Part shown: one piece after another, positions 1 to 64,000 of the stretch
How the letters are laid out: every line of letters begins with the position of its first letter
Numbering within the stretch: the stretch's first letter is position 1
DNA from: Psococerastis gibbosa
Taxonomy: Eukaryota > Arthropoda > Insecta > Psocodea > Psocidae
DNA length: 64,000 nucleotides
Assembly: GCA_963971405.1 (NCBI GenBank)
Contig: OZ020489.1
Span: 20,610,290 to 20,674,289, forward strand
Reading direction: 5' to 3'
Program-made: the position numbers and the translations under genes
Notes under the pieces: generated by a model
Told to the model about the DNA's origin: nothing
Database searches by the model: none
Seen by the model: only the letters and a program-made list of their open reading frames with translations

Positions 1-345
1 TCCTGAGTCTGATATTTATATTGTTAGACTGAAAATTTTCGACTTTTTATTGAAAGCGACACTTGCCTGGTGCAATCTATACTCAATCTCTTGGATTGAC
101 CTGCCGTCAGAGGTAATTTTGCTTCCTAGATATGTGAAGGTTTTAATATTGCTGAGTGGAGTGCCATTCATGTTTGTGCTCTTTGTCTCGTCAGTGCTTA
201 CTACCATCACTTTGGTTTTGGATTTATTTATCTTCATGTTGAACGTTCTCCATGGCGTTTAGAGCCTCTCTAAGCTCTTCCTCACTTTCCGCCAGCAAAG
301 CAATATCGTCCGCATATCTGACCAGTGCTTGCTTTGAATTCTTCG
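1..345 (-). mobile_element. LINE reverse transcriptase fragment (RTE/Jockey-like), truncated
   Basis: Read on the minus strand, this stretch gives the end of an RT palm domain. The catalytic YADD box lies at 305-316 (RYADDIALLAESEEEL), followed by the typical downstream motifs MKINKSKTKVMVV and YLGSKITSDGRS. The piece runs off the window start, so its 3' end is not seen. The frame changes by one base near 242-250, between the NAMEN and FNMKINKS segments, so the copy is dead. It joins the next LINE somewhere between about 330 and 370, and the exact breakpoint is unclear. The YLGS.I.SDGR style matches the endonuclease-RT LINE class to which the GRPR..W tail at 51.4 kb also belongs. The clade name is an inference. 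Confidence 0.8.
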
Positions 346-358
346 TGCCAATACATAA

Positions 359-820
359 TCAAGTCCACGGCCCTCGTGACCTGAAGTTAGAAGCATTTCT
401 CGCCGCTCTCAGTTCAATCGGGAGTTTTCTAAGGCAGGCGAAACCTTGTAGTATAGGATCCAGTCGCTCACACTTGGCTGTGCGTGGCGCTGGCCTAACA
501 AGGTCTCCCCATTGCCTCGTGTTGTAGGTGTGAGTGTCCCCCATTTCTTTAAATGTCCCCCACACCTCAGGCTTTAAGATATGTAAGATGTAGCTAAATA
601 TTTACAGACTTGGGGCTGTCATGATTTTTAATGATTTGAAGTGAGAGCGACAACTGTCACGGGGTCCCAGTTTTAGCATGTATCGCACTCCCCTCTTTTG
701 AAGCCTGAGTACAGCGTCCATGTTCCCTACGGAGGTCCCTCCCCAGGCCAATATGCCGTAATTTATATGGCTCATTTCAGGTGAGTGGTAGGCCTGGAGA
801 GTTACCTTTGGAGAACACAC
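359..820 (-). pseudogene. LINE C-terminal region (HINYGILAWGG...HTYNTR)
   Basis: Frame 602-820 reads LQAYHSPEMSHINYGILAWGG, then LQKRGVRYM and PRDSCRSHFKSLKI. This is the conserved stretch that follows the RT thumb in CR1/Jockey-like LINEs. Frame 359-565 carries HTYNTRQWGDLVRPAPRT and LRKLPIELR, matching the family's usual last conserved block. The two segments are in different phases. They continue the RT segment upstream, which supports a single original element. Confidence 0.75.
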
Positions 821-849
821 AGAGCTAAGGCACCTGACTACATAGAGGC

Positions 850-2128
850 CACTATTTGGTTTTTTTAATAGCTCAGACGCGTATTTATTTCAGTTTAAGT
901 CCTTGTCAACTAGCATTCCTAAGAATCTGACGCTGTCGGTTGCGGTTACTGGTTGTCCTGCTATGCATGGGTATATGTCAAGCTCAGGTTGGGAGTTAGA
1001 GAACACTGTTAGTTGCGTTTATGTTTCGTTTAGCAAGAGCCCATGTGTGGCAAATTCGAGTCTTATGTCATCTAGCTTTTTAGTGCACATTATCGCAGTT
1101 TCTTCTATTGAAGGACCAGTTCTGATGAGCTTAGTGTCGTCCGCGAACATCAGCCTTTCGTTTCCATTACTTTCAAGTAGTGAGTTGACATAGAGTAGAT
1201 AGAAAAGTGGTCCCATAACGGAGCCTTGCCCTACGCCTATGTTGTTTGTAGCTACTTCTGATTGGTAATCTTCTGTCTGATCTTCCACTTCTGGATTTTG
1301 GTCTTGGATTTCTACGTGTTGTTTTCGGTCAGATATGAAGCTTGTGATCCAGTTTAATGCTTCTCCTCGTATACCGTAGCACACTAGCTTCTCCAGTAGT
1401 AGTTTATGCTGTACGCAGTCGAATGCGGCTGTGAGGTCTAGGTAAGCGCCTATTGTGATGAGCTTTTTGACTTTGTTGTTCAATATGTGCCCGAGTGCTT
1501 TGATGACAGCGTCAGTTGTCGATTTACCCTTTAGGAACCCCAGCTGATTAGGACTTATTATGAGGTGTTTTTCAAGGAAAGCTAATAATCTTTGGACAAA
1601 AACCTTTTCAAAGACCTTTTAAAAAAGAGAGTTAAGCGCTATTGGCCTATAGACTACTGGTTCATGTCTGTTTTTTCACCCTTGTTTTTGTATATTGGCT
1701 TAATTTTTGCCGTTTTCAGTGCTGCTGGGAATTTTCCTTTCATGAATGACGTATTAATTAAGAATGTAATTGGTTGTGCTAGCGCCTCTGCTTTGTTCTT
1801 CAGTAAGTTTGATGAAATCCCATCAGGTCCACATGAATGGGTATTTTTTAATTCGGCTTTTTACTTCAACGCTATCTGTAGGTGTGATAATAAATCAACT
1901 GGATATTTTCTTCATGATACCCAGTGGCCGTGTGCTAGTTCCCTTCCCAATTACAGCTTGAGCCTTTTCGCTGATTTTTATCGGCTTGCTTATGAGAAAG
2001 TTGTTGAAAGCATCTACAACCTGCTTTGGGTTAGTTATTAAAGCATCCCCTAGTTTGAGAGTTGTTTTTCTAGTTTTTTCAGTCTTTTGCTGGCGTTCTT
2101 TGTTGCCTACCTTCCACATAGCCTTCAT
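850..2128 (-). pseudogene. LINE reverse transcriptase domain, frameshifted
   Basis: Motifs appear in order on the minus strand. GPDGIS is at 1813-1830, followed by FMKGKFPAALKTAKIKPIYKNKG, YRPIALNSL and QLGFLKGKSTTDAV. RT motif A is LDLTAAFD (1418-1441), motif B is GVGQGSVMGPLFY, and the catalytic box is FADD (1136-1147). The stretch 1019-1483 is one open frame of 154 codons with all three catalytic Asp in place. The segments before it are in other phases, so the full domain cannot be translated as it stands. A frame at 1895-2128 (MWKVGNKERQQKTEKTRKTTL) is the region just upstream of the RT fingers. Confidence 0.85.
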
Positions 2129-2410
2129 TTTATGTGGAGCTGACTCAATAATAGATACTTTTGGTATTGCTTGTGCTTCAAGACAAGCTTCACTCTTACA
2201 AAGTTGGACTTCTGGGAATTGTATATATCTGTTAGAGCTGTGATTTCTTCTCTTAATCGCATTGCCTCAGGCGTAATTTTAAATGCTTTTCTCTTTTGTG
2301 ATAGTCTTACTTTCATCTTCGGGAATGCTACGTTGAATGACGCTTGAATTAGTCCACTAAATTCTGCGTAGGCTTCATCAATGTTGGAATGTTGATATAC
2401 TTTGTTCCAA

Positions 2411-2797
2411 TCAATTTTTTTGTACAAGGGATGTGACTAACTCATTATATTTTCTACCAAACTTCTTTTGAAACACATAGCGAGTTTTGCCCTTTCCCTC
2501 CAATTTTATCTTCAGAAGAGTTGCTAGGTGATCAGAGAGTTTTGTGTGGACCACTTGTGCTTCATAGTCTCCTTCGTTAGTATTGGTATAGATATGGTCT
2601 ATGGGAGATGCTGTGTTCGGGGTTATGCGAGTCAAGGCATTCAGGACTGATTTCAGTTTGAATTCCTTAAGTAAGTGCTTTAGCGATTCCATGTGCGTCG
2701 TTTCTTTTTGAAGGTTGATGTTCATGTCTGTTATTACCAAGGTTCCAGCATTTGTTCCACCTTCCTTTTCAATGCGTATTAGAAGTGCTCTAAGTTT
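2411..2797 (-). pseudogene. LINE endonuclease domain, C-terminal half
   Basis: The minus-strand frame reads LRALLIRIEKEGG, then VITDMNI (the position of the family's GDFNI), ASPIDHIYT and LSDHLATLL. The last is the S-D-H catalytic signature of the endonuclease/exonuclease/phosphatase fold. In LINEs this enzyme nicks the target DNA to prime reverse transcription. Only the second half of the domain is present. The frame continues to 2411, and a linker frame (2125-2427: IDWNKVYQHSNIDEAYAEF) takes over in another phase. Confidence 0.8.
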
Positions 2798-4534
2798 CCT
2801 TTATGGCTTTAAGCTCAACTTCACACGGCTTGTGCACTTCCTCCTGTGTCATGGATTCTTTGGGGGATGTGGAGTCCGTCGTATCACATTTCTCTTCTTT
2901 CTTGGGTGTCTTTTTTTATTTTTCCCGCAATGGTTTGAAGAGGAGATGGGCCGTGACTTCCTGGTGGCTCCCTTGATACAATTTTTTTATTATATGTAGT
3001 CGGATCCACACGTTTCGTCTTGGTTAAGGCAGCTCTCGATCGGAGAAACGGCATAGTATTGGCTGGCTTCTCTTCATTACCTAGACCCCGTGTTGACATT
3101 GTTTTAATTTAGTCTCTCGCGTCCGTCTTGTTAAACTGTTTAACTGCAAGGGTTTTAGTACCAATAATAAACCTGCCACGTCGATAGAGGCCTTTAATTT
3201 CAACAACAAATCAATGCCTATAAGGCACTGTTGCCTCAGAGATGTCATATTTGCCCTCTCTACCTTTAGTGGCAAATGAAATTGTCAAATGGACCTTTTC
3301 GTGAAAGCAGTAAATAGAGGTCACCAGGGTTTTCTTACCTACATGGAATTGTTCGTGGCTTGAGTCTACTAGGTACTTATTCCAGTCATCACTTGATACA
3401 GGTTTAAAGTGTGGCTTTTTTACTGGTGATAAGCTAATCAGATCTTTATTAGGGAAAGCTTTAGAGATAGTGGCCTCTTTCCAGAAAAGAAGGGTTTGAT
3501 GCTTACTTGCCATTTGGTGAGTTTGTATCGTCACCGTCTCCAGCAGTCTGGGTGGCGTAGTTTGTGTGCCGTGGTTGCTACTGCTGTTGCGTGGCTCAGT
3601 TTGGGGTGCTCTGTGGCGGCTGCTGCTGAAATACACCGAATCGCAATTGTAACAAAGGCTCACCGCTGCTGCCTTTATGTTGATGTACGCATCGGCCATA
3701 CTTACATACGGAATTTTTGTCTGCCCAACATTAATTGTTGCTTCTATTTCTACATAGGCTGCCTCTAGTTGCCGGAAGCTGTATACGTCCGCGAAAATCA
3801 ACTTTTCTCTGTAGAGAGGCAACATGTTGTTGCGCACAAGGTTGACCTCATCAATTCCGAATATTGGCCAAGAATTCTACTGATCTCTGCCCTGGTGTCA
3901 TCTTCCTGTAGTAGCGCTGCGTCACCCCGGACGACAGTAAACGCCTCCTGGAATTCCAAGTCTGCAGATCCGGTAAGTGCACTTCAAACCATGTTTTTGC
4001 CGTCCGCGAGAGAAGATCGATCTAGCAAACCGGGATAGATTAAATCCATGGGAAGTCCTGATTTGCTTGCCTCTCAAAGTCTCGTACTAATTCTTCTTCC
4101 CAGAGAAACAGATGTCTCGGGACTGACAGACGCCCAGAAATTTAACCAGGGGCTTCCTGTAGCCACTCATGTCTGTCGAATGCCGGAACGGGTCTTAAGA
4201 GCTGCCATGAAAGGGTTGCTGGTGTTGCCAGGTCGGCGGTTGCTGCGGCATTTGTGGTGGCGGTGGCTGTGGCCAGCCTGTTGCTTGTGACGGCTGGAGG
4301 GCACTCTGGTGGTGTGGTGGCAACTGTTGCTGCGGCTGCCGTGTAACTGTCGCCCGAGGCGGCTGTTGGGCAGTCGGCTGCTGCAGTGGAGCATCACCTG
4401 TTGAGGTCTGGCCGCGTTCCCTGTCGTCTCCAGCATTGACATATCATAAACGTCCTCAGATTGACACAACTGCTGCTGCTGCTGTGTAACTGTCGCCCAA
4501 GGCAGTGGAGCATTCCACTGCGGTGGCATCGGCT
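2798..4534 (-). mobile_element. Fossil LTR-element piece (Ty3/gypsy-like gag side), copy 0
   Basis: This is the minus-strand remnant of the gag side of an LTR retrotransposon. From 5' to 3' it has a Gln/Pro-rich region (about 4170-4600), a capsid C-terminal-like stretch beginning RNNMLPLYREKLIFADVY (to about 3837) with a CYNC half-knuckle, a long linker, and a QQCLIGIDLLLKL segment typical of the region after the protease. The internal layout differs from the array copies, which place a retropepsin segment where this copy has the linker. It is clearly broken (several breaks). No LTR, RT or integrase was seen. A 135-bp internal repeat lies at about 4405-4670, and a short CTG run at 4471-4484. 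Confidence 0.65.
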
Positions 4535-4643
4535 TATGTGGTCTGGCCGCGTTCCCTGTCGTCTCCTGCATTGACATGACATAAACGTCCTCATATTGAC
4601 ACAACGATAATGAAAATAAATTGTTATAATTAATACTAAAATA

Positions 4644-4660
4644 TGTTTTCCTGTTTCCAG
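4644..4660 (+). other. Candidate 3' splice site (pyrimidine tract + AG)
   Basis: A pyrimidine-rich run ending in TTTCCTGTTTCCAG (AG at 4659-4660) matches a spliceosomal acceptor. The same sequence is present in R2 (AG near 50627) and, with one change in the tract, in R3 (AG near 59212). No matching upstream exon was found. This is a sequence match only. Confidence 0.35.
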
Positions 4661-4952
4661 GTATACCCAAGAATTAAAAATATTCAAGAACGTGGAAGCA
4701 CTCAAAATTACATAGGAAAATCCCGGGCTTAATAACCAAATCGGGAAGACAAAATCCTCAATCTCAAGAGGAGCCAAACAACCAGTCGCAAGATGACAGC
4801 GACTAACAATCAAAATGTGCAATCACTTATACATAGAACATTATAATATCAGCTTGTATTATAATCTATACAACCACCTGCCTACCGACACGGTTATTGT
4901 TTATAAACCTGTAAAATTACAGCCAGTGATAGAGCATAGACATTCAGAAACT

Positions 4953-5312
4953 ATGTCTACTCCCTCCACTGGCGGTAACCGTATGGAAAAAAAGGATCAG
5001 GTTAAAATCGCAGCAGTATGGAACCATGTCGGTGACAGAACACAACCGATGAGTGCCCATACAACTGCGAATCATCCGGGAAGGAACAGCAATGGAAGGA
5101 CAAAATCCCCTTCCCGCGACGCTATTCCGGATAGTATAAATCCTGATGATGAACATGTATATGAAACGGGCCCATTTCAAAGTAAAAAGCCGTGCCTACC
5201 AAAATGGAGAAAATCATTAGAACGGAAAGTTGTCAACAGAACAGTCCCAGCACCTAACCGCGTAGGCGGGGATTCCCCCGGGTCATCTTTCCCCAAGGTA
5301 CATTATGCGTAA
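4953..5312 (+). CDS. Hypothetical ORF in R1 (MSTPSTGGNRMEKK...)
   Basis: An open frame of 119 codons starts at the ATG at 4953; the frame itself is open from 4815. The product is basic, hydrophilic and low in predicted order, rich in Ser, Thr, Asn, Lys and Pro (QPMSAHTTANHPGRNSNGRTKS). I do not recognise a family. Such composition suits the N-terminal part of a LINE ORF1 or a disordered host protein. The copies at 50938-51198 and 59514-59783 share the first ~60 residues but end early, in GRAYQSGENH, after an indel near the INPDDE motif. That argues against strong coding constraint. Confidence 0.3.
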   Translation: MSTPSTGGNRMEKKDQVKIAAVWNHVGDRTQPMSAHTTANHPGRNSNGRTKSPSRDAIPDSINPDDEHVYETGPFQSKKPCLPKWRKSLERKVVNRTVPAPNRVGGDSPGSSFPKVHYA

Positions 5313-5340
5313 AACCTTACTGATTTAGGCCTATTTTACA

Positions 5341-5365
5341 ATTGTTTTCCAAGGGGGGGGGGGGT
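5341..5365 (+). repeat. Poly-G tract in R1
   Basis: An uninterrupted G run follows TTTTCCAA. R2 (about 52833-52847) and R3 (about 61440-61455) have longer G runs at the matching place, plus a C run after it. The differences are typical of slippage or of sequencing error in homopolymers. Confidence 0.8.
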
Positions 5366-5426
5366 GCCATTTACATGCACTGATTAAGGAAAATTAGACT
5401 CTGAATATTATGGATTACTTATTGAA

Positions 5427-5777
5427 TATTAACATAGGGCTACTCTAGAAAGTTGCCGTTTTCTTAAACTGTTGACTGTCCTGATAGTCACGGAAGCATG
5501 GAGCCTGCTTAGCCTGGGATTGGTGTTAAAAGTTAAACGGGCTAACCCAGTCGACAACAAAGCTAATCTTCCTCCAGCTTCTCACCTTCTCAACACAATC
5601 GAGAAAGATACAGCTGCGAAGGTCAAGCTCATGTTGGATCCGACAGAAAACCGGATCGCAGGGCGCTTGGCTCCAGGCTCCAGAGCCGCACCCAGCCACT
5701 TGCGGAGACTCAATTCAAGCCGAAATCTGCAACAACAAACTCTTATCAAATGCACAATTATAAAAGGACAACAATAA
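5427..5777 (+). CDS. Hypothetical open frame in R1 (NPVDNKANLPPASHLLNTIE...)
   Basis: The frame opens after a stop about 45 bases before 5472 and has no ATG at its head (the best start is a TTG at 5472). It could therefore only be an internal exon or chance. Its core, PVDN.ANLPPASHLLNTIEK..A..KLMLDP.ENRIAGRLAP, is kept in R2 (53018-53338) and R3 (61627-61947), while the C-terminus differs by indels. No family is recognised. Confidence 0.25.
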
Positions 5778-5854
5778 ATTTGAATTGCAAAGAAAATCCG
5801 CCAATACAATATCGAGTGAATTACGTTAAAACCACGTCATAAACGGGGCAATAG

Positions 5855-6040
5855 ATGAATATGAATAGAAAAATTTCAGAAACAAGTATGGCTGACTCCA
5901 AGAAAAATTGTACCAAAACTAATTATTTTTATTTAAAATATCAGTTAAAACCCCAGCCGGGAACTTCCTATTCCGTTTTCACAAATGCAACAACAAAATA
6001 TAATGTGAGAGTGACAAGAAATTACTACGGTAAGTACTGA
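5855..6040 (+). CDS. Hypothetical 61-codon ORF in R1 running into a splice donor
   Basis: An ATG at 5855 opens a Lys/Asn/Tyr-rich frame (MNMNRKISETSMADSKKN, later YNVRVTRNYYGKY). A strong donor match (CG|GTAAGT) sits at 6030-6031, just before the stop. In R2 and R3 the frame is shifted near its start by a one-base difference in an A run, so it is not conserved as a protein. It may be a relic exon or chance. Confidence 0.25.
   Translation: MNMNRKISETSMADSKKNCTKTNYFYLKYQLKPQPGTSYSVFTNATTKYNVRVTRNYYGKY
6026..6036 (+). other. Candidate 5' splice site (CG|GTAAGTACT)
   Basis: This is a near-consensus donor, with GT at 6030-6031. The same hexamer occurs in R2 (about 53603) and R3 (about 62212). 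Together with the acceptor at 4660 it could bound an exon or a set of exons, but no transcript evidence is available here. Confidence 0.35.
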
Positions 6041-6125
6041 GAAAACCATTATATTGACAAAACCGGTGGCCTAAGACCGGGCCCTCCAAACAGACTTTAA
6101 AAGATTGGCGGCTGTTGGGCAGTCG

Positions 6126-6499
6126 GCATGCGTTTGGACAAAAAAATATCGATGGCGCAGCAACAAAGGCCTGTAAGAGAGTATGCATGTTGAAAAGATT
6201 AGCAGGTACCACTTGGGGTGCAACGCAAGATGTCCTAGTCACCAACTACAAATCATACATAAGACCCCTTATTTAATACTGCTGCGAAGCCTTCTGTACA
6301 GCAAGTGTCGCTAACATGCGAAAACTGGACATTGCCCGAAATAATGCGCTGAAAGCTATCAGTGGGGCTGCCAAATCCACCCCTATCACAGCCTTGGAGT
6401 GTCAAACAGACATTGAACCACTAGAGTTGCGCCGCGACTGTACAACCCTTAAATTCTTTGAAGGAGGAGGAAGACTTCTGGAAACGTTGCCTTGCTTTT
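6126..6499 (+). mobile_element. LINE 3' tail, U1
   Basis: The plus frame reads MLKRLAGTTWGATQDVLVTNYKS YIRPLI, then a TAA, then YCCEAFCTASVANMRKLDIARNNALKAI and AAKSTPITALECQTDIEPLELRRDCTTLKFF. This is the region after the RT thumb in Jockey/RTE-like LINEs (RLAGT.WG, Y.S.IRP.IEY, GA.KSTPI..L). The stop replaces the Glu codon present in the copy at 54.1 kb, and all array copies have a stop at this codon. The 5' portion is absent because the copy starts at J1. Confidence 0.8.
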
Positions 6500-8136
6500 C
6501 CTTTCTTGGATGTCTTTTTTTATTTTTTCCACAATGGTTTGAAGAGGAGATGGGCCGTGACTTCCTGGTGGCTTCCTTGATACAACTTTTTTATTATTTG
6601 TAGTCGGATCCACACGTTTCATTTTGGTTAAGGCAACTCGCGATCGGAGAAACGGCATAGTATTTGCTGGCTTCTCTTCATTGCCTGGACCCCGCGTTGA
6701 CATTGTTTTAATTTAGTTTCTCGCGGCCGTCTTGTTCAACTGTTTAACTGTTAGGGTTTTAGTACCAATAATAAACCTGCCACGTCGATGGAGGCCTTTA
6801 GTTTCATCAACAAATCAATGCCTATAAGGCACTGTTGCCTCAGACCCTTAAGAAGGTTGAACCGATGGTTGACCATACGGGAACCAAGTTAAACTCGCTG
6901 CCAGGCGGTTCCCACGAGCTCTGCGTGCAATGAAGAGTCGGCTAACTTTACTCGACCAGACGTAGGCGTCACCCGGAAGCCACTCGTAACCAAAATGTCC
7001 CAGTAAGGGGCTGCTATTAGGGAAGAATTAGCGCCCGTGTCTACCAGCGTCGGAAAAAACGTTTCCCCTATTTTGACACGTAAGAAAGGTCACTCAGCCA
7101 GCCCTACACATGCCAGCTCGATCTGCTCTGGCGCTGGAAAAGTAATCCTTAATATAATCCGCATATTCGGGATGTGGAGGGTCCATGTCATCGGTGGTGT
7201 TGCTGGTTCCGTGGTTAGCGGTCTTCCAGTATTTCGCCCTCTGACTTTGTGGGCACTCACTGTGTTCATCCACGCCCTTTTGGCCACAATATCCGCAAAA
7301 TTCACGGCGGGCGGCCCCTCAATCTTAAAAAAAATGTTTTAGCGAATCGCAATTGTAACAAAGGCTCACCGCTGCTGCCTTTAAGTTGGTGTACGCATCG
7401 GCCATACATACATACGGTATTTTTGTCTGCCCAATATTAATTGTTGCTTCTATTTCTACACAGGCTGCCTCTAGTTGCCGGAAGCTGTAAACGTCCGCGA
7501 AAATCAACTTTTCTCTGTAGAGAGGCAACAGGTTGTTGCGCACAAGGTTGACCTCATCAATTCCGAATATTGGCCAAGAATTCTACTGATCTCTGCCCCG
7601 GTTTCATCTTCCTGTAGTAGCGCTGCGTCACCCCGGACGACAGTGAACGCCTCCTGGAATTCCAACTCTGCAGATCCGGTAAGTGCACTTCAAACCATGT
7701 TTTTGCCGTCCGAGAGAGAAGATCGATCTAGCAAGCCAGGATAGATTAAATCCATCGGAAGTCCTGATTTGCTTGCCTCTCAAAGTCTCGTACAAATTCT
7801 TCCTCCCAGAGATACAGATGTCTCGGGACTGACAGACGCCCAGAAATTTAACCAGGGGCTTCCTGTAGCCACTCATGTCTGTCGAATGCCGGAACGGGTC
7901 GTAAGAGCTGCCATGAAAGGGTTGCTGGTGTTGCCAGGTCGGCGGTTGCTGCGGCATATGTGGCGGCGGTGGCTGTTGCCAGCCTGTTGCTTGTGACGGC
8001 TGGTGGGCACTCCGGTGCTGTGGTGGCGTATGCCAAGCTTGTGGAAACTGTTGCTGCGGCTGCTGTGTAACTGTCGCCCGAGGCGGCTGTTGGGCAGTCG
8101 GCTGCTGCAGTGGAGCACTCCACTGCGGTGGCATCG
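6500..8136 (-). mobile_element. gag-pro fossil, U1 (Ty3/gypsy-like)
   Basis: On the minus strand it carries a Gln/Pro-rich region, RNNLLPLYREKLIFADVYSF, a Cys-rich segment, a retropepsin signature (DTGANSSLI) and a QQCLIGIDLLMKL segment. In Ty3/gypsy elements these belong to gag (particle shell) and protease. It is broken (several breaks), with no LTR, RT or integrase. Close similarity between units points to recent copying as satellite DNA, not to recent transposition. Confidence 0.65.
8107..8126. repeat. Hairpin beside J1 (9-bp arms, 2-base loop)
   Basis: GCAGTGGAG and CTCCACTGC are exact inverted 9-mers separated by CA. The hairpin ends 10 bases before the GCATGC of J1 (8137). It sits at the same place (J1-30 to J1-11) in the eleven units whose J1 is at 8137, 10028, 11919, 17313, 22681, 28038, 33348, 37347, 41243, 43134 and 45025. 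The J1 copies at 6126, 48608 and 57217 lack it. The hairpin belongs to the gag-derived side and also occurs at the R2 and R3 boundaries (about 50468-50487 and 59055-59074). Confidence 0.85.
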
Positions 8137-8510
8137 GCATGCGTTTGGACAAAAAAATATCGATGGCGCAGCAACAACGGCCTGCAAGAGAGTATGCATG
8201 TTGAAAAGATTAGCAGGTACCACTTGGGGTGCAACGCAAGATGTCCTAGTCACCAACTACAAATCATACATAAGACCCCTTATTTAATACTGCTGCGAAG
8301 CCTTCTGTACAGCAAGTGTCGCTAACATGCGAAAACTGGACATTGCCCGAAATAATGCGCTGAAAGCTATCAGTGGGGCTGCCAAATCCACCCCTATCAC
8401 AGCCTTGGAGTGTCAAACAGACATTGAACCACTAGAGTTGCGCCGCGACTGTACAACCCTTAAATTCTTTGAAGGAGGAGGAAGACTTCTGGAAACGTTG
8501 CCTTGCTTTT
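8137..8510 (+). mobile_element. LINE 3' tail, U2
   Basis: Same content as the U1 tail, with the shared TAA after YIRPLI. It reads ATTACKRVC where U1 reads ATKACKRVC. Confidence 0.8.
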
Positions 8511-10027
8511 CCTTTCTTGGATGTCTTTTTTTATTTTTTCCACAATGGTTTGAAGAGGAGATGGGCCGTGACTTCCTGGTGGCTTCCTTGATACAACTTT
8601 TTTATTATTTGTAGTCGGATCCACACGTTTCATTTTGGTTAAGGCAACTCGCGATCGGAGAAACGGCATAGTATTTGCTGGCTTCTCTTCATTGCCTGGA
8701 CCCCGCGTTGACATTGTTTTAATTTAGTTTCTCGCGGCCGTCTTGTTCAACTGTTTAACTGTTAGGGTTTTAGTACCAATAATAAACCCGCCACGTCGAT
8801 GGAGGCCTTTAATTTCATCAACAAATCAATGCCTATAAGGCACTGTTGCCTCAGACCCTTAAGAAGGTTGAACCGATGGTTGAACATACGGGAACCAAGT
8901 TAAACTCGCTGCCAGGCGGTTCCCACGAGCTCTGCGTGCAATGAAGAGTTGGCTAACTTTACTCGACCAGACGTAGGCGTCACCCGGAAGCCACTCGTAA
9001 CCAAAATGTCCCAGTAAGGGGCTGCTATTAGGGAAGAATTAGCGCCCGTGTCTACCAGCGTCGGAAAAAACGTTTCCCCTATTTTGACACGTAAGAAAGG
9101 TCACTCAGCCAGCCCTACACATGCCAGCTCGATCTGCTCTGGCGCCGGAAAAGTAATCCTTAATATTATCCGCAAATTCGGGATGTGGAGCGTCCATGTC
9201 ATCGGGCGGCCCCACAATCTTTAAAATAATGTGTAGCGAATCGCAATTGTAACAAAGATTCACCGCTGCTGCCTTGTTGGTGTACGCATCGGCCATACTT
9301 ACATACGGTATTTTTGTCTGCCAAATATTAATTGTTGCTTCTATTTCTGCACAGGCTGCCTCTAGTTGCCGGAAGATGTAGACGTCCGCGAAAATCAACT
9401 TTTCTCTGTAGAGAGGCAACAGGTTGTTGCGCACAAGGTTGACCTCATCAATTCCGAATATTGGCCAAGAATTCTACTGATCTCTGCCCCGGTGTCATCT
9501 TCCTGTTGTAGCGCTGCGTCACCCCGGACGACGGTAAACGCCTCCTGGAATTCCAACTTTGCAGATCCGGTAAGTGCACTTCAAACCATGTTTTTGTCGT
9601 CCGAGAGAGAAGATCGATCTAGCAAACCGGGATAGATTAAATCCATGGGAAGTCCTGATTTGCTTGCCTTTCAAAGTCTCGTACAAATTCTTCCTCCCAG
9701 AGATACAGATGTCTCGGGACTGACAGACGCCCAGAAATTTAACCAGGGGCTTCCTGTAGCCACTCATGTCTGTCGAATGCCGGAACGGGTCGTAAGAGCT
9801 GCCATGAAAGGGTTGCTGGTGTTGCCAGGTCGGCGGTTGCTGCGGCATATGTGGCGGCGGTGGCTGTTGCCAGCCTGTTGCTTGTGACGGCTGGTGGGCA
9901 CTCTGGTGCTGTGGTGGCGTATGCCAAGCTTGTGGAAACTGTTGCTGCGGCTGCTGTGTAACTGTCGCCCGAGGCGGCTGTTGGGCAGTCGGCTGCTGCA
10001 GTGGAGCACTCCACTGCGGTGGCATCG
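8511..10027 (-). mobile_element. gag-pro fossil, U2
   Basis: Same parts as in U1, in the 1.5 kb form. Its capsid-like segment belongs to the a class (CAEIEATINIWQTK). Broken. Confidence 0.65.
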
Positions 10028-10401
10028 GCATGCGTTTGGACAAAAAAATATCGATGGCGCAGCAACAACGGCCTGCAAGAGAGTATGCATGTTGAAAAGA
10101 TTAGCAGGTACCACTTGGGGTGCAACGCAAGATGTCCTAGTCACCAACTACAAATCATACATAAGACCCCTTATTTAATACTGCTGCGAAGCCTTCTGTA
10201 CAGCAAGTGTCGCTAGCATGCGAAAACTGGACATTGCCCGAAATAATGCGCTGAAAGCTATCAGTGGGGCTGCCAAATCCACCCCTATCACAGCCTTGGA
10301 GTGTCAAACAGACATTGAACCACTAGAGTTGCGCCGCGACTGTACAACCCTTAAATTCTTTGAAGGAGGAGGAAGACTTCTGGAAACGTTGCCTTGCTTT
10401 T
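10028..10401 (+). mobile_element. LINE 3' tail, U3
   Basis: Essentially the U2 tail, with one difference just before the MRKLD codon (GCTAGCATG instead of GCTAACATG). Confidence 0.8.
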
Positions 10402-11918
10402 CCTTTCTTGGATGTCTTTTTTTATTTTTTCCACAATGGTTTGAAGAGGAGATGGGCCGTGACTTCCTGGTGGCTTCCTTGATACAACTTTTTTATTATT
10501 TGTAGTCGGATCCACACGTTTCATTTTGGTTAAGGCAACTCGCGATCGGAGAAACGGCATAGTATTTGCTGGCTTCTCTTCATTGCCTGGACCCCGCGTT
10601 GACATTGTTTTAATTTAGTTTCTCGCGGCCGTCTTGTTCAACTGTTTAACTGTTAGGGTTTTAGTACCAATAATAAACCCGCCACGTCGATGGAGGCCTT
10701 TAATTTCATCAACAAATCAATGCCTATAAGGCACTGTTGCCTCAGACCCTTAAGAAGGTTGAACCGATGGTTGAACATACGGGAACCAAGTTAAACTCGC
10801 TGCCAGGCGGTTCCCACGAGCTCTGCGTGCAATGAAGAGTTGGCTAACTTTACTCGACCAGACGTAGGCGTCACCCGGAAGCCACTCGTAACCAAAATGT
10901 CCCAGTAAGGGGCTGCTATTAGGGAAGAATTAGCGCCCGTGTCTACCAGCGTCGGAAAAAACGTTTCCCCTATTTTGACACGTAAGAAAGGTCACTCAGC
11001 CAGCCCTACACATGCCAGCTCGATCTGCTCTGGCGCCGGAAAAGTAATCCTTAATATTATCCGCAAATTCGGGATGTGGAGCGTCCATGTCATCGGGCGG
11101 CCCCACAATCTTTAAAATAATGTGTAGCGAATCGCAATTGTAACAAAGATTCACCGCTGCTGCCTTGTTGGTGTACGCATCGGCCATACTTACATACGGT
11201 ATTTTTGTCTGCCAAATATTAATTGTTGCTTCTATTTCTGCACAGGCTGCCTCTAGTTGCCGGAAGATGTAGACGTCCGCGAAAATCAACTTTTCTCTGT
11301 AGAGAGGCAACAGGTTGTTGCGCACAAGGTTGACCTCATCAATTCCGAATATTGGCCAAGAATTCTACTGATCTCTGCCCCGGTGTCATCTTCCTGTTGT
11401 AGCGCTGCGTCACCCCGGACGACGGTAAACGCCTCCTGGAATTCCAACTTTGCAGATCCGTTAAGTGCACTTCAAACCATGTTTTTGTCGTCCGAGAGAG
11501 AAGATCGATCTAGCAAACCGGGATAGATTAAATCCATGGGAAGTCCTGATTTGCTTGCCTTTCAAAGTCTCGTACAAATTCTTCCTCCCAGAGATACAGA
11601 TGTCTCGGGACTGACAGACGCCCAGAAATTTAACCAGGGGCTTCCTGTAGCCACTCATGTCTGTGGAATGCCGGAACGGGTCGTAAGAGCTGCCATGAAA
11701 GGGTTGCTGGTGTTGCCAGGTCGGCGGTTGCTGCGGCATATGTGGCGGCGGTGGCTGTTGCCAGCCTGTTGCTTGTGACGGCTGGTGGGCACTCTGGTGC
11801 TGTGGTGGCGTATGCCAAGCTTGTGGAAACTGTTGCTGCGGCTGCTGTGTAACTGTCGCCCGAGGCGGCTGTTGGGCAGTCGGCTGCTGCAGTGGAGCAC
11901 TCCACTGCGGTGGCATCG
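10402..11918 (-). mobile_element. gag-pro fossil, U3
   Basis: a-class block, nearly identical to the U2 block. Broken. Confidence 0.65.
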
Positions 11919-12292
11919 GCATGCGTTTGGACAAAAAAATATCGATGGCGCAGCAACAAAGGCCTGTAAGAGAGTATGCATGTTGAAAAGATTAGCAGGT
12001 ACCACTTGGGGTGCAACGCAAGATGTCCTAGTCACCAACTACAAATCATACATAAGACCCCTTATTTGATACTGCTGCGAAGCCTTCTGTACAGCAAGTG
12101 TCGCTAACATGCGAAAACTGGACATTGCCCGAAATAATGCGCTGAAAGCTATCAGTGGGGCTGCCAAATCCACCCCTATCACAGCCTTGGAGTGTCAAAC
12201 AGACATTGAACCACTAGAGTTGCGCCGCGACTGTACAACCCTTAAATTCTTTGAAGGAGGAGGAAGACTTCTGGAAACGTTGCCTTGCTTTT
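11919..12292 (+). mobile_element. LINE 3' tail, U4
   Basis: The stop after YIRPLI is TGA here rather than TAA. U5 shares this private change, which links U4 and U5 as a recent pair. Confidence 0.8.
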
Positions 12293-13800
12293 CCTTTCTT
12301 GGATGTCTTTTTTTATTTTTTCCACAATGGTTTGAAGAAGAGATGGGCCGTGACTTCCTGGTGGCTTCCTTGATACAACTTTTTTATTATTTGTAGTCGG
12401 ATCCACACGTTTCATTTTGGTTAAGGCAACTCGCGATCGGAGAAACGGCATAGTATTTGCTGGCTTCTCTTCATTGCCTGGACCCCGCGTTGACATTGTT
12501 TTAATTTAGTTTCTCGCGGCCGTCTTGTTCAACTGTTTAACTGTTAGGGTTTTAGTACCAATAATAAACCTGCCACGTCGATGGAGGCCTTTAATTTCAT
12601 CAACAAATCAATGCCTATAAGGCACTGTTGCCTCAGACCCTTAAGAAGGTTGAACCGATGGTTGACCATACGGGAACCAAGTTAAACTCGCTGCCAGGCG
12701 GTTCCCACGAGCTCTGCGTGCAATGAAGAGTCGGCTAACTTTACTCGACCAGACGTAGGCGTCACCCGGAAGCCACTCGTAACCAAAATGTCCCAGTAAG
12801 GGGCTGCTATTAGGGAAGAATTAGCGCCCGTGTCTACCAGCGTCGGAAAAAACGTTTCCCCTATTTTGACACGTAAGAAAGGTCACTCAGCCAGCCCTAC
12901 ACATGCCAGCTCGATCTGCTCTGGCGCTGGAAAAGTAATCCTTAATATAATCCGCATATTCGGGATGTGGAGGGTCCATGTCATCGGTGGTGTTGCTGGT
13001 TCCGTGGTTAGCGGTCTTCCAGTATTTCGCCCTCTGACTTTGTGGGCACTCACTGTGTTCATCCACGCCCTTTTGGCCACAATATCCGCAAAATTCACGG
13101 CGGGCGGCCCCTCAATCTTAAAAAAAATGTTTTAGCGAATCGCAATTGTAACAAAGGCTCACCGCTGCTGCCTTTAAGTTGGTGTACGCATCGGCCATAC
13201 ATACATACGGTATTTTTGTCTGCCCAATATTAATTGTTGCTTCTATTTCTACACAGGCTGCCTCTAGTTGCCGGAAGCTGTAAACGTCCGCGAAAATCAA
13301 CTTTTCTCTGTAGAGAGGCAACAGGTTGTTGCGCACAAGGTTGACCTCATCAATTCCGAATATTGGCCAAGAATTCTACTGATCTCTGCCCCGGTTTCAT
13401 CTTCCTGTAGTAGCGCTGCGTCACCCCGGACGACAGTGAACGCCTCCTGGAATTCCAACTCTGCAGATCCGGTAAGTGCACTTCAAACCATGTTTTTGCC
13501 GTCCGAGAGAGAAGATCGATCTAGCAAGCCAGGATAGATTAAATCCATCGGAAGTCCTGATTTGCTTGCCTCTCAAAGTCTCGTACAAATTCTTCCTCCC
13601 AGAGAAACAGATGTCTCGGGAACGACAGACGCCCAGAAATTTAACCAGGGTCTTCCTGTAGCCACTCATGTCTTTCGAATGCCGGAACGGGTCGTAAGAG
13701 CGGCCATAAAAGGGTTGCTGGTGTTGCCAGGTCGGCGGTGGCTGTGGCCAGCCTGTTGTTTGACGGCTGGTGGGCACTCTGGTGCTGTGGTGGCGTATGC
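12293..13800 (-). mobile_element. gag-pro fossil, U4 block b
   Basis: b-class block (CVEIEATINIGQTK, DTGANSSLI). Its upstream end joins segment M at CGTATGC instead of continuing the Gln/Pro-rich region to J1. Broken. Confidence 0.65.
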
Positions 13801-15797
13801 TTCGTTTGGTCGTTTAGTTTTCGTTCTATTCCCTCTATATACTGTTGGAGGTCACAATCGTCTAACCATCCATCCTGCGTTCTCATGTCGGGAGTATTAA
13901 TTGCCTGTATAGTACTATAGTGTTTAGGTCCACGGCTTGAGCAGGTGTCAAGTGCAGAGTCTGTTTTCTCTGACGCAGTGGCCTCAGCTGTCACAATTTG
14001 TTTTGACGTACAGGTAATTAGCCACAGCTGATTCCATTCATCGATGTTTTTGTTTGTTGTTGCCACTATAAATCTTGAAAGAGAGTCATCGGCAGCAGCT
14101 GTTATGTATTTCAAAGATTGTTTGTGCTTACTAATGGCAGCAATAGCATGTGGAACGCTGTGGTAGATGTGATTTTCCTCACGATTTAGCCTTACAATCG
14201 CTATGTTGTCTGTGCAACCACCCTGCAGTTCATGGTCAGTATAACATTGATTTCCATATTCCTGTACTCCCTGCTTGATTAACTCTCCTTTTTTCAATTT
14301 TAGTGAAAGTAAGGTATATATTGTTTGGATAATTTGGCAATGGCGTGTTTTGGCTAATCGGGATTTGTTCAAGTGACGTCACTACTTTGATTGTAGTGTG
14401 AATGTTTTTGTATAAATCTTTTAATGCAAAGCATAGGTCAGCGGGGCAGCGATGTGTGGTCGATATTTCCTCTGTAATTTTGCCCCATATATATCAGGCC
14501 TATGGAATTTTAAACCAGAGGGGCACACTTTTTCCCTGTCCAGGTTAGGAATTGGGTTGGAGTGCCCGAGTACCAGTATTTCTTTGCACTCAGCTTTGAT
14601 GGCAGAAACTCATAAAGATCCGGCATGGAGTAGCTATCCCTTGTCTACTATGACCCTATCAAATTTTATTTCGGAGCCGTTAATTAGGATTGATGCGACA
14701 GTCCTGTAGTCTTTTTGGAGAACGGCCCGCTTTATACCGTACGCATTCGTTACAGCATGTATCACGGACTTGACTCCTTCTCTGGTCGCTGTTAAAATTT
14801 TAAATCCTTCCCAGGGATATGGTTTTTTATAACCTAAGTCGTTTTTCCACAACCCGAATCCATTTCCGAACAGTCATCTAGCCCGATTTCTATGACTTTG
14901 CCCAGGCTTGCTATTTCTTCTGAAAGTGGTTTTAATATCGTCGATTATGTGCCTATTTTGTCCTTTGTCAAGTCAGCAATTACTATTGGCTTCCTGTTGT
15001 GGCCTAAGATAGCCTTACATGTCACTTGGTTTAGTTTTAAGGTTGGTAGTCTGTTGAAGTCATCCTGCTGCAGCCGCTTTTTTTGTGTGGGGAAAGCAGC
15101 GTGCTAGCCCACGTGAGATGTCATATTTGCCCTCTCTACCTTTATTGGCAAATGAAATTGTCAAATGGACCTTTTCGTGCAAGCAGTAAGTAGAGGTCAC
15201 CAGGGTTTTCTTACCTACATGGAATTGTTCGTGGCTACTAGGTACTTATTCCAGTCATCACTTGATACAGGTTTAAAGTGTGGCTTTTTTACTGGTGATA
15301 AGCTAATAAGATATTTATTAGGGAACGCTTTAGGGATAGTGGCCTCTTTCCAGCAAAGAAGGGTTTGATGCTTACTTGCCATTTGGTGAGTTTGTATCGT
15401 CACCGTCTCCAGCTGACCGGGTGGCTTAGTTTGTGTGCCGTGGTTGCTACTGCTGTTGCGTGGCTCAGTTTGGGGTGCTCTGTGGCGGCTGCTGCTGAAT
15501 GGCACAGTTTGCTTGGCTGCCTCATTGTTCCGGTGGTCTCTTTGGATTCCAACTTCGACAAATATCTTGCTTGGTGCAATTATTTGTGAGGTTTGTGTGG
15601 CTCCATCTCGGGTCTGGTTGTTTAAGCCAATCGTCTTTGCTTGCTTGCTTCTGCATTTCTGCATTTTTCTCTTAAGTCGTCTAGAAAAGGTTTTCTCTTT
15701 CCTTTGTGGCTTTATGCTCAACTTCACACGGTTTGTGCACTTCCTCCTGTGTCATGGATTCTTTGGGGGATATGGAGTCCGTCGTATCACCTATCCC
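13801..15797 (-). mobile_element. Segment M + linker L, U4 (unrecognised, gag-adjacent)
   Basis: M (13801-15113) continues an open minus-strand frame into the Gln/Pro-rich edge. The 243-codon frame 13641-14372 begins with TTG two codons after a stop, so its true start is unknown. Its product is hydrophilic (SRFIVATTNKNIDEWNQL, WLDDCDLQQYIEGIERKL) and I do not recognise it. A second frame (14634-14852: YPWEGFKILTATREG) is also unrecognised. L (15114-15797) corresponds to the linker of copy 0 at 3.24-3.7 kb. It is treated as part of the LTR fossil or its flank. Broken. Confidence 0.4.
14374..14381. promoter_or_regulatory. TGACGTCA palindrome (CRE/ATF-type site) in segment M
   Basis: An 8-bp perfect palindrome equal to the consensus cAMP-response element. 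The same site is in each M copy that reaches this far (19768, 25136, 30493, 34481, 39720), and independently at 52387-52394 in the R2 insertion and its R3 counterpart. Function is not shown; repeats carry it by descent. Confidence 0.3.
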
Positions 15798-17312
15798 TTC
15801 TTTCTTGGATGTCTTTTTTTATTTTTCCACAATGGTTTGATGAGGAGATGGGCCGTGACTTCCTGGTGGCTTCCTTGATACAACTTTTATATTATTTGTA
15901 TTCGAATCCACACGTTTCGTCTCGGTTAAGGCAGCTTTCGATCGGAGAAACGGAATAGTATTTGCTGGCTTTTCTTCATTACCTTGACCCCGCGTCGACA
16001 TTGTTTTAATTTAATCTCTCGCGTCCGTCTTGTTCAACTGTTTCTGTAAGGGTTTAAGTACCAATTATGAACCTGCCACGTCGATAGAGGCCTTTAATTT
16101 CAACAGCAAATCAATGCCTATAAGGCACGGTTGCCTCAGACCCTTAAGAAGGTTGAACCGATGGTTGATCATACGGGAACCAACTTAAACTCGCTGCCAG
16201 GCGGTTCCCACGAGCTCTGCGTGCAATGAAGAGTCGGCTAACTTTACTCGACCAGACGTAGGCGTCACCCAGAAGCCCCTCGTAACCAACATGTCCCAGT
16301 AAGGGGCTGCTATTAGGGCAGAATTAGCGCCCGTGTCTGCCAGCGTCGGAAATAACGTTTCCCCCATTTTGACACGTAAGAAAGGTCACTCAGCCAGCCC
16401 TACACATGCCAGCTCGATCTGCTCTGGCGCCGGAAAAGTAATCCTTAATATTATCCGCAAATTCGGGATGTGGAGCGTCCATGTCATCGGGCGGCCCCAC
16501 AATCTTTAAAATAATGTGTAGCGAATCGCAATTGTAACAAAGATTCACCGCTGCTGCCTTGTTGGTGTACGCATCGGCCATACTTACATACGGTATTTTT
16601 GTCTGCCAAATATTAATTGTTGCTTCTATTTCTGCACAGGCTGCCTCTAGTTGCCGGAAGATGTAGACGTCCGCGAAAATCAACTTTTCTCTGTAGAGAG
16701 GCAACAGGTTGTTGCGCACAAGGTTGACCTCATCAATTCCGAATATTGGCCAAGAATTCTACTGATCTCTGCCCCGGTGTCATCTTCCTGTTGTAGCGCT
16801 GCGTCACCCCGGACGACGGTAAACGCCTCCTGGAATTCCAACTTTGCAGATCCGGTAAGTGCACTTCAAACCATGTTTTTGTCGTCCGAGAGAGAAGATC
16901 GATCTAGCAAACCGGGATAGATTAAATCCATGGGAAGTCCTGATTTGCTTGCCTTTCAAAGTCTCGTACAAATTCTTCCTCCCAGAGATACAGATGTCTC
17001 GGGACTGACAGACGCCCAGAAATTTAACCAGGGGCTTCCTGTAGCCACTCATGTCTGTGGAATGCCGGAACGGGTCGTAAGAGCTGCCATGAAAGGGTTG
17101 CTGGTGTTGCCAGGTCGGCGGTTGCTGCGGCATATGTGGCGGCGGTGGCTGTTGCCAGCCTGTTGCTTGTGACGGCTGGTGGGCACTCTGGTGCTGTGGT
17201 GGCGTATGCCAAGCTTGTGGAAACTGTTGCTGCGGCTGCTGTGTAACTGTCGCCCGAGGCGGCTGTTGGGCAGTCGGCTGCTGCAGTGGAGCACTCCACT
17301 GCGGTGGCATCG
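15798..17312 (-). mobile_element. gag-pro fossil, U4 block a
   Basis: a-class block with the retropepsin signature DTGANSALI at 16311-16337 and the complete Gln/Pro-rich end up to J1 (variant a1). Broken. Confidence 0.65.
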
Positions 17313-17686
17313 GCATGCGTTTGGACAAAAAAATATCGATGGCGCAGCAACAAAGGCCTGTAAGAGAGTATGCATGTTGAAAAGATTAGCAGGTACCACT
17401 TGGGGTGCAACGCAAGATGTCCTAGTCACCAACTACAAATCATACATAAGACCCCTTATTTGATACTGCTGCGAAGCCTTCTGTACAGCAAGTGTCGCTA
17501 ACATGCGAAAACTGGACATTGCCCGAAATAATGCGCTGAAAGCTATCAGTGGGGCTGCCAAATCCACCCCTATCACAGCCTTGGAGTGTCAAACAGACAT
17601 TGAACCACTAGAGTTGCGCCGCGACTGTACAACCCTTAAATTCTTTGAAGGAGGAGGAAGACTTCTGGAAACGTTGCCTTGCTTTT
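17313..17686 (+). mobile_element. LINE 3' tail, U5
   Basis: Carries the TGA variant shared only with U4, and the same GAAGAAGAG variant downstream. Confidence 0.8.
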
Positions 17687-19194
17687 CCTTTCTTGGATGT
17701 CTTTTTTTATTTTTTCCACAATGGTTTGAAGAAGAGATGGGCCGTGACTTCCTGGTGGCTTCCTTGATACAACTTTTTTATTATTTGTAGTCGGATCCAC
17801 ACGTTTCATTTTGGTTAAGGCAACTCGCGATCGGAGAAACGGCATAGTATTTGCTGGCTTCTCTTCATTGCCTGGACCCCGCGTTGACATTGTTTTAATT
17901 TAGTTTCTCGCGGCCGTCTTGTTCAACTGTTTAACTGTTAGGGTTTTAGTACCAATAATAAACCTGCCACGTCGATGGAGGCCTTTAATTTCATCAACAA
18001 ATCAATGCCTATAAGGCACTGTTGCCTCAGACCCTTAAGAAGGTTGAACCGATGGTTGACCATACGGGAACCAAGTTAAACTCGCTGCCAGGCGGTTCCC
18101 ACGAGCTCTGCGTGCAATGAAGAGTCGGCTAACTTTACTCGACCAGACGTAGGCGTCACCCGGAAGCCACTCGTAACCAAAATGTCCCAGTAAGGGGCTG
18201 CTATTAGGGAAGAATTAGCGCCCGTGTCTACCAGCGTCGGAAAAAACGTTTCCCCTATTTTGACACGTAAGAAAGGTCACTCAGCCAGCCCTACACATGC
18301 CAGCTCGATCTGCTCTGGCGCTGGAAAAGTAATCCTTAATATAATCCGCATATTCGGGATGTGGAGGGTCCATGTCATCGGTGGTGTTGCTGGTTCCGTG
18401 GTTAGCGGTCTTCCAGTATTTCGCCCTCTGACTTTGTGGGCACTCACTGTGTTCATCCACGCCCTTTTGGCCACAATATCCGCAAAATTCACGGCGGGCG
18501 GCCCCTCAATCTTAAAAAAAATGTTTTAGCGAATCGCAATTGTAACAAAGGCTCACCGCTGCTGCCTTTAAGTTGGTGTACGCATCGGCCATACATACAT
18601 ACGGTATTTTTGTCTGCCCAATATTAATTGTTGCTTCTATTTCTACACAGGCTGCCTCTAGTTGCCGGAAGCTGTAAACGTCCGCGAAAATCAACTTTTC
18701 TCTGTAGAGAGGCAACAGGTTGTTGCGCACAAGGTTGACCTCATCAATTCCGAATATTGGCCAAGAATTCTACTGATCTCTGCCCCGGTTTCATCTTCCT
18801 GTAGTAGCGCTGCGTCACCCCGGACGACAGTGAACGCCTCCTGGAATTCCAACTCTGCAGATCCGGTAAGTGCACTTCAAACCATGTTTTTGCCGTCCGA
18901 GAGAGAAGATCGATCTAGCAAGCCAGGATAGATTAAATCCATCGGAAGTCCTGATTTGCTTGCCTCTCAAAGTCTCGTACAAATTCTTCCTCCCAGAGAA
19001 ACAGATGTCTCGGGAACGACAGACGCCCAGAAATTTAACCAGGGTCTTCCTGTAGCCACTCATGTCTTTCGAATGCCGGAACGGGTCGTAAGAGCGGCCA
19101 TAAAAGGGTTGCTGGTGTTGCCAGGTCGGCGGTGGCTGTGGCCAGCCTGTTGTTTGACGGCTGGTGGGCACTCTGGTGCTGTGGTGGCGTATGC
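17687..19194 (-). mobile_element. gag-pro fossil, U5 block b
   Basis: Variant b1, matching the U4 block. Broken. Confidence 0.65.
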
Positions 19195-21192
19195 TTCGTT
19201 TGGTCGTTTAGTTTTCGTTCTATTCCCTCTATATACTGTTGGAGGTCACAATCGTCTAACCATCCATCCTGCGTTCTCATGTCGGGAGTATTAATTGCCT
19301 GTATAGTACTATAGTGTTTAGGTCCACGGCTTGAGCAGGTGTCAAGTGCAGAGTCTGTTTTCTCTGACGCAGTGGCCTCAGCTGTCACAATTTGTTTTGA
19401 CGTACAGGTAATTAGCCACAGCTGATTCCATTCATCGATGTTTTTGTTTGTTGTTGCCACTATAAATCTTGAAAGAGAGTCATCGGCAGCAGCTGTTATG
19501 TATTTCAAAGATTGTTTGTGCTTACTAATGGCAGCAATAGCATGTGGAACGCTGTGGTAGATGTGATTTTCCTCACGATTTAGCCTTACAATCGCTATGT
19601 TGTCTGTGCAACCACCCTGCAGTTCATGGTCAGTATAACATTGATTTCCATATTCCTGTACTCCCTGCTTGATTAACTCTCCTTTTTTCAATTTTAGTGA
19701 AAGTAAGGTATATATTGTTTGGATAATTTGGCAATGGCGTGTTTTGGCTAATCGGGATTTGTTCAAGTGACGTCACTACTTTGATTGTAGTGTGAATGTT
19801 TTTGTATAAATCTTTTAATGCAAAGCATAGGTCAGCGGGGCAGCGATGTGTGGTCGATATTTCCTCTGTAATTTTGCCCCATATATATCAGGCCTATGGA
19901 ATTTTAAACCAGAGGGGCACACTTTTTCCCTGTCCAGGTTAGGAATTGGGTTGGAGTGCCCGAGTACCAGTATTTCTTTGCACTCAGCTTTGATGGCAGA
20001 AACTCATAAAGATCCGGCATGGAGTAGCTATCCCTTGTCTACTATGACCCTATCAAATTTTATTTCGGAGCCGTTAATTAGGATTGATGCGACAGTCCTG
20101 TAGTCTTTTTGGAGAACGGCCCGCTTTATACCGTACGCATTCGTTACAGCATGTATCACGGACTTGACTCCTTCTCTGGTCGCTGTTAAAATTTTAAATC
20201 CTTCCCAGGGATATGGTTTTTTATAACCTAAGTCGTTTTTCCACAACCCGAATCCATTTCCGAACAGTCATCTAGCCCGATTTCTATGACTTTGCCCAGG
20301 CTTGCTATTTCTTCTGAAAGTGGTTTTAATATCGTCGATTATGTGCCTATTTTGTCCTTTGTCAAGTCAGCAATTACTATTGGCTTCCTGTTGTGGCCTA
20401 AGATAGCCTTACATGTCACTTGGTTTAGTTTTAAGGTTGGTAGTCTGTTGAAGTCATCCTGCTGCAGCCGCTTTTTTTGTGTGGGGAAAGCAGCGTGCTA
20501 GCCCACGTGAGATGTCATATTTGCCCTCTCTACCTTTATTGGCAAATGAAATTGTCAAATGGACCTTTTCGTGCAAGCAGTAAGTAGAGGTCACCAGGGT
20601 TTTCTTACCTACATGGAATTGTTCGTGGCTACTAGGTACTTATTCCAGTCATCACTTGATACAGGTTTAAAGTGTGGCTTTTTTACTGGTGATAAGCTAA
20701 TAAGATATTTATTAGGGAACGCTTTAGGGATAGTGGCCTCTTTCCAGCAAAGAAGGGTTTCATGCTTACTTGCCATTTGGTGAGTTTGTATCGTCACCGT
20801 CTCCAGCTGTCCGGGTGGCTTAGTTTGTGTGCCGTGGTTGCTACTGCTGTTGCGTGGCTCAGTTTGGGGTGGTCTGTGGCGGCTGCTGCTGAATGGCACA
20901 GTTTGCTTGGCTGCCTCATTGTTCCGGTGGTCTCTTTGGATTCCAGCTTCGACAAATATCTTGCTTGGTGCAATTATTTGTGAGGTTTGTGTGGCTCCAT
21001 CTCGGGTCTGGTTGTTTAAGCCAATCGTCTTTGCTTGCTTGCTTCTGCATTTCTGCATTTTTCTCTTAAGTCGTCTAGAAAAGGTTTTCTCTTTCCTTTG
21101 TGGCTTTATGCTCAACTTCACACGGTTTGTGCACTTCCTCCTGTGTCATGGATTCTTTGGGGGATATGGAGTCCGTCGTATCACATTTCCCT
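19195..21192 (-). mobile_element. Segment M + linker L, U5
   Basis: M is the same as in U4, including the 243-codon open frame (19035-19766). L is the L2 variant, which differs from U4 at many single bases between about 20760 and 21360. Confidence 0.4.
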
Positions 21193-22680
21193 TCTTTCTT
21201 GGGTGTCTTTTTTTATTTTTCCACAATGGTTTGATGAGGAGATGGGCCGTGACTTCCTGATGGCTTCCTTGATACAACTTTTATATTATTTGTATTCGAA
21301 TCCACACTTTTCGTCTCGGTTAAGGCAGCTCTCGATCGGAGAAACGGAATAGTTTTTGCTGGCTTTTCTTCATTACCTTGACCCCGCGTCGACATTGTTT
21401 TAATTTAGTCTCTCGCGTCCGTCTTGTTCAACTGTTTCTGTAAGGGTTTAAGTACCAATTATGAACCTGCCACGTCGATAGAGGCCTTTAATTTCAACAA
21501 CAAATCAATGCCTATAAGGCACGGTTGCCTCAGACCCTTAAGAAGGTTGAACCGATGGTTGATCATACGGGAACCAACTTAAACTCGCTGCCAGGCGGTT
21601 CCCACGAGCTCTGCGTGCAATGAAGAGTCGGCTAACTTTACTCGACCAGACGTAGGCGTCACCCAGAAGCCCCTCGTAACCAACATGTCCCAGTAAGGGG
21701 CTGCTATTAGGGCAGAATTAGCGCCCGTGTCTGCCAGCGTCGGAAATAACGTTTCCCCCATTTTGACACGTAAGAAAGGTCACTCAGCCAGCCCTACACA
21801 TGCCAGCTCGATCTGCTCTGGCGCCGGAAGAGTAATCCTTAATATTATCCGTAAATTCGGGATGTGGAGCGTCCATGTCATCGGGCGGCCCCACAATCTT
21901 TAAAATAATGTGTAGCGAATCGCAATTGTAACAAAGATTCACCGCTGCTGCCTTGTTGGTGTACGCATCGGCCATACTTACATACGGTATTTTTGTCTGC
22001 CAAATATTAATTGTTGCTTCTATTTCTGCACAGGCTGCCTCTAGTTGCCGGAAGATGTAGACGTCCGCGAAAATCAACGTTTCTCTGTAGAGAGGCAACA
22101 GGTTGTTGCGCACAAGGTTGACCTCATCAATTCCGAATATTGGCCAAGAATTCTACTGATCTCTGCCCCGGTGTCATCTTCCTGTAGTAGCGCTGCGTCA
22201 CCCCGGACGACGGTAAACGCCTCCTGGAATTCCAACTTTGCAGATCCGGTAAGTGCACTTCAAACCATGTTTTTGTCGTCCGAGAGAGAAGATCGATCTA
22301 GCAAACCGGGATAGATTAAATCCATGGGAAGTCCTGATTTGCTTGCCTCTCAAAGTCTCGTACAAATTCTTCCTCCCAGAGATACAGATGTCTCGGGACT
22401 GACAGACGCCCAGAAATTTAACCAGGTTCTTCCTGTAGCCACTCATGTCTTTCGAATGCCGGAACGGGTCGTAAGAGCGGCCATAAAAGGGTTGCTGGTG
22501 TTGCCAGGTCGGCGGTGGCTGTGGCCAGCCTGTTGTTTGACGGCTGGTGGGCACTCTGGTGCTGTGGTGGCGTATGCCAAGCTTGTGGAAACTGTTGCTG
22601 CGGCTGCTGTGTAACTGTTGCCCGAGGCGGCTGTTGGGCAGTCGGCTGCTGCAGTGGAGCACTCCACTGCGGTGGCATCG
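21193..22680 (-). mobile_element. gag-pro fossil, U5 block a (a2 mosaic)
   Basis: a-class at both ends but b-class in the middle (about 22430-22550), as expected from gene conversion between the two blocks of a long unit. Broken. Confidence 0.65.
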
Positions 22681-23054
22681 GCATGCGTTTGGACAAAAAA
22701 ATATCGATGGCGCAGCAACAACGGCCTGTAAGAGAGTATGCATGTTGAAAAGATTAGCAGGTACCACTTGGGGTGCAACGCAAGATGTCCTAGTCACCAA
22801 CTACAAATCATACATAAGACCCCTTATTTAATACTGCTGCGAAGCCTTCTGTACAGCAAGTGTCGCTAACATGCGAAAACTGGACATTGCCCGAAATAAT
22901 GCGCTGAAAGCTATCAGTGGGGCTGCCAAATCCACCCCTATCACAGCCTTGGAGTGTCAAACAGACATTGAACCACTAGAGTTGCGCCGCGACTGTACAA
23001 CCCTTAAATTCTTTGAAGGAGGAGGAAGACTTCTGGAAACGTTGCCTTGCTTTT
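22681..23054 (+). mobile_element. LINE 3' tail, U6
   Basis: TAA form. The join region just downstream carries a variant (WFEAEM in the plus frame) found only here and in U7. Confidence 0.8.
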
Positions 23055-24562
23055 CCTTTCTTGGATGTCTTTTTTTATTTTTTCCACAATGGTTTGAAGC
23101 GGAGATGGGCCGTGACTTCCTGGTGGCTTCCTTGATACAACTTTTTTATTATTTGTAGTCGGATCCACACGTTTCATTTTGGTTAAGGCAACTCGCGATC
23201 GGAGAAACGGCATAGTATTTGCTGGCTTCTCTTCATTGCCTGGACCCCGCGTTGACATTGTTTTAATTTAGTTTCTCGCGGCCGTCTTGTTCAACTGTTT
23301 AACTGTTAGGGTTTTAGTACCAATAATAAACCTGCCACGTCGATGGAGGCCTTTAATTTCATCAACAAATCAATGCCTATAAGGCACTGTTGCCTCAGAC
23401 CCTTAAGAAGGTTGAACCGATGGTTGACCATACGGGAACCAAGTTAAACTCGCTGCCAGGCGGTTCCCACGAGCTCTGCGTGCAATGAAGAGTCGGCTAA
23501 CTTTACTCGACCAGACGTAGGCGTCACCCGGAAGCCACTCGTAACCAAAATGTCCCAGTAAGGGGCTGCTATTAGGGAAGAATTAGCGCCCGTGTCTACC
23601 AGCGTCGGAAAAAACGTTTCCCCTATTTTGACACGTAAGAAAGGTCACTCAGCCAGCCCTACACATGCCAGCTCGATCTGCTCTGGCGCTGGAAAAGTAA
23701 TCCTTAATATAATCCGCATATTCGGGATGTGGAGGGTCCATGTCATCGGTGGTGTTGCTGGTTCCGTGGTTAGCGGTCTTCCAGTATTTCGCCCTCTGAC
23801 TTTGTGGGCACTCACTGTGTTCATCCACGCCCTTTTGGCCACAATATCCGCAAAATTCACGGCGGGCGGCCCCTCAATCTTAAAAAAAATGTTTTAGCGA
23901 ATCGCAATTGTAACAAAGGCTCAGCGCTGCTGCCTTTAAGTTGGTGTACGCATCGGCCATACATACATACGGTATTTTTGTCTGCCCAATATTAATTGTT
24001 GCTTCTATTTCTACACAGGCTGCCTCTAGTTGCCGGAAGCTGTAAACGTCCGCGAAAATCAACTTTTCTCTGTAGAGAGGCAACAGGTTGTTGCGCACAA
24101 GGTTGACCTCATCAATTCCGAATATTGGCCAAGAATTCTACTGATCTCTGCCCCGGTTTCATCTTCCTGTAGTAGCGCTGCGTCACCCCGGACGACAGTG
24201 AACGCCTCCTGGAATTCCAACTCTGCAGATTCGGTAAGTGCACTTCAAACCATGTTTTTGCCGTCCGAGAGAGAAGATCGATCTAGCAAGCCAGGATAGA
24301 TTAAATCCATCGGAAGTCCTGATTTGCTTGCCTCTCAAAGTCTCGTACAAATTCTTGCTCCCAGAGAAACAAATGTCTCGGGAACGACAGACGCCCAGAA
24401 ATTTAACCAGGGTCTTCCTGTAGCCACTCATGTCTTTCGAATGCCGGAACGGGTCGTAAGAGCGGCCATAAAAGGGTTGCTGGTGTTGGCAGGTCGGCGG
24501 TGGCTGTGGCCAGCCTGTTGTTTGACGGCTGGTGGGCACTCTGGTGCTGTGGTGGCGTATGC
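23055..24562 (-). mobile_element. gag-pro fossil, U6 block b
   Basis: Variant b2, shared with U7 and U9. Broken. Confidence 0.65.
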
Positions 24563-26549
24563 TTCGTTTGGTCGTTTAGTTTTCGTTCTATTCCCTCTAT
24601 ATACTGTTGGAGGTCACAATCGTCTAACCATCCATCCTGCGTTCTCATGTCGGGAGTATTAATTGCCTGTATAGTACTATAGTGTTTAGGTCCACGGCTT
24701 GAGCAGGTGTCAAGTGCAGAGTCTGTTTTCTCTGACGCAGTGGCCTCAGCTGTCACAATTTGTTTTGACGTACAGGTAATTAGCCACAGCTGATTCCATT
24801 CATCGATGTTTTTGTTTGTTGTTGCCACTATAAATCTTGAAAGAGAGTCATCGGCAGCAGCTGTTATGTATTTCAAAGATTGTTTGTGCTTACTAATGGC
24901 AGCAATAGCATGTGGAACGCTGTGGTAGATGTGATTTTCCTCACGATTTAGCCTTACAATCGCTATGTTGTCTGTGCAACCACCCTGCAGTTCATGGTCA
25001 GTATAACATTGATTTCCATATTCCTGTACTCCCTGCTTGATTAACTCTCCTTTTTTCAATTTTAGTGAAAGTAAGGTATATATTGTTTGGATAATTTGGC
25101 AATGGCGTGTTTTGGCTAATCGGGATTTGTTCAAGTGACGTCACTACTTTGATTGTAGTGTGAATGTTTTTGTATAAATCTTTTAATGCAAAGCATAGGT
25201 CAGCGGGGCAGCGATGTGTGGTCGATATTTCCTCTGTAATTTTGCCCCATATATATCAGGCCTATGGAATTTTAAACCAGAGGGGCACACTTTTTCCCTG
25301 TCCAGGTTAGGAATTGGGTTGGAGTGCCCGAGTACCAGTATTTCTTTGCACTCAGCTTTGATGGCAGAAACTCATAAAGATCCGGCATCCCTTGTCTACT
25401 ATGACCCTATCATATTTTATTTCGGAGCCGTTAATTAGGATTGATGCGACAGTCCTGTAGTCTTTTTGGAGAACGGCCCCCTTTATACCGTACGCATTCG
25501 TTACAGCATGTATCACGGACTTGACTCCTTCTCTGGTCGCTGTTAAAATTTTAAATCCTTCCCAGGGATATGGTTTTTTATAACCTAAGTCGTTTTTCCA
25601 CAACCCGAATCCATTTCCGAACAGTCATCTAGCCCGATTTCTATGACTTTGCCCAGGCTTGCTATTTCTTCTGAAAGTGGTTTTAATATCGTCGATTATG
25701 TGCCTATTTTGTCCTTTGTCAAGTCAGCAATTACTATTGGCTTCCTGTTGTGGCCTAAGATAGCCTTACATGTCACTTGGTTTAGTTTTAAGGTTGGTAG
25801 TCTGTTGAAGTCATCCTGCTGCAGCCGCTTTTTTTGTGTGGGGAAAGCAGCGTGCTAGCCCACGTGAGATGTCATATTTGCCCTCTCTACCTTTATTGGC
25901 AAATGAAATTGTCAAATGGACCTTTTCGTGCAAGCAGTAAGTAGAGGTCACCAGGGTTTTCTTACCTACATGGAATTGTTCGTGGCTACTAGGTACTTAT
26001 TCCAGTCATCACTTGATACAGGTTTAAAGTGTGGCTTTTTTACTGGTGATAAGCTAATAAGATATTTATTAGGGAACGCTTTAGGGATAGTGGCCTCTTT
26101 CCAGCAAAGAAGGGTTTGATGCTTACTTGCCATTTGGTGAGTTTGTATCGTCACCGTCTCCAGCTGACCGGGTGGCTTAGTTTGTGTGCCGTGGTTGCTA
26201 CTGCTGTTGCGTGGCTCAGTTTGGGGTGCTCTGTGGCGGCTGCTGCTGAATGGCACAGTTTGCTTGGCTGCCTCATTGTTCCGGTGGTCTCTTTGGATTC
26301 CAACTTCGACAAATATCTTGCTTGGTGCAATTATTTGTGAGGTTTGTGTGGCTCCATCTCGGGTCTGGTTGTTTAAGCCAATCGTCTTTGCTTGCTTGCT
26401 TCTGCATTTCTGCATTTTTCTCTTAAGTCGTCTAGAAAAGGTTTTCTCTTTCCTTTGTGGCTTTATGCTCAACTTCACACGGTTTGTGCACTTCCTCCTG
26501 TGTCATGGATTCTTTGGGGGATATGGAGTCCGTCGTATCACCTATCCCT
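24563..26549 (-). mobile_element. Segment M + linker L, U6
   Basis: Same open frame (24403-25134). L returns to the L1 variant of U4. Confidence 0.4.
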
Positions 26550-28037
26550 TCTTTCTTGGATGTCTTTTTTTATTTTTCCACAATGGTTTGATGAGGAGAT
26601 GGGCCGTGACTTCCTGGTGGCTTCCTTGATACAACTTTTATATTATTTGTATTCGAATCCACACGTTTCGTCTCGGTTAAGGCAGCTTTCGATCGGAGAA
26701 ACGGAATAGTATTTGCTGGCTTTTCTTCATTACCTTGACCCCGCGTCGACATTGTTTTAATTTAATCTCTCGCGTCCGTCTTGTTCAACTGTTTCTGTAA
26801 GGGTTTAAGTACCAATTATGAACCTGCCACGTCGATAGAGGCCTTTAATTTCAACAGCAAATCAATGCCTATAAGGCACGGTTGCCTCAGACCCTTAAGA
26901 AGGTTGAACCGATGGTTGATCATACGGGAACCAACTTAAACTCGCTGCCAGGCGGTTCCCACGAGCTCTGCGTGCAATGAAGAGTCGGCTAACTTTACTC
27001 GACCAGACGTAGGCGTCACCCAGAAGCCCCTCGTAACCAACATGTCCCAGTAAGGGGCTGCTATTAGGGCAGAATTAGCGCCCGTGTCTGCCAGCGTCGG
27101 AAATAACGTTTCCCCCATTTTGACACGTAAGAAAGGTCACTCAGCCAGCCCTACACATGCCAGCTCGATCTGCTCTGGCGCCGGAAAAGTAATCCTTAAT
27201 ATTATCCGCAAATTCGGGATGTGGAGCGTCCATGTCATCGGGCGGCCCCACAATCTTTAAAATAATGTGTAGCGAATCGCAATTGTAACAAAGATTCACC
27301 GCTGCTGCCTTGTTGGTGTACGCATCGGCCATACTTACATACGGTATTTTTGTCTGCCAAATATTAATTGTTGCTTCTATTTCTGCACAGGCTGCCTCTA
27401 GTTGCCGGAAGATGTAGACGTCCGCGAAAATCAACGTTTCTCTGTAGAGAGGCAACAGGTTGTTGCGCACAAGGTTGACCTCATCAATTCCGAATATTGG
27501 CCAAGAATTCTACTGATCTCTGCCCCGGTGTCATCTTCCTGTAGTAGCGCTGCGTCACCCCGGACGACGGTAAACGCCTCCTGGAATTCCAACTTTGCAG
27601 ATCCGGTAAGTGCACTTCAAACCATGTTTTTGTCGTCCGAGAGAGAAGATCGATCTAGCAAACCGGGATAGATTAAATCCATGGGAAGTCCTGATTTGCT
27701 TGCCTCTCAAAGTCTCGTACAAATTCTTCCTCCCAGAGATACAGATGTCTCGGGACTGACAGACGCCCAGAAATTTAACCAGGTTCTTCCTGTAGCCACT
27801 CATGTCTTTCGAATGCCGGAACGGGTCGTAAGAGCGGCCATAAAAGGGTTGCTGGTGTTGCCAGGTCGGCGGTGGCTGTGGCCAGCCTGTTGTTTGACGG
27901 CTGGTGGGCACTCTGGTGCTGTGGTGGCGTATGCCAAGCTTGTGGAAACTGTTGCTGCGGCTGCTGTGTAACTGTTGCCCGAGGCGGCTGTTGGGCAGTC
28001 GGCTGCTGCAGTGGAGCACTCCACTGCGGTGGCATCG
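26550..28037 (-). mobile_element. gag-pro fossil, U6 block a (a2 mosaic)
   Basis: Same mosaic as in U5. Broken. Confidence 0.65.
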
Positions 28038-28411
28038 GCATGCGTTTGGACAAAAAAATATCGATGGCGCAGCAACAACGGCCTGTAAGAGAGTATGCAT
28101 GTTGAAAAGATTAGCAGGTACCACTTGGGGTGCAACGCAAGATGTCCTAGTCACCAACTACAAATCATACATAAGACCCCTTATTTAATACTGCTGCGAA
28201 GCCTTCTGTACAGCAAGTGTCGCTAACATGCGAAAACTGGACATTGCCCGAAATAATGCGCTGAAAGCTATCAGTGGGGCTGCCAAATCCACCCCTATCA
28301 CAGCCTTGGAGTGTCAAACAGACATTGAACCACTAGAGTTGCGCCGCGACTGTACAACCCTTAAATTCTTTGAAGGAGGAGGAAGACTTCTGGAAACGTT
28401 GCCTTGCTTTT
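28038..28411 (+). mobile_element. LINE 3' tail, U7
   Basis: Matches the U6 tail, including the WFEAEM variant just downstream. Confidence 0.8.
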
Positions 28412-29919
28412 CCTTTCTTGGATGTCTTTTTTTATTTTTTCCACAATGGTTTGAAGCGGAGATGGGCCGTGACTTCCTGGTGGCTTCCTTGATACAACTT
28501 TTTTATTATTTGTAGTCGGATCCACACGTTTCATTTTGGTTAAGGCAACTCGCGATCGGAGAAACGGCATAGTATTTGCTGGCTTCTCTTCATTGCCTGG
28601 ACCCCGCGTTGACATTGTTTTAATTTAGTTTCTCGCGGCCGTCTTGTTCAACTGTTTAACTGTTAGGGTTTTAGTACCAATAATAAACCTGCCACGTCGA
28701 TGGAGGCCTTTAATTTCATCAACAAATCAATGCCTATAAGGCACTGTTGCCTCAGACCCTTAAGAAGGTTGAACCGATGGTTGACCATACGGGAACCAAG
28801 TTAAACTCGCTGCCAGGCGGTTCCCACGAGCTCTGCGTGCAATGAAGAGTCGGCTAACTTTACTCGACCAGACGTAGGCGTCACCCGGAAGCCACTCGTA
28901 ACCAAAATGTCCCAGTAAGGGGCTGCTATTAGGGAAGAATTAGCGCCCGTGTCTACCAGCGTCGGAAAAAACGTTTCCCCTATTTTGACACGTAAGAAAG
29001 GTCACTCAGCCAGCCCTACACATGCCAGCTCGATCTGCTCTGGCGCTGGAAAAGTAATCCTTAATATAATCCGCATATTCGGGATGTGGAGGGTCCATGT
29101 CATCGGTGGTGTTGCTGGTTCCGTGGTTAGCGGTCTTCCAGTATTTCGCCCTCTGACTTTGTGGGCACTCACTGTGTTCATCCACGCCCTTTTGGCCACA
29201 ATATCCGCAAAATTCACGGCGGGCGGCCCCTCAATCTTAAAAAAAATGTTTTAGCGAATCGCAATTGTAACAAAGGCTCAGCGCTGCTGCCTTTAAGTTG
29301 GTGTACGCATCGGCCATACATACATACGGTATTTTTGTCTGCCCAATATTAATTGTTGCTTCTATTTCTACACAGGCTGCCTCTAGTTGCCGGAAGCTGT
29401 AAACGTCCGCGAAAATCAACTTTTCTCTGTAGAGAGGCAACAGGTTGTTGCGCACAAGGTTGACCTCATCAATTCCGAATATTGGCCAAGAATTCTACTG
29501 ATCTCTGCCCCGGTTTCATCTTCCTGTAGTAGCGCTGCGTCACCCCGGACGACAGTGAACGCCTCCTGGAATTCCAACTCTGCAGATTCGGTAAGTGCAC
29601 TTCAAACCATGTTTTTGCCGTCCGAGAGAGAAGATCGATCTAGCAAGCCAGGATAGATTAAATCCATCGGAAGTCCTGATTTGCTTGCCTCTCAAAGTCT
29701 CGTACAAATTCTTGCTCCCAGAGAAACAAATGTCTCGGGAACGACAGACGCCCAGAAATTTAACCAGGGTCTTCCTGTAGCCACTCATGTCTTTCGAATG
29801 CCGGAACGGGTCGTAAGAGCGGCCATAAAAGGGTTGCTGGTGTTGGCAGGTCGGCGGTGGCTGTGGCCAGCCTGTTGTTTGACGGCTGGTGGGCACTCTG
29901 GTGCTGTGGTGGCGTATGC
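28412..29919 (-). mobile_element. gag-pro fossil, U7 block b
   Basis: Variant b2, matching the U6 block. Broken. Confidence 0.65.
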
Positions 29920-31832
29920 TTCGTTTGGTCGTTTAGTTTTCGTTCTATTCCCTCTATATACTGTTGGAGGTCACAATCGTCTAACCATCCATCCTGCGTT
30001 CTCATGTCGGGAGTATTAATTGCCTGTATAGTACTATAGTGTTTAGGTCCACGGCTTGAGCAGGTGTCAAGTGCAGAGTCTGTTTTCTCTGACGCAGTGG
30101 CCTCAGCTGTCACAATTTGTTTTGACGTACAGGTAATTAGCCACAGCTGATTCCATTCATCGATGTTTTTGTTTGTTGTTGCCACTATAAATCTTGAAAG
30201 AGAGTCATCGGCAGCAGCTGTTATGTATTTCAAAGATTGTTTGTGCTTACTAATGGCAGCAATAGCATGTGGAACGCTGTGGTAGATGTGATTTTCCTCA
30301 CGATTTAGCCTTACAATCGCTATGTTGTCTGTGCAACCACCCTGCAGTTCATGGTCAGTATAACATTGATTTCCATATTCCTGTACTCCCTGCTTGATTA
30401 ACTCTCCTTTTTTCAATTTTAGTGAAAGTAAGGTATATATTGTTTGGATAATTTGGCAATGGCGTGTTTTGGCTAATCGGGATTTGTTCAAGTGACGTCA
30501 CTACTTTGATTGTAGTGTGAATGTTTTTGTATAAATCTTTTAATGCAAAGCATAGGTCAGCGGGGCAGCGATGTGTGGTCGATATTTCCTCTGTAATTTT
30601 GCCCCATGTATATCAGGCCTATGGAATTTTAAACCAGAGGGGCACACTTTTTCCCTGTCCAGGTTAGGAATTGGGTTGGAGTGCCCGAGTACCAGTATTT
30701 CTTTGCACTCAGCTTTGATGGCAGAAACTCATAAAGATCCGGCATCCCTTGTCTACTATGACCCTATCAAATTTTATTTCGGAGCCGTTAATTAGGATTG
30801 ATGCGACAGTCCTGTAGTCTTTTTGGAGAACGGCCCGCTTTATACCGTACGCATTCGTTACAGCATGTATCACGGACTTGACTCCTTCTCTGGTCGCTGT
30901 TAAAATTTTAAATCCTTCCCAGGGATATGGTTTTTTATAACCTAAGTCGTTTTTCCAACACCCGAATCCATTTCCGAACAGTCATCTAGCCCGATTTCTA
31001 TGACTTTGCCCAGGCTTGCAATTTCTTCTGAAAGTGGTTTTAATATCGTCGATTATGTGCCTATTTTGTCCTTTGTCAAGTCAGCAATTACTATTGGCTT
31101 CCTGTTGTGGCCTAAGATAGCCTTACATGTCACTTGGTTTAGTTTTAAGGTTGGTAGTCTGTTGAAGTCATCCTGCTGCAGCCGCTTTTTTTGTGTGGGG
31201 AAAGCAGCGTGCTAGCCCACGTGAGATGTCATATTTGCCCTCTCTACCTTTATTGGCAAATGAAATTGTCAAATGGACCTTTTCGTGCAAGCAGTAAGTA
31301 GAGGTCACCAGGGTTTTCTTACCTACATGGAATTGTTCGTGGCTAATAGGTACTTATTCCAGTCATCACTTGATACAGGTTTAAAGTGTGGCTTTTTTAC
31401 TGGTGATAAGCTAATAAGATATTTATTAGGGAACGCTTTAGGGATAGTGGCCTCTTTCCAGCAAAGAAGGGTTTCATGCTTACTTGCCATTTGGTGAGTT
31501 TGTATCGTCACCGGTCTGTGGCGGCTGCTGCTGAATGGCACAGTTAGCTTGGCTGCCTCATTGTTCCGGTGGTCTCTTTGGATTCCAGCTTCGACAAATA
31601 TCTTGCTTGGTGCAATTATTTGTGAGGTTTGTGTGGCTCCATCTCGGGTCTGGTGGTTTAAGCCAATCGTCTTTGCTTGCTTGCTTCTGCATTTCTGCAT
31701 TTTTCTCTTAAGTCGTCTAGAAAAGGTTTTCTCTTTCCTTTGTGGCTTTATGCTCAACTTCACACGGTTTGTGCACTTCCTCCTGTGTCATGGATTCTTT
31801 GGGGGATATGGAGTCCGTCGTATCACATTTCC
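29920..31832 (-). mobile_element. Segment M + linker L, U7
   Basis: Same open frame (29760-30491). L is L2-like and shorter than in U5, and this form is copied in U8. Confidence 0.4.
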
Positions 31833-33347
31833 CTTCTTTCTTGGATGTCTTTTTTTATTTTTCCACAATGGTTTGATGAGGAGATGGGCCGTGACTTCCT
31901 GGTGGCTTCCTTGATGCAACTTTTATATTATTTGTATTCGAATCCACACGTTTCGTCTCGGTTAAGGCAGCTTTCGATCGGAGAAACGGAATAGTATTTG
32001 CTGGCTTTTCTTCATTACCTTGACCCCGCGTCGACATTGTTTTAATTTAATCTCTCGCGTCCGTCTTGTTCAACTGTTTCTGTAAGGGTTTAAGTACCAA
32101 TTATGAACCTGCCACGTCGATAGAGGCCTTTAATTTCAACAGCAAATCAATGCCTATAAGGCACGGTTGCCTCAGACCCTTAAGAAGGTTGAACCGATGG
32201 TTGATCATACGGGAACCAACTTAAACTCGCTGCCAGGCGGTTCCCACGAGCTCTGCGTGCAATGAAGAGTCGGCTAACTTTACTCGACCAGACGTAGGCG
32301 TCACCCGGAAGCCCCTCGTAACCAACATGTCCCAGTAAGGGGCTGCTATTAGGGCAGAATTAGCGCCCGTGTCTGCCAGCGTCGGAAATAACGTTTCCCC
32401 CATTTTGACACGTAAGAAAGGTCACTCAGCCAGCCCTACACATGCCAGCTCGATCTGCTCTGGCGCCGGAAAAGTAATCCTTAATATTATCCGCAAATTC
32501 GGGATGTGGAGCGTCCACATCCCGGGCGGCCCCACAATCTTTAAAATAATGTGTAGCGAATCGCAATTGTAACAAAGATTCACCGCTGCTGCCTTGTTGG
32601 TGTACGCATCGGCCATACTTACATACGGTATTTTTGTTTGCCAAATATTAATTGTTGCTTCTATTTCTGCACAGGCTGCCTCTAGTTGCCGGAAGATGTA
32701 GACGTCCGCGAAAATCAACTTTTCTCTGTAGAGAGGCAACAGGTTGTTGCGCACAAGGTTGACCTCATCAATTCCGAATATTGGCCAAGAATTCTACTGA
32801 TCTCTGCCCCGGTGTCATCTTCCTGTTGTAGCGCTGCGTCACCCCGGACGACGGTAAACGCCTCCTGGAATTCCAACTTTGCAGATCCGGTAAGTGCACT
32901 TCAAACCATGTTTTTGTCGTCCGAGAGAGAAGATCGATCTAGCAAACCGGGATAGATTAAATCCATGGGAAGTCCTGATTTGCTTGCCTTTCAAAGTCTC
33001 GTACAAATTCTTCCTCCCAGAGATACAGATGTCTCGGGACTGACAGACGCCCAGAAATTTAACCAGGGGCTTCCTGTAGCCACTCATGTCTGTGGAATGC
33101 CGGAACGGGTCGTAAGAGCTGCCATGAAAGGGTTGCTGGTGTTGCCAGGTCGGCGGTTGCTGCGGCATATGTGGCGGCGGTGGCTGTTGCCAGCCTGTTG
33201 CTTGTGACGGCTGGTGGGCACTCTGGTGCTGTGGTGGCGTATGCCAAGCTTGTGGAAACTGTTGCTGCGGCTGCTGTGTAACTGTCGCCCGAGGCGGCTG
33301 TTGGGCAGTCGGCTGCTGCAGTGGAGCACTCCACTGCGGTGGCATCG
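31833..33347 (-). mobile_element. gag-pro fossil, U7 block a
   Basis: Variant a1 by its end near J1. It shares with U8 a private change (CATCCCGGG near 32518). Broken. Confidence 0.65.
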
Positions 33348-33721
33348 GCATGCGTTTGGACAAAAAAATATCGATGGCGCAGCAACAACGGCCTGTAAGA
33401 GAGTATGCATGTTGAAAAGATTAGCAGGTACCACTTGGGGTGCAACGCAAGATGTCCTAGTCACCAACTACAAATCATACATAAGACCCCTTATTTAATA
33501 CTGCTGCGAAGCCTTCTGTACAGCAAGTGTCGCTAACATGCGAAAACCGGACATTGCCCGAAATAATGCGCTGAAAGCTATCAGTGGGGCTGCCAAATCC
33601 ACCCCTATCACAGCCTTGGAGTGTCAAACAGACATTGAACCACTAGAGTTGCGCCGCGACTGTACAACCCTTAAATTCTTTGAAGGAGGAGGAAGACTTC
33701 TGGAAACGTTGCCTTGCTTTT
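33348..33721 (+). mobile_element. LINE 3' tail, U8
   Basis: TAA form with a private Leu-to-Pro change (MRKPDIARNN). Confidence 0.8.
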
Positions 33722-33910
33722 CCTTTCTTGGATGTCTTTTTTTATTTTTTCCACAATGGTTTGAAGAGGAGATGGGCCGTGACTTCCTGGTGGCTTCCTT
33801 GATACAACTTTTTTATTATTTGTAGTCGGATCCACACGTTTCATTTTGGTTAAGGCAGCCTGTTGTTTGACGGCTGGTGGGCACTCTGGTGCTGTGGTGG
33901 CGTATGCTTC
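33722..33910 (-). mobile_element. gag-pro remnant, U8
   Basis: Only the two ends of a b block remain, joined directly. No retropepsin or capsid-like segment is present. Confidence 0.6.
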
Positions 33911-35831
33911 GTTTGGTCGTTTAGTTTTCGTTCTATTCCCTCTATATACTGTTGGAGGTCACAATCGTCTAACCATCCATCCTGCGTTCTCATGTCGGGA
34001 GTATTAATTGCCTGTATAGTACTATAGTGTTTAGGTCCACGGCTTGAGCAGGTGTCAAGTGCAGAGTCTGTTTTCTCTGACGCAGTGGCCTCAGCTGTCA
34101 CAATTTGTTTTGACGTACAGGTAATTAGCCACAGCTGATTCCATTCATCGATGTTTTTGTTTGTTGTTGCCACTATAAATCTTGAAAGAGAGTCATCGGC
34201 AGCAGCTGTTATGTATTTCAAAGATTGTTTGTGCTTACTAATGGCAGCAATAGCATGTGGAACGCTGTGGTAGATGTGATTTTCCTCACGATTTAGCCTT
34301 ACAATCGCTATGTTGTCTGTGCAACCACCCTGCAGTTCATGGTCAGTATAACATTGATTTCCATATTCCTGTACTCCCTGCTTGATTAACTCTCCTTTTT
34401 TCAATTTTAGTGAAAGTAAGGTATATATTGTTTGGATAATTTGGCAATGGCGTGTTTTGGCTAATCGGGATTTGTTCAAGTGACGTCACTACTTTGATTG
34501 TAGTGTGAATGTTTTTGTATAAATCTTTTAATGCAAAGCATAGGTCAGCGGGGCAGCGATGTGTGGTCGATATTTCCTCTGTAATTTTGCCCCATGTATA
34601 TCAGGCCTATGGAATTTTAAACCAGAGGGGCACACTTTTTCCCTGTCCAGGTTAGGAATTGGGTTGGAGTGCCCGAGTACCAGTATTTCTTTGCACTCAG
34701 CTTTGATGGCAGAAACTCATAAAGATCCGGCATGGAGTAGCTATCCCTTGTCTACTATGACCCTATCAAATTTTATTTCGGAGCCGTTAATTAGGATTGA
34801 TGCGACAGTCCTGTAGTCTTTTTGGAGAACGGCCCGCTTTATACCGTACGCATTCGTTACAGCATGTATCACGGACTTGACTCCTTCTCTGGTCGCTGTT
34901 AAAATTTTAAATCCTTCCCAGGGATATGGTTTTTTATAACCTAAGTCGTTTTTCCAACACCCGAATCCATTTCCGAACAGTCATCTAGCCCGATTTCTAT
35001 GACTTTGCCCAGGCTTGCAATTTCTTCTGAAAGTGGTTTTAATATCGTCGATTATGTGCCTATTTTGTCCTTTGTCAAGTCAGCAATTACTATTGGCTTC
35101 CTGTTGTGGCCTAAGATAGCCTTACATGTCACTTGGTTTAGTTTTAAGGTTGGTAGTCTGTTGAAGTCATCCTGCTGCAGCCGCTTTTTTTGTGTGGGGA
35201 AAGCAGCGTGCTAGCCCACGTGAGATGTCATATTTGCCCTCTCTACCTTTATTGGCAAATGAAATTGTCAAATGGACCTTTTCGTGCAAGCAGTAAGTAG
35301 AGGTCACCAGGGTTTTCTTACCTACATGGAATTGTTCGTGGCTAATAGGTACTTATTCCAGTCATCACTTGATACAGGTTTAAAGTGTGGCTTTTTTACT
35401 GGTGATAAGCTAATAAGATATTTATTAGGGAACGCTTTAGGGATAGTGGCCTCTTTCCAGCAAAGAAGGGTTTCATGCTTACTTGCCATTTGGTGAGTTT
35501 GTATCGTCACCGGTCTGTGGCGGCTGCTGCTGAATGGCACAGTTAGCTTGGCTGCCTCATTGTTCCGGTGGTCTCTTTGGATTCCAGCTTCGACAAATAT
35601 CTTGCTTGGTGCAATTATTTGTGAGGTTTGTGTGGCTCCATCTCGGGTCTGGTGGTTTAAGCCAATCGTCTTTGCTTGCTTGCTTCTGCATTTCTGCATT
35701 TTTCTCTTAAGTCGTCTAGAAAAGGTTTTCTCTTTCCTTTGTGGCTTTATGCTCAACTTCACACGGTTTGTGCACTTCCTCCTGTGTCATGGATTCTTTG
35801 GGGGATATGGAGTCCGTCGTATCACATTTCC
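33911..35831 (-). mobile_element. Segment M + linker L, U8
   Basis: The open frame is 209 codons (33850-34479) because its end lies in the joined remnant. The rest repeats U7 at a 3988-3999 bp offset. Confidence 0.4.
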
Positions 35832-37346
35832 CTTCTTTCTTGGATGTCTTTTTTTATTTTTCCACAATGGTTTGATGAGGAGATGGGCCGTGACTTCCTG
35901 GTGGCTTCCTTGATGCAACTTTTATATTATTTGTATTCGAATCCACACGTTTCGTCTCGGTTAAGGCAGCTTTCGATCGGAGAAACGGAATAGTATTTGC
36001 TGGCTTTTCTTCATTACCTTGACCCCGCGTCGACATTGTTTTAATTTAATCTCTCGCGTCCGTCTTGTTCAACTGTTTCTGTAAGGGTTTAAGTACCAAT
36101 TATGAACCTGCCACGTCGATAGAGGCCTTTAATTTCAACAGCAAATCAATGCCTATAAGGCACGGTTGCCTCAGACCCTTAAGAAGGTTGAACCGATGGT
36201 TGATCATACGGGAACCAACTTAAACTCGCTGCCAGGCGGTTCCCACGAGCTCTGCGTGCAATGAAGAGTCGGCTAACTTTACTCGACCAGACGTAGGCGT
36301 CACCCGGAAGCCCCTCGTAACCAACATGTCCCAGTAAGGGGCTGCTATTAGGGCAGAATTAGCGCCCGTGTCTGCCAGCGTCGGAAATAACGTTTCCCCC
36401 ATTTTGACACGTAAGAAAGGTCACTCAGCCAGCCCTACACATGCCAGCTCGATCTGCTCTGGCGCCGGAAAAGTAATCCTTAATATTATCCGCAAATTCG
36501 GGATGTGGAGCGTCCACATCCCGGGCGGCCCCACAATCTTTAAAATAATGTGTAGCGAATCGCAATTGTAACAAAGATTCACCGCTGCTGCCTTGTTGGT
36601 GTACGCATCGGCCATACTTACATACGGTATTTTTGTCTGCCAAATATTAATTGTTGCTTCTATTTCTGCACAGGCTGCCTCTAGTTGCCGGAAGATGTAG
36701 ACGTCCGCGAAAATCAGCTTTTCTCTGTAGAGAGGCAACAGGTTGTTGCGCACAAGGTTGACCTCATCAATTCCGAATATTGGCCAAGAATTCTACTGAT
36801 CTCTGCCCCGGTGTCATCTTCCTGTAGTAGCGCTGCGTCACCCCGGACGACGGTAAACGCCTCCTGGAATTCCAACTTTGCAGATCCGGTAAGTGCACTT
36901 CAAACCATGTTTTTGTCGTCCAAGAGAGAAGATCGATCTAGCAAACCGGGATAGATTAAATCCATGGGAAATCCTGATTTGCTTGCCTCTCAAAGTCTCG
37001 TACAAATTCTTCCTCCCAGAGATACAGATGTCTCGGGACTGACAGACGCCCAGAAATTTAACCAGGGGCTTCCTGTAGCCACTCATGTCTGTCGAATGCC
37101 GGAACGGGTCGTAAGAGCTGCCATGAAAGGGTTGCTGGTGTTGCCAGGTCGGCGGTTGCTGCGGCATATGTGGCGGCGGTGGCTGTGGCCAGCCTGTTGC
37201 TTGTGACGGCTGGTGGGCACTCTGGTGCTGTGGTGGCGTATGCCAAGCTTGTGGAAACTGTTGCTGCGGCTGCTGTGTAACTGTCGCCCGAGGCGGCTGT
37301 TGGGCAGTCGGCTGCTGCAGTGGAGCACTCCACTGCGGTGGCATCG
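35832..37346 (-). mobile_element. gag-pro fossil, U8 block a
   Basis: Begins like the U7 block a, but its end near J1 follows the R-flanking type (GHSHRRH) rather than a1, so it is another mosaic. Broken. Confidence 0.65.
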
Positions 37347-37645
37347 GCATGCGTTTGGACCAAAAAATATCGATGGCGCAGCAACAAAGGCCTGTAAGAG
37401 AGTATGCATGTTGAAAAGATTAGCAGGTACCACTTGGGGTGCAACGCAAGATGTCCTAGTCACCAACTACAAATCATACATAAGACCCCTTATTTAATAC
37501 TGCTGCGAAGCCTTCTGTACAGCAAGTGTCGCTAACATGCGAAGACGGGACATTGCCCGAAATAATGCGCTGAAAGCTATCAGTGAGGCTGCCAAATCCA
37601 CCCCTATCACAGCCTTGGAGTGTCAAACAGACATTGAACCACTAT
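37347..37645 (+). mobile_element. LINE 3' tail, U9 (shortened)
   Basis: Reads MRRRDIARNNALKAISEAAKSTPI and stops at DIEPL, where an AT-rich simple repeat begins. The SEAAK variant is shared with U13 and U14. Confidence 0.8.
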
Positions 37646-37740
37646 TTTATTTTTATTTTATTATTATTTTATTATTTACTATTACTAATTACTATTACTT
37701 TACTATTTACTATTTTATTATTTACTATTTTATTATTTGT
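37646..37740. repeat. AT-rich simple repeat (TTTA/TTATT-like) in U9
   Basis: About 95 bases made almost only of A and T with scattered C, in TTTATT, TTACTATT and similar steps. It replaces the LINE-to-gag join found in the other units. No other unit has it. Confidence 0.9.
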
Positions 37741-39146
37741 AGTCGGATCCACACGTTTCATTTTGGTTAAGGCAACTCGCGATCGGAGAAACGGCATAGT
37801 ATTTGCTGGCTTCTCTTCATTGCCTGGACCCCGCGTTGACATTGTTGTAATTTAGTTTCTCGCGGCCGTCTTGTTCAACTGTTTAACTGTTAGGGTTTTA
37901 GTACCAATAATAAGCCTGCCACGTCGATGGAGGCCTTTAACTTCATCAACAAATCAATGCCTATAAGGCACTGTTGCCTCAGGCCCTTAAGAAGGTTGAA
38001 CCGATGGTTGACCATACGGGAACCAAGTTAAACTCGCTGCCAGGCGGTTCCCACGAGCTCTGCGTGCAATGAAGAGTCGGCTAACTTTACTCGACCAAAC
38101 GTAGGCGTCACCCGGAAGCCACTCGTAACCAAAATGTCCCAGTAAGGGGCTGCTATTAGGGAAGAATTAGCGCCCGTGTCTACCAGCGTCGGAAAAAACG
38201 TTTCCCCTATTTTGACACGTAAGAAAGGTCACTCAGCCAGCCCTACACATGCCAGCTCGATCTGCTCTGGCGCTGGAAAAGTAATCCTTAATATAATCCG
38301 CATATTCGGGATGTGGAGGGTCCATGTCATCGGTGGTGTTGCTGGTTCCGTGGTTAGCGGTCTTCCAGTATTTCGCCCTCTGACTTTGTGGGCACTCACT
38401 GTGTTCATCCACGCCCTTTTGGCCACAATATCCGCAAAATTCACGGCGGGCGGCCCCTCAATCTTAAAAAAAATGTTTTAGCGAATCGCAATTGTAACAA
38501 AGGCTCAGCGCTGCTGCCTTTAAGTTGGTGTACGCATCGGCCATACATACATACGGTATTTTTGTCTGCCCAATATTAATTGTTGCTTCTATTTCTACAC
38601 AGGCTGCCTCTAGTTGCCGGAAGCTGTAAACGTCCGCGAAAATCAACTTTTCTCTGTAGAGAGGCAACAGGTTGTTGCGCACAAGGTTGACCTCATCAAT
38701 TCCGAATATTGGCCAAGAATTCTACTGATCTCTGCCCCGGTTTCATCTTCCTGTAGTAGCGCTGCGTCACCCCGGACGACAGTGAACGCCTCCTGGAATT
38801 CCAACTCTGCAGATTCGGTAAGTGCACTTCAAACCATGTTTTTGCCGTCCGAGAGAGAAGATCGATCTAGCAAGCCAGGATAGATTAAATCCATCGGAAG
38901 TCCTGATTTGCTTGCCTCTCAAAGTCTCGTACAAATTCTTGCTCCCAGAGAAACAAATGTCTCGGGAACGACAGACGCCCAGAAATTTAACCAGGGTCTT
39001 CCTGTAGCCACTCATGTCTTTCGAATGCCGGAACGGGTCGTAAGAGCGGCCATAAAAGGGTTGCTGGTGTTGGCAGGTCGGCGGTGGCTGTGGCCAGCCT
39101 GTTGTTTGACGGCTGGTGGGCACTCTGGTGCTGTGGTGGCGTATGC
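37741..39146 (-). mobile_element. gag-pro fossil, U9 block b
   Basis: Variant b2. Its LINE-side edge is an AT-rich simple repeat. Broken. Confidence 0.65.
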
Positions 39147-39864
39147 TTCGTTTGGTCGTTTAGTTTTCGTTCTATTCCCTCTATATACTGTTGGAGGTCA
39201 CAATCGTCTAACCATCCATCCTGCGTTCTCATGTCGGGAGTATTAATTGCCTGTATAGTACTATAGTGTTTAGGTCCACGGCTTGAGCAGGTGTCAAGTG
39301 CAGAGTCTGTTTTCTCTGACGCAGTGGCCTCAGCTGTCACAATTTGTTTTGACGTACAGGTAATTAGCCACAGCTGATTCCATTCATCGATGTTTTTGTT
39401 TGTTGTTGCCACTATAAATCTTGAAAGAGAGTCATCGGCAGCAGCTGTTATGTATTTCAAAGATTGTTTGTGCTTACTAATGGCAGCAATAGCATGTGGA
39501 ACGCTGTGGTAGATGTGATTTTCCTCACGATTTAGCCTTACAATCGCTATGTTGTCTGTGCAACCACCCTGCAGTTCATGGTCAGTATAACATTGATTTC
39601 CATATTCCTGTACTCCCTGCTTGATTAACTCTCCTTTTTTCAATTTTAGTGAAAGTAAGGTATATATTGTTTGGATAATTTGGCAATGGCGTGTTTTGGC
39701 TAATCGGGATTTGTTCAAGTGACGTCACTACTTTGATTGTAGTGTGAATGTTTTTGTATAAATCTTTTAATGCAAAGCATAGGTCAGCGGGGCAGCGATG
39801 TGTGGTCGATATTTCCTCTGTAATTTTGCCCCATATATATCAGGCCTATGGAATCCCTTCCCTC
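39147..39864 (-). mobile_element. Truncated segment M, U9
   Basis: Keeps the 243-codon open frame (38987-39718) but loses the far part of M and all of L. Confidence 0.4.
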
Positions 39865-41242
39865 CCTTCGATCGGAGAAACGGAATAGTATTTGCTGGCT
39901 TTTCTTCATTACCTTGACCCCGCGTCGACATTGTTTTAATTTAATCTCTCGCGTCCGTCTTGTTCAACTGTTTCTGTAAGGGTTTAAGTACCAATTATGA
40001 ACCTGCCACGTCGATAGAGGCCTTTAATTTCAACAGCAAATCAATGCCTATAAGGCACGGTTGCCTCAGACCCTTAAGAAGGTTGAACCGATGGTTGATC
40101 ATACGGGAACCAACTTAAACTCGCTGCCAGGCGGTTCCCACGAGCTCTGCGTGCAATGAAGAGTCGGCTAACTTTACTCGACCAGACGTAGGCGTCACCC
40201 GGAAGCCCCTCGTAACCAACATGTCCCAGTAAGGGGCTGCTATTAGGGCAGAATTAGCGCCCGTGTCTGCCAGCGTCGGAAATAACGTTTCCCCCATTTT
40301 GACACGTAAGAAAGGTCACTCAGCCAGCCCTACACATGCCAGCTCGATCTGCTCTGGCGCCGGAAAAGTAATCCTTAATATTATCCGCAAATTCGGGATG
40401 TGGAGCGTCCATGTCATCGGGCGGCCCCACAATCTTTAAAATAATGTGTAGCGAATCGCAATTGTAACAAAGATTCACCGCTGCTGCCTTGTTGGTGTAC
40501 GCATCGGCCATACTTACATACGGTATTTTTGTCTGCCAAATATTAATTGTTGCTTCTATTTCTACACAGGCTGCCTCTAGTTGCCGGAAGCTGTAAACGT
40601 CCGCGAAAATCAACTTTTCACTGTAGAGAGGCAACAGGTTGTTGCGCACAAGGTTGACCTCATCAATTCCGAATATTGGCCATGAATTCTACTGATCTCT
40701 GCCCCGGTGTCATCTTCCTGTTGTAGCGCTGCGTCACCCCGGACGACGGTAAACGCCTCCTGGAATTCCAACTTTGCAGATCCGGTAAGTGCACTTCAAA
40801 CCATGTTTTTGTCGTCCGAGGGAGAAGATCGATCTAGCAAACCGGGATAGATTAAATCCATGGGAAGTCCTGATTTGCTTGCCTCTCAAAGTCTCGTACA
40901 AATTCTTCCTCCCAGAGATACAGATGTCTCGGGACTGACAGACGCCCAGAAATTTAACCAGGGGCTTCCTGTAGCCACTCATGTCTGTCGAATGCCGGAA
41001 CGGGTCGTAAGAGCTGCCATGAAAGGGTTGCTGGTGTTGCCAGGTCGGCGGTTGCTGCGGCATATGTGGCGGCGGTGGCTGTTGCCAGCCTGTTGCTTGT
41101 GACGGCTGGTGGGCACTCTGGTGCTGTGGTGGCGTATGCCAAGCTTGTGGAAACTGTTGCTGCGGCTGCAGTGTAACTGTCGCCCGAGGCGGCTGTTGGG
41201 CAGTCGGCTGCTGCAGTGGAGCACTCCACTGCGGTGGCATCG
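39865..41242 (-). mobile_element. gag-pro fossil, U9 block a
   Basis: a-class retropepsin part with a b-like capsid segment (SFRQLEAACVEIEATINIW). The next units inherit this mixture. Broken. Confidence 0.65.
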
Positions 41243-41616
41243 GCATGCGTTTGGACAAAAAAATATCGATGGCGCAGCAACAAAGGCCTGTAAGAGAGTA
41301 TGCATGTTGAAAAGATTAGCAGGTACCACTTGGGGTGCAACGCAAGATGTCCTAGTCACCAACTACAAATCATACATAAGACCCCTTATTTAATACTGCT
41401 GCGAAGCCTTCTGTACAGCAAGTGTCGCTAACATGCGAAAACTGGACATTGCCCGAAATAATGCGCTGAAAGCTATCAGTGGGGCTGCCAAATCGACCCC
41501 TATCACAGCCTTGGAGTGTCAAACAGACATTGAACCACTAGAGTTGCGCCGCGACTGTACAACCCTTAAATTCTTTGCAGGAGGAGGAAGACTTCTGGAA
41601 ACGTTGCCTTGCTTTT
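41243..41616 (+). mobile_element. LINE 3' tail, U10
   Basis: TAA form with the private KFFAGGG variant, shared with U11. Confidence 0.8.
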
Positions 41617-43133
41617 CCTTTCTTGGATGTCTTTTTTTATTTTTTCCACAATGGTTTGCAGAGGAGATGGGCCGTGACTTCCTGGTGGCTTCCTTGATAC
41701 AACTTTTTTATTATTTGTAGTCGGATCCACACGTTTCATTTTGGTTAAGGCAACTCGCGATCGGAGAAACGGCATAGTATTTGCTGGCTTCTCTTCATTG
41801 CCTGGACCCCGCGTTGACATTGTTTTAATTTAGTTTCTCGCGGCCGTCTTGTTCAACTGTTTAACTGTTAGGGTTTTAGTACCAATAATAAACCTGCCAC
41901 GTCGATGGAGGCCTTTAATTTCATCAACAAATCAATGCCTATAAGGCACTGTTGCCTCAGACCCTTAAGAAGGTTGAACCGATGGTTGACCATACGGGAA
42001 CCAAGTTAAACTCGCTGCCAGGCGGTTCCCACGAGCTCTGCGTGCAATGAAGAGTCGGCTAACTTTACTCGACCAGACGTAGGCGTCACCCGGAAGCCAC
42101 TCGTAACCAAAATGTCCCAGTAAGGGGCTGCTATTAGGGAAGAATTAGCGCCCGTGTCTACCAGCGTCGGAAAAAACGTTTCCCCTATTTTGACACGTAG
42201 GAAAGGTCACTCAGCCAGCCCTACTCATGCCAGCTCGATCTGCTCTGGCGCCGGAAAAGTAATCCTTAATATTATCCGCAAATTCGGGATGTGGAGCGTC
42301 CATGTCATCGGGCGGCCCCACAATCTTTAAAATAATGTGTAGCGAATCGCAATTGTAACAAAGATTCACCGCTGCTGCCTTGTTGGTGTACGCATCGGCC
42401 ATACTTACATACGGTATTTTTGTCTGCCCAATATTAATTGTTGCTTCTATTTCTACACAGGCTGCCTCTAGTTGCCCGAAGCTGTAAACGTCCGCGAAAA
42501 TCAACTTTTCTCTGTAGAGAGGCAACAGGTTGTTGCGCACAAGGTTGACCTCATCAATTCCGAATATTGGCCAAGAATTCTACTGATCTCTGCCCCGGTG
42601 TCATCTTCCTGTTGTAGCGCTGCGTCACCCCGGACGACGGTAAACGCCTCCTGGAATTCCAACTTTGCAGATCCGGTAAGTGCACTTCAAACCATGTTTT
42701 TGTCGTCCGAGGGAGAAGATCGATCTAGCAAACCGGGATAGATTAAATCCATGGGAAGTCCTGATTTGCTTGCCTCTCAAAGTCTCGTACAAATTCTTCC
42801 TCCCAGAGATACAGATGTCTCGGGACTGACAGACGCCCAGAAATTTAACCAGGGGCTTCCTGTAGCCACTCATGTCTGTCGAATGCCGGAACGGGTCGTA
42901 AGAGCTGCCATGAAAGGGTTGCTGGTGTTGCCAGGTCGGCGGTTGCTGCGGCATATGTGGCGGCGGTGGCTGTTGCCAGCCTGTTGCTTGTGACGGCTGG
43001 TGGGCACTCTGGTGCTGTGGTGGCGTATGCCAAGCTTGTGGAAACTGTTGCTGCGGCTGCAGTGTAACTGTCGCCCGAGGCGGCTGTTGGGCAGTCGGCT
43101 GCTGCAGTGGAGCACTCCACTGCGGTGGCATCG
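41617..43133 (-). mobile_element. gag-pro fossil, U10
   Basis: Mosaic of b-like and a-like parts, identical by eye to U11 except near 42712. Broken. Confidence 0.65.
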
Positions 43134-43507
43134 GCATGCGTTTGGACAAAAAAATATCGATGGCGCAGCAACAAAGGCCTGTAAGAGAGTATGCATGTTG
43201 AAAAGATTAGCAGGTACCACTTGGGGTGCAACGCAAGATGTCCTAGTCACCAACTACAAATCATACATAAGACCCCTTATTTAATACTGCTGCGAAGCCT
43301 TCTGTACAGCAAGTGTCGCTAACATGCGAAAACTGGACATTGCCCGAAATAATGCGCTGAAAGCTATCAGTGGGGCTGCCAAATCGACCCCTATCACAGC
43401 CTTGGAGTGTCAAACAGACATTGAACCACTAGAGTTGCGCCGCGACTGTACAACCCTTAAATTCTTTGCAGGAGGAGGAAGACTTCTGGAAACGTTGCCT
43501 TGCTTTT
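43134..43507 (+). mobile_element. LINE 3' tail, U11
   Basis: Identical by eye to the U10 tail. Confidence 0.8.
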
Positions 43508-45024
43508 CCTTTCTTGGATGTCTTTTTTTATTTTTTCCACAATGGTTTGCAGAGGAGATGGGCCGTGACTTCCTGGTGGCTTCCTTGATACAACTTTTTT
43601 ATTATTTGTAGTCGGATCCACACGTTTCATTTTGGTTAAGGCAACTCGCGATCGGAGAAACGGCATAGTATTTGCTGGCTTCTCTTCATTGCCTGGACCC
43701 CGCGTTGACATTGTTTTAATTTAGTTTCTCGCGGCCGTCTTGTTCAACTGTTTAACTGTTAGGGTTTTAGTACCAATAATAAACCTGCCACGTCGATGGA
43801 GGCCTTTAATTTCATCAACAAATCAATGCCTATAAGGCACTGTTGCCTCAGACCCTTAAGAAGGTTGAACCGATGGTTGACCATACGGGAACCAAGTTAA
43901 ACTCGCTGCCAGGCGGTTCCCACGAGCTCTGCGTGCAATGAAGAGTCGGCTAACTTTACTCGACCAGACGTAGGCGTCACCCGGAAGCCACTCGTAACCA
44001 AAATGTCCCAGTAAGGGGCTGCTATTAGGGAAGAATTAGCGCCCGTGTCTACCAGCGTCGGAAAAAACGTTTCCCCTATTTTGACACGTAGGAAAGGTCA
44101 CTCAGCCAGCCCTACTCATGCCAGCTCGATCTGCTCTGGCGCCGGAAAAGTAATCCTTAATATTATCCGCAAATTCGGGATGTGGAGCGTCCATGTCATC
44201 GGGCGGCCCCACAATCTTTAAAATAATGTGTAGCGAATCGCAATTGTAACAAAGATTCACCGCTGCTGCCTTGTTGGTGTACGCATCGGCCATACTTACA
44301 TACGGTATTTTTGTCTGCCCAATATTAATTGTTGCTTCTATTTCTACACAGGCTGCCTCTAGTTGCCCGAAGCTGTAAACGTCCGCGAAAATCAACTTTT
44401 CTCTGTAGAGAGGCAACAGGTTGTTGCGCACAAGGTTGACCTCATCAATTCCGAATATTGGCCAAGAATTCTACTGATCTCTGCCCCGGTGTCATCTTCC
44501 TGTTGTAGCGCTGCGTCACCCCGGACGACGGTAAACGCCTCCTGGAATTCCAACTTTGCAGATCCGGTAAGTGCACTTCAAACCATGTTTTTGTCGTCCG
44601 AGAGAGAAGATCGATCTAGCAAACCGGGATAGATTAAATCCATGGGAAGTCCTGATTTGCTTGCCTCTCAAAGTCTCGTACAAATTCTTCCTCCCAGAGA
44701 TACAGATGTCTCGGGACTGACAGACGCCCAGAAATTTAACCAGGGGCTTCCTGTAGCCACTCATGTCTGTCGAATGCCGGAACGGGTCGTAAGAGCTGCC
44801 ATGAAAGGGTTGCTGGTGTTGCCAGGTCGGCGGTTGCTGCGGCATATGTGGCGGCGGTGGCTGTTGCCAGCCTGTTGCTTGTGACGGCTGGTGGGCACTC
44901 TGGTGCTGTGGTGGCGTATGCCAAGCTTGTGGAAACTGTTGCTGCGGCTGCAGTGTAACTGTCGCCCGAGGCGGCTGTTGGGCAGTCGGCTGCTGCAGTG
45001 GAGCACTCCACTGCGGTGGCATCG
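43508..45024 (-). mobile_element. gag-pro fossil, U11
   Basis: As U10. Broken. Confidence 0.65.
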
Positions 45025-45395
45025 GCATGCGTTTGGACAAAAAAATATCGATGGCGCAGCAACAAAGGCCTGTAAGAGAGTATGCATGTTGAAAAGATTA
45101 GCAGGTACCACTTGGGGTGCAACGCAAGATGTCCTAGTCACCAACTACAAATCATACATAAGACCCCTTATTTAATACTGCTGCGAAGCCTTCTGTACAG
45201 CAAGTGTCGCTAACATGCGAAAACTGGACGTTGCCCGAAATAATGCGCTGAAAGCTATCAGTGGGGCTGCCAAATCCACCTCTATCACAGCCTTGGAGTG
45301 TCAAACAGACATTGAACCACTAGAGTTGCGCCGCGACTGTACAACCCTTAAATTCTTTGAAGGAGGAAGACTTCTGGAAACGTTGCCTTGCTTTT
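45025..45395 (+). mobile_element. LINE 3' tail, U12
   Basis: Private changes: MRKLDVARNN, STSITAL, and one Gly codon fewer in the FEGG stretch (3 bp shorter). Confidence 0.8.
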
Positions 45396-46903
45396 CCTTT
45401 CTTGGATGTCTTTTTTTATTTTTTCCACAATGGTTTGAAGAGGAGATGGGCCGAGACTTCCTGGTGGCTTCCTTGATAAAATTTTTTTATTATTTGTAGT
45501 CGGATCCACACGTTTCATTTTGGTTAAGGCAACTCGCGATCGGAGAAACGGCATAGTATTTGCTGGCTTCTCTTCATTGCCTGGACCCCGCGTTGACATT
45601 GTTTTAATTTAGTTTCTCGCGGCCGTCTTGTTCAACTGTTTAACTGTTAGGGTTTTAGTACCAATAATAAACCTGCCACGTCGATGGAGGCCTTTAATTT
45701 CATCAACAAATCAATGCCTATAAGGCACTGTTGCCTCAGACCCTTAAGAAGGTTGAACCGATGGTTGACCATACGGGAACCAAGTTAAACTCGCTGCCAG
45801 GCGGTTCCCACGAGCTCTGCGTGCAATGAAGAGTCGGCTAACTTTACTCGACCAGACGTAGGCGTCACCCGGAAGCCACTCGTAACCAAAATGTCCCAGT
45901 AAGGGGCTGCTATTAGGGAAGAATTAGCGCCCGTATCTACCAGCGTCGGAAAAAACGTTTCCCCTATTTTGACACGTAAGAAAGGTCACTCAGCCAGCCC
46001 TACACATGCCAGCTCGATCTGCTCTGGCGCTGGAAAAGTAATCCTTAATATAATCCGCATATTCGGGATGTGGAGGGTCCATGTCATCGGTGGTGTTGCT
46101 GGTTCCGTGGTTAGCGGTCTTCCAGTATTTCGCCCTCTGACTTTGTGGGCACTCACTGTGTTCATCCACGCCCTTTAGGCCACAATATCCGCAAAATTCA
46201 CGGCGGGCGGCCCCTCAATCGTAAAAAAAATGTTTTAGCGAATCGCAATTGTAACAAAGGCTCACCGCTGCTGCCTTTAAGTTGGTGTACGCATCGGCCA
46301 TACATACATACGGTATTTTTGTCTGCCCAATATTAATATTTGCTTCTATTTCTACACAGGCTGCCTCTAGTTGCCGGAAGCTGTAAACGTCCGCGAAAAT
46401 CAACTTTTCTCTGTAGAGAGGCAACAGGTTGTTGCGCACAAGGTTGACCTCATCAATTCCGAATATTGGCCAAGAATTCTACTGATCTCTGCCCCGGTTT
46501 CATCTTCCTGTAGTAGCGCTGCGTCACCCCGGACGACAGTGAACGCCTCCTGGAATTCCAACTCTGCCGATCCGGTAAGTGCACTTCAAACCATGTTTTT
46601 GCCGTCCGAGAGAGAAGATCGATCTAGCAAGGCAGGATAGATTAAATCCATCGGAAGTCCTGATTTGCTTGCCTCTCAAAGTCTCGTACAAATTCTTGCT
46701 CCCAGAGAAACAAATGTCTCGGGAACGACAGACGCCCAGAAATTTAACCAGGGTCTTCCTGTAGCCACTCATGTCTTTCGAATGCCGGAACGGGTCGTAA
46801 GAGCGGCCATAAAAGGGTTGCTGGTGTTGCCAGGTCGGCGGTGGCTGTGGCCAGCCTGTTGTTTGACGGGTGGTGGGCACTCTGGTGCTGTGGTGGCGTA
46901 TGC
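45396..46903 (-). mobile_element. gag-pro fossil, U12 block b
   Basis: b2-related, with several private differences. Joins M at CGTATGC. Broken. Confidence 0.65.
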
Positions 46904-47266
46904 TTCGTTTGGTCGTTTAGTTTTCGTTCTATTCCCTCTATATACTGTTGGAGGTCACAATCGTCTAACCATCCATCCTGCGTTCTCATGTCGGGAGTAT
47001 TAATTGCCTGTATAGTACTATAGTGTTTAGGTCCACGGCTTGAGCAGGTGTCAAGTGCAGAGTCTGTTTTCTCTGACGCAGTGGCCTCAGCTGTCACAAT
47101 TTGTTTTGACGTACAGGTAATTAGCCACAGCTGATTCCATTCATCGATGTTTTTGTTTGTTGTTGCCACTATAAATCTTGAAAGAGAGTCATCGGCAGCA
47201 GCTGTTATGTATCTCAAAGATTGTTTGTGCTTACTAATGGCAGCAATAGCATGTGGAACGCTGTGG
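46904..47266 (-). mobile_element. Truncated segment M, U12
   Basis: Only the part of M next to block b remains. The open frame there (46744-47310, 188 codons) runs into unrelated sequence at its start. Confidence 0.4.
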
Positions 47267-48607
47267 TCTCGATCGGAGAAACGGAATAGTTTTTGCTGGC
47301 TTTTCTTCATTACCTTGACCCCGCGTCGACATTGTTTTAATTTAGTCTCGCGTGTCCGTCTTGTTCAACTGTTTCTGGAAGGGTTTAAGTACCAATAATG
47401 AACCTGTAACGTCGATAGAGGCCTTTAATTTCAACAACAAATCAATGCCTATAAGGCACGGTTGCCTCAGACCCTTAAGAAGGTTGAACCGATGGTTGAT
47501 CATACGGGAACCAACTTAAACTCGCTGCCAGGCGGTTCCCACGAGCTCTGCGTGCAATGAAGAGTCGGCTAACTTTACTCGACCAGACGTAGGCGTCACC
47601 CGGAAGCCCCTCGTAACCAACATGTCCCAGTAAGGGGCTGCTATTAGGGCAGAATTAGCGCCCGTGTCTGCCAGCGTCGGAAATAACGTTTCCCCCATTT
47701 TGACACGTAAGAAAGGTCACTCAGCCAGCCCTACACATGTCAGCTCGATCTGCTCTGGCGCCGGAAAAGTAATCCTTAATATTATCCGCAAATTCGGGAT
47801 GTGGAGCGTCCATGTCATCGGGCGGCCCCACAATCTTTAAAATAATGTGTAGCGAATCGCAATTGTAACAAAGATTCACCGCTGCTGCCTTGTTGGTGTA
47901 CGCATCGGCCATACTTACATACGGTATTTTTGTCTGCCAAATATTAATTGTTGCTTCTATTTCTGCACAGGCTGCCTCTAGTTGCCGGAAGATGTAGACG
48001 TCCGCGAAAATCAACTTTTCTCTGTAGAGAGGCAACAGGTTGTTGCGCACAAGGTTGACCTCATCAATTCCGAATATTGGCCAAGAATTCTACTGATCTC
48101 TGCCCCGGTGTCATCTTCCTGTAGTAGCGCTGCGTCACCCCGGACGACGGTAAACGCCTCCTGGAATTCCAACTTTGCAGATCCGGTAAGTGCACTTCAA
48201 ACCATGTTTTTGTCGTCCGAGAGAGAAGATCGATCTAGCAAACCGGGATAGATTAAATCCATGGGAAGTCCTGATTTGCTTGCCTCTCAAAGTCTCGTAC
48301 AAATTCTTCCTCCCAGAGATACAGATGTCTCGGGACTGACAGACGCCCAGAAATTTAACCAGGGGCTTCCTGTAGCCACTCATGTCTGTCGAATGCCGGA
48401 ACGGGTCGTAAGAGCTGCCATGAAAGGGTTGCTGGTGTTGCCAGGTCGGCGGTTGCTGCGGCATATGTGGCGGCGGTGGTTGTGGCCAGCCTGTTGCTTG
48501 TGACGGCTGGTGGGCACTCTGGTGCTGTGGTGGCGTATGCCAAGCTTGTGAAAACTGTTGCTGCGGCTGCTGTGTAACTGTCGCCCGAGGCGGCTGTTGG
48601 GCAGTCG
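47267..48607 (-). mobile_element. gag-pro fossil, U12 block a
   Basis: a-class block ending at the short-form J1. Broken. Confidence 0.65.
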
Positions 48608-48981
48608 GCATGCGTTTGGACAAAAAAATATTGATGGCGCAGCAACAAAGGCCTGTAAGAGAGTATGCATGTTGAAAAGATTAGCAGGTACCACTTGGGG
48701 TGCAACGCAAGATGTCCTAGTCACCAACTACAAATCTTACATAAGACCCCTTATTTAATACTGCTGCGAAGCCTTCTGTACAGCAAGTGTCGCTAACATG
48801 CGAAGACTGGACATTGCCCGAAATAATGCGCTGAAAGCTATCAGTGAGGCTGCCAAATCCACCCCTATCACAGCCTTGGAGTGTCAAACAGACATTGAAC
48901 CACTAGAGTTGCGCCGCGACTGTACAACCCTTAAATTCTTTGAAGGAGGAGGCAGACTTCTGGAAACGTTGCCTTGCTTTT
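48608..48981 (+). mobile_element. LINE 3' tail, U13
   Basis: Short-form J1 with the MRRLD and SEAAK variants, shared with U14. Confidence 0.8.
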
Positions 48982-50500
48982 CCTTTCTTGGATGTCTTTT
49001 TTTATTTTTTCCACAATGGTTTGAAGAGGAGATGGGCCGAGACTTCCTGGTGGCTTCCTTGATAAATTTTTTTTATTATTTGTTGTCGGATCCACACGTT
49101 TCATTTTGGTTAAGGCAACTCGCGATCGGAGAAACGGCATAGTATTTGCTGGCTTCTCTTCATTGCCTGGACCCCGCGTTGACATTGTTTTAATTTAGTT
49201 TCTCGCGGCCGTCTTGTTCAACTGTTTAACTGTTATGGTTTTAGTACCAATAATAAACCTGCCACGTCGATGGAGGCCTTTAATTTCATCAACAAATCAA
49301 TGCCTATAAGGCACTGTTGCCTCAGGCCCTTAAGAAGGTTGAACCGATGGTTGACCATACGGGAACCAAGTTAAACTCGCTGCCAGGCGGTTCCCACGTG
49401 CTCTGCGTGCAATGAAGAGTCGGCTAACTTTACTCGACCAGACGTAGGCGTCACCCGGAAGCCACTCGTAACCAAAATGTCCCAGTAAGGGGCTGCTATT
49501 AGGGAAGAATTAGCGCCCGTGTCTACCAGCGTCGGAAAAAACGTTTCCCCTATTTTGACACGTAAGAAAGGTCACTCAGCCAGCCCTACACATGCCAGCT
49601 CGATCTGCTCTGGCGCTGGAAAAGTAATCCTTAATATAATCCGCATATTCGGGATGTGGAGGGTCCATGTCATCGGGCGGCCCCACAATCTTTAAAATAA
49701 TGTGTAGCGAATCGCAATTGTAACAATGATTCACCGCTGCTGCCTTGTTGGTGTACGCATCGGCCATACTTACATACGGTATTTTTGTCTGCCAAATATT
49801 AATTGTTGCTTCTATTTCTGCACAGGCTGCCTCTAGTTGCCGGAAGATGTAGACGTCCGCGAAAATCAACTTTTCTCTGTAGAGAGGCAACAGGTTGTTG
49901 CGCACAAGGTTGACCTCATCAATTCCGAATATTGGCCAAGAATTCTACTGATCTCTGCCCCGGTGTCATCTTCCTGTAGTAGCGCTGCGTCACCCCGGAC
50001 GACGGTAAACGCCTCCTGGAATTCCAACTTTGCAGATCCGGTAAGTGCACTTCAAACCATGTTTTTGTCGTCCAAGAGAGAAGATCGATCTAGCAAACCG
50101 GGATAGATTAAATCCATGGGCATTCCTGATTTGCTTGCCTCTCAAAGTCTCGTACAAATTCTTCCTCCCAGAGATACAGATGTCTCGGGACTGTCAGACG
50201 CCCAGAAATTTAACCAGGGGCTTCCTGTAGCCACTCATGTCTGTCGAATGCCGGAACGGGTCGTAAGAGCTGCCATGAAAGGGTTGCTGGTGTTGCCAGG
50301 TCGGCGGTTGCTGCGGCATATGTGGCGGCGGTGGCTGTGGCCAGCCTGTTGCTTGTGACGGCTGGTGGGCACTCTGGTGCTGTGGTGGCGTATGCCAAGC
50401 TTGTGGAAACTGTTGCTGCGGCTGCTGTGTAACTGTCGCCCGAGGCGGCTGTTGGGCAGTCGGCTGCTGCAGTGGAGCACTCCACTGCGGTGGCATCGGC
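48982..50500 (-). mobile_element. gag-pro fossil, U13 left block
   Basis: Continues past the usual J1 position into block R2, keeping the gag leader side (MSMQETTGNAARPHKP) as in copy 0 at 4.5 kb. This is probably the arrangement before the J1 fusion. Broken. Confidence 0.65.
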
Positions 50501-50937
50501 TTATGTGGTCTGGCCGCGTTCCCTGTCGTCTCCTGCATTGACATGACTTAAACGTCCTCATATTGACACAACGATAATGAAAATAAATTGTTATAATTAA
50601 TACTAAAATATGTTTTCCTGTTTCCAGGTATACCCAAGAATTAAAAATATTCAAGAACGTGGAAGCACTCAAAATTACATAGGAAAATCCCGGGCTTAAT
50701 AACCAAATCGGGAAGACAAAATCCTCAATCTCAAGAGGAGCCAAACAACCAGTCGCAAGATGACAGCGACTAACAATCAAAATGTGCAATCACTTATACA
50801 TAGAACATTATAATATCTATAATAATATCAGCTTGTATTATAATCTATACAACCACCTGCCTACCTACACGGTTATTGTTTATAAACCTGTAAAATTACA
50901 GCCAGTGATAGAGCATATACATTCAGAAACTATGTCT

Positions 50938-51198
50938 ACTCCCACCACTGGCGGTAACCGAATGGAAAAAAAGGATCAGGTTAAAATCGCAGCAGTATGG
51001 AACCATGTCGGTGACAGAACACAACCGATGAGTGCCCATACAACTGCGAATCATCCGGGAAGGAACAGCAATGGAAGGACAAAATCCCCTTCCCGCGACG
51101 CTATTCCGGACAATATAAATCCTGATGATGAAATGTATATGAAACGGGCCCATTTGAAAGTAAAGGGCCGTGCCTACCAAAGTGGAGAAAATCATTAG
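50938..51198 (+). CDS. Hypothetical ORF in R2 (MSTPTTGGNRMEKK...)
   Basis: The counterpart of the 4953-5312 frame, open from 50782 with an ATG near 50932-50938. It ends sooner (GRAYQSGENH) because of a small indel near INPDDE. No recognised family; most likely an inactive relic. Confidence 0.25.
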   Translation, partial: TPTTGGNRMEKKDQVKIAAVWNHVGDRTQPMSAHTTANHPGRNSNGRTKSPSRDAIPDNINPDDEMYMKRAHLKVKGRAYQSGENH

Positions 51199-51245
51199 AA
51201 GGGAAAGTTAGGAAAGAAAGGGAAAGGAAAGAAAGGGAAGGGAAA
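51199..51245 (+). repeat. Purine minisatellite (GGAAAG/GGGAAA)
   Basis: An imperfect GGAAAG array. The R3 counterpart (about 59784-59848) is about 17-20 bases longer, and R1 lacks the expansion. It explains part of the changing offset between R2 and R3. Confidence 0.85.
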
Positions 51246-51394
51246 CAACAGAACAGTCCAAGCACCCAAACGCGTAGGCGCCACTTGTGAAATTTTTTTT
51301 AATATTCATAACTTTGGAAAATAAATAATCTGATCTCTTATTATAATAACTTCCTTTAATTATTGTTAAGCTTTGTCTTCTTCTTCTTCCGGCT

Positions 51395-51719
51395 CTACAG
51401 CCCTTGGTGGGCTTTGGCCTGCTCGACAACACTCCTCCATTCTTCTTGGTTTTGCACAACGCTCCACCATCTGGAGACTCCCAACTCGCGAAGGTCATTC
51501 TCTAACTCGTCCTTCCAGCGGTTTCTTGGCCGTCCTGGCAGTTGTCTTCCCGTCATGCTTGCTTTGTACATTTTTCGTGGCATGCGTTCTTCAGACATCC
51601 TTACAACGTGTCCCAGCCACCTTAATCGTTGTGCTTTAATGAACCTTACTATGTCTTCTCCGTTGAGAGCGGCGTCGATTTCAGCGTTGTTTCTTATACG
51701 CCATTCTCCGTACTCGTAA
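51395..51719 (-). mobile_element. LINE 3' end, RTE-type C-terminus, in R2
   Basis: The minus frame is open from about 51719 and reads AEIDAALNGEDIVRFIKAQRLRWLGHVVRM, then GRPRNRWKDELENDLRELG, WSVVQNQEEW and AKAHQGL with a stop. This is the standard C-terminal tail of endonuclease-RT LINEs (RLRWLGH...GRPR.RW...W....R..W). A GAAGAAGAAGAAG stretch follows the stop, as is common at the 3' ends of this class. Only the tail is present, consistent with 5' truncation on insertion. Confidence 0.85.
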
Positions 51720-52745
51720 AGGAAAGCTTTGTGATGGTCGAAATTTTCGATTCCGAGATTTCAACGGATTTACACGTTTTGAGGTCCCAGGAACCCAAAA
51801 AAGTGGTTTTTACAAAATGTCGGTCTGTCTGTCTGTTCGTCGATTTCCGGGCAAACTACTCAGTGGATTTGAGTGAAATTTGGCATGTAGGTTCACAAAA
51901 ATCATACCTCGGGACCATTTATTTTTTTTTGTGCTAACTCAATTTGGGGGGGTTTTATTTTCAAAAAACTCCAAAAAAACGCCTAAAAAATTTATTTCTC
52001 AAAAACGGCTCCAACGATTTCTTTTAAATTCTCGTAGATTGTAGTCGTTATTAATGTTGACAAAATGCGGGGGGTCGCTTGCCCCTTGATAGTTTGCTTC
52101 TGGGGGTTATAAAATAAAAATAACTAAATTTTAATGAAAAAATGACTAAAAAATGCGAAACCTTTCTATCGATGATTTCTACCTTCAAGCATGTTTTAGG
52201 TGTTAAATTGAGTAACGAAACCGGATAGGTTGCTTTCCCAAAAAAATATTTGGTTTTGCCCAAAAAATTATTTTTTGAAAAAAATGATAGAAAATTCGCG
52301 CTCAAATGCATTGCATGCTCTGCCATTATTGCTGTGTGGTAATTAATGTGTTTGTTTGACCTATCGAGAATTCACCTCACTTCCAGTGACGTCAGGTGGA
52401 CAACCGCCCCCCCCCCCCCCGAGATATCGGAAATTTAACCATAGGAAAAATATTTGCCATAAAATTACTAATTTTCTCTATCTAATAATTTTGATAAATT
52501 GGAAAGCATGTTCGAGTGAACTCGGACCGGTTCTTTGTACTGCTATTTCTTATTATTAAAACTGCGTGTGATCACTGGCGATTTCAAGGGGACCCCCCCC
52601 CCCTCTTACCTCTTACAGGCCGTAGCCAAGAGGGGCTTTTTGGGCTGCCCTCTGTGGTAGGTTGATTCGTCGGTAAAATCTCATCTGTACTGCTTGCAAA
52701 ATGCGCAAATCCACCCAAATGTGAACCATTAATCAATTTTTTTCT
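51720..52745. repeat. Unclassified repeat in the R2 insertion
   Basis: Noncoding by eye. It has a CGGTCTGTCTGTCTGTTCGTCG stretch near 51820, A/T-rich middle parts, a run of 14 C near 52400, a C run near 52595 and a TGACGTCA at 52387. The only other copy in the window is in R3. I cannot assign it to a family. Confidence 0.5.
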
Positions 52746-52832
52746 CCGAGGGATACCCCCGGGTCTTCTTTCCCCAAGGTACATTATGCGTAAAACCTTA
52801 CTGATTTAGGCCTATTGTACAATTGTTTTCTC

Positions 52833-52880
52833 CGGGGGGGGGGGGGGGAGTGGCCTTTAAATGCTCCCCCCCCTTTCGAA
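52833..52880 (+). repeat. Poly-G and poly-C tracts in R2
   Basis: About 15 G followed by a run of C within 20 bases, able to pair as a hairpin. R1 has the G run but not the C run. Confidence 0.8.
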
Positions 52881-53017
52881 AAATTTTAAACCGCCACTGC
52901 GTGTGATTATTCGATTCTTGCATCACTGATTTAGGAAAATTAGACTCTGAAAATTATGGATTACTTATTGAATATTAACATAGGGCTACTCTAGAAAGTT
53001 GCCGTTTTCTTAAACTG

Positions 53018-53338
53018 TTGACTGTCCTGATAGTCTCGGAAGCATGGAGCCTGATTAGCCTGGGATTGGTGTTAAAAGTTAAACGGGCTAGCCCAGTCGA
53101 CAACCATGCTAATCTTCCTCCAGCTTCTCACCTTCTCAACACAATCGAGAAATATACAGCTGCGGATGTCAAACTCATGTTGGATCCGCCAGAAAACCGG
53201 ATCGCAGGGCGCTTGGCTCCAGAGCCGCACCCCGCCACTTGCGGAGACTCAACTCAAGCCTCAGGGAGCGTTAAGGTCAGAAAAATCAACCTGGACAAAA
53301 TCTGCAACAACAAACTCTTTTATAATGCAAAATTATAA
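53018..53338 (+). CDS. Hypothetical open frame in R2 (PVDNHANLPPASHLL...)
   Basis: The counterpart of 5427-5777 and open for 106 codons, starting from a TTG. It ends SGSVKVRKINLDKICNNKL, which R1 has lost. R3 has the same frame with one replacement (LPPAS to LTPAS). No recognised family. Confidence 0.25.
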   Translation: MTVLIVSEAWSLISLGLVLKVKRASPVDNHANLPPASHLLNTIEKYTAADVKLMLDPPENRIAGRLAPEPHPATCGDSTQASGSVKVRKINLDKICNNKLFYNAKL

Positions 53339-53689
53339 AAGGACAACAATAAATTTAAATTGCAAAGAAAATCCGCCAAAACAATATCGAGTGAATTACG
53401 TTAAAACCACGTCATAAACGGGGCAATAGATGAATATGAATAGAAAATTTCCAGAAACAAGTATGGCTGACTCCAAGAAAAATTGTACCAAAACTAATTA
53501 TTTTTATTTAAAATAACAGTTAAAACCCCAGCCGGGAACTTCCTATTCCGTTTTCACAAATGCAACAACAAAATATAATGTGAGAGTGACAAGAAATTAC
53601 TACGGTAAGTACTGAGAAAACCATTATATTGACAAAACCAGTGGCCTAAGACCGGGCCCTCCAAACAGACTTTAAAAGATTGATAAACG

Positions 53690-54262
53690 GCTTGATAATA
53701 CAACTTAGAAGTATCCCCGGGATCGATGTTCTATGCTATGCAGACAACCTAACAATCTGGGGCACGTCCTGCAATATACAAGCCCTCGAGTGAGCACTGA
53801 ACCAAGCCCTGCATGTCCTGAGAGCGTGGTGTGCGGAAAATGAGATGCTCTTCAGCAAAGGCAAAACTACTGCACAACTTTTCTCCCTGTCTACCAAGAA
53901 CCACACAGTCAACTTAAAATACGACGACTGCGACATTGCCGTAGTTGCCAACTCCAAATACCTTTGCATGCTTTTGGACAACAAAATATCAATGGCGCAG
54001 CAACAAAGGCCTGTAAGAGAGTATGCATGTTGAAAAGATTAGCAGTGGGGTGCAACGCAAGATGTCCTAGTCACCAACTACAAATCATACTGAAGACCCC
54101 TTATTGAATACTGCAGCGAAGCCTTCTGTACAGCAAGTGTCGCTAACATGCGAAAACTGGACATTGCCCGACTTAATGCGCTGAGAGCTATCTGTGGGGC
54201 TGCCAAATCCACCCCTATCACAGCCTTGGAGTGTCAAACGGACATTGAACCACTAGAGTAGA
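53690..54262 (+). mobile_element. LINE RT region, longer copy in R2
   Basis: The plus frame reads LINGLIIQLRSIPGIDVLCYADNLTIWGTS, then (after TGA at 53791-53793) ALNQALHVLRAWCAENEMLFSKGKTTAQLF and VVANSKYLCMLLDNKISM. The catalytic box is YADN (53737-53748) where the family has YADD, so the second Asp is lost. The J1 equivalent (GCATGC at 53966) is unbroken here. Later parts differ from the array tails: 8 bases are missing near 54046, there is a TGA in YKSY-RPL, but the Glu codon is intact in RPLIEYCSEAF. The array tails therefore did not come from this very copy. Confidence 0.85.
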
Positions 54263-55603
54263 AAAAAAAATTCAAAATATGCGCTCGTCCTACCAAAAAC
54301 AGCTGAGGATGGTAAGTGATAATTTAATTTCCTAATGACAATAATGCAACTGAAGTGACCTCGCGGACAAAAAGTGCAGGCATTAGGCTAAACCGGGGCC
54401 TGCATTTCTTGCTAGGCTATTAATAACTTTTTTTTAATTACACCATAGCATTAGGCTTCCGCCATCAGCTTTCTTGCAGCCCAATACAACACATAATCTG
54501 GTGAACCTCTGCTACTGGCAAGAGCCTGGCACGTGCTCTCTCTGAACCGCAATTTTTATGCTATATATGCATATGCCTACTTTTTGACGTTTAGAAGAGT
54601 TATTTTACAACTTTACATAGAGCTTGGCGAAATTATAGTATTTTTGGTCCATTTAAAAAATAAATATAGTAGTACAGGGCCCGAAAAAATCTCAAAATAT
54701 AGTATGTGTTTAGTGTACACGGTGGTTAAAAAATCGTTGCATCACAACAGCCCATTTACGGCTCAGGCCTGAGGAGTAGTAGGGCACACTCTTTCAAGAC
54801 CTCGGCACAAGTTGGGGTGTTGTGGTCAGCAACTCGCCCGGTAGCACTATCAGGAAGAAGTGAACCCTGTTTCCTATCCATGGAAGTGGTCGTATTTCGA
54901 CGCCATCAGCGCGTCAAATTTATACTGGGACAAGAATTTTCTACCTACTGAGATTTAAAGTCTACATGCCCGATTGCTATTGCTGTAGTATGTGTTATGT
55001 TAAATCTTCATGAGATTACCAATCCGGTGCCAGTAAAATTTACTGTGAGTTGGTTGTTAAAGTTTATTCAAATGAAAACTTCCTTAGGCCGACAGATTTT
55101 ACAATAGTTACGTTAATATAAGTTTTATTGGTATAAATATATTAATATTTTTTTATTTTGGGTGAAGGCACTGGCACTGGAGTGGATGATATCCACGTGC
55201 AAAAACTTTGGTACTTCAGCCATCTCCATTTCATGAATGAATGAGCTCAACGAACAAGCAAAACAACCTCTTCAATTATTGAAGATTTACCGTTCGGAGA
55301 AAATGAGGTGAGAAACAACAGTTGCTTAATTTTTCACCATTTATTTAGTTAAGGTAACTTAAAAGCTGATTTCTTTAAACATTTAGCCTAATTGTCTGCC
55401 GACGCAACAAATGACGACGTCCCTGTCATAGCCCTCTTTTTGCGTCTTGCCAGTGCACTTGCCCTTCCCCAACGAAATATTCTGCAAACTTTTCGCGCAC
55501 AAGCTTTGCTGACATACTTGCATTTCTCGATAAAGTGCACTGAAGGCTGGGTTGTAAATTATACTCTTCATTTTCCTCACCAGTGTCTTCTACGTTGTAT
55601 GAG
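54263..55603. other. Apparently noncoding tail of R2
   Basis: No protein family is recognised. A donor-like GGTAAGTGAT lies at 54311, a 7-bp-stem hairpin (TGCAGGC/GCCTGCA) at 54375-54404, and a 79-codon frame at 54533-54772 starts with GTG and looks like chance. The rest is AT-rich. R3 carries it almost unchanged, and it is absent from R1. Confidence 0.5.
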
Positions 55604-55737
55604 CTGCCAAATCCACCCCTATCACAGCCTTGGAGTGTCAAACAGACATTGAACCACTAGAGTTGCGCCGCGACTGTACAACCCTTAAATTCTTTGAAGG
55701 AGGAGGCAGACTTCTGGAAACGTTGCCTTGCTTTTCC
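55604..55737 (+). mobile_element. Partial LINE 3' tail at right edge of R2
   Basis: Enters at GCTGCCAAATCC (frame AAKSTPITALECQTDIEPLELRRD) straight from R2 sequence, without J1. It gives a second, independent join between R and the LINE tail. Confidence 0.8.
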
Positions 55738-57216
55738 TTTCTTGGATGTCTTTTTTTATTTTTTCCACAATGGTTTGAAGAGGAGATGGGCCGAGACTTC
55801 CTGGTGGCTTCCTTGATAAATTTTTTTTATTATTTGTAGTCGCATCCACACGTTTCATTTTGGTTAAGGCAACTCGCGATCGGAGAAACGGCATAGTATT
55901 TGCTGGCTTCTCTTCATTGCCTGGACCCCGCGTTGACATTGTTTTAATTTAGTTTCTCGCGGCCGTCTTGTTCAACTGTTTAACTGTTAGGGTTTTAGTA
56001 CCAATAATAAACCTGCCACGTCGATGGAGGCCTTTAATTTCATCAACAAATCAATGCCTATAAGGCACTGTTGCCTCAGGCCCTTAAGAAGGTTGAACCG
56101 ATGGTTGACCATACGGGAACCAAGTTAAACTCGCTGCCAGGCGGTTCCCACGTGCTCTGCGTGCAATGAAGAGTCGGCTAACTTTACTCGACCAGACGTA
56201 GGCGTCACCCGGAAGCCACTCGTAACCAAAATGTCCCAGTAAGGGGCTGCTATTAGGGAAGAATTAGCGCCCGTGTCTACCAGCGTCGGAAAAAACGTTT
56301 CCCCTATTTTGACACGTAAGAAAGGTTACTCAGCCAGCCCTACACATGCCAGCTCGATCTGCTCTGGCGCTGGAAAAGTAATCCTTAATATAATCCGCAT
56401 ATTCGGGATGTGGAGGGTCCATGTCATCGGGCGGCCCCACAATCTTTAAAATAATGTGTAGCGAATCGCAATTGTAACAAAGATTCACCGCTGCTGCCTT
56501 GTTGGTGTACGCATCGGCCATACTTACATACGGTATTTTTGTCTGCCAAATATTAATTGTTGCTTCTATTTCTGCACAGGCTGCCTCTAGTTGCCGGAAG
56601 ATGTAGACGTCCGCGAAAATCAACTTTTCTCTGTAGAGAGGCAACAGGTTGTTGCGCACAAGGTTGACCTCATCAATTCCGAATATTGGCCAAGAATTCT
56701 ACTGATCTCTGCCCCGGTGTCATCTTCCTGTAGTAGCGCTGCGTCACCCCGGACGACGGTAAACGCCTCCTGGAATTCCAACTTTGCAGATCCGGTAAGT
56801 GCACTTCAAACCATGTTTTTGTCGTCCAAGAGAGAAGATCGATCTAGCAAACCGGGATAGATTAAATCCATGGGAAATCCTGATTTGCTTGCCTCTCAAA
56901 GTCTCGTACAAATTCTTCCTCCCAGAGATACAGATGTCTCGGGACTGACAGACGCCCAGAAATTTAACCAGGGGCTTCCTGTAGCCACTCATGTCTGTCG
57001 AATGCCGGAACGGGTCGTAAGAGCTGCCATGAAAGGGTTGCTGGTGTTGCCAGGTCGGCGGTTGCTGCGGCATATGTGGCGGCGGTGGCTGTGGCCAGCC
57101 TGTTGCTTGTGACGGCTGGTGGGCACTCTGGTGCTGTGGTGGCGTATGCCAAGCTTGTGAAAACTGTTGCTGCGGCTGCTGTGTAACTGTCGCCCGAGGC
57201 GGCTGTTGGGCAGTCG
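55738..57216 (-). mobile_element. gag-pro fossil, U13 right block
   Basis: Follows the partial LINE tail at the right edge of R2 and runs to the short-form J1 at 57217. It shares private variants with the U14 block. Broken. Confidence 0.65.
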
Positions 57217-57590
57217 GCATGCGTTTGGACAAAAAAATATCGATGGCGCAGCAACAAAGGCCTGTAAGAGAGTATGCATGTTGAAAAGATTAGCAGGTAC
57301 CACTTGGGGTGCAACGCAAGATGTCCTAGTCACCAACTACAAATCTTACATAAGACCCCTTATTTAATACTGCTGCGAAGCCTTCTGTACAGCAAGTGTC
57401 GCTAACATGCGAAGACTGGACATTGCCGGAAATAATGCGCTGAAAGCTATCAGTGAGGCTGCCAAATCCACCCCTATCACAGCCTTGGAGTGTCAAACAG
57501 ACATTGAACCACTAGAGTTGCGCCGCGACTGTACAACCCTTAAATTCTTTGAAGGAGGAGGCAGACTTCTGGAAACGTTGCCTTGCTTTT
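57217..57590 (+). mobile_element. LINE 3' tail, U14
   Basis: Like U13, with a private Arg-to-Gly change (MRRLDIAGNN). Confidence 0.8.
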
Positions 57591-59085
57591 CCTTTCTTGG
57601 ATGTCTTTTTTTATTTTTTCCACAATGGTTTGAAGAGGAGATGGGCCGAGACTTCCTGGTGGCTTCCTTGATAAATTTTTTTTATTATTTGTAGTCGCAT
57701 CCACACGTTTCATTTTGGTTAAGGCAACTCGCGATCGGAGAAACGGCATAGTATTTGCTGGCTTCTCTTCATTGCCTGGACCCCGCGTTGACATTGTTTT
57801 AATTTAGTTTCTCGCGGCCGTCTTGTTCAACTGTTTAACTGTTAGGGTTTTAGTACCAATAATAAACCTGCCACGTCGATGGAGGCCTTTAATTTCATCA
57901 ACAAATCAATGCCTATAAGGCACTGTTGCCTCAGGCCCTTAAGAAGGTTGAACCGATGGTTGACCATACGGGAACCAAGTTAAACTCGCTGCCAGGCGGT
58001 TCCCACGTGCTCTGCGTGCAATGAAGAGTCGGCTAACTTTACTCGACCAGACGTAGGCGTCACCCGGAAGCCACTCGTAACCAAAATGTCCCAGTAAGGG
58101 GCTGCTATTAGGGAAGAATTAGCGCCCGTGTCTACCAGCGTCGGAAAAAACGTTTCCCCTATTTTGACACGTAAGAAAGGTTACTCAGCCAGCCCTACAC
58201 ATGCCAGCTCGATCTGCTCTGGCGCTGGAAAAGTAATCCTTAATATAATCCGCATATTCGGGATGTGGAGGGTCCATGTCATCGGGCGGCCCCACAATCT
58301 TTAAAATAATGTGTAGCGAATCGCAATTGTAACAAAGATTCACCGCTGCTGCCTTGTTGGTGTACGCATCGGCCATACTTACATACGGTATTTTTGTCTG
58401 CCAAATATTAATTGTTGCTTCTATTTCTGCACAGGCTGCCTCTAGTTGCCGGAAGATGTAGACGTCCGCGAAAATCAACTTTTCTCTGTAGAGAGGCAAC
58501 AGGTTGTTGCGCACAAGGTTGACCTCATCAATTCCGAATATTGGCCAAGAATTCTACTGATCTCTGCCCCGGTGTCATCTTCCTGTAGTAGCGCTGCGTC
58601 ACCCCGGACGACGGTAAACGCCTCCTGGAATTCCAACTTTGCAGATCCGGTAAGTGCACTTCAAACCATGTTTTTGTCGTCCAAGAGAGAAGATCGATCT
58701 AGCAAACCGGGATAGATTAAATCCATGGGAAATCCTGATTTGCTTGCCTCTCAAAGTCTCGTACAAATTCTTCCTCCCAGAGATACAGATGTCTCGGGAC
58801 TGACAGACGCCCAGAAATTTAACCAGGGGCTTCCTGTAGCCACTCATGTCTGTCGAATGCCGGAACGGGTCGTAAGAGCTGCCATGAAAGGGTTGCTGGT
58901 GTTGCCAGGTCGGCGGTTGCTGCGGCATATGTGGCGGCGGTGGCTGTGGCCAGCCTGTTGCTTGTGACGGCTGGTGGGCACTCTGGTGCTGTGGTGGCGT
59001 ATGCCAAGCTTGTGGAAACTGTTGCTGCGGCTGCTGTGTAACTGTCGCCCGAGGCAGTGGAGCACTCCACTGCGGTGGCATCGGC
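57591..59085 (-). mobile_element. gag-pro fossil, U14
   Basis: Repeats the previous block at an offset of 1855 bp and passes into R3 with the gag leader side retained. Broken. Confidence 0.65.
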
Positions 59086-59513
59086 TTATGTGGTCTGGCC
59101 GCGTTCCCTGTCGTCTCCTGCATTGACATGACATAAACGTCCTCATATTGACACAACGATAATGAAAATAAATTGTTATAATTAATACTAAAATATGTTT
59201 TCCCGTTTCCAGGTATACCCAAGAATTAAAAATATTCAAGAACGTGGAAGCACTCAAAATTACATAGGAAAATCCCGGGCTTAATAACCAAATCGGGAAG
59301 ACAAAATCCTCAATCTCAAGAGGAGCCAAACAACCAGTCGCAAGATGACAGCGACTAACAATCAAAATGTGCAATCACTTATACATAGAACATTATAATA
59401 TCTATAATAATATCAGCTTGTATTATAATCTATACAACCACCTGCCTACCTACACGGTTATTGTTTATAAACCTGTAAAATTACAGCCAGTGATAGAGCA
59501 TAGACATTCAGAA

Positions 59514-59783
59514 ACTATGTCTACTCCCTCCACTGGCGGTAACCGAATGGAAAAAAAGGATCAGGTTAAAATCGCAGCAGTATGGAACCATGTCGGTGAC
59601 AGAACACAACCGATGAGTGCCCATACAACTGCGAATCATCCGGGAAGGAACAGCAATGGAAGGACAAAATCCCCTTCCCGCGACGCTATTCCGGACAATA
59701 TAAATCCTGATGATGAAGTGTATATGAAACGGGCCCATTTGAAAGTAAAGGGCCGTGCCTACCAAAGTGGAGAAAATCATTAG
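59514..59783 (+). CDS. Hypothetical ORF in R3 (MSTPSTGGNRMEKK...)
   Basis: Like the R2 frame, ending GRAYQSGENH, with few replacements. No recognised family. Confidence 0.25.
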   Translation, partial: TMSTPSTGGNRMEKKDQVKIAAVWNHVGDRTQPMSAHTTANHPGRNSNGRTKSPSRDAIPDNINPDDEVYMKRAHLKVKGRAYQSGENH

Positions 59784-59848
59784 AAGGGAAAGTTAGGAAA
59801 GAAAGGGGAAGGGAAAGGAAAGAAAGGGAAGGGAAAGGGAAGGGAAAC
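59784..59848 (+). repeat. Purine minisatellite in R3
   Basis: A GGAAAG/GGGAAA array, longer than in R2. Confidence 0.85.
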
Positions 59849-59881
59849 AACAGAACAGTCCAAGCACCCAAACGCGTAGGC

Positions 59882-61354
59882 GCCACTTGTGAAATTTTAT
59901 TTAATATTCATAACTTTGGAAAATAAATAATCTGATCTCTTATTATAATAACTTCCTTTAATTATTGTTAAGCTTTGTCTTCTTCTTCTTCCGGCTCTAC
60001 AGCCCTTGGTGGGCTTTGGCCTGCTCGACAACACTCCTCCATTCTTCTTGGTTTTGCACAACGCTCCACCATCTGGAGACTCCCAACTCGCGAAGGTCAT
60101 TCTCTAACTCGTCCTTCCAGCGGTTTCTTGGCCGTCCTGGCAGTTGTCTTCCCGTCATGCTTGCTTTGTACATTTTTCGTGGCATGCGTTCTTCAGACAT
60201 CCTTACAACGTGTCCCAGCCACCTTAATCGTTGTGCTTTAATGAACCTTACTATGTCTTCTCCGTTGAGAGCGGCGTCGATTTCAGCGTTGTTTCTTATA
60301 CGCCATTCTCCGTACTCGTAAAGGAAAGCTTTGTGATGGTCGAAATTTTCGATTCCGAGATTTCAACGGATTTACACGTTTTGAGGTCCCAGGAACCCAA
60401 AAAAGTGGTTTTTACAAAATGTCGGTCTGTCTGTCTGTTCGTCGATTTCCGGGCAAACTACTCAGTGGATTTGAGTGAAATTTGGCATGTAGGTTCACAA
60501 AAATCATACCTCGGGACCATTTTTTTTTTTTTGTGCTAACTCAATTTGGGGGGGTTTTATTTTCAAAAAACTCCAAAAAAACGCCTAAAAAATTTATTTC
60601 TCAAAAACGGCTCCAACGATTTCTTTTAAATTCTCGTAGATTGTAGTCGTTATTAATGTTGACAAAATGCGGGGGGTCGCTTGCCCCTTGATAGTTTGCT
60701 TCTGGGGGTTATAAAATAAAAATAACTAAATTTTAATGAAAAAATGACTAAAAAATGCGAAACCTTTCTATCGATGATTTCTACCTTCAAGCATGTTTTA
60801 GGTGTTAAATTGAGTAACGAAACCGGATAGGTTGCTTTCCCAAAAAAATATTTGGTTTTGCCCAAAAAATTATTTTTTGAAAAAAATGATAGAAAATTCG
60901 CGCTCAAATGCATTGCATGCTCTGCCATTATTGCTGTGTGGTAATTAATGTGTTTGTTTGACCTATCGAGAATTCACCTCACTTCCAGTGACGTCAGGTG
61001 GACAACCGCCCCCCCCCCCCCCCCCGAGATATCGGAAATTTAACCATAGGAAAAATATTTGCCATAAAATTACTAATTTTCTCTATCTAATAATTTTGAT
61101 AAATTGGAAAGCATGTTCGAGTGAACTCGGACCGGTTCTTTGTACTGCTATTTCTTATTATTAAAACTGCGTGTGATCACTGGCGATTTCAAGGGGACCC
61201 CCCCCCCCCCTCTTACCTCTTACAGGCCGTAGCCAAGAGGGGCTTTTTGGGCTGCCCTCTGTGGTAGGTTGATTCGTCGGTAAAATCTCATCTGTACTGC
61301 TTGCAAAATGCGCAAATCCACCCAAATGTGAACCATTAATCAATTTTTTTCTCC
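59882..61354. repeat. 1.46 kb insertion in R3
   Basis: Same insertion and flanks as in R2. The C runs near 61008 (about 18) and 61198 are longer than in R2. Confidence 0.75.
59997..60321 (-). mobile_element. LINE 3' end, RTE-type C-terminus, in R3
   Basis: Identical by eye in protein frame to the R2 copy (GRPRNRWKDELENDLRELG...AKAHQGL). Confidence 0.85.
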
Positions 61355-61626
61355 GAGGGATACCCCCGGGTCTTCTTTCCCCAAGGTACATTATGCGTAA
61401 AACCTTACTGATTTAGGCCTATTGTACAATTGTTTTCTCCGGGGGGGGGGGGGGGAAGTGGCCTTTAAATGCTCCCCCCCCCTTTCGAAAAATTTTAAAC
61501 CGCCACTGCGTGTGATTATTCGATTCTTGCATCACTGATTTAGGAAAATTAGACTCTGAAAATTATGGATTACTTATTGAATATTAACATAGGGCTACTC
61601 TAGAAAGTTGCCGTTTTCTTAAACTG

Positions 61627-61947
61627 TTGACTGTCCTGATAGTCTCGGAAGCATGGAGCCTGATTAGCCTGGGATTGGTGTTAAAAGTTAAACGGGCTAG
61701 CCCAGTCGACAACCATGCTAATCTTACTCCAGCTTCTCACCTTCTCAACACAATCGAGAAATATACAGCTGCGGATGTCAAACTCATGTTGGATCCGCCA
61801 GAAAACCGGATCGCAGGGCGCTTGGCTCCAGAGCCGCACCCCGCCACTTGCGGAGACTCAACTCAAGCCTCAGGGAGCGTTAAGGTCAGAAAAATCAACC
61901 TGGACAAAATCTGCAACAACAAACTCTTTTATAATGCAAAATTATAA
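61627..61947 (+). CDS. Hypothetical open frame in R3
   Basis: Counterpart of 53018-53338 with a single Pro-to-Thr change seen. No recognised family. Confidence 0.25.
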   Translation: MTVLIVSEAWSLISLGLVLKVKRASPVDNHANLTPASHLLNTIEKYTAADVKLMLDPPENRIAGRLAPEPHPATCGDSTQASGSVKVRKINLDKICNNKLFYNAKL

Positions 61948-62298
61948 AAGGACAACAATAAATTTAAATTGCAAAGAAAATCCGCCAAAACAATATCGAG
62001 TGAATTACGTTAAAACCACGTCATAAACGGGGCAATAGATGAATATGAATAGAAAAATTCCAGAAACAAGTATGGCTGACTCCAAGAAAAATTGTACCAA
62101 AACTAATTATTTTTATTTAAAATAACAGTTAAAACCCCAGCCGGGAACTTCCTATTCCGTTTTCACAAATGCAACAACAAAATATAATGTGAGAGTGACA
62201 AGAAATTACTACGGTAAGTACTGAGAAAACCATTATATTGACAAAACCAGTTGCCTAAGACCGGGCCCTCCAAACAGACTTTAAAAGATTGATAAACG

Positions 62299-62871
62299 GC
62301 TTGATAATACAACTTAGAAGTATCCCCGGGATCGATGTTCTATGCTATGCAGACAACCTAACAATCTGGGGCACGTCCTGCAATATACAAGCCCTCGAGT
62401 GAGCACTGAACCAAGCCCTGCATGTCCTGAGAGCGTGGTGTGCGGAAAATGAGATGCTCTTCAGCAAAGGCAAAACTACTGCACAACTTTTCTCCCTGTC
62501 TACCAAGAACCACACAGTCAACTTAAAATACGACGACTGCGACATTGCCGTAGTTGCCAACTCCAAATACCTTTGCATGCTTTTGGACAACAAAATATCG
62601 ATGGCGCAGCAACAAAGGCCTGTAAGAGAGTATGCATGTTGAAAAGATTAGCAGTGGGGTGCAACGCAAGATGTCCTAGTCACCAACTACAAATCATACT
62701 GAAGACCCCTTATTGAATACTGCAGCGAAGCCTTCTGTACAGCAAGTGTCGCTAACATGCGAAAACTGGACATTGCCCGACTTAATGCGCTGAGAGCTAT
62801 CTGTGGGGCTGCCAAATCCACCCCTATCACAGCCTTGGAGTGTCAAACAGACATTGAACCACTAGAGTAGA
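62299..62871 (+). mobile_element. LINE RT region, longer copy in R3
   Basis: Repeats the R2 LINE region at an offset of 8609 bp, with YADN at 62346-62357, the same TGA and the same 8-base loss. The shared damage shows it arose by duplication of R, not by a second insertion. Confidence 0.85.
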
Positions 62872-64000
62872 AAAAAAAATTCAAAATATGCGCTCGTCCT
62901 ACCAAAAACAGCTGAGGATGGTAAGTGATAATTTAATTTCCTAATGACAATAATGCAACTGAAGTGACCTCGCGGACAAAAAGTGCAGGCATTAGGCTAA
63001 ACCAGGGCCTGCATTTCTTGCTAGGCTATTAATAACTTTTTTTTAATTACACCATAGCATTAGGCTTCCGCCATCAGCTTTCTTGCAGCCCAATACAACA
63101 CATAATCTGGTGAACCTCTGCTACTGGCAAGAGCCTGGCACGTGCTCTCTCTGAACCGCAATTTTTATGCTATATATGCATATGCCTACTTTTTGACGTT
63201 TAGAAGAGTTATTTTACAACTTTACATAGAGCTTGGCGAAATTATAGTATTTTTGGTCCATTTAAAAAATAAATATAGTAGTACAGGGCCCGAAAAAATC
63301 TCAAAATATAGTATGTGTTTAGTGTACACGGTGGTTAAAAAATCGTTGCATCACAACAGCCCATTTACGGCTCAGGCCTGAGGAGTAGTAGGGCACACTC
63401 TTTCAAGACCTCGGCACAAGTTGGGGTGTTGTGGTCAGCAACTCGCCCGGTAGCACTATCAGGAAGAAGTGAACCCTGTTTCCTATCCATGGAAGTGGTC
63501 GTATTTCGACGCCATCAGCGCGTCAAATTTATACTGGGACAAGAATTTTCTACCTACTGAGATTTAAAGTCTACATGCCCGATTGCTATTGCTGTAGTAT
63601 GTGTTATGTTAAATCTTCATGAGATTACCAATCCGGTGCCAGTAAAATTTACTGTGAGTTGGTTGTTAAAGTTTATTCAAATGAAAACTTCCTTAGGCCG
63701 ACAGATTTTACAATAGTTACGTTAATATAAGTTTTATTGGTATAAATATATTAATATTTTTTTATTTTGGGTGAAGGCACTGGCACTGGAGTGGATGATA
63801 TCCACGTGCAAAAACTTTGGTACTTCAGCCATCTCCATTTCATGAATGAATGAGCTCAACGAACAAGCAAAACAACCTCTTCAATTATTGAAGATTTACC
63901 GTTCGGAGAAAATGAGGTGAGAAACAACAGTTGCTTAATTTTTCACCATTTATTTAGTTAAGGTAACTTAAAAGCTGATTTCTTTAAACATTTAGCCTAA
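62872..64000. other. Apparently noncoding tail of R3
   Basis: Matches 54263-55391 closely. No gene recognised. Confidence 0.5.

What the first reader, a model, noticed from the sequence alone, without database searches (positions are those of the whole stretch)
6126..64000. Satellite-like array built from one fusion of two unrelated retroelement fragments
All 14 units start at the same J1 join between gag-derived sequence and LINE sequence, and all standard units share the same second join about 373 bp later. Independent insertions would not repeat the same two breakpoints. So one chimera formed once and was then amplified in tandem into higher-order units of 1.9, 3.6-4.0, 5.3-5.4 and 8.6 kb. 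Retroelement-derived satellites are known, but one joining a LINE tail to an LTR-element gag-pro piece with this layering looks unusual.
Basis: partly seen in the sequence, partly recalled or inferred. Interest (0 to 1): 0.75.

Follow-up and report, generated by a model that had tools for sequence, protein, structure and literature searches.

The report
Composite virus-and-transposon satellite array
In an arthropod-like genome, scraps of two kinds of jumping gene and of an ancient RNA virus were joined once and then copied in tandem on two chromosome-sized contigs, leaving the recombination steps readable.

Summary
The J1 14-mer occurs 89 times genome-wide: 88 on contig C14 within 657 kb, once on C13 in LINE context. 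A second array on C3 has 3393-bp units (gag-pro plus virus, no LINE piece, in the 7 kb read). The LINE|gag-side joint J2 and the virus|gag joint were found on both contigs and nowhere else (patterns, up to 1 mismatch), so they formed once, before the copies split. J1 looks like the C14 amplification joint. The 1.9-kb unit is not the founder: all 27 complete virus-less modules are recombinants of the two gag-pro modules of the 5.4-kb unit, while 20 of 20 virus-side and 17 of 17 partner modules are pure. Unequal exchange thus cut the virus part out. The subarrays lie in larger repeats with transposon-rich spacers on both contigs. This fits the recently proposed "composite satellite from a transposon graveyard", with unusually clear intermediates. 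Function was not tested; a small-RNA source is the boldest open reading.

The parts
1..2794 (-). Block left edge X; holds another LINE's reverse transcriptase (ORF 1019-1618)
   Evidence: PF00078 E 1.2e-17; repeated at C14:20287681 and in part on C13
2795..4393 (-). Older, diverged copies of D, B, C1 and C2 (86-96% identity) at the left edge
4394..6107 (.). Y: gag 5'-side sequence followed by LINE sequence; a 135-bp tandem repeat spans 4328-4605
6126..8136 (+). First unit (2011 bp, J1b start), no viral part, recombinant module with switch 1279-1313
8137..10027 (+). Short unit S = A B C1 C2 (1891 bp), switch 569-635
10028..11918 (+). Short unit S (1891 bp), switch 569-635
11919..17312 (+). Long unit T = A B i C1 C2' E D B C1 C2 (5394 bp)
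11919..12293 (+). A: 375-bp piece of a LINE, coding on the plus strand; J1 before it, J2 after it
   Evidence: A 1-370 lies in LINE context at C3:25839009-25839378; RNase H-like ORF downstream there, E 0.0039, below cut-off
12294..13748 (-). B-i-C1: first gag-pro-like module (minus strand)
   Evidence: DTGANS protease motif and CYNC knuckle read; PF13975 E 0.01, below cut-off, on the C3 copy; no gag model matched
13801..15115 (-). E: viral SF1 helicase fragment, joined in frame to truncated gag (ORF 13641-14378)
   Evidence: PF01443 E 1.3e-4; ToMV replicase 3vkw E 8e-4; 87% identity to C21:244447-244965 in a 1130-aa ORF; five in-frame stops in the 15 C14-locus matches that span profile 37/38-228
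15116..15799 (-). D: upstream part of the same viral replicase fragment
   Evidence: 82% identity to C21:242503-242931 in an ORF of 1130 aa, the one that holds the helicase
15800..17312 (-). Second gag-pro-like module with the native gag start side (C2)
17313..22680 (+). Long unit T (5368 bp), E from 19195
22681..28037 (+). Long unit T (5357 bp), E from 24563
28038..33347 (+). Long unit T (5310 bp), E from 29920, D with an internal deletion
33348..37346 (+). Deletion variant of T (3999 bp), first module truncated, E from 33908
37347..41242 (+). Deletion variant (3896 bp), J2 lost, E truncated (1-708 of 1315)
41243..45024 (+). Two short units S (1891 bp each), switch 569-635
45025..48607 (+). 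Deletion variant of T (3583 bp), E truncated (1-364 of 1315)
48608..50500 (+). Short unit with J1b, switch 680-819, last before the right edge
50501..55602 (.). Right edge Z-Ln-V: native gag 5' side, then LINE in LINE context (Ln, 53437-54259), then V
55603..59085 (+). Truncated unit (A 242-375 onward) and one short unit (J1b at 57217), both with switch 680-819
59086..64000 (.). Second copy of the right edge Z-Ln-V, running out of the window

Best explanation
It is a composite satellite-like array, probably in an arthropod genome. A cluster of dead elements (gag-pro of an LTR element, a fragment of a virga-like RNA-virus replicase, and a LINE) recombined into one block: LINE-A | gag-pro | virus | gag-pro with its native gag start. 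That block, with transposon-rich spacer, was copied in tandem and came to lie on two contigs, probably two chromosomes (C3 and C14). On C3 the sub-unit [gag-pro, virus] expanded in 3393-bp steps. On C14 the larger unit [LINE-A, gag-pro, virus, gag-pro] expanded in about 5.4-kb steps through a new joint, J1. Unequal exchange between the two gag-pro modules inside that unit repeatedly cut out the virus part, giving the 1.9-kb units, which spread too. SHOWN here: the three components, the shared joints, the two arrays, the larger repeats and the recombinant modules. INFERRED: the order of events, J1 as a duplication joint, unequal exchange rather than another homology-driven process, and the absence of a function.
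For: J1 14-mer: 88 of 89 genome matches lie in C14:20226056-20882619, the other is on C13 with LINE sequence upstream. J2: 99 matches at up to 1 mismatch, 93 on C14 (80 exact) and 6 on C3, all 6 with the same substitution. Virus|gag joint: 75 matches at up to 1 mismatch, 48 on C14 and 27 on C3. C3 units, in the 7 kb read, are B C1 C2' E D, copies 99.5% alike; joint spacing is 3393 in 19 of 26. Virus: E protein 87% and D protein 82% identical to one 1130-aa ORF on C21, whose helicase matches ToMV replicase at E 6e-33. Module test on the 64 complete modules of the C14 DNA fetched (two of them the references): 27 of 27 virus-less modules switch from first-module to second-module type (569-635 in 14, 680-819 in 8, five other intervals once each); 20 of 20 modules next to the virus part are pure type 1; 17 of 17 modules behind D are best fitted as pure type 2 (9 incomplete modules left out). 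Larger repeats: a spacer probe has 7 copies on C14 (2 partial) and 5 on C3 at 99-100%; C3 and C14 spacers align at 94-99% over 5.3 kb, and C14 spacer repeats at 99.5% over 7 kb.
Against: The order of events rests on identities (modules about 94%, C3 versus C14 E, D and spacer mostly about 98%, short units about 99%) that gene conversion could distort. Type-2 modules agree at only 58 of 70 to 70 of 70 sites and many short units carry a few opposite-type sites, so conversion or polymorphism plays a part. A C3 module is a mixture of both types (44 of 70 type 2 or better fit), so the two types are defined for C14 only. Only part of the 657-kb C14 locus and 17 kb of C3 were read. A diverged J1 on C3 was not searched for. 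The parent LTR element was not found intact, and gag-pro rests on motifs and sub-threshold Pfam matches. On C13 similarity to A ends at A position 99.
Confidence: 0.82

Rival explanations
1. One reading: a two-part LINE-gag chimera formed once at J1 and J2, and the 1.9-kb unit is the founder from which larger units were built.
For: J1 and J2 are each shared by nearly all C14 units.
Against: The exact J1 14-mer is absent from C3 while J2 and the virus|gag joint are there. Virus-less modules are recombinants of the two modules of the long unit (27 of 27), so the long unit came first. The gag side of J1 has two positions.
Confidence: 0.06
2. The virus helicase is a native accessory domain of a mobile LTR retrotransposon (as reported for some Diptera and Hymenoptera), so gag plus helicase is one ordinary element and only the LINE joint is a chimera.
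For: Helicase and gag are joined in frame (ORF 13641-14378). SF1 viral helicases fused to LTR-element proteins are in print (PMC6338049, passages). 38 of 76 PF01443 matches in this genome lie outside the C14 locus.
Against: All 75 virus|gag joints found lie in the two arrays (up to 1 mismatch). The other gag module has its own start side with no helicase. The fragment carries in-frame stops.
Confidence: 0.12
3. The array is a small-RNA (piRNA) source locus: tandem virus and transposon fragments in one orientation, kept because they supply antisense RNA against both.
For: The fragments share one orientation on C14 (74 of 88 J1 copies; the other 14 lie in one segment between 200-N runs) and on C3 (27 of 27 joints). 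Satellite-repeat piRNA loci and EVE-derived piRNAs are reported in mosquitoes (PMC7919454, passages).
Against: No expression or small-RNA data; tandem duplication alone gives uniform orientation.
Confidence: 0.12
4. Assembly artefact: a short repeat was falsely expanded.
For: 200-N runs bracket the only reverse-oriented segment, so scaffolding there is uncertain. No raw reads were available.
Against: Arrays with different unit make-up on two contigs, many distinct deletion variants, and recombinant modules with several switch points are not what false expansion gives.
Confidence: 0.04

Closest known systems
Composite satellite DNA from transposon graveyards (PMC12628747, section 7 read)
   Same: Monomer built of pieces of several elements, proposed to form by tandemisation in a cluster of dead elements
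   Different: There the pieces are short and hard to assign and the scenario is a proposal; here the pieces are long and mostly assignable, one is from an RNA virus, and related forms survive on three contigs
Retrotransposon-derived satellites of Lathyrus sativus (PMC7004042, abstract and outline seen)
   Same: Satellite arrays from LTR-retrotransposon sequence
   Different: Those grow from short tandem arrays inside LTR elements; here the unit spans unrelated elements
Viral SF1 helicases in insect retrotransposons (PMC4686597 abstract; PMC5563155 and PMC6338049 passages)
   Same: Virga/tobamo-like helicase sequence joined to retroelement coding sequence in insect genomes
   Different: Those passages describe elements with the conserved helicase motifs; here it is a broken fragment found joined to gag only in two tandem arrays
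Virga/nege-like endogenous viral elements of insects (Kondo 2017, seen only as a reference title; rest recalled)
   Same: Genome-integrated sequence of the same kind of virus
   Different: Tandem amplification as part of a satellite unit

Membership tests
Satellite DNA | Head-to-tail tandem arrays of near-identical units | tested here: met
   26 spacings of exactly 1891 bp and 27 of 5290-5460 bp among 86 on C14; 19 of 26 of 3393 bp on C3; 17 short units about 99.1% alike
Satellite DNA | Heterochromatic or centromeric location | not testable with these tools
   Arrays lie mid-contig on C3 and C14; no chromatin or cytology data
Composite TE-graveyard satellite (PMC12628747) | One monomer holds fragments of several different mobile elements | tested here: met
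   the gag-pro part is called on motifs and sub-threshold matches
Non-retroviral endogenous viral element, virga/tobamo-like | Similarity to a plus-strand RNA-virus replicase helicase | tested here: met
   PF01443 and 3vkw; close relative on C21 matches ToMV replicase at E 6e-33. PF01443 also rings in 11 of 14 control genomes, so Pfam alone would not do
Helicase-bearing LTR retrotransposon | Same gag-helicase joint in dispersed mobile copies | tested here: not met
   75 of 75 joints found are in the C3 and C14 arrays (up to 1 mismatch; diverged joints would be missed)
LTR retrotransposon gag-pro | Gag and aspartic protease domains at curated score | tested here: inconclusive
   Protease PF13975 E 0.01 below cut-off; no gag model matched
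piRNA cluster | Abundant 24-30-nt small RNAs | not testable with these tools
   no small-RNA data

The most novel reading that the evidence does not exclude
A captured RNA-virus replicase fragment and gag-pro were amplified together, in fixed orientation, into large arrays on two chromosomes because the locus works as a tunable store of antisense small RNAs against a virus and an LTR element; loss of the virus part by exchange in the short units would shift the dose from virus towards transposon.
Probability: 0.1. Interest if true: 0.82.

Novelty: new variant of a known kind. Interest (0 to 1): 0.5.

Why it matters
How satellites made of several unrelated elements arise is called an open question (PMC12628747). 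Here a low-copy relative (C13) and two arrays with different unit make-up (C3, C14) survive in one genome, and the unit types are linked by visible crossovers, so the steps can be tested instead of guessed. The RNA-virus component also shows how a viral fossil can be multiplied without transposing itself.

Tried and rejected
Rfam (gathering threshold) and tRNA scans of the window found nothing. Pfam on gag ORFs: no gag model matched. Searching the genome with the gag piece could not reveal the parent LTR element, because only 150 of 292 candidates were scored and the two arrays filled the listing; the searches with the whole unit and with A were capped too (15 of 169 and 40 of 124 scored). I first took the 14 reverse-oriented units for a biological inversion, but that segment is bracketed by two 200-N runs, so its orientation may be a scaffolding choice. 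I first took the J1 14-mer for the joint itself; it is LINE sequence next to it. A first crossover test that cut units at J1 gave 24 of 24 switching virus-less units and 3 of 21 misfits among virus-bearing ones; two of the misfits were intervals in which a short unit comes first because the next 14-mer is mutated, the third has a truncated module. I therefore recounted by module, which replaces those figures. General centromere satellite: J2 and the virus|gag joint were found only on C14 and C3, the J1 14-mer there and once on C13; not supported, not excluded. Paper searches on endogenous viral elements with tandem or satellite amplification (48 and 49 on virga-like elements) listed no title of a satellite unit holding an RNA-virus fragment; of most papers only titles and abstract starts were seen, and searches listed 15 of 54 and 15 of 148 papers. 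One paper id recalled from memory was wrong and opened an unrelated paper.
Full report
What was checked. The window is C14:20610290-20674289 of an unnamed 409-Mb genome in 68 contigs. TTAGG repeats are abundant (21,315 overlapping matches of a 25-mer), which fits an arthropod; that link is recalled, no call states it. The J1 14-mer occurs 14 times exactly in the window and 89 times in the genome: 88 on C14 between 20226056 and 20882619, and one on C13. The reversed control pattern gave 0 and 1.

Anatomy. Self-comparison and a segment map give these parts, in window coordinates of one long unit: A, LINE piece 11919-12293; B 12294-12987; i, 12988-13100; C1 13101-13748; a truncated C2; E 13801-15115; D 15116-15799; then a second B, C1 and C2 up to 17312. 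The short unit is A B C1 C2 (1891 bp). Gag-pro-like frames run on the minus strand; the LINE piece codes on the plus strand (ORF 48759-49142). The 14-mer is LINE sequence: the C13 copy, and window 53966 and 62575 with one mismatch, follow other LINE sequence, not gag. On C13 similarity to A stops at A position 99. On the gag side there are two joints 34 bp apart: 40 J1a and 6 J1b among 46 units in the DNA fetched. At J1a the gag and LINE sequences share 2-3 bases. At J2 five bases (TTTTC; TTATC on C3) stand between LINE and B and match neither neighbour seen.

The missed component. ORF 13641-14378 matches the viral SF1 helicase family (PF01443, 22.3 bits, cut-off 21) and tobamovirus ToMV replicase (3vkw, E 8e-4). 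Because PF01443 also rings in 11 of 14 control genomes, I looked for a better-preserved relative. E protein is 87% identical to C21:244447-244965 and D protein 82% identical to C21:242503-242931, both reported in a 1130-aa open frame. The C21 helicase stretch matches PF01443 at E 3.6e-33 and ToMV replicase at E 6e-33. So D and E are most simply one fragment of a virga/tobamo-like replicase. Of the 38 PF01443 matches in the C14 locus, the 15 that span profile 37/38-228 hold five in-frame stops each; the other 23 cover a shorter part. E is joined in frame to truncated gag.

A second array. The gag piece also hits C3:25588680-25887306. The 7 kb read there is [B C1 C2' E D] repeated, 3393 bp per unit, 99.5% alike, with E and D about 98% identical to C14. 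The virus|gag joint occurs 75 times at up to one mismatch, 48 on C14 and 27 on C3. J2 occurs 99 times at up to one mismatch: 93 on C14 (80 exact) and 6 on C3, all six with the same change; five of them lie one per block about 2 kb inside the left edges and one inside the fourth block (edges). The exact J1 14-mer is absent from C3; a diverged J1 was not searched. On C3 the right-edge LINE contains A positions 1-370 in LINE context, with a different continuation after A370. C13:10747501-10756206 is a low-copy relative of the block's left edge. The simplest order is J2 and the virus|gag joint first, then the split between C3 and C14, then J1 and the C14 expansion.

Origin of the short unit. In the C14 DNA fetched (window, forward block from 20287681, reverse segment) I took every complete B-C1 module, 64 in all, and compared it with the two modules of the unit at 11919 at 70 diagnostic sites, leaving out one site (position 46) at which short units carry the second-module base; nine incomplete modules were left out. 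Two of the 64 are the references themselves. Of 27 modules with A before them and A or Z after them (virus-less), all 27 switch from first- to second-module type: 14 at 569-635, 8 at 680-819, and one each at 273-290, 482-494, 494-523, 1103-1116 and 1279-1313. Of 20 modules between A and the virus part, all 20 are pure first type (64 of 70 to 70 of 70 sites). Of 17 modules behind D, all 17 fit best as pure second type (58 of 70 to 70 of 70 sites). The short units are therefore products of exchange between the two modules, which removes the virus part. The intervals need at least two events; some single ones may be gene conversion. A C3 module is a mixture of both types, so the types are C14-specific.

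Larger layers. On C14 the subarrays sit between a left edge (X-D-B-D-C1-C2-Y) and a right edge (Z-Ln-V), with seven gaps of 43-57 kb between J1 clusters. A spacer probe has 7 copies on C14, 2 of them partial, and 5 on C3, at 99-100% identity; the other listed matches are partial and at most 95% (40 of 650 candidates scored, so lower bounds). Spacer DNA of C3 and C14 aligns at 94-99% over the 5.3 kb compared, and spacer on C14 repeats at 99.5% over 7 kb. What I read of the spacers is transposon-rich: a DDE_Tnp_4 transposase at E 2.3e-31 and LINE pieces. I saw no evident gene, but exons could be missed. The one reverse-oriented segment (20220155-20279792) lies between two 200-N runs, so the inversion is unproved.

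How it most likely works. It is passive DNA that spreads by homology-driven exchange: tandem duplication, unequal exchange between modules, and homogenisation (17 short units average 99.1% identity, adjacent pairs 99.6%). I have no evidence for a coding function. A small-RNA role is open and untested.

What is known. Satellites from retroelements are described (PMC7004042, abstract and outline). Composite monomers from several elements are discussed as an open question with a proposed scenario (PMC12628747, section 7). Viral SF1 helicases joined to retroelement proteins are known in insects (PMC4686597 abstract; PMC5563155 and PMC6338049 passages). The listings showed no report of an RNA-virus fragment as part of a satellite unit; most of those papers I saw only as titles and abstract starts. 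I file it as a new variant of a known kind.

Noticed in passing
C21:242503-244965 (L041 = C21:243901-244965): A virus-like helicase lies in a 1130-aa open frame, the closest relative found of the broken copies in the array.
   Followed up: partly
C13:46535807, C15:34168472, C21:933441, C21:1057163: Four helicase copies with equal family scores sit in 685-687-aa open frames on three contigs, which suggests a recently spread or conserved family.
   Followed up: no
C14:20219955-20220154 and 20279793-20279992: Two runs of exactly 200 N bracket the only reverse-oriented part of the array; they look like scaffold gaps.
   Followed up: partly
window 4328-4605; L038: A short tandem repeat (135 bp in the window; related copies about 156 bp apart on C13) lies in the gag 5' region of the block edge.
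   Followed up: no
C14:20197002-20197337 and 20203598-20204080: Two open frames left of the array look like exons of an ordinary host gene; no family search was made.
   Followed up: no
C3 25.54-25.89 Mb of 50.3 Mb; C14 20.2-20.9 Mb of 46.5 Mb: Both arrays lie near the middle of their contigs, which could mean pericentromeric DNA.
   Followed up: no
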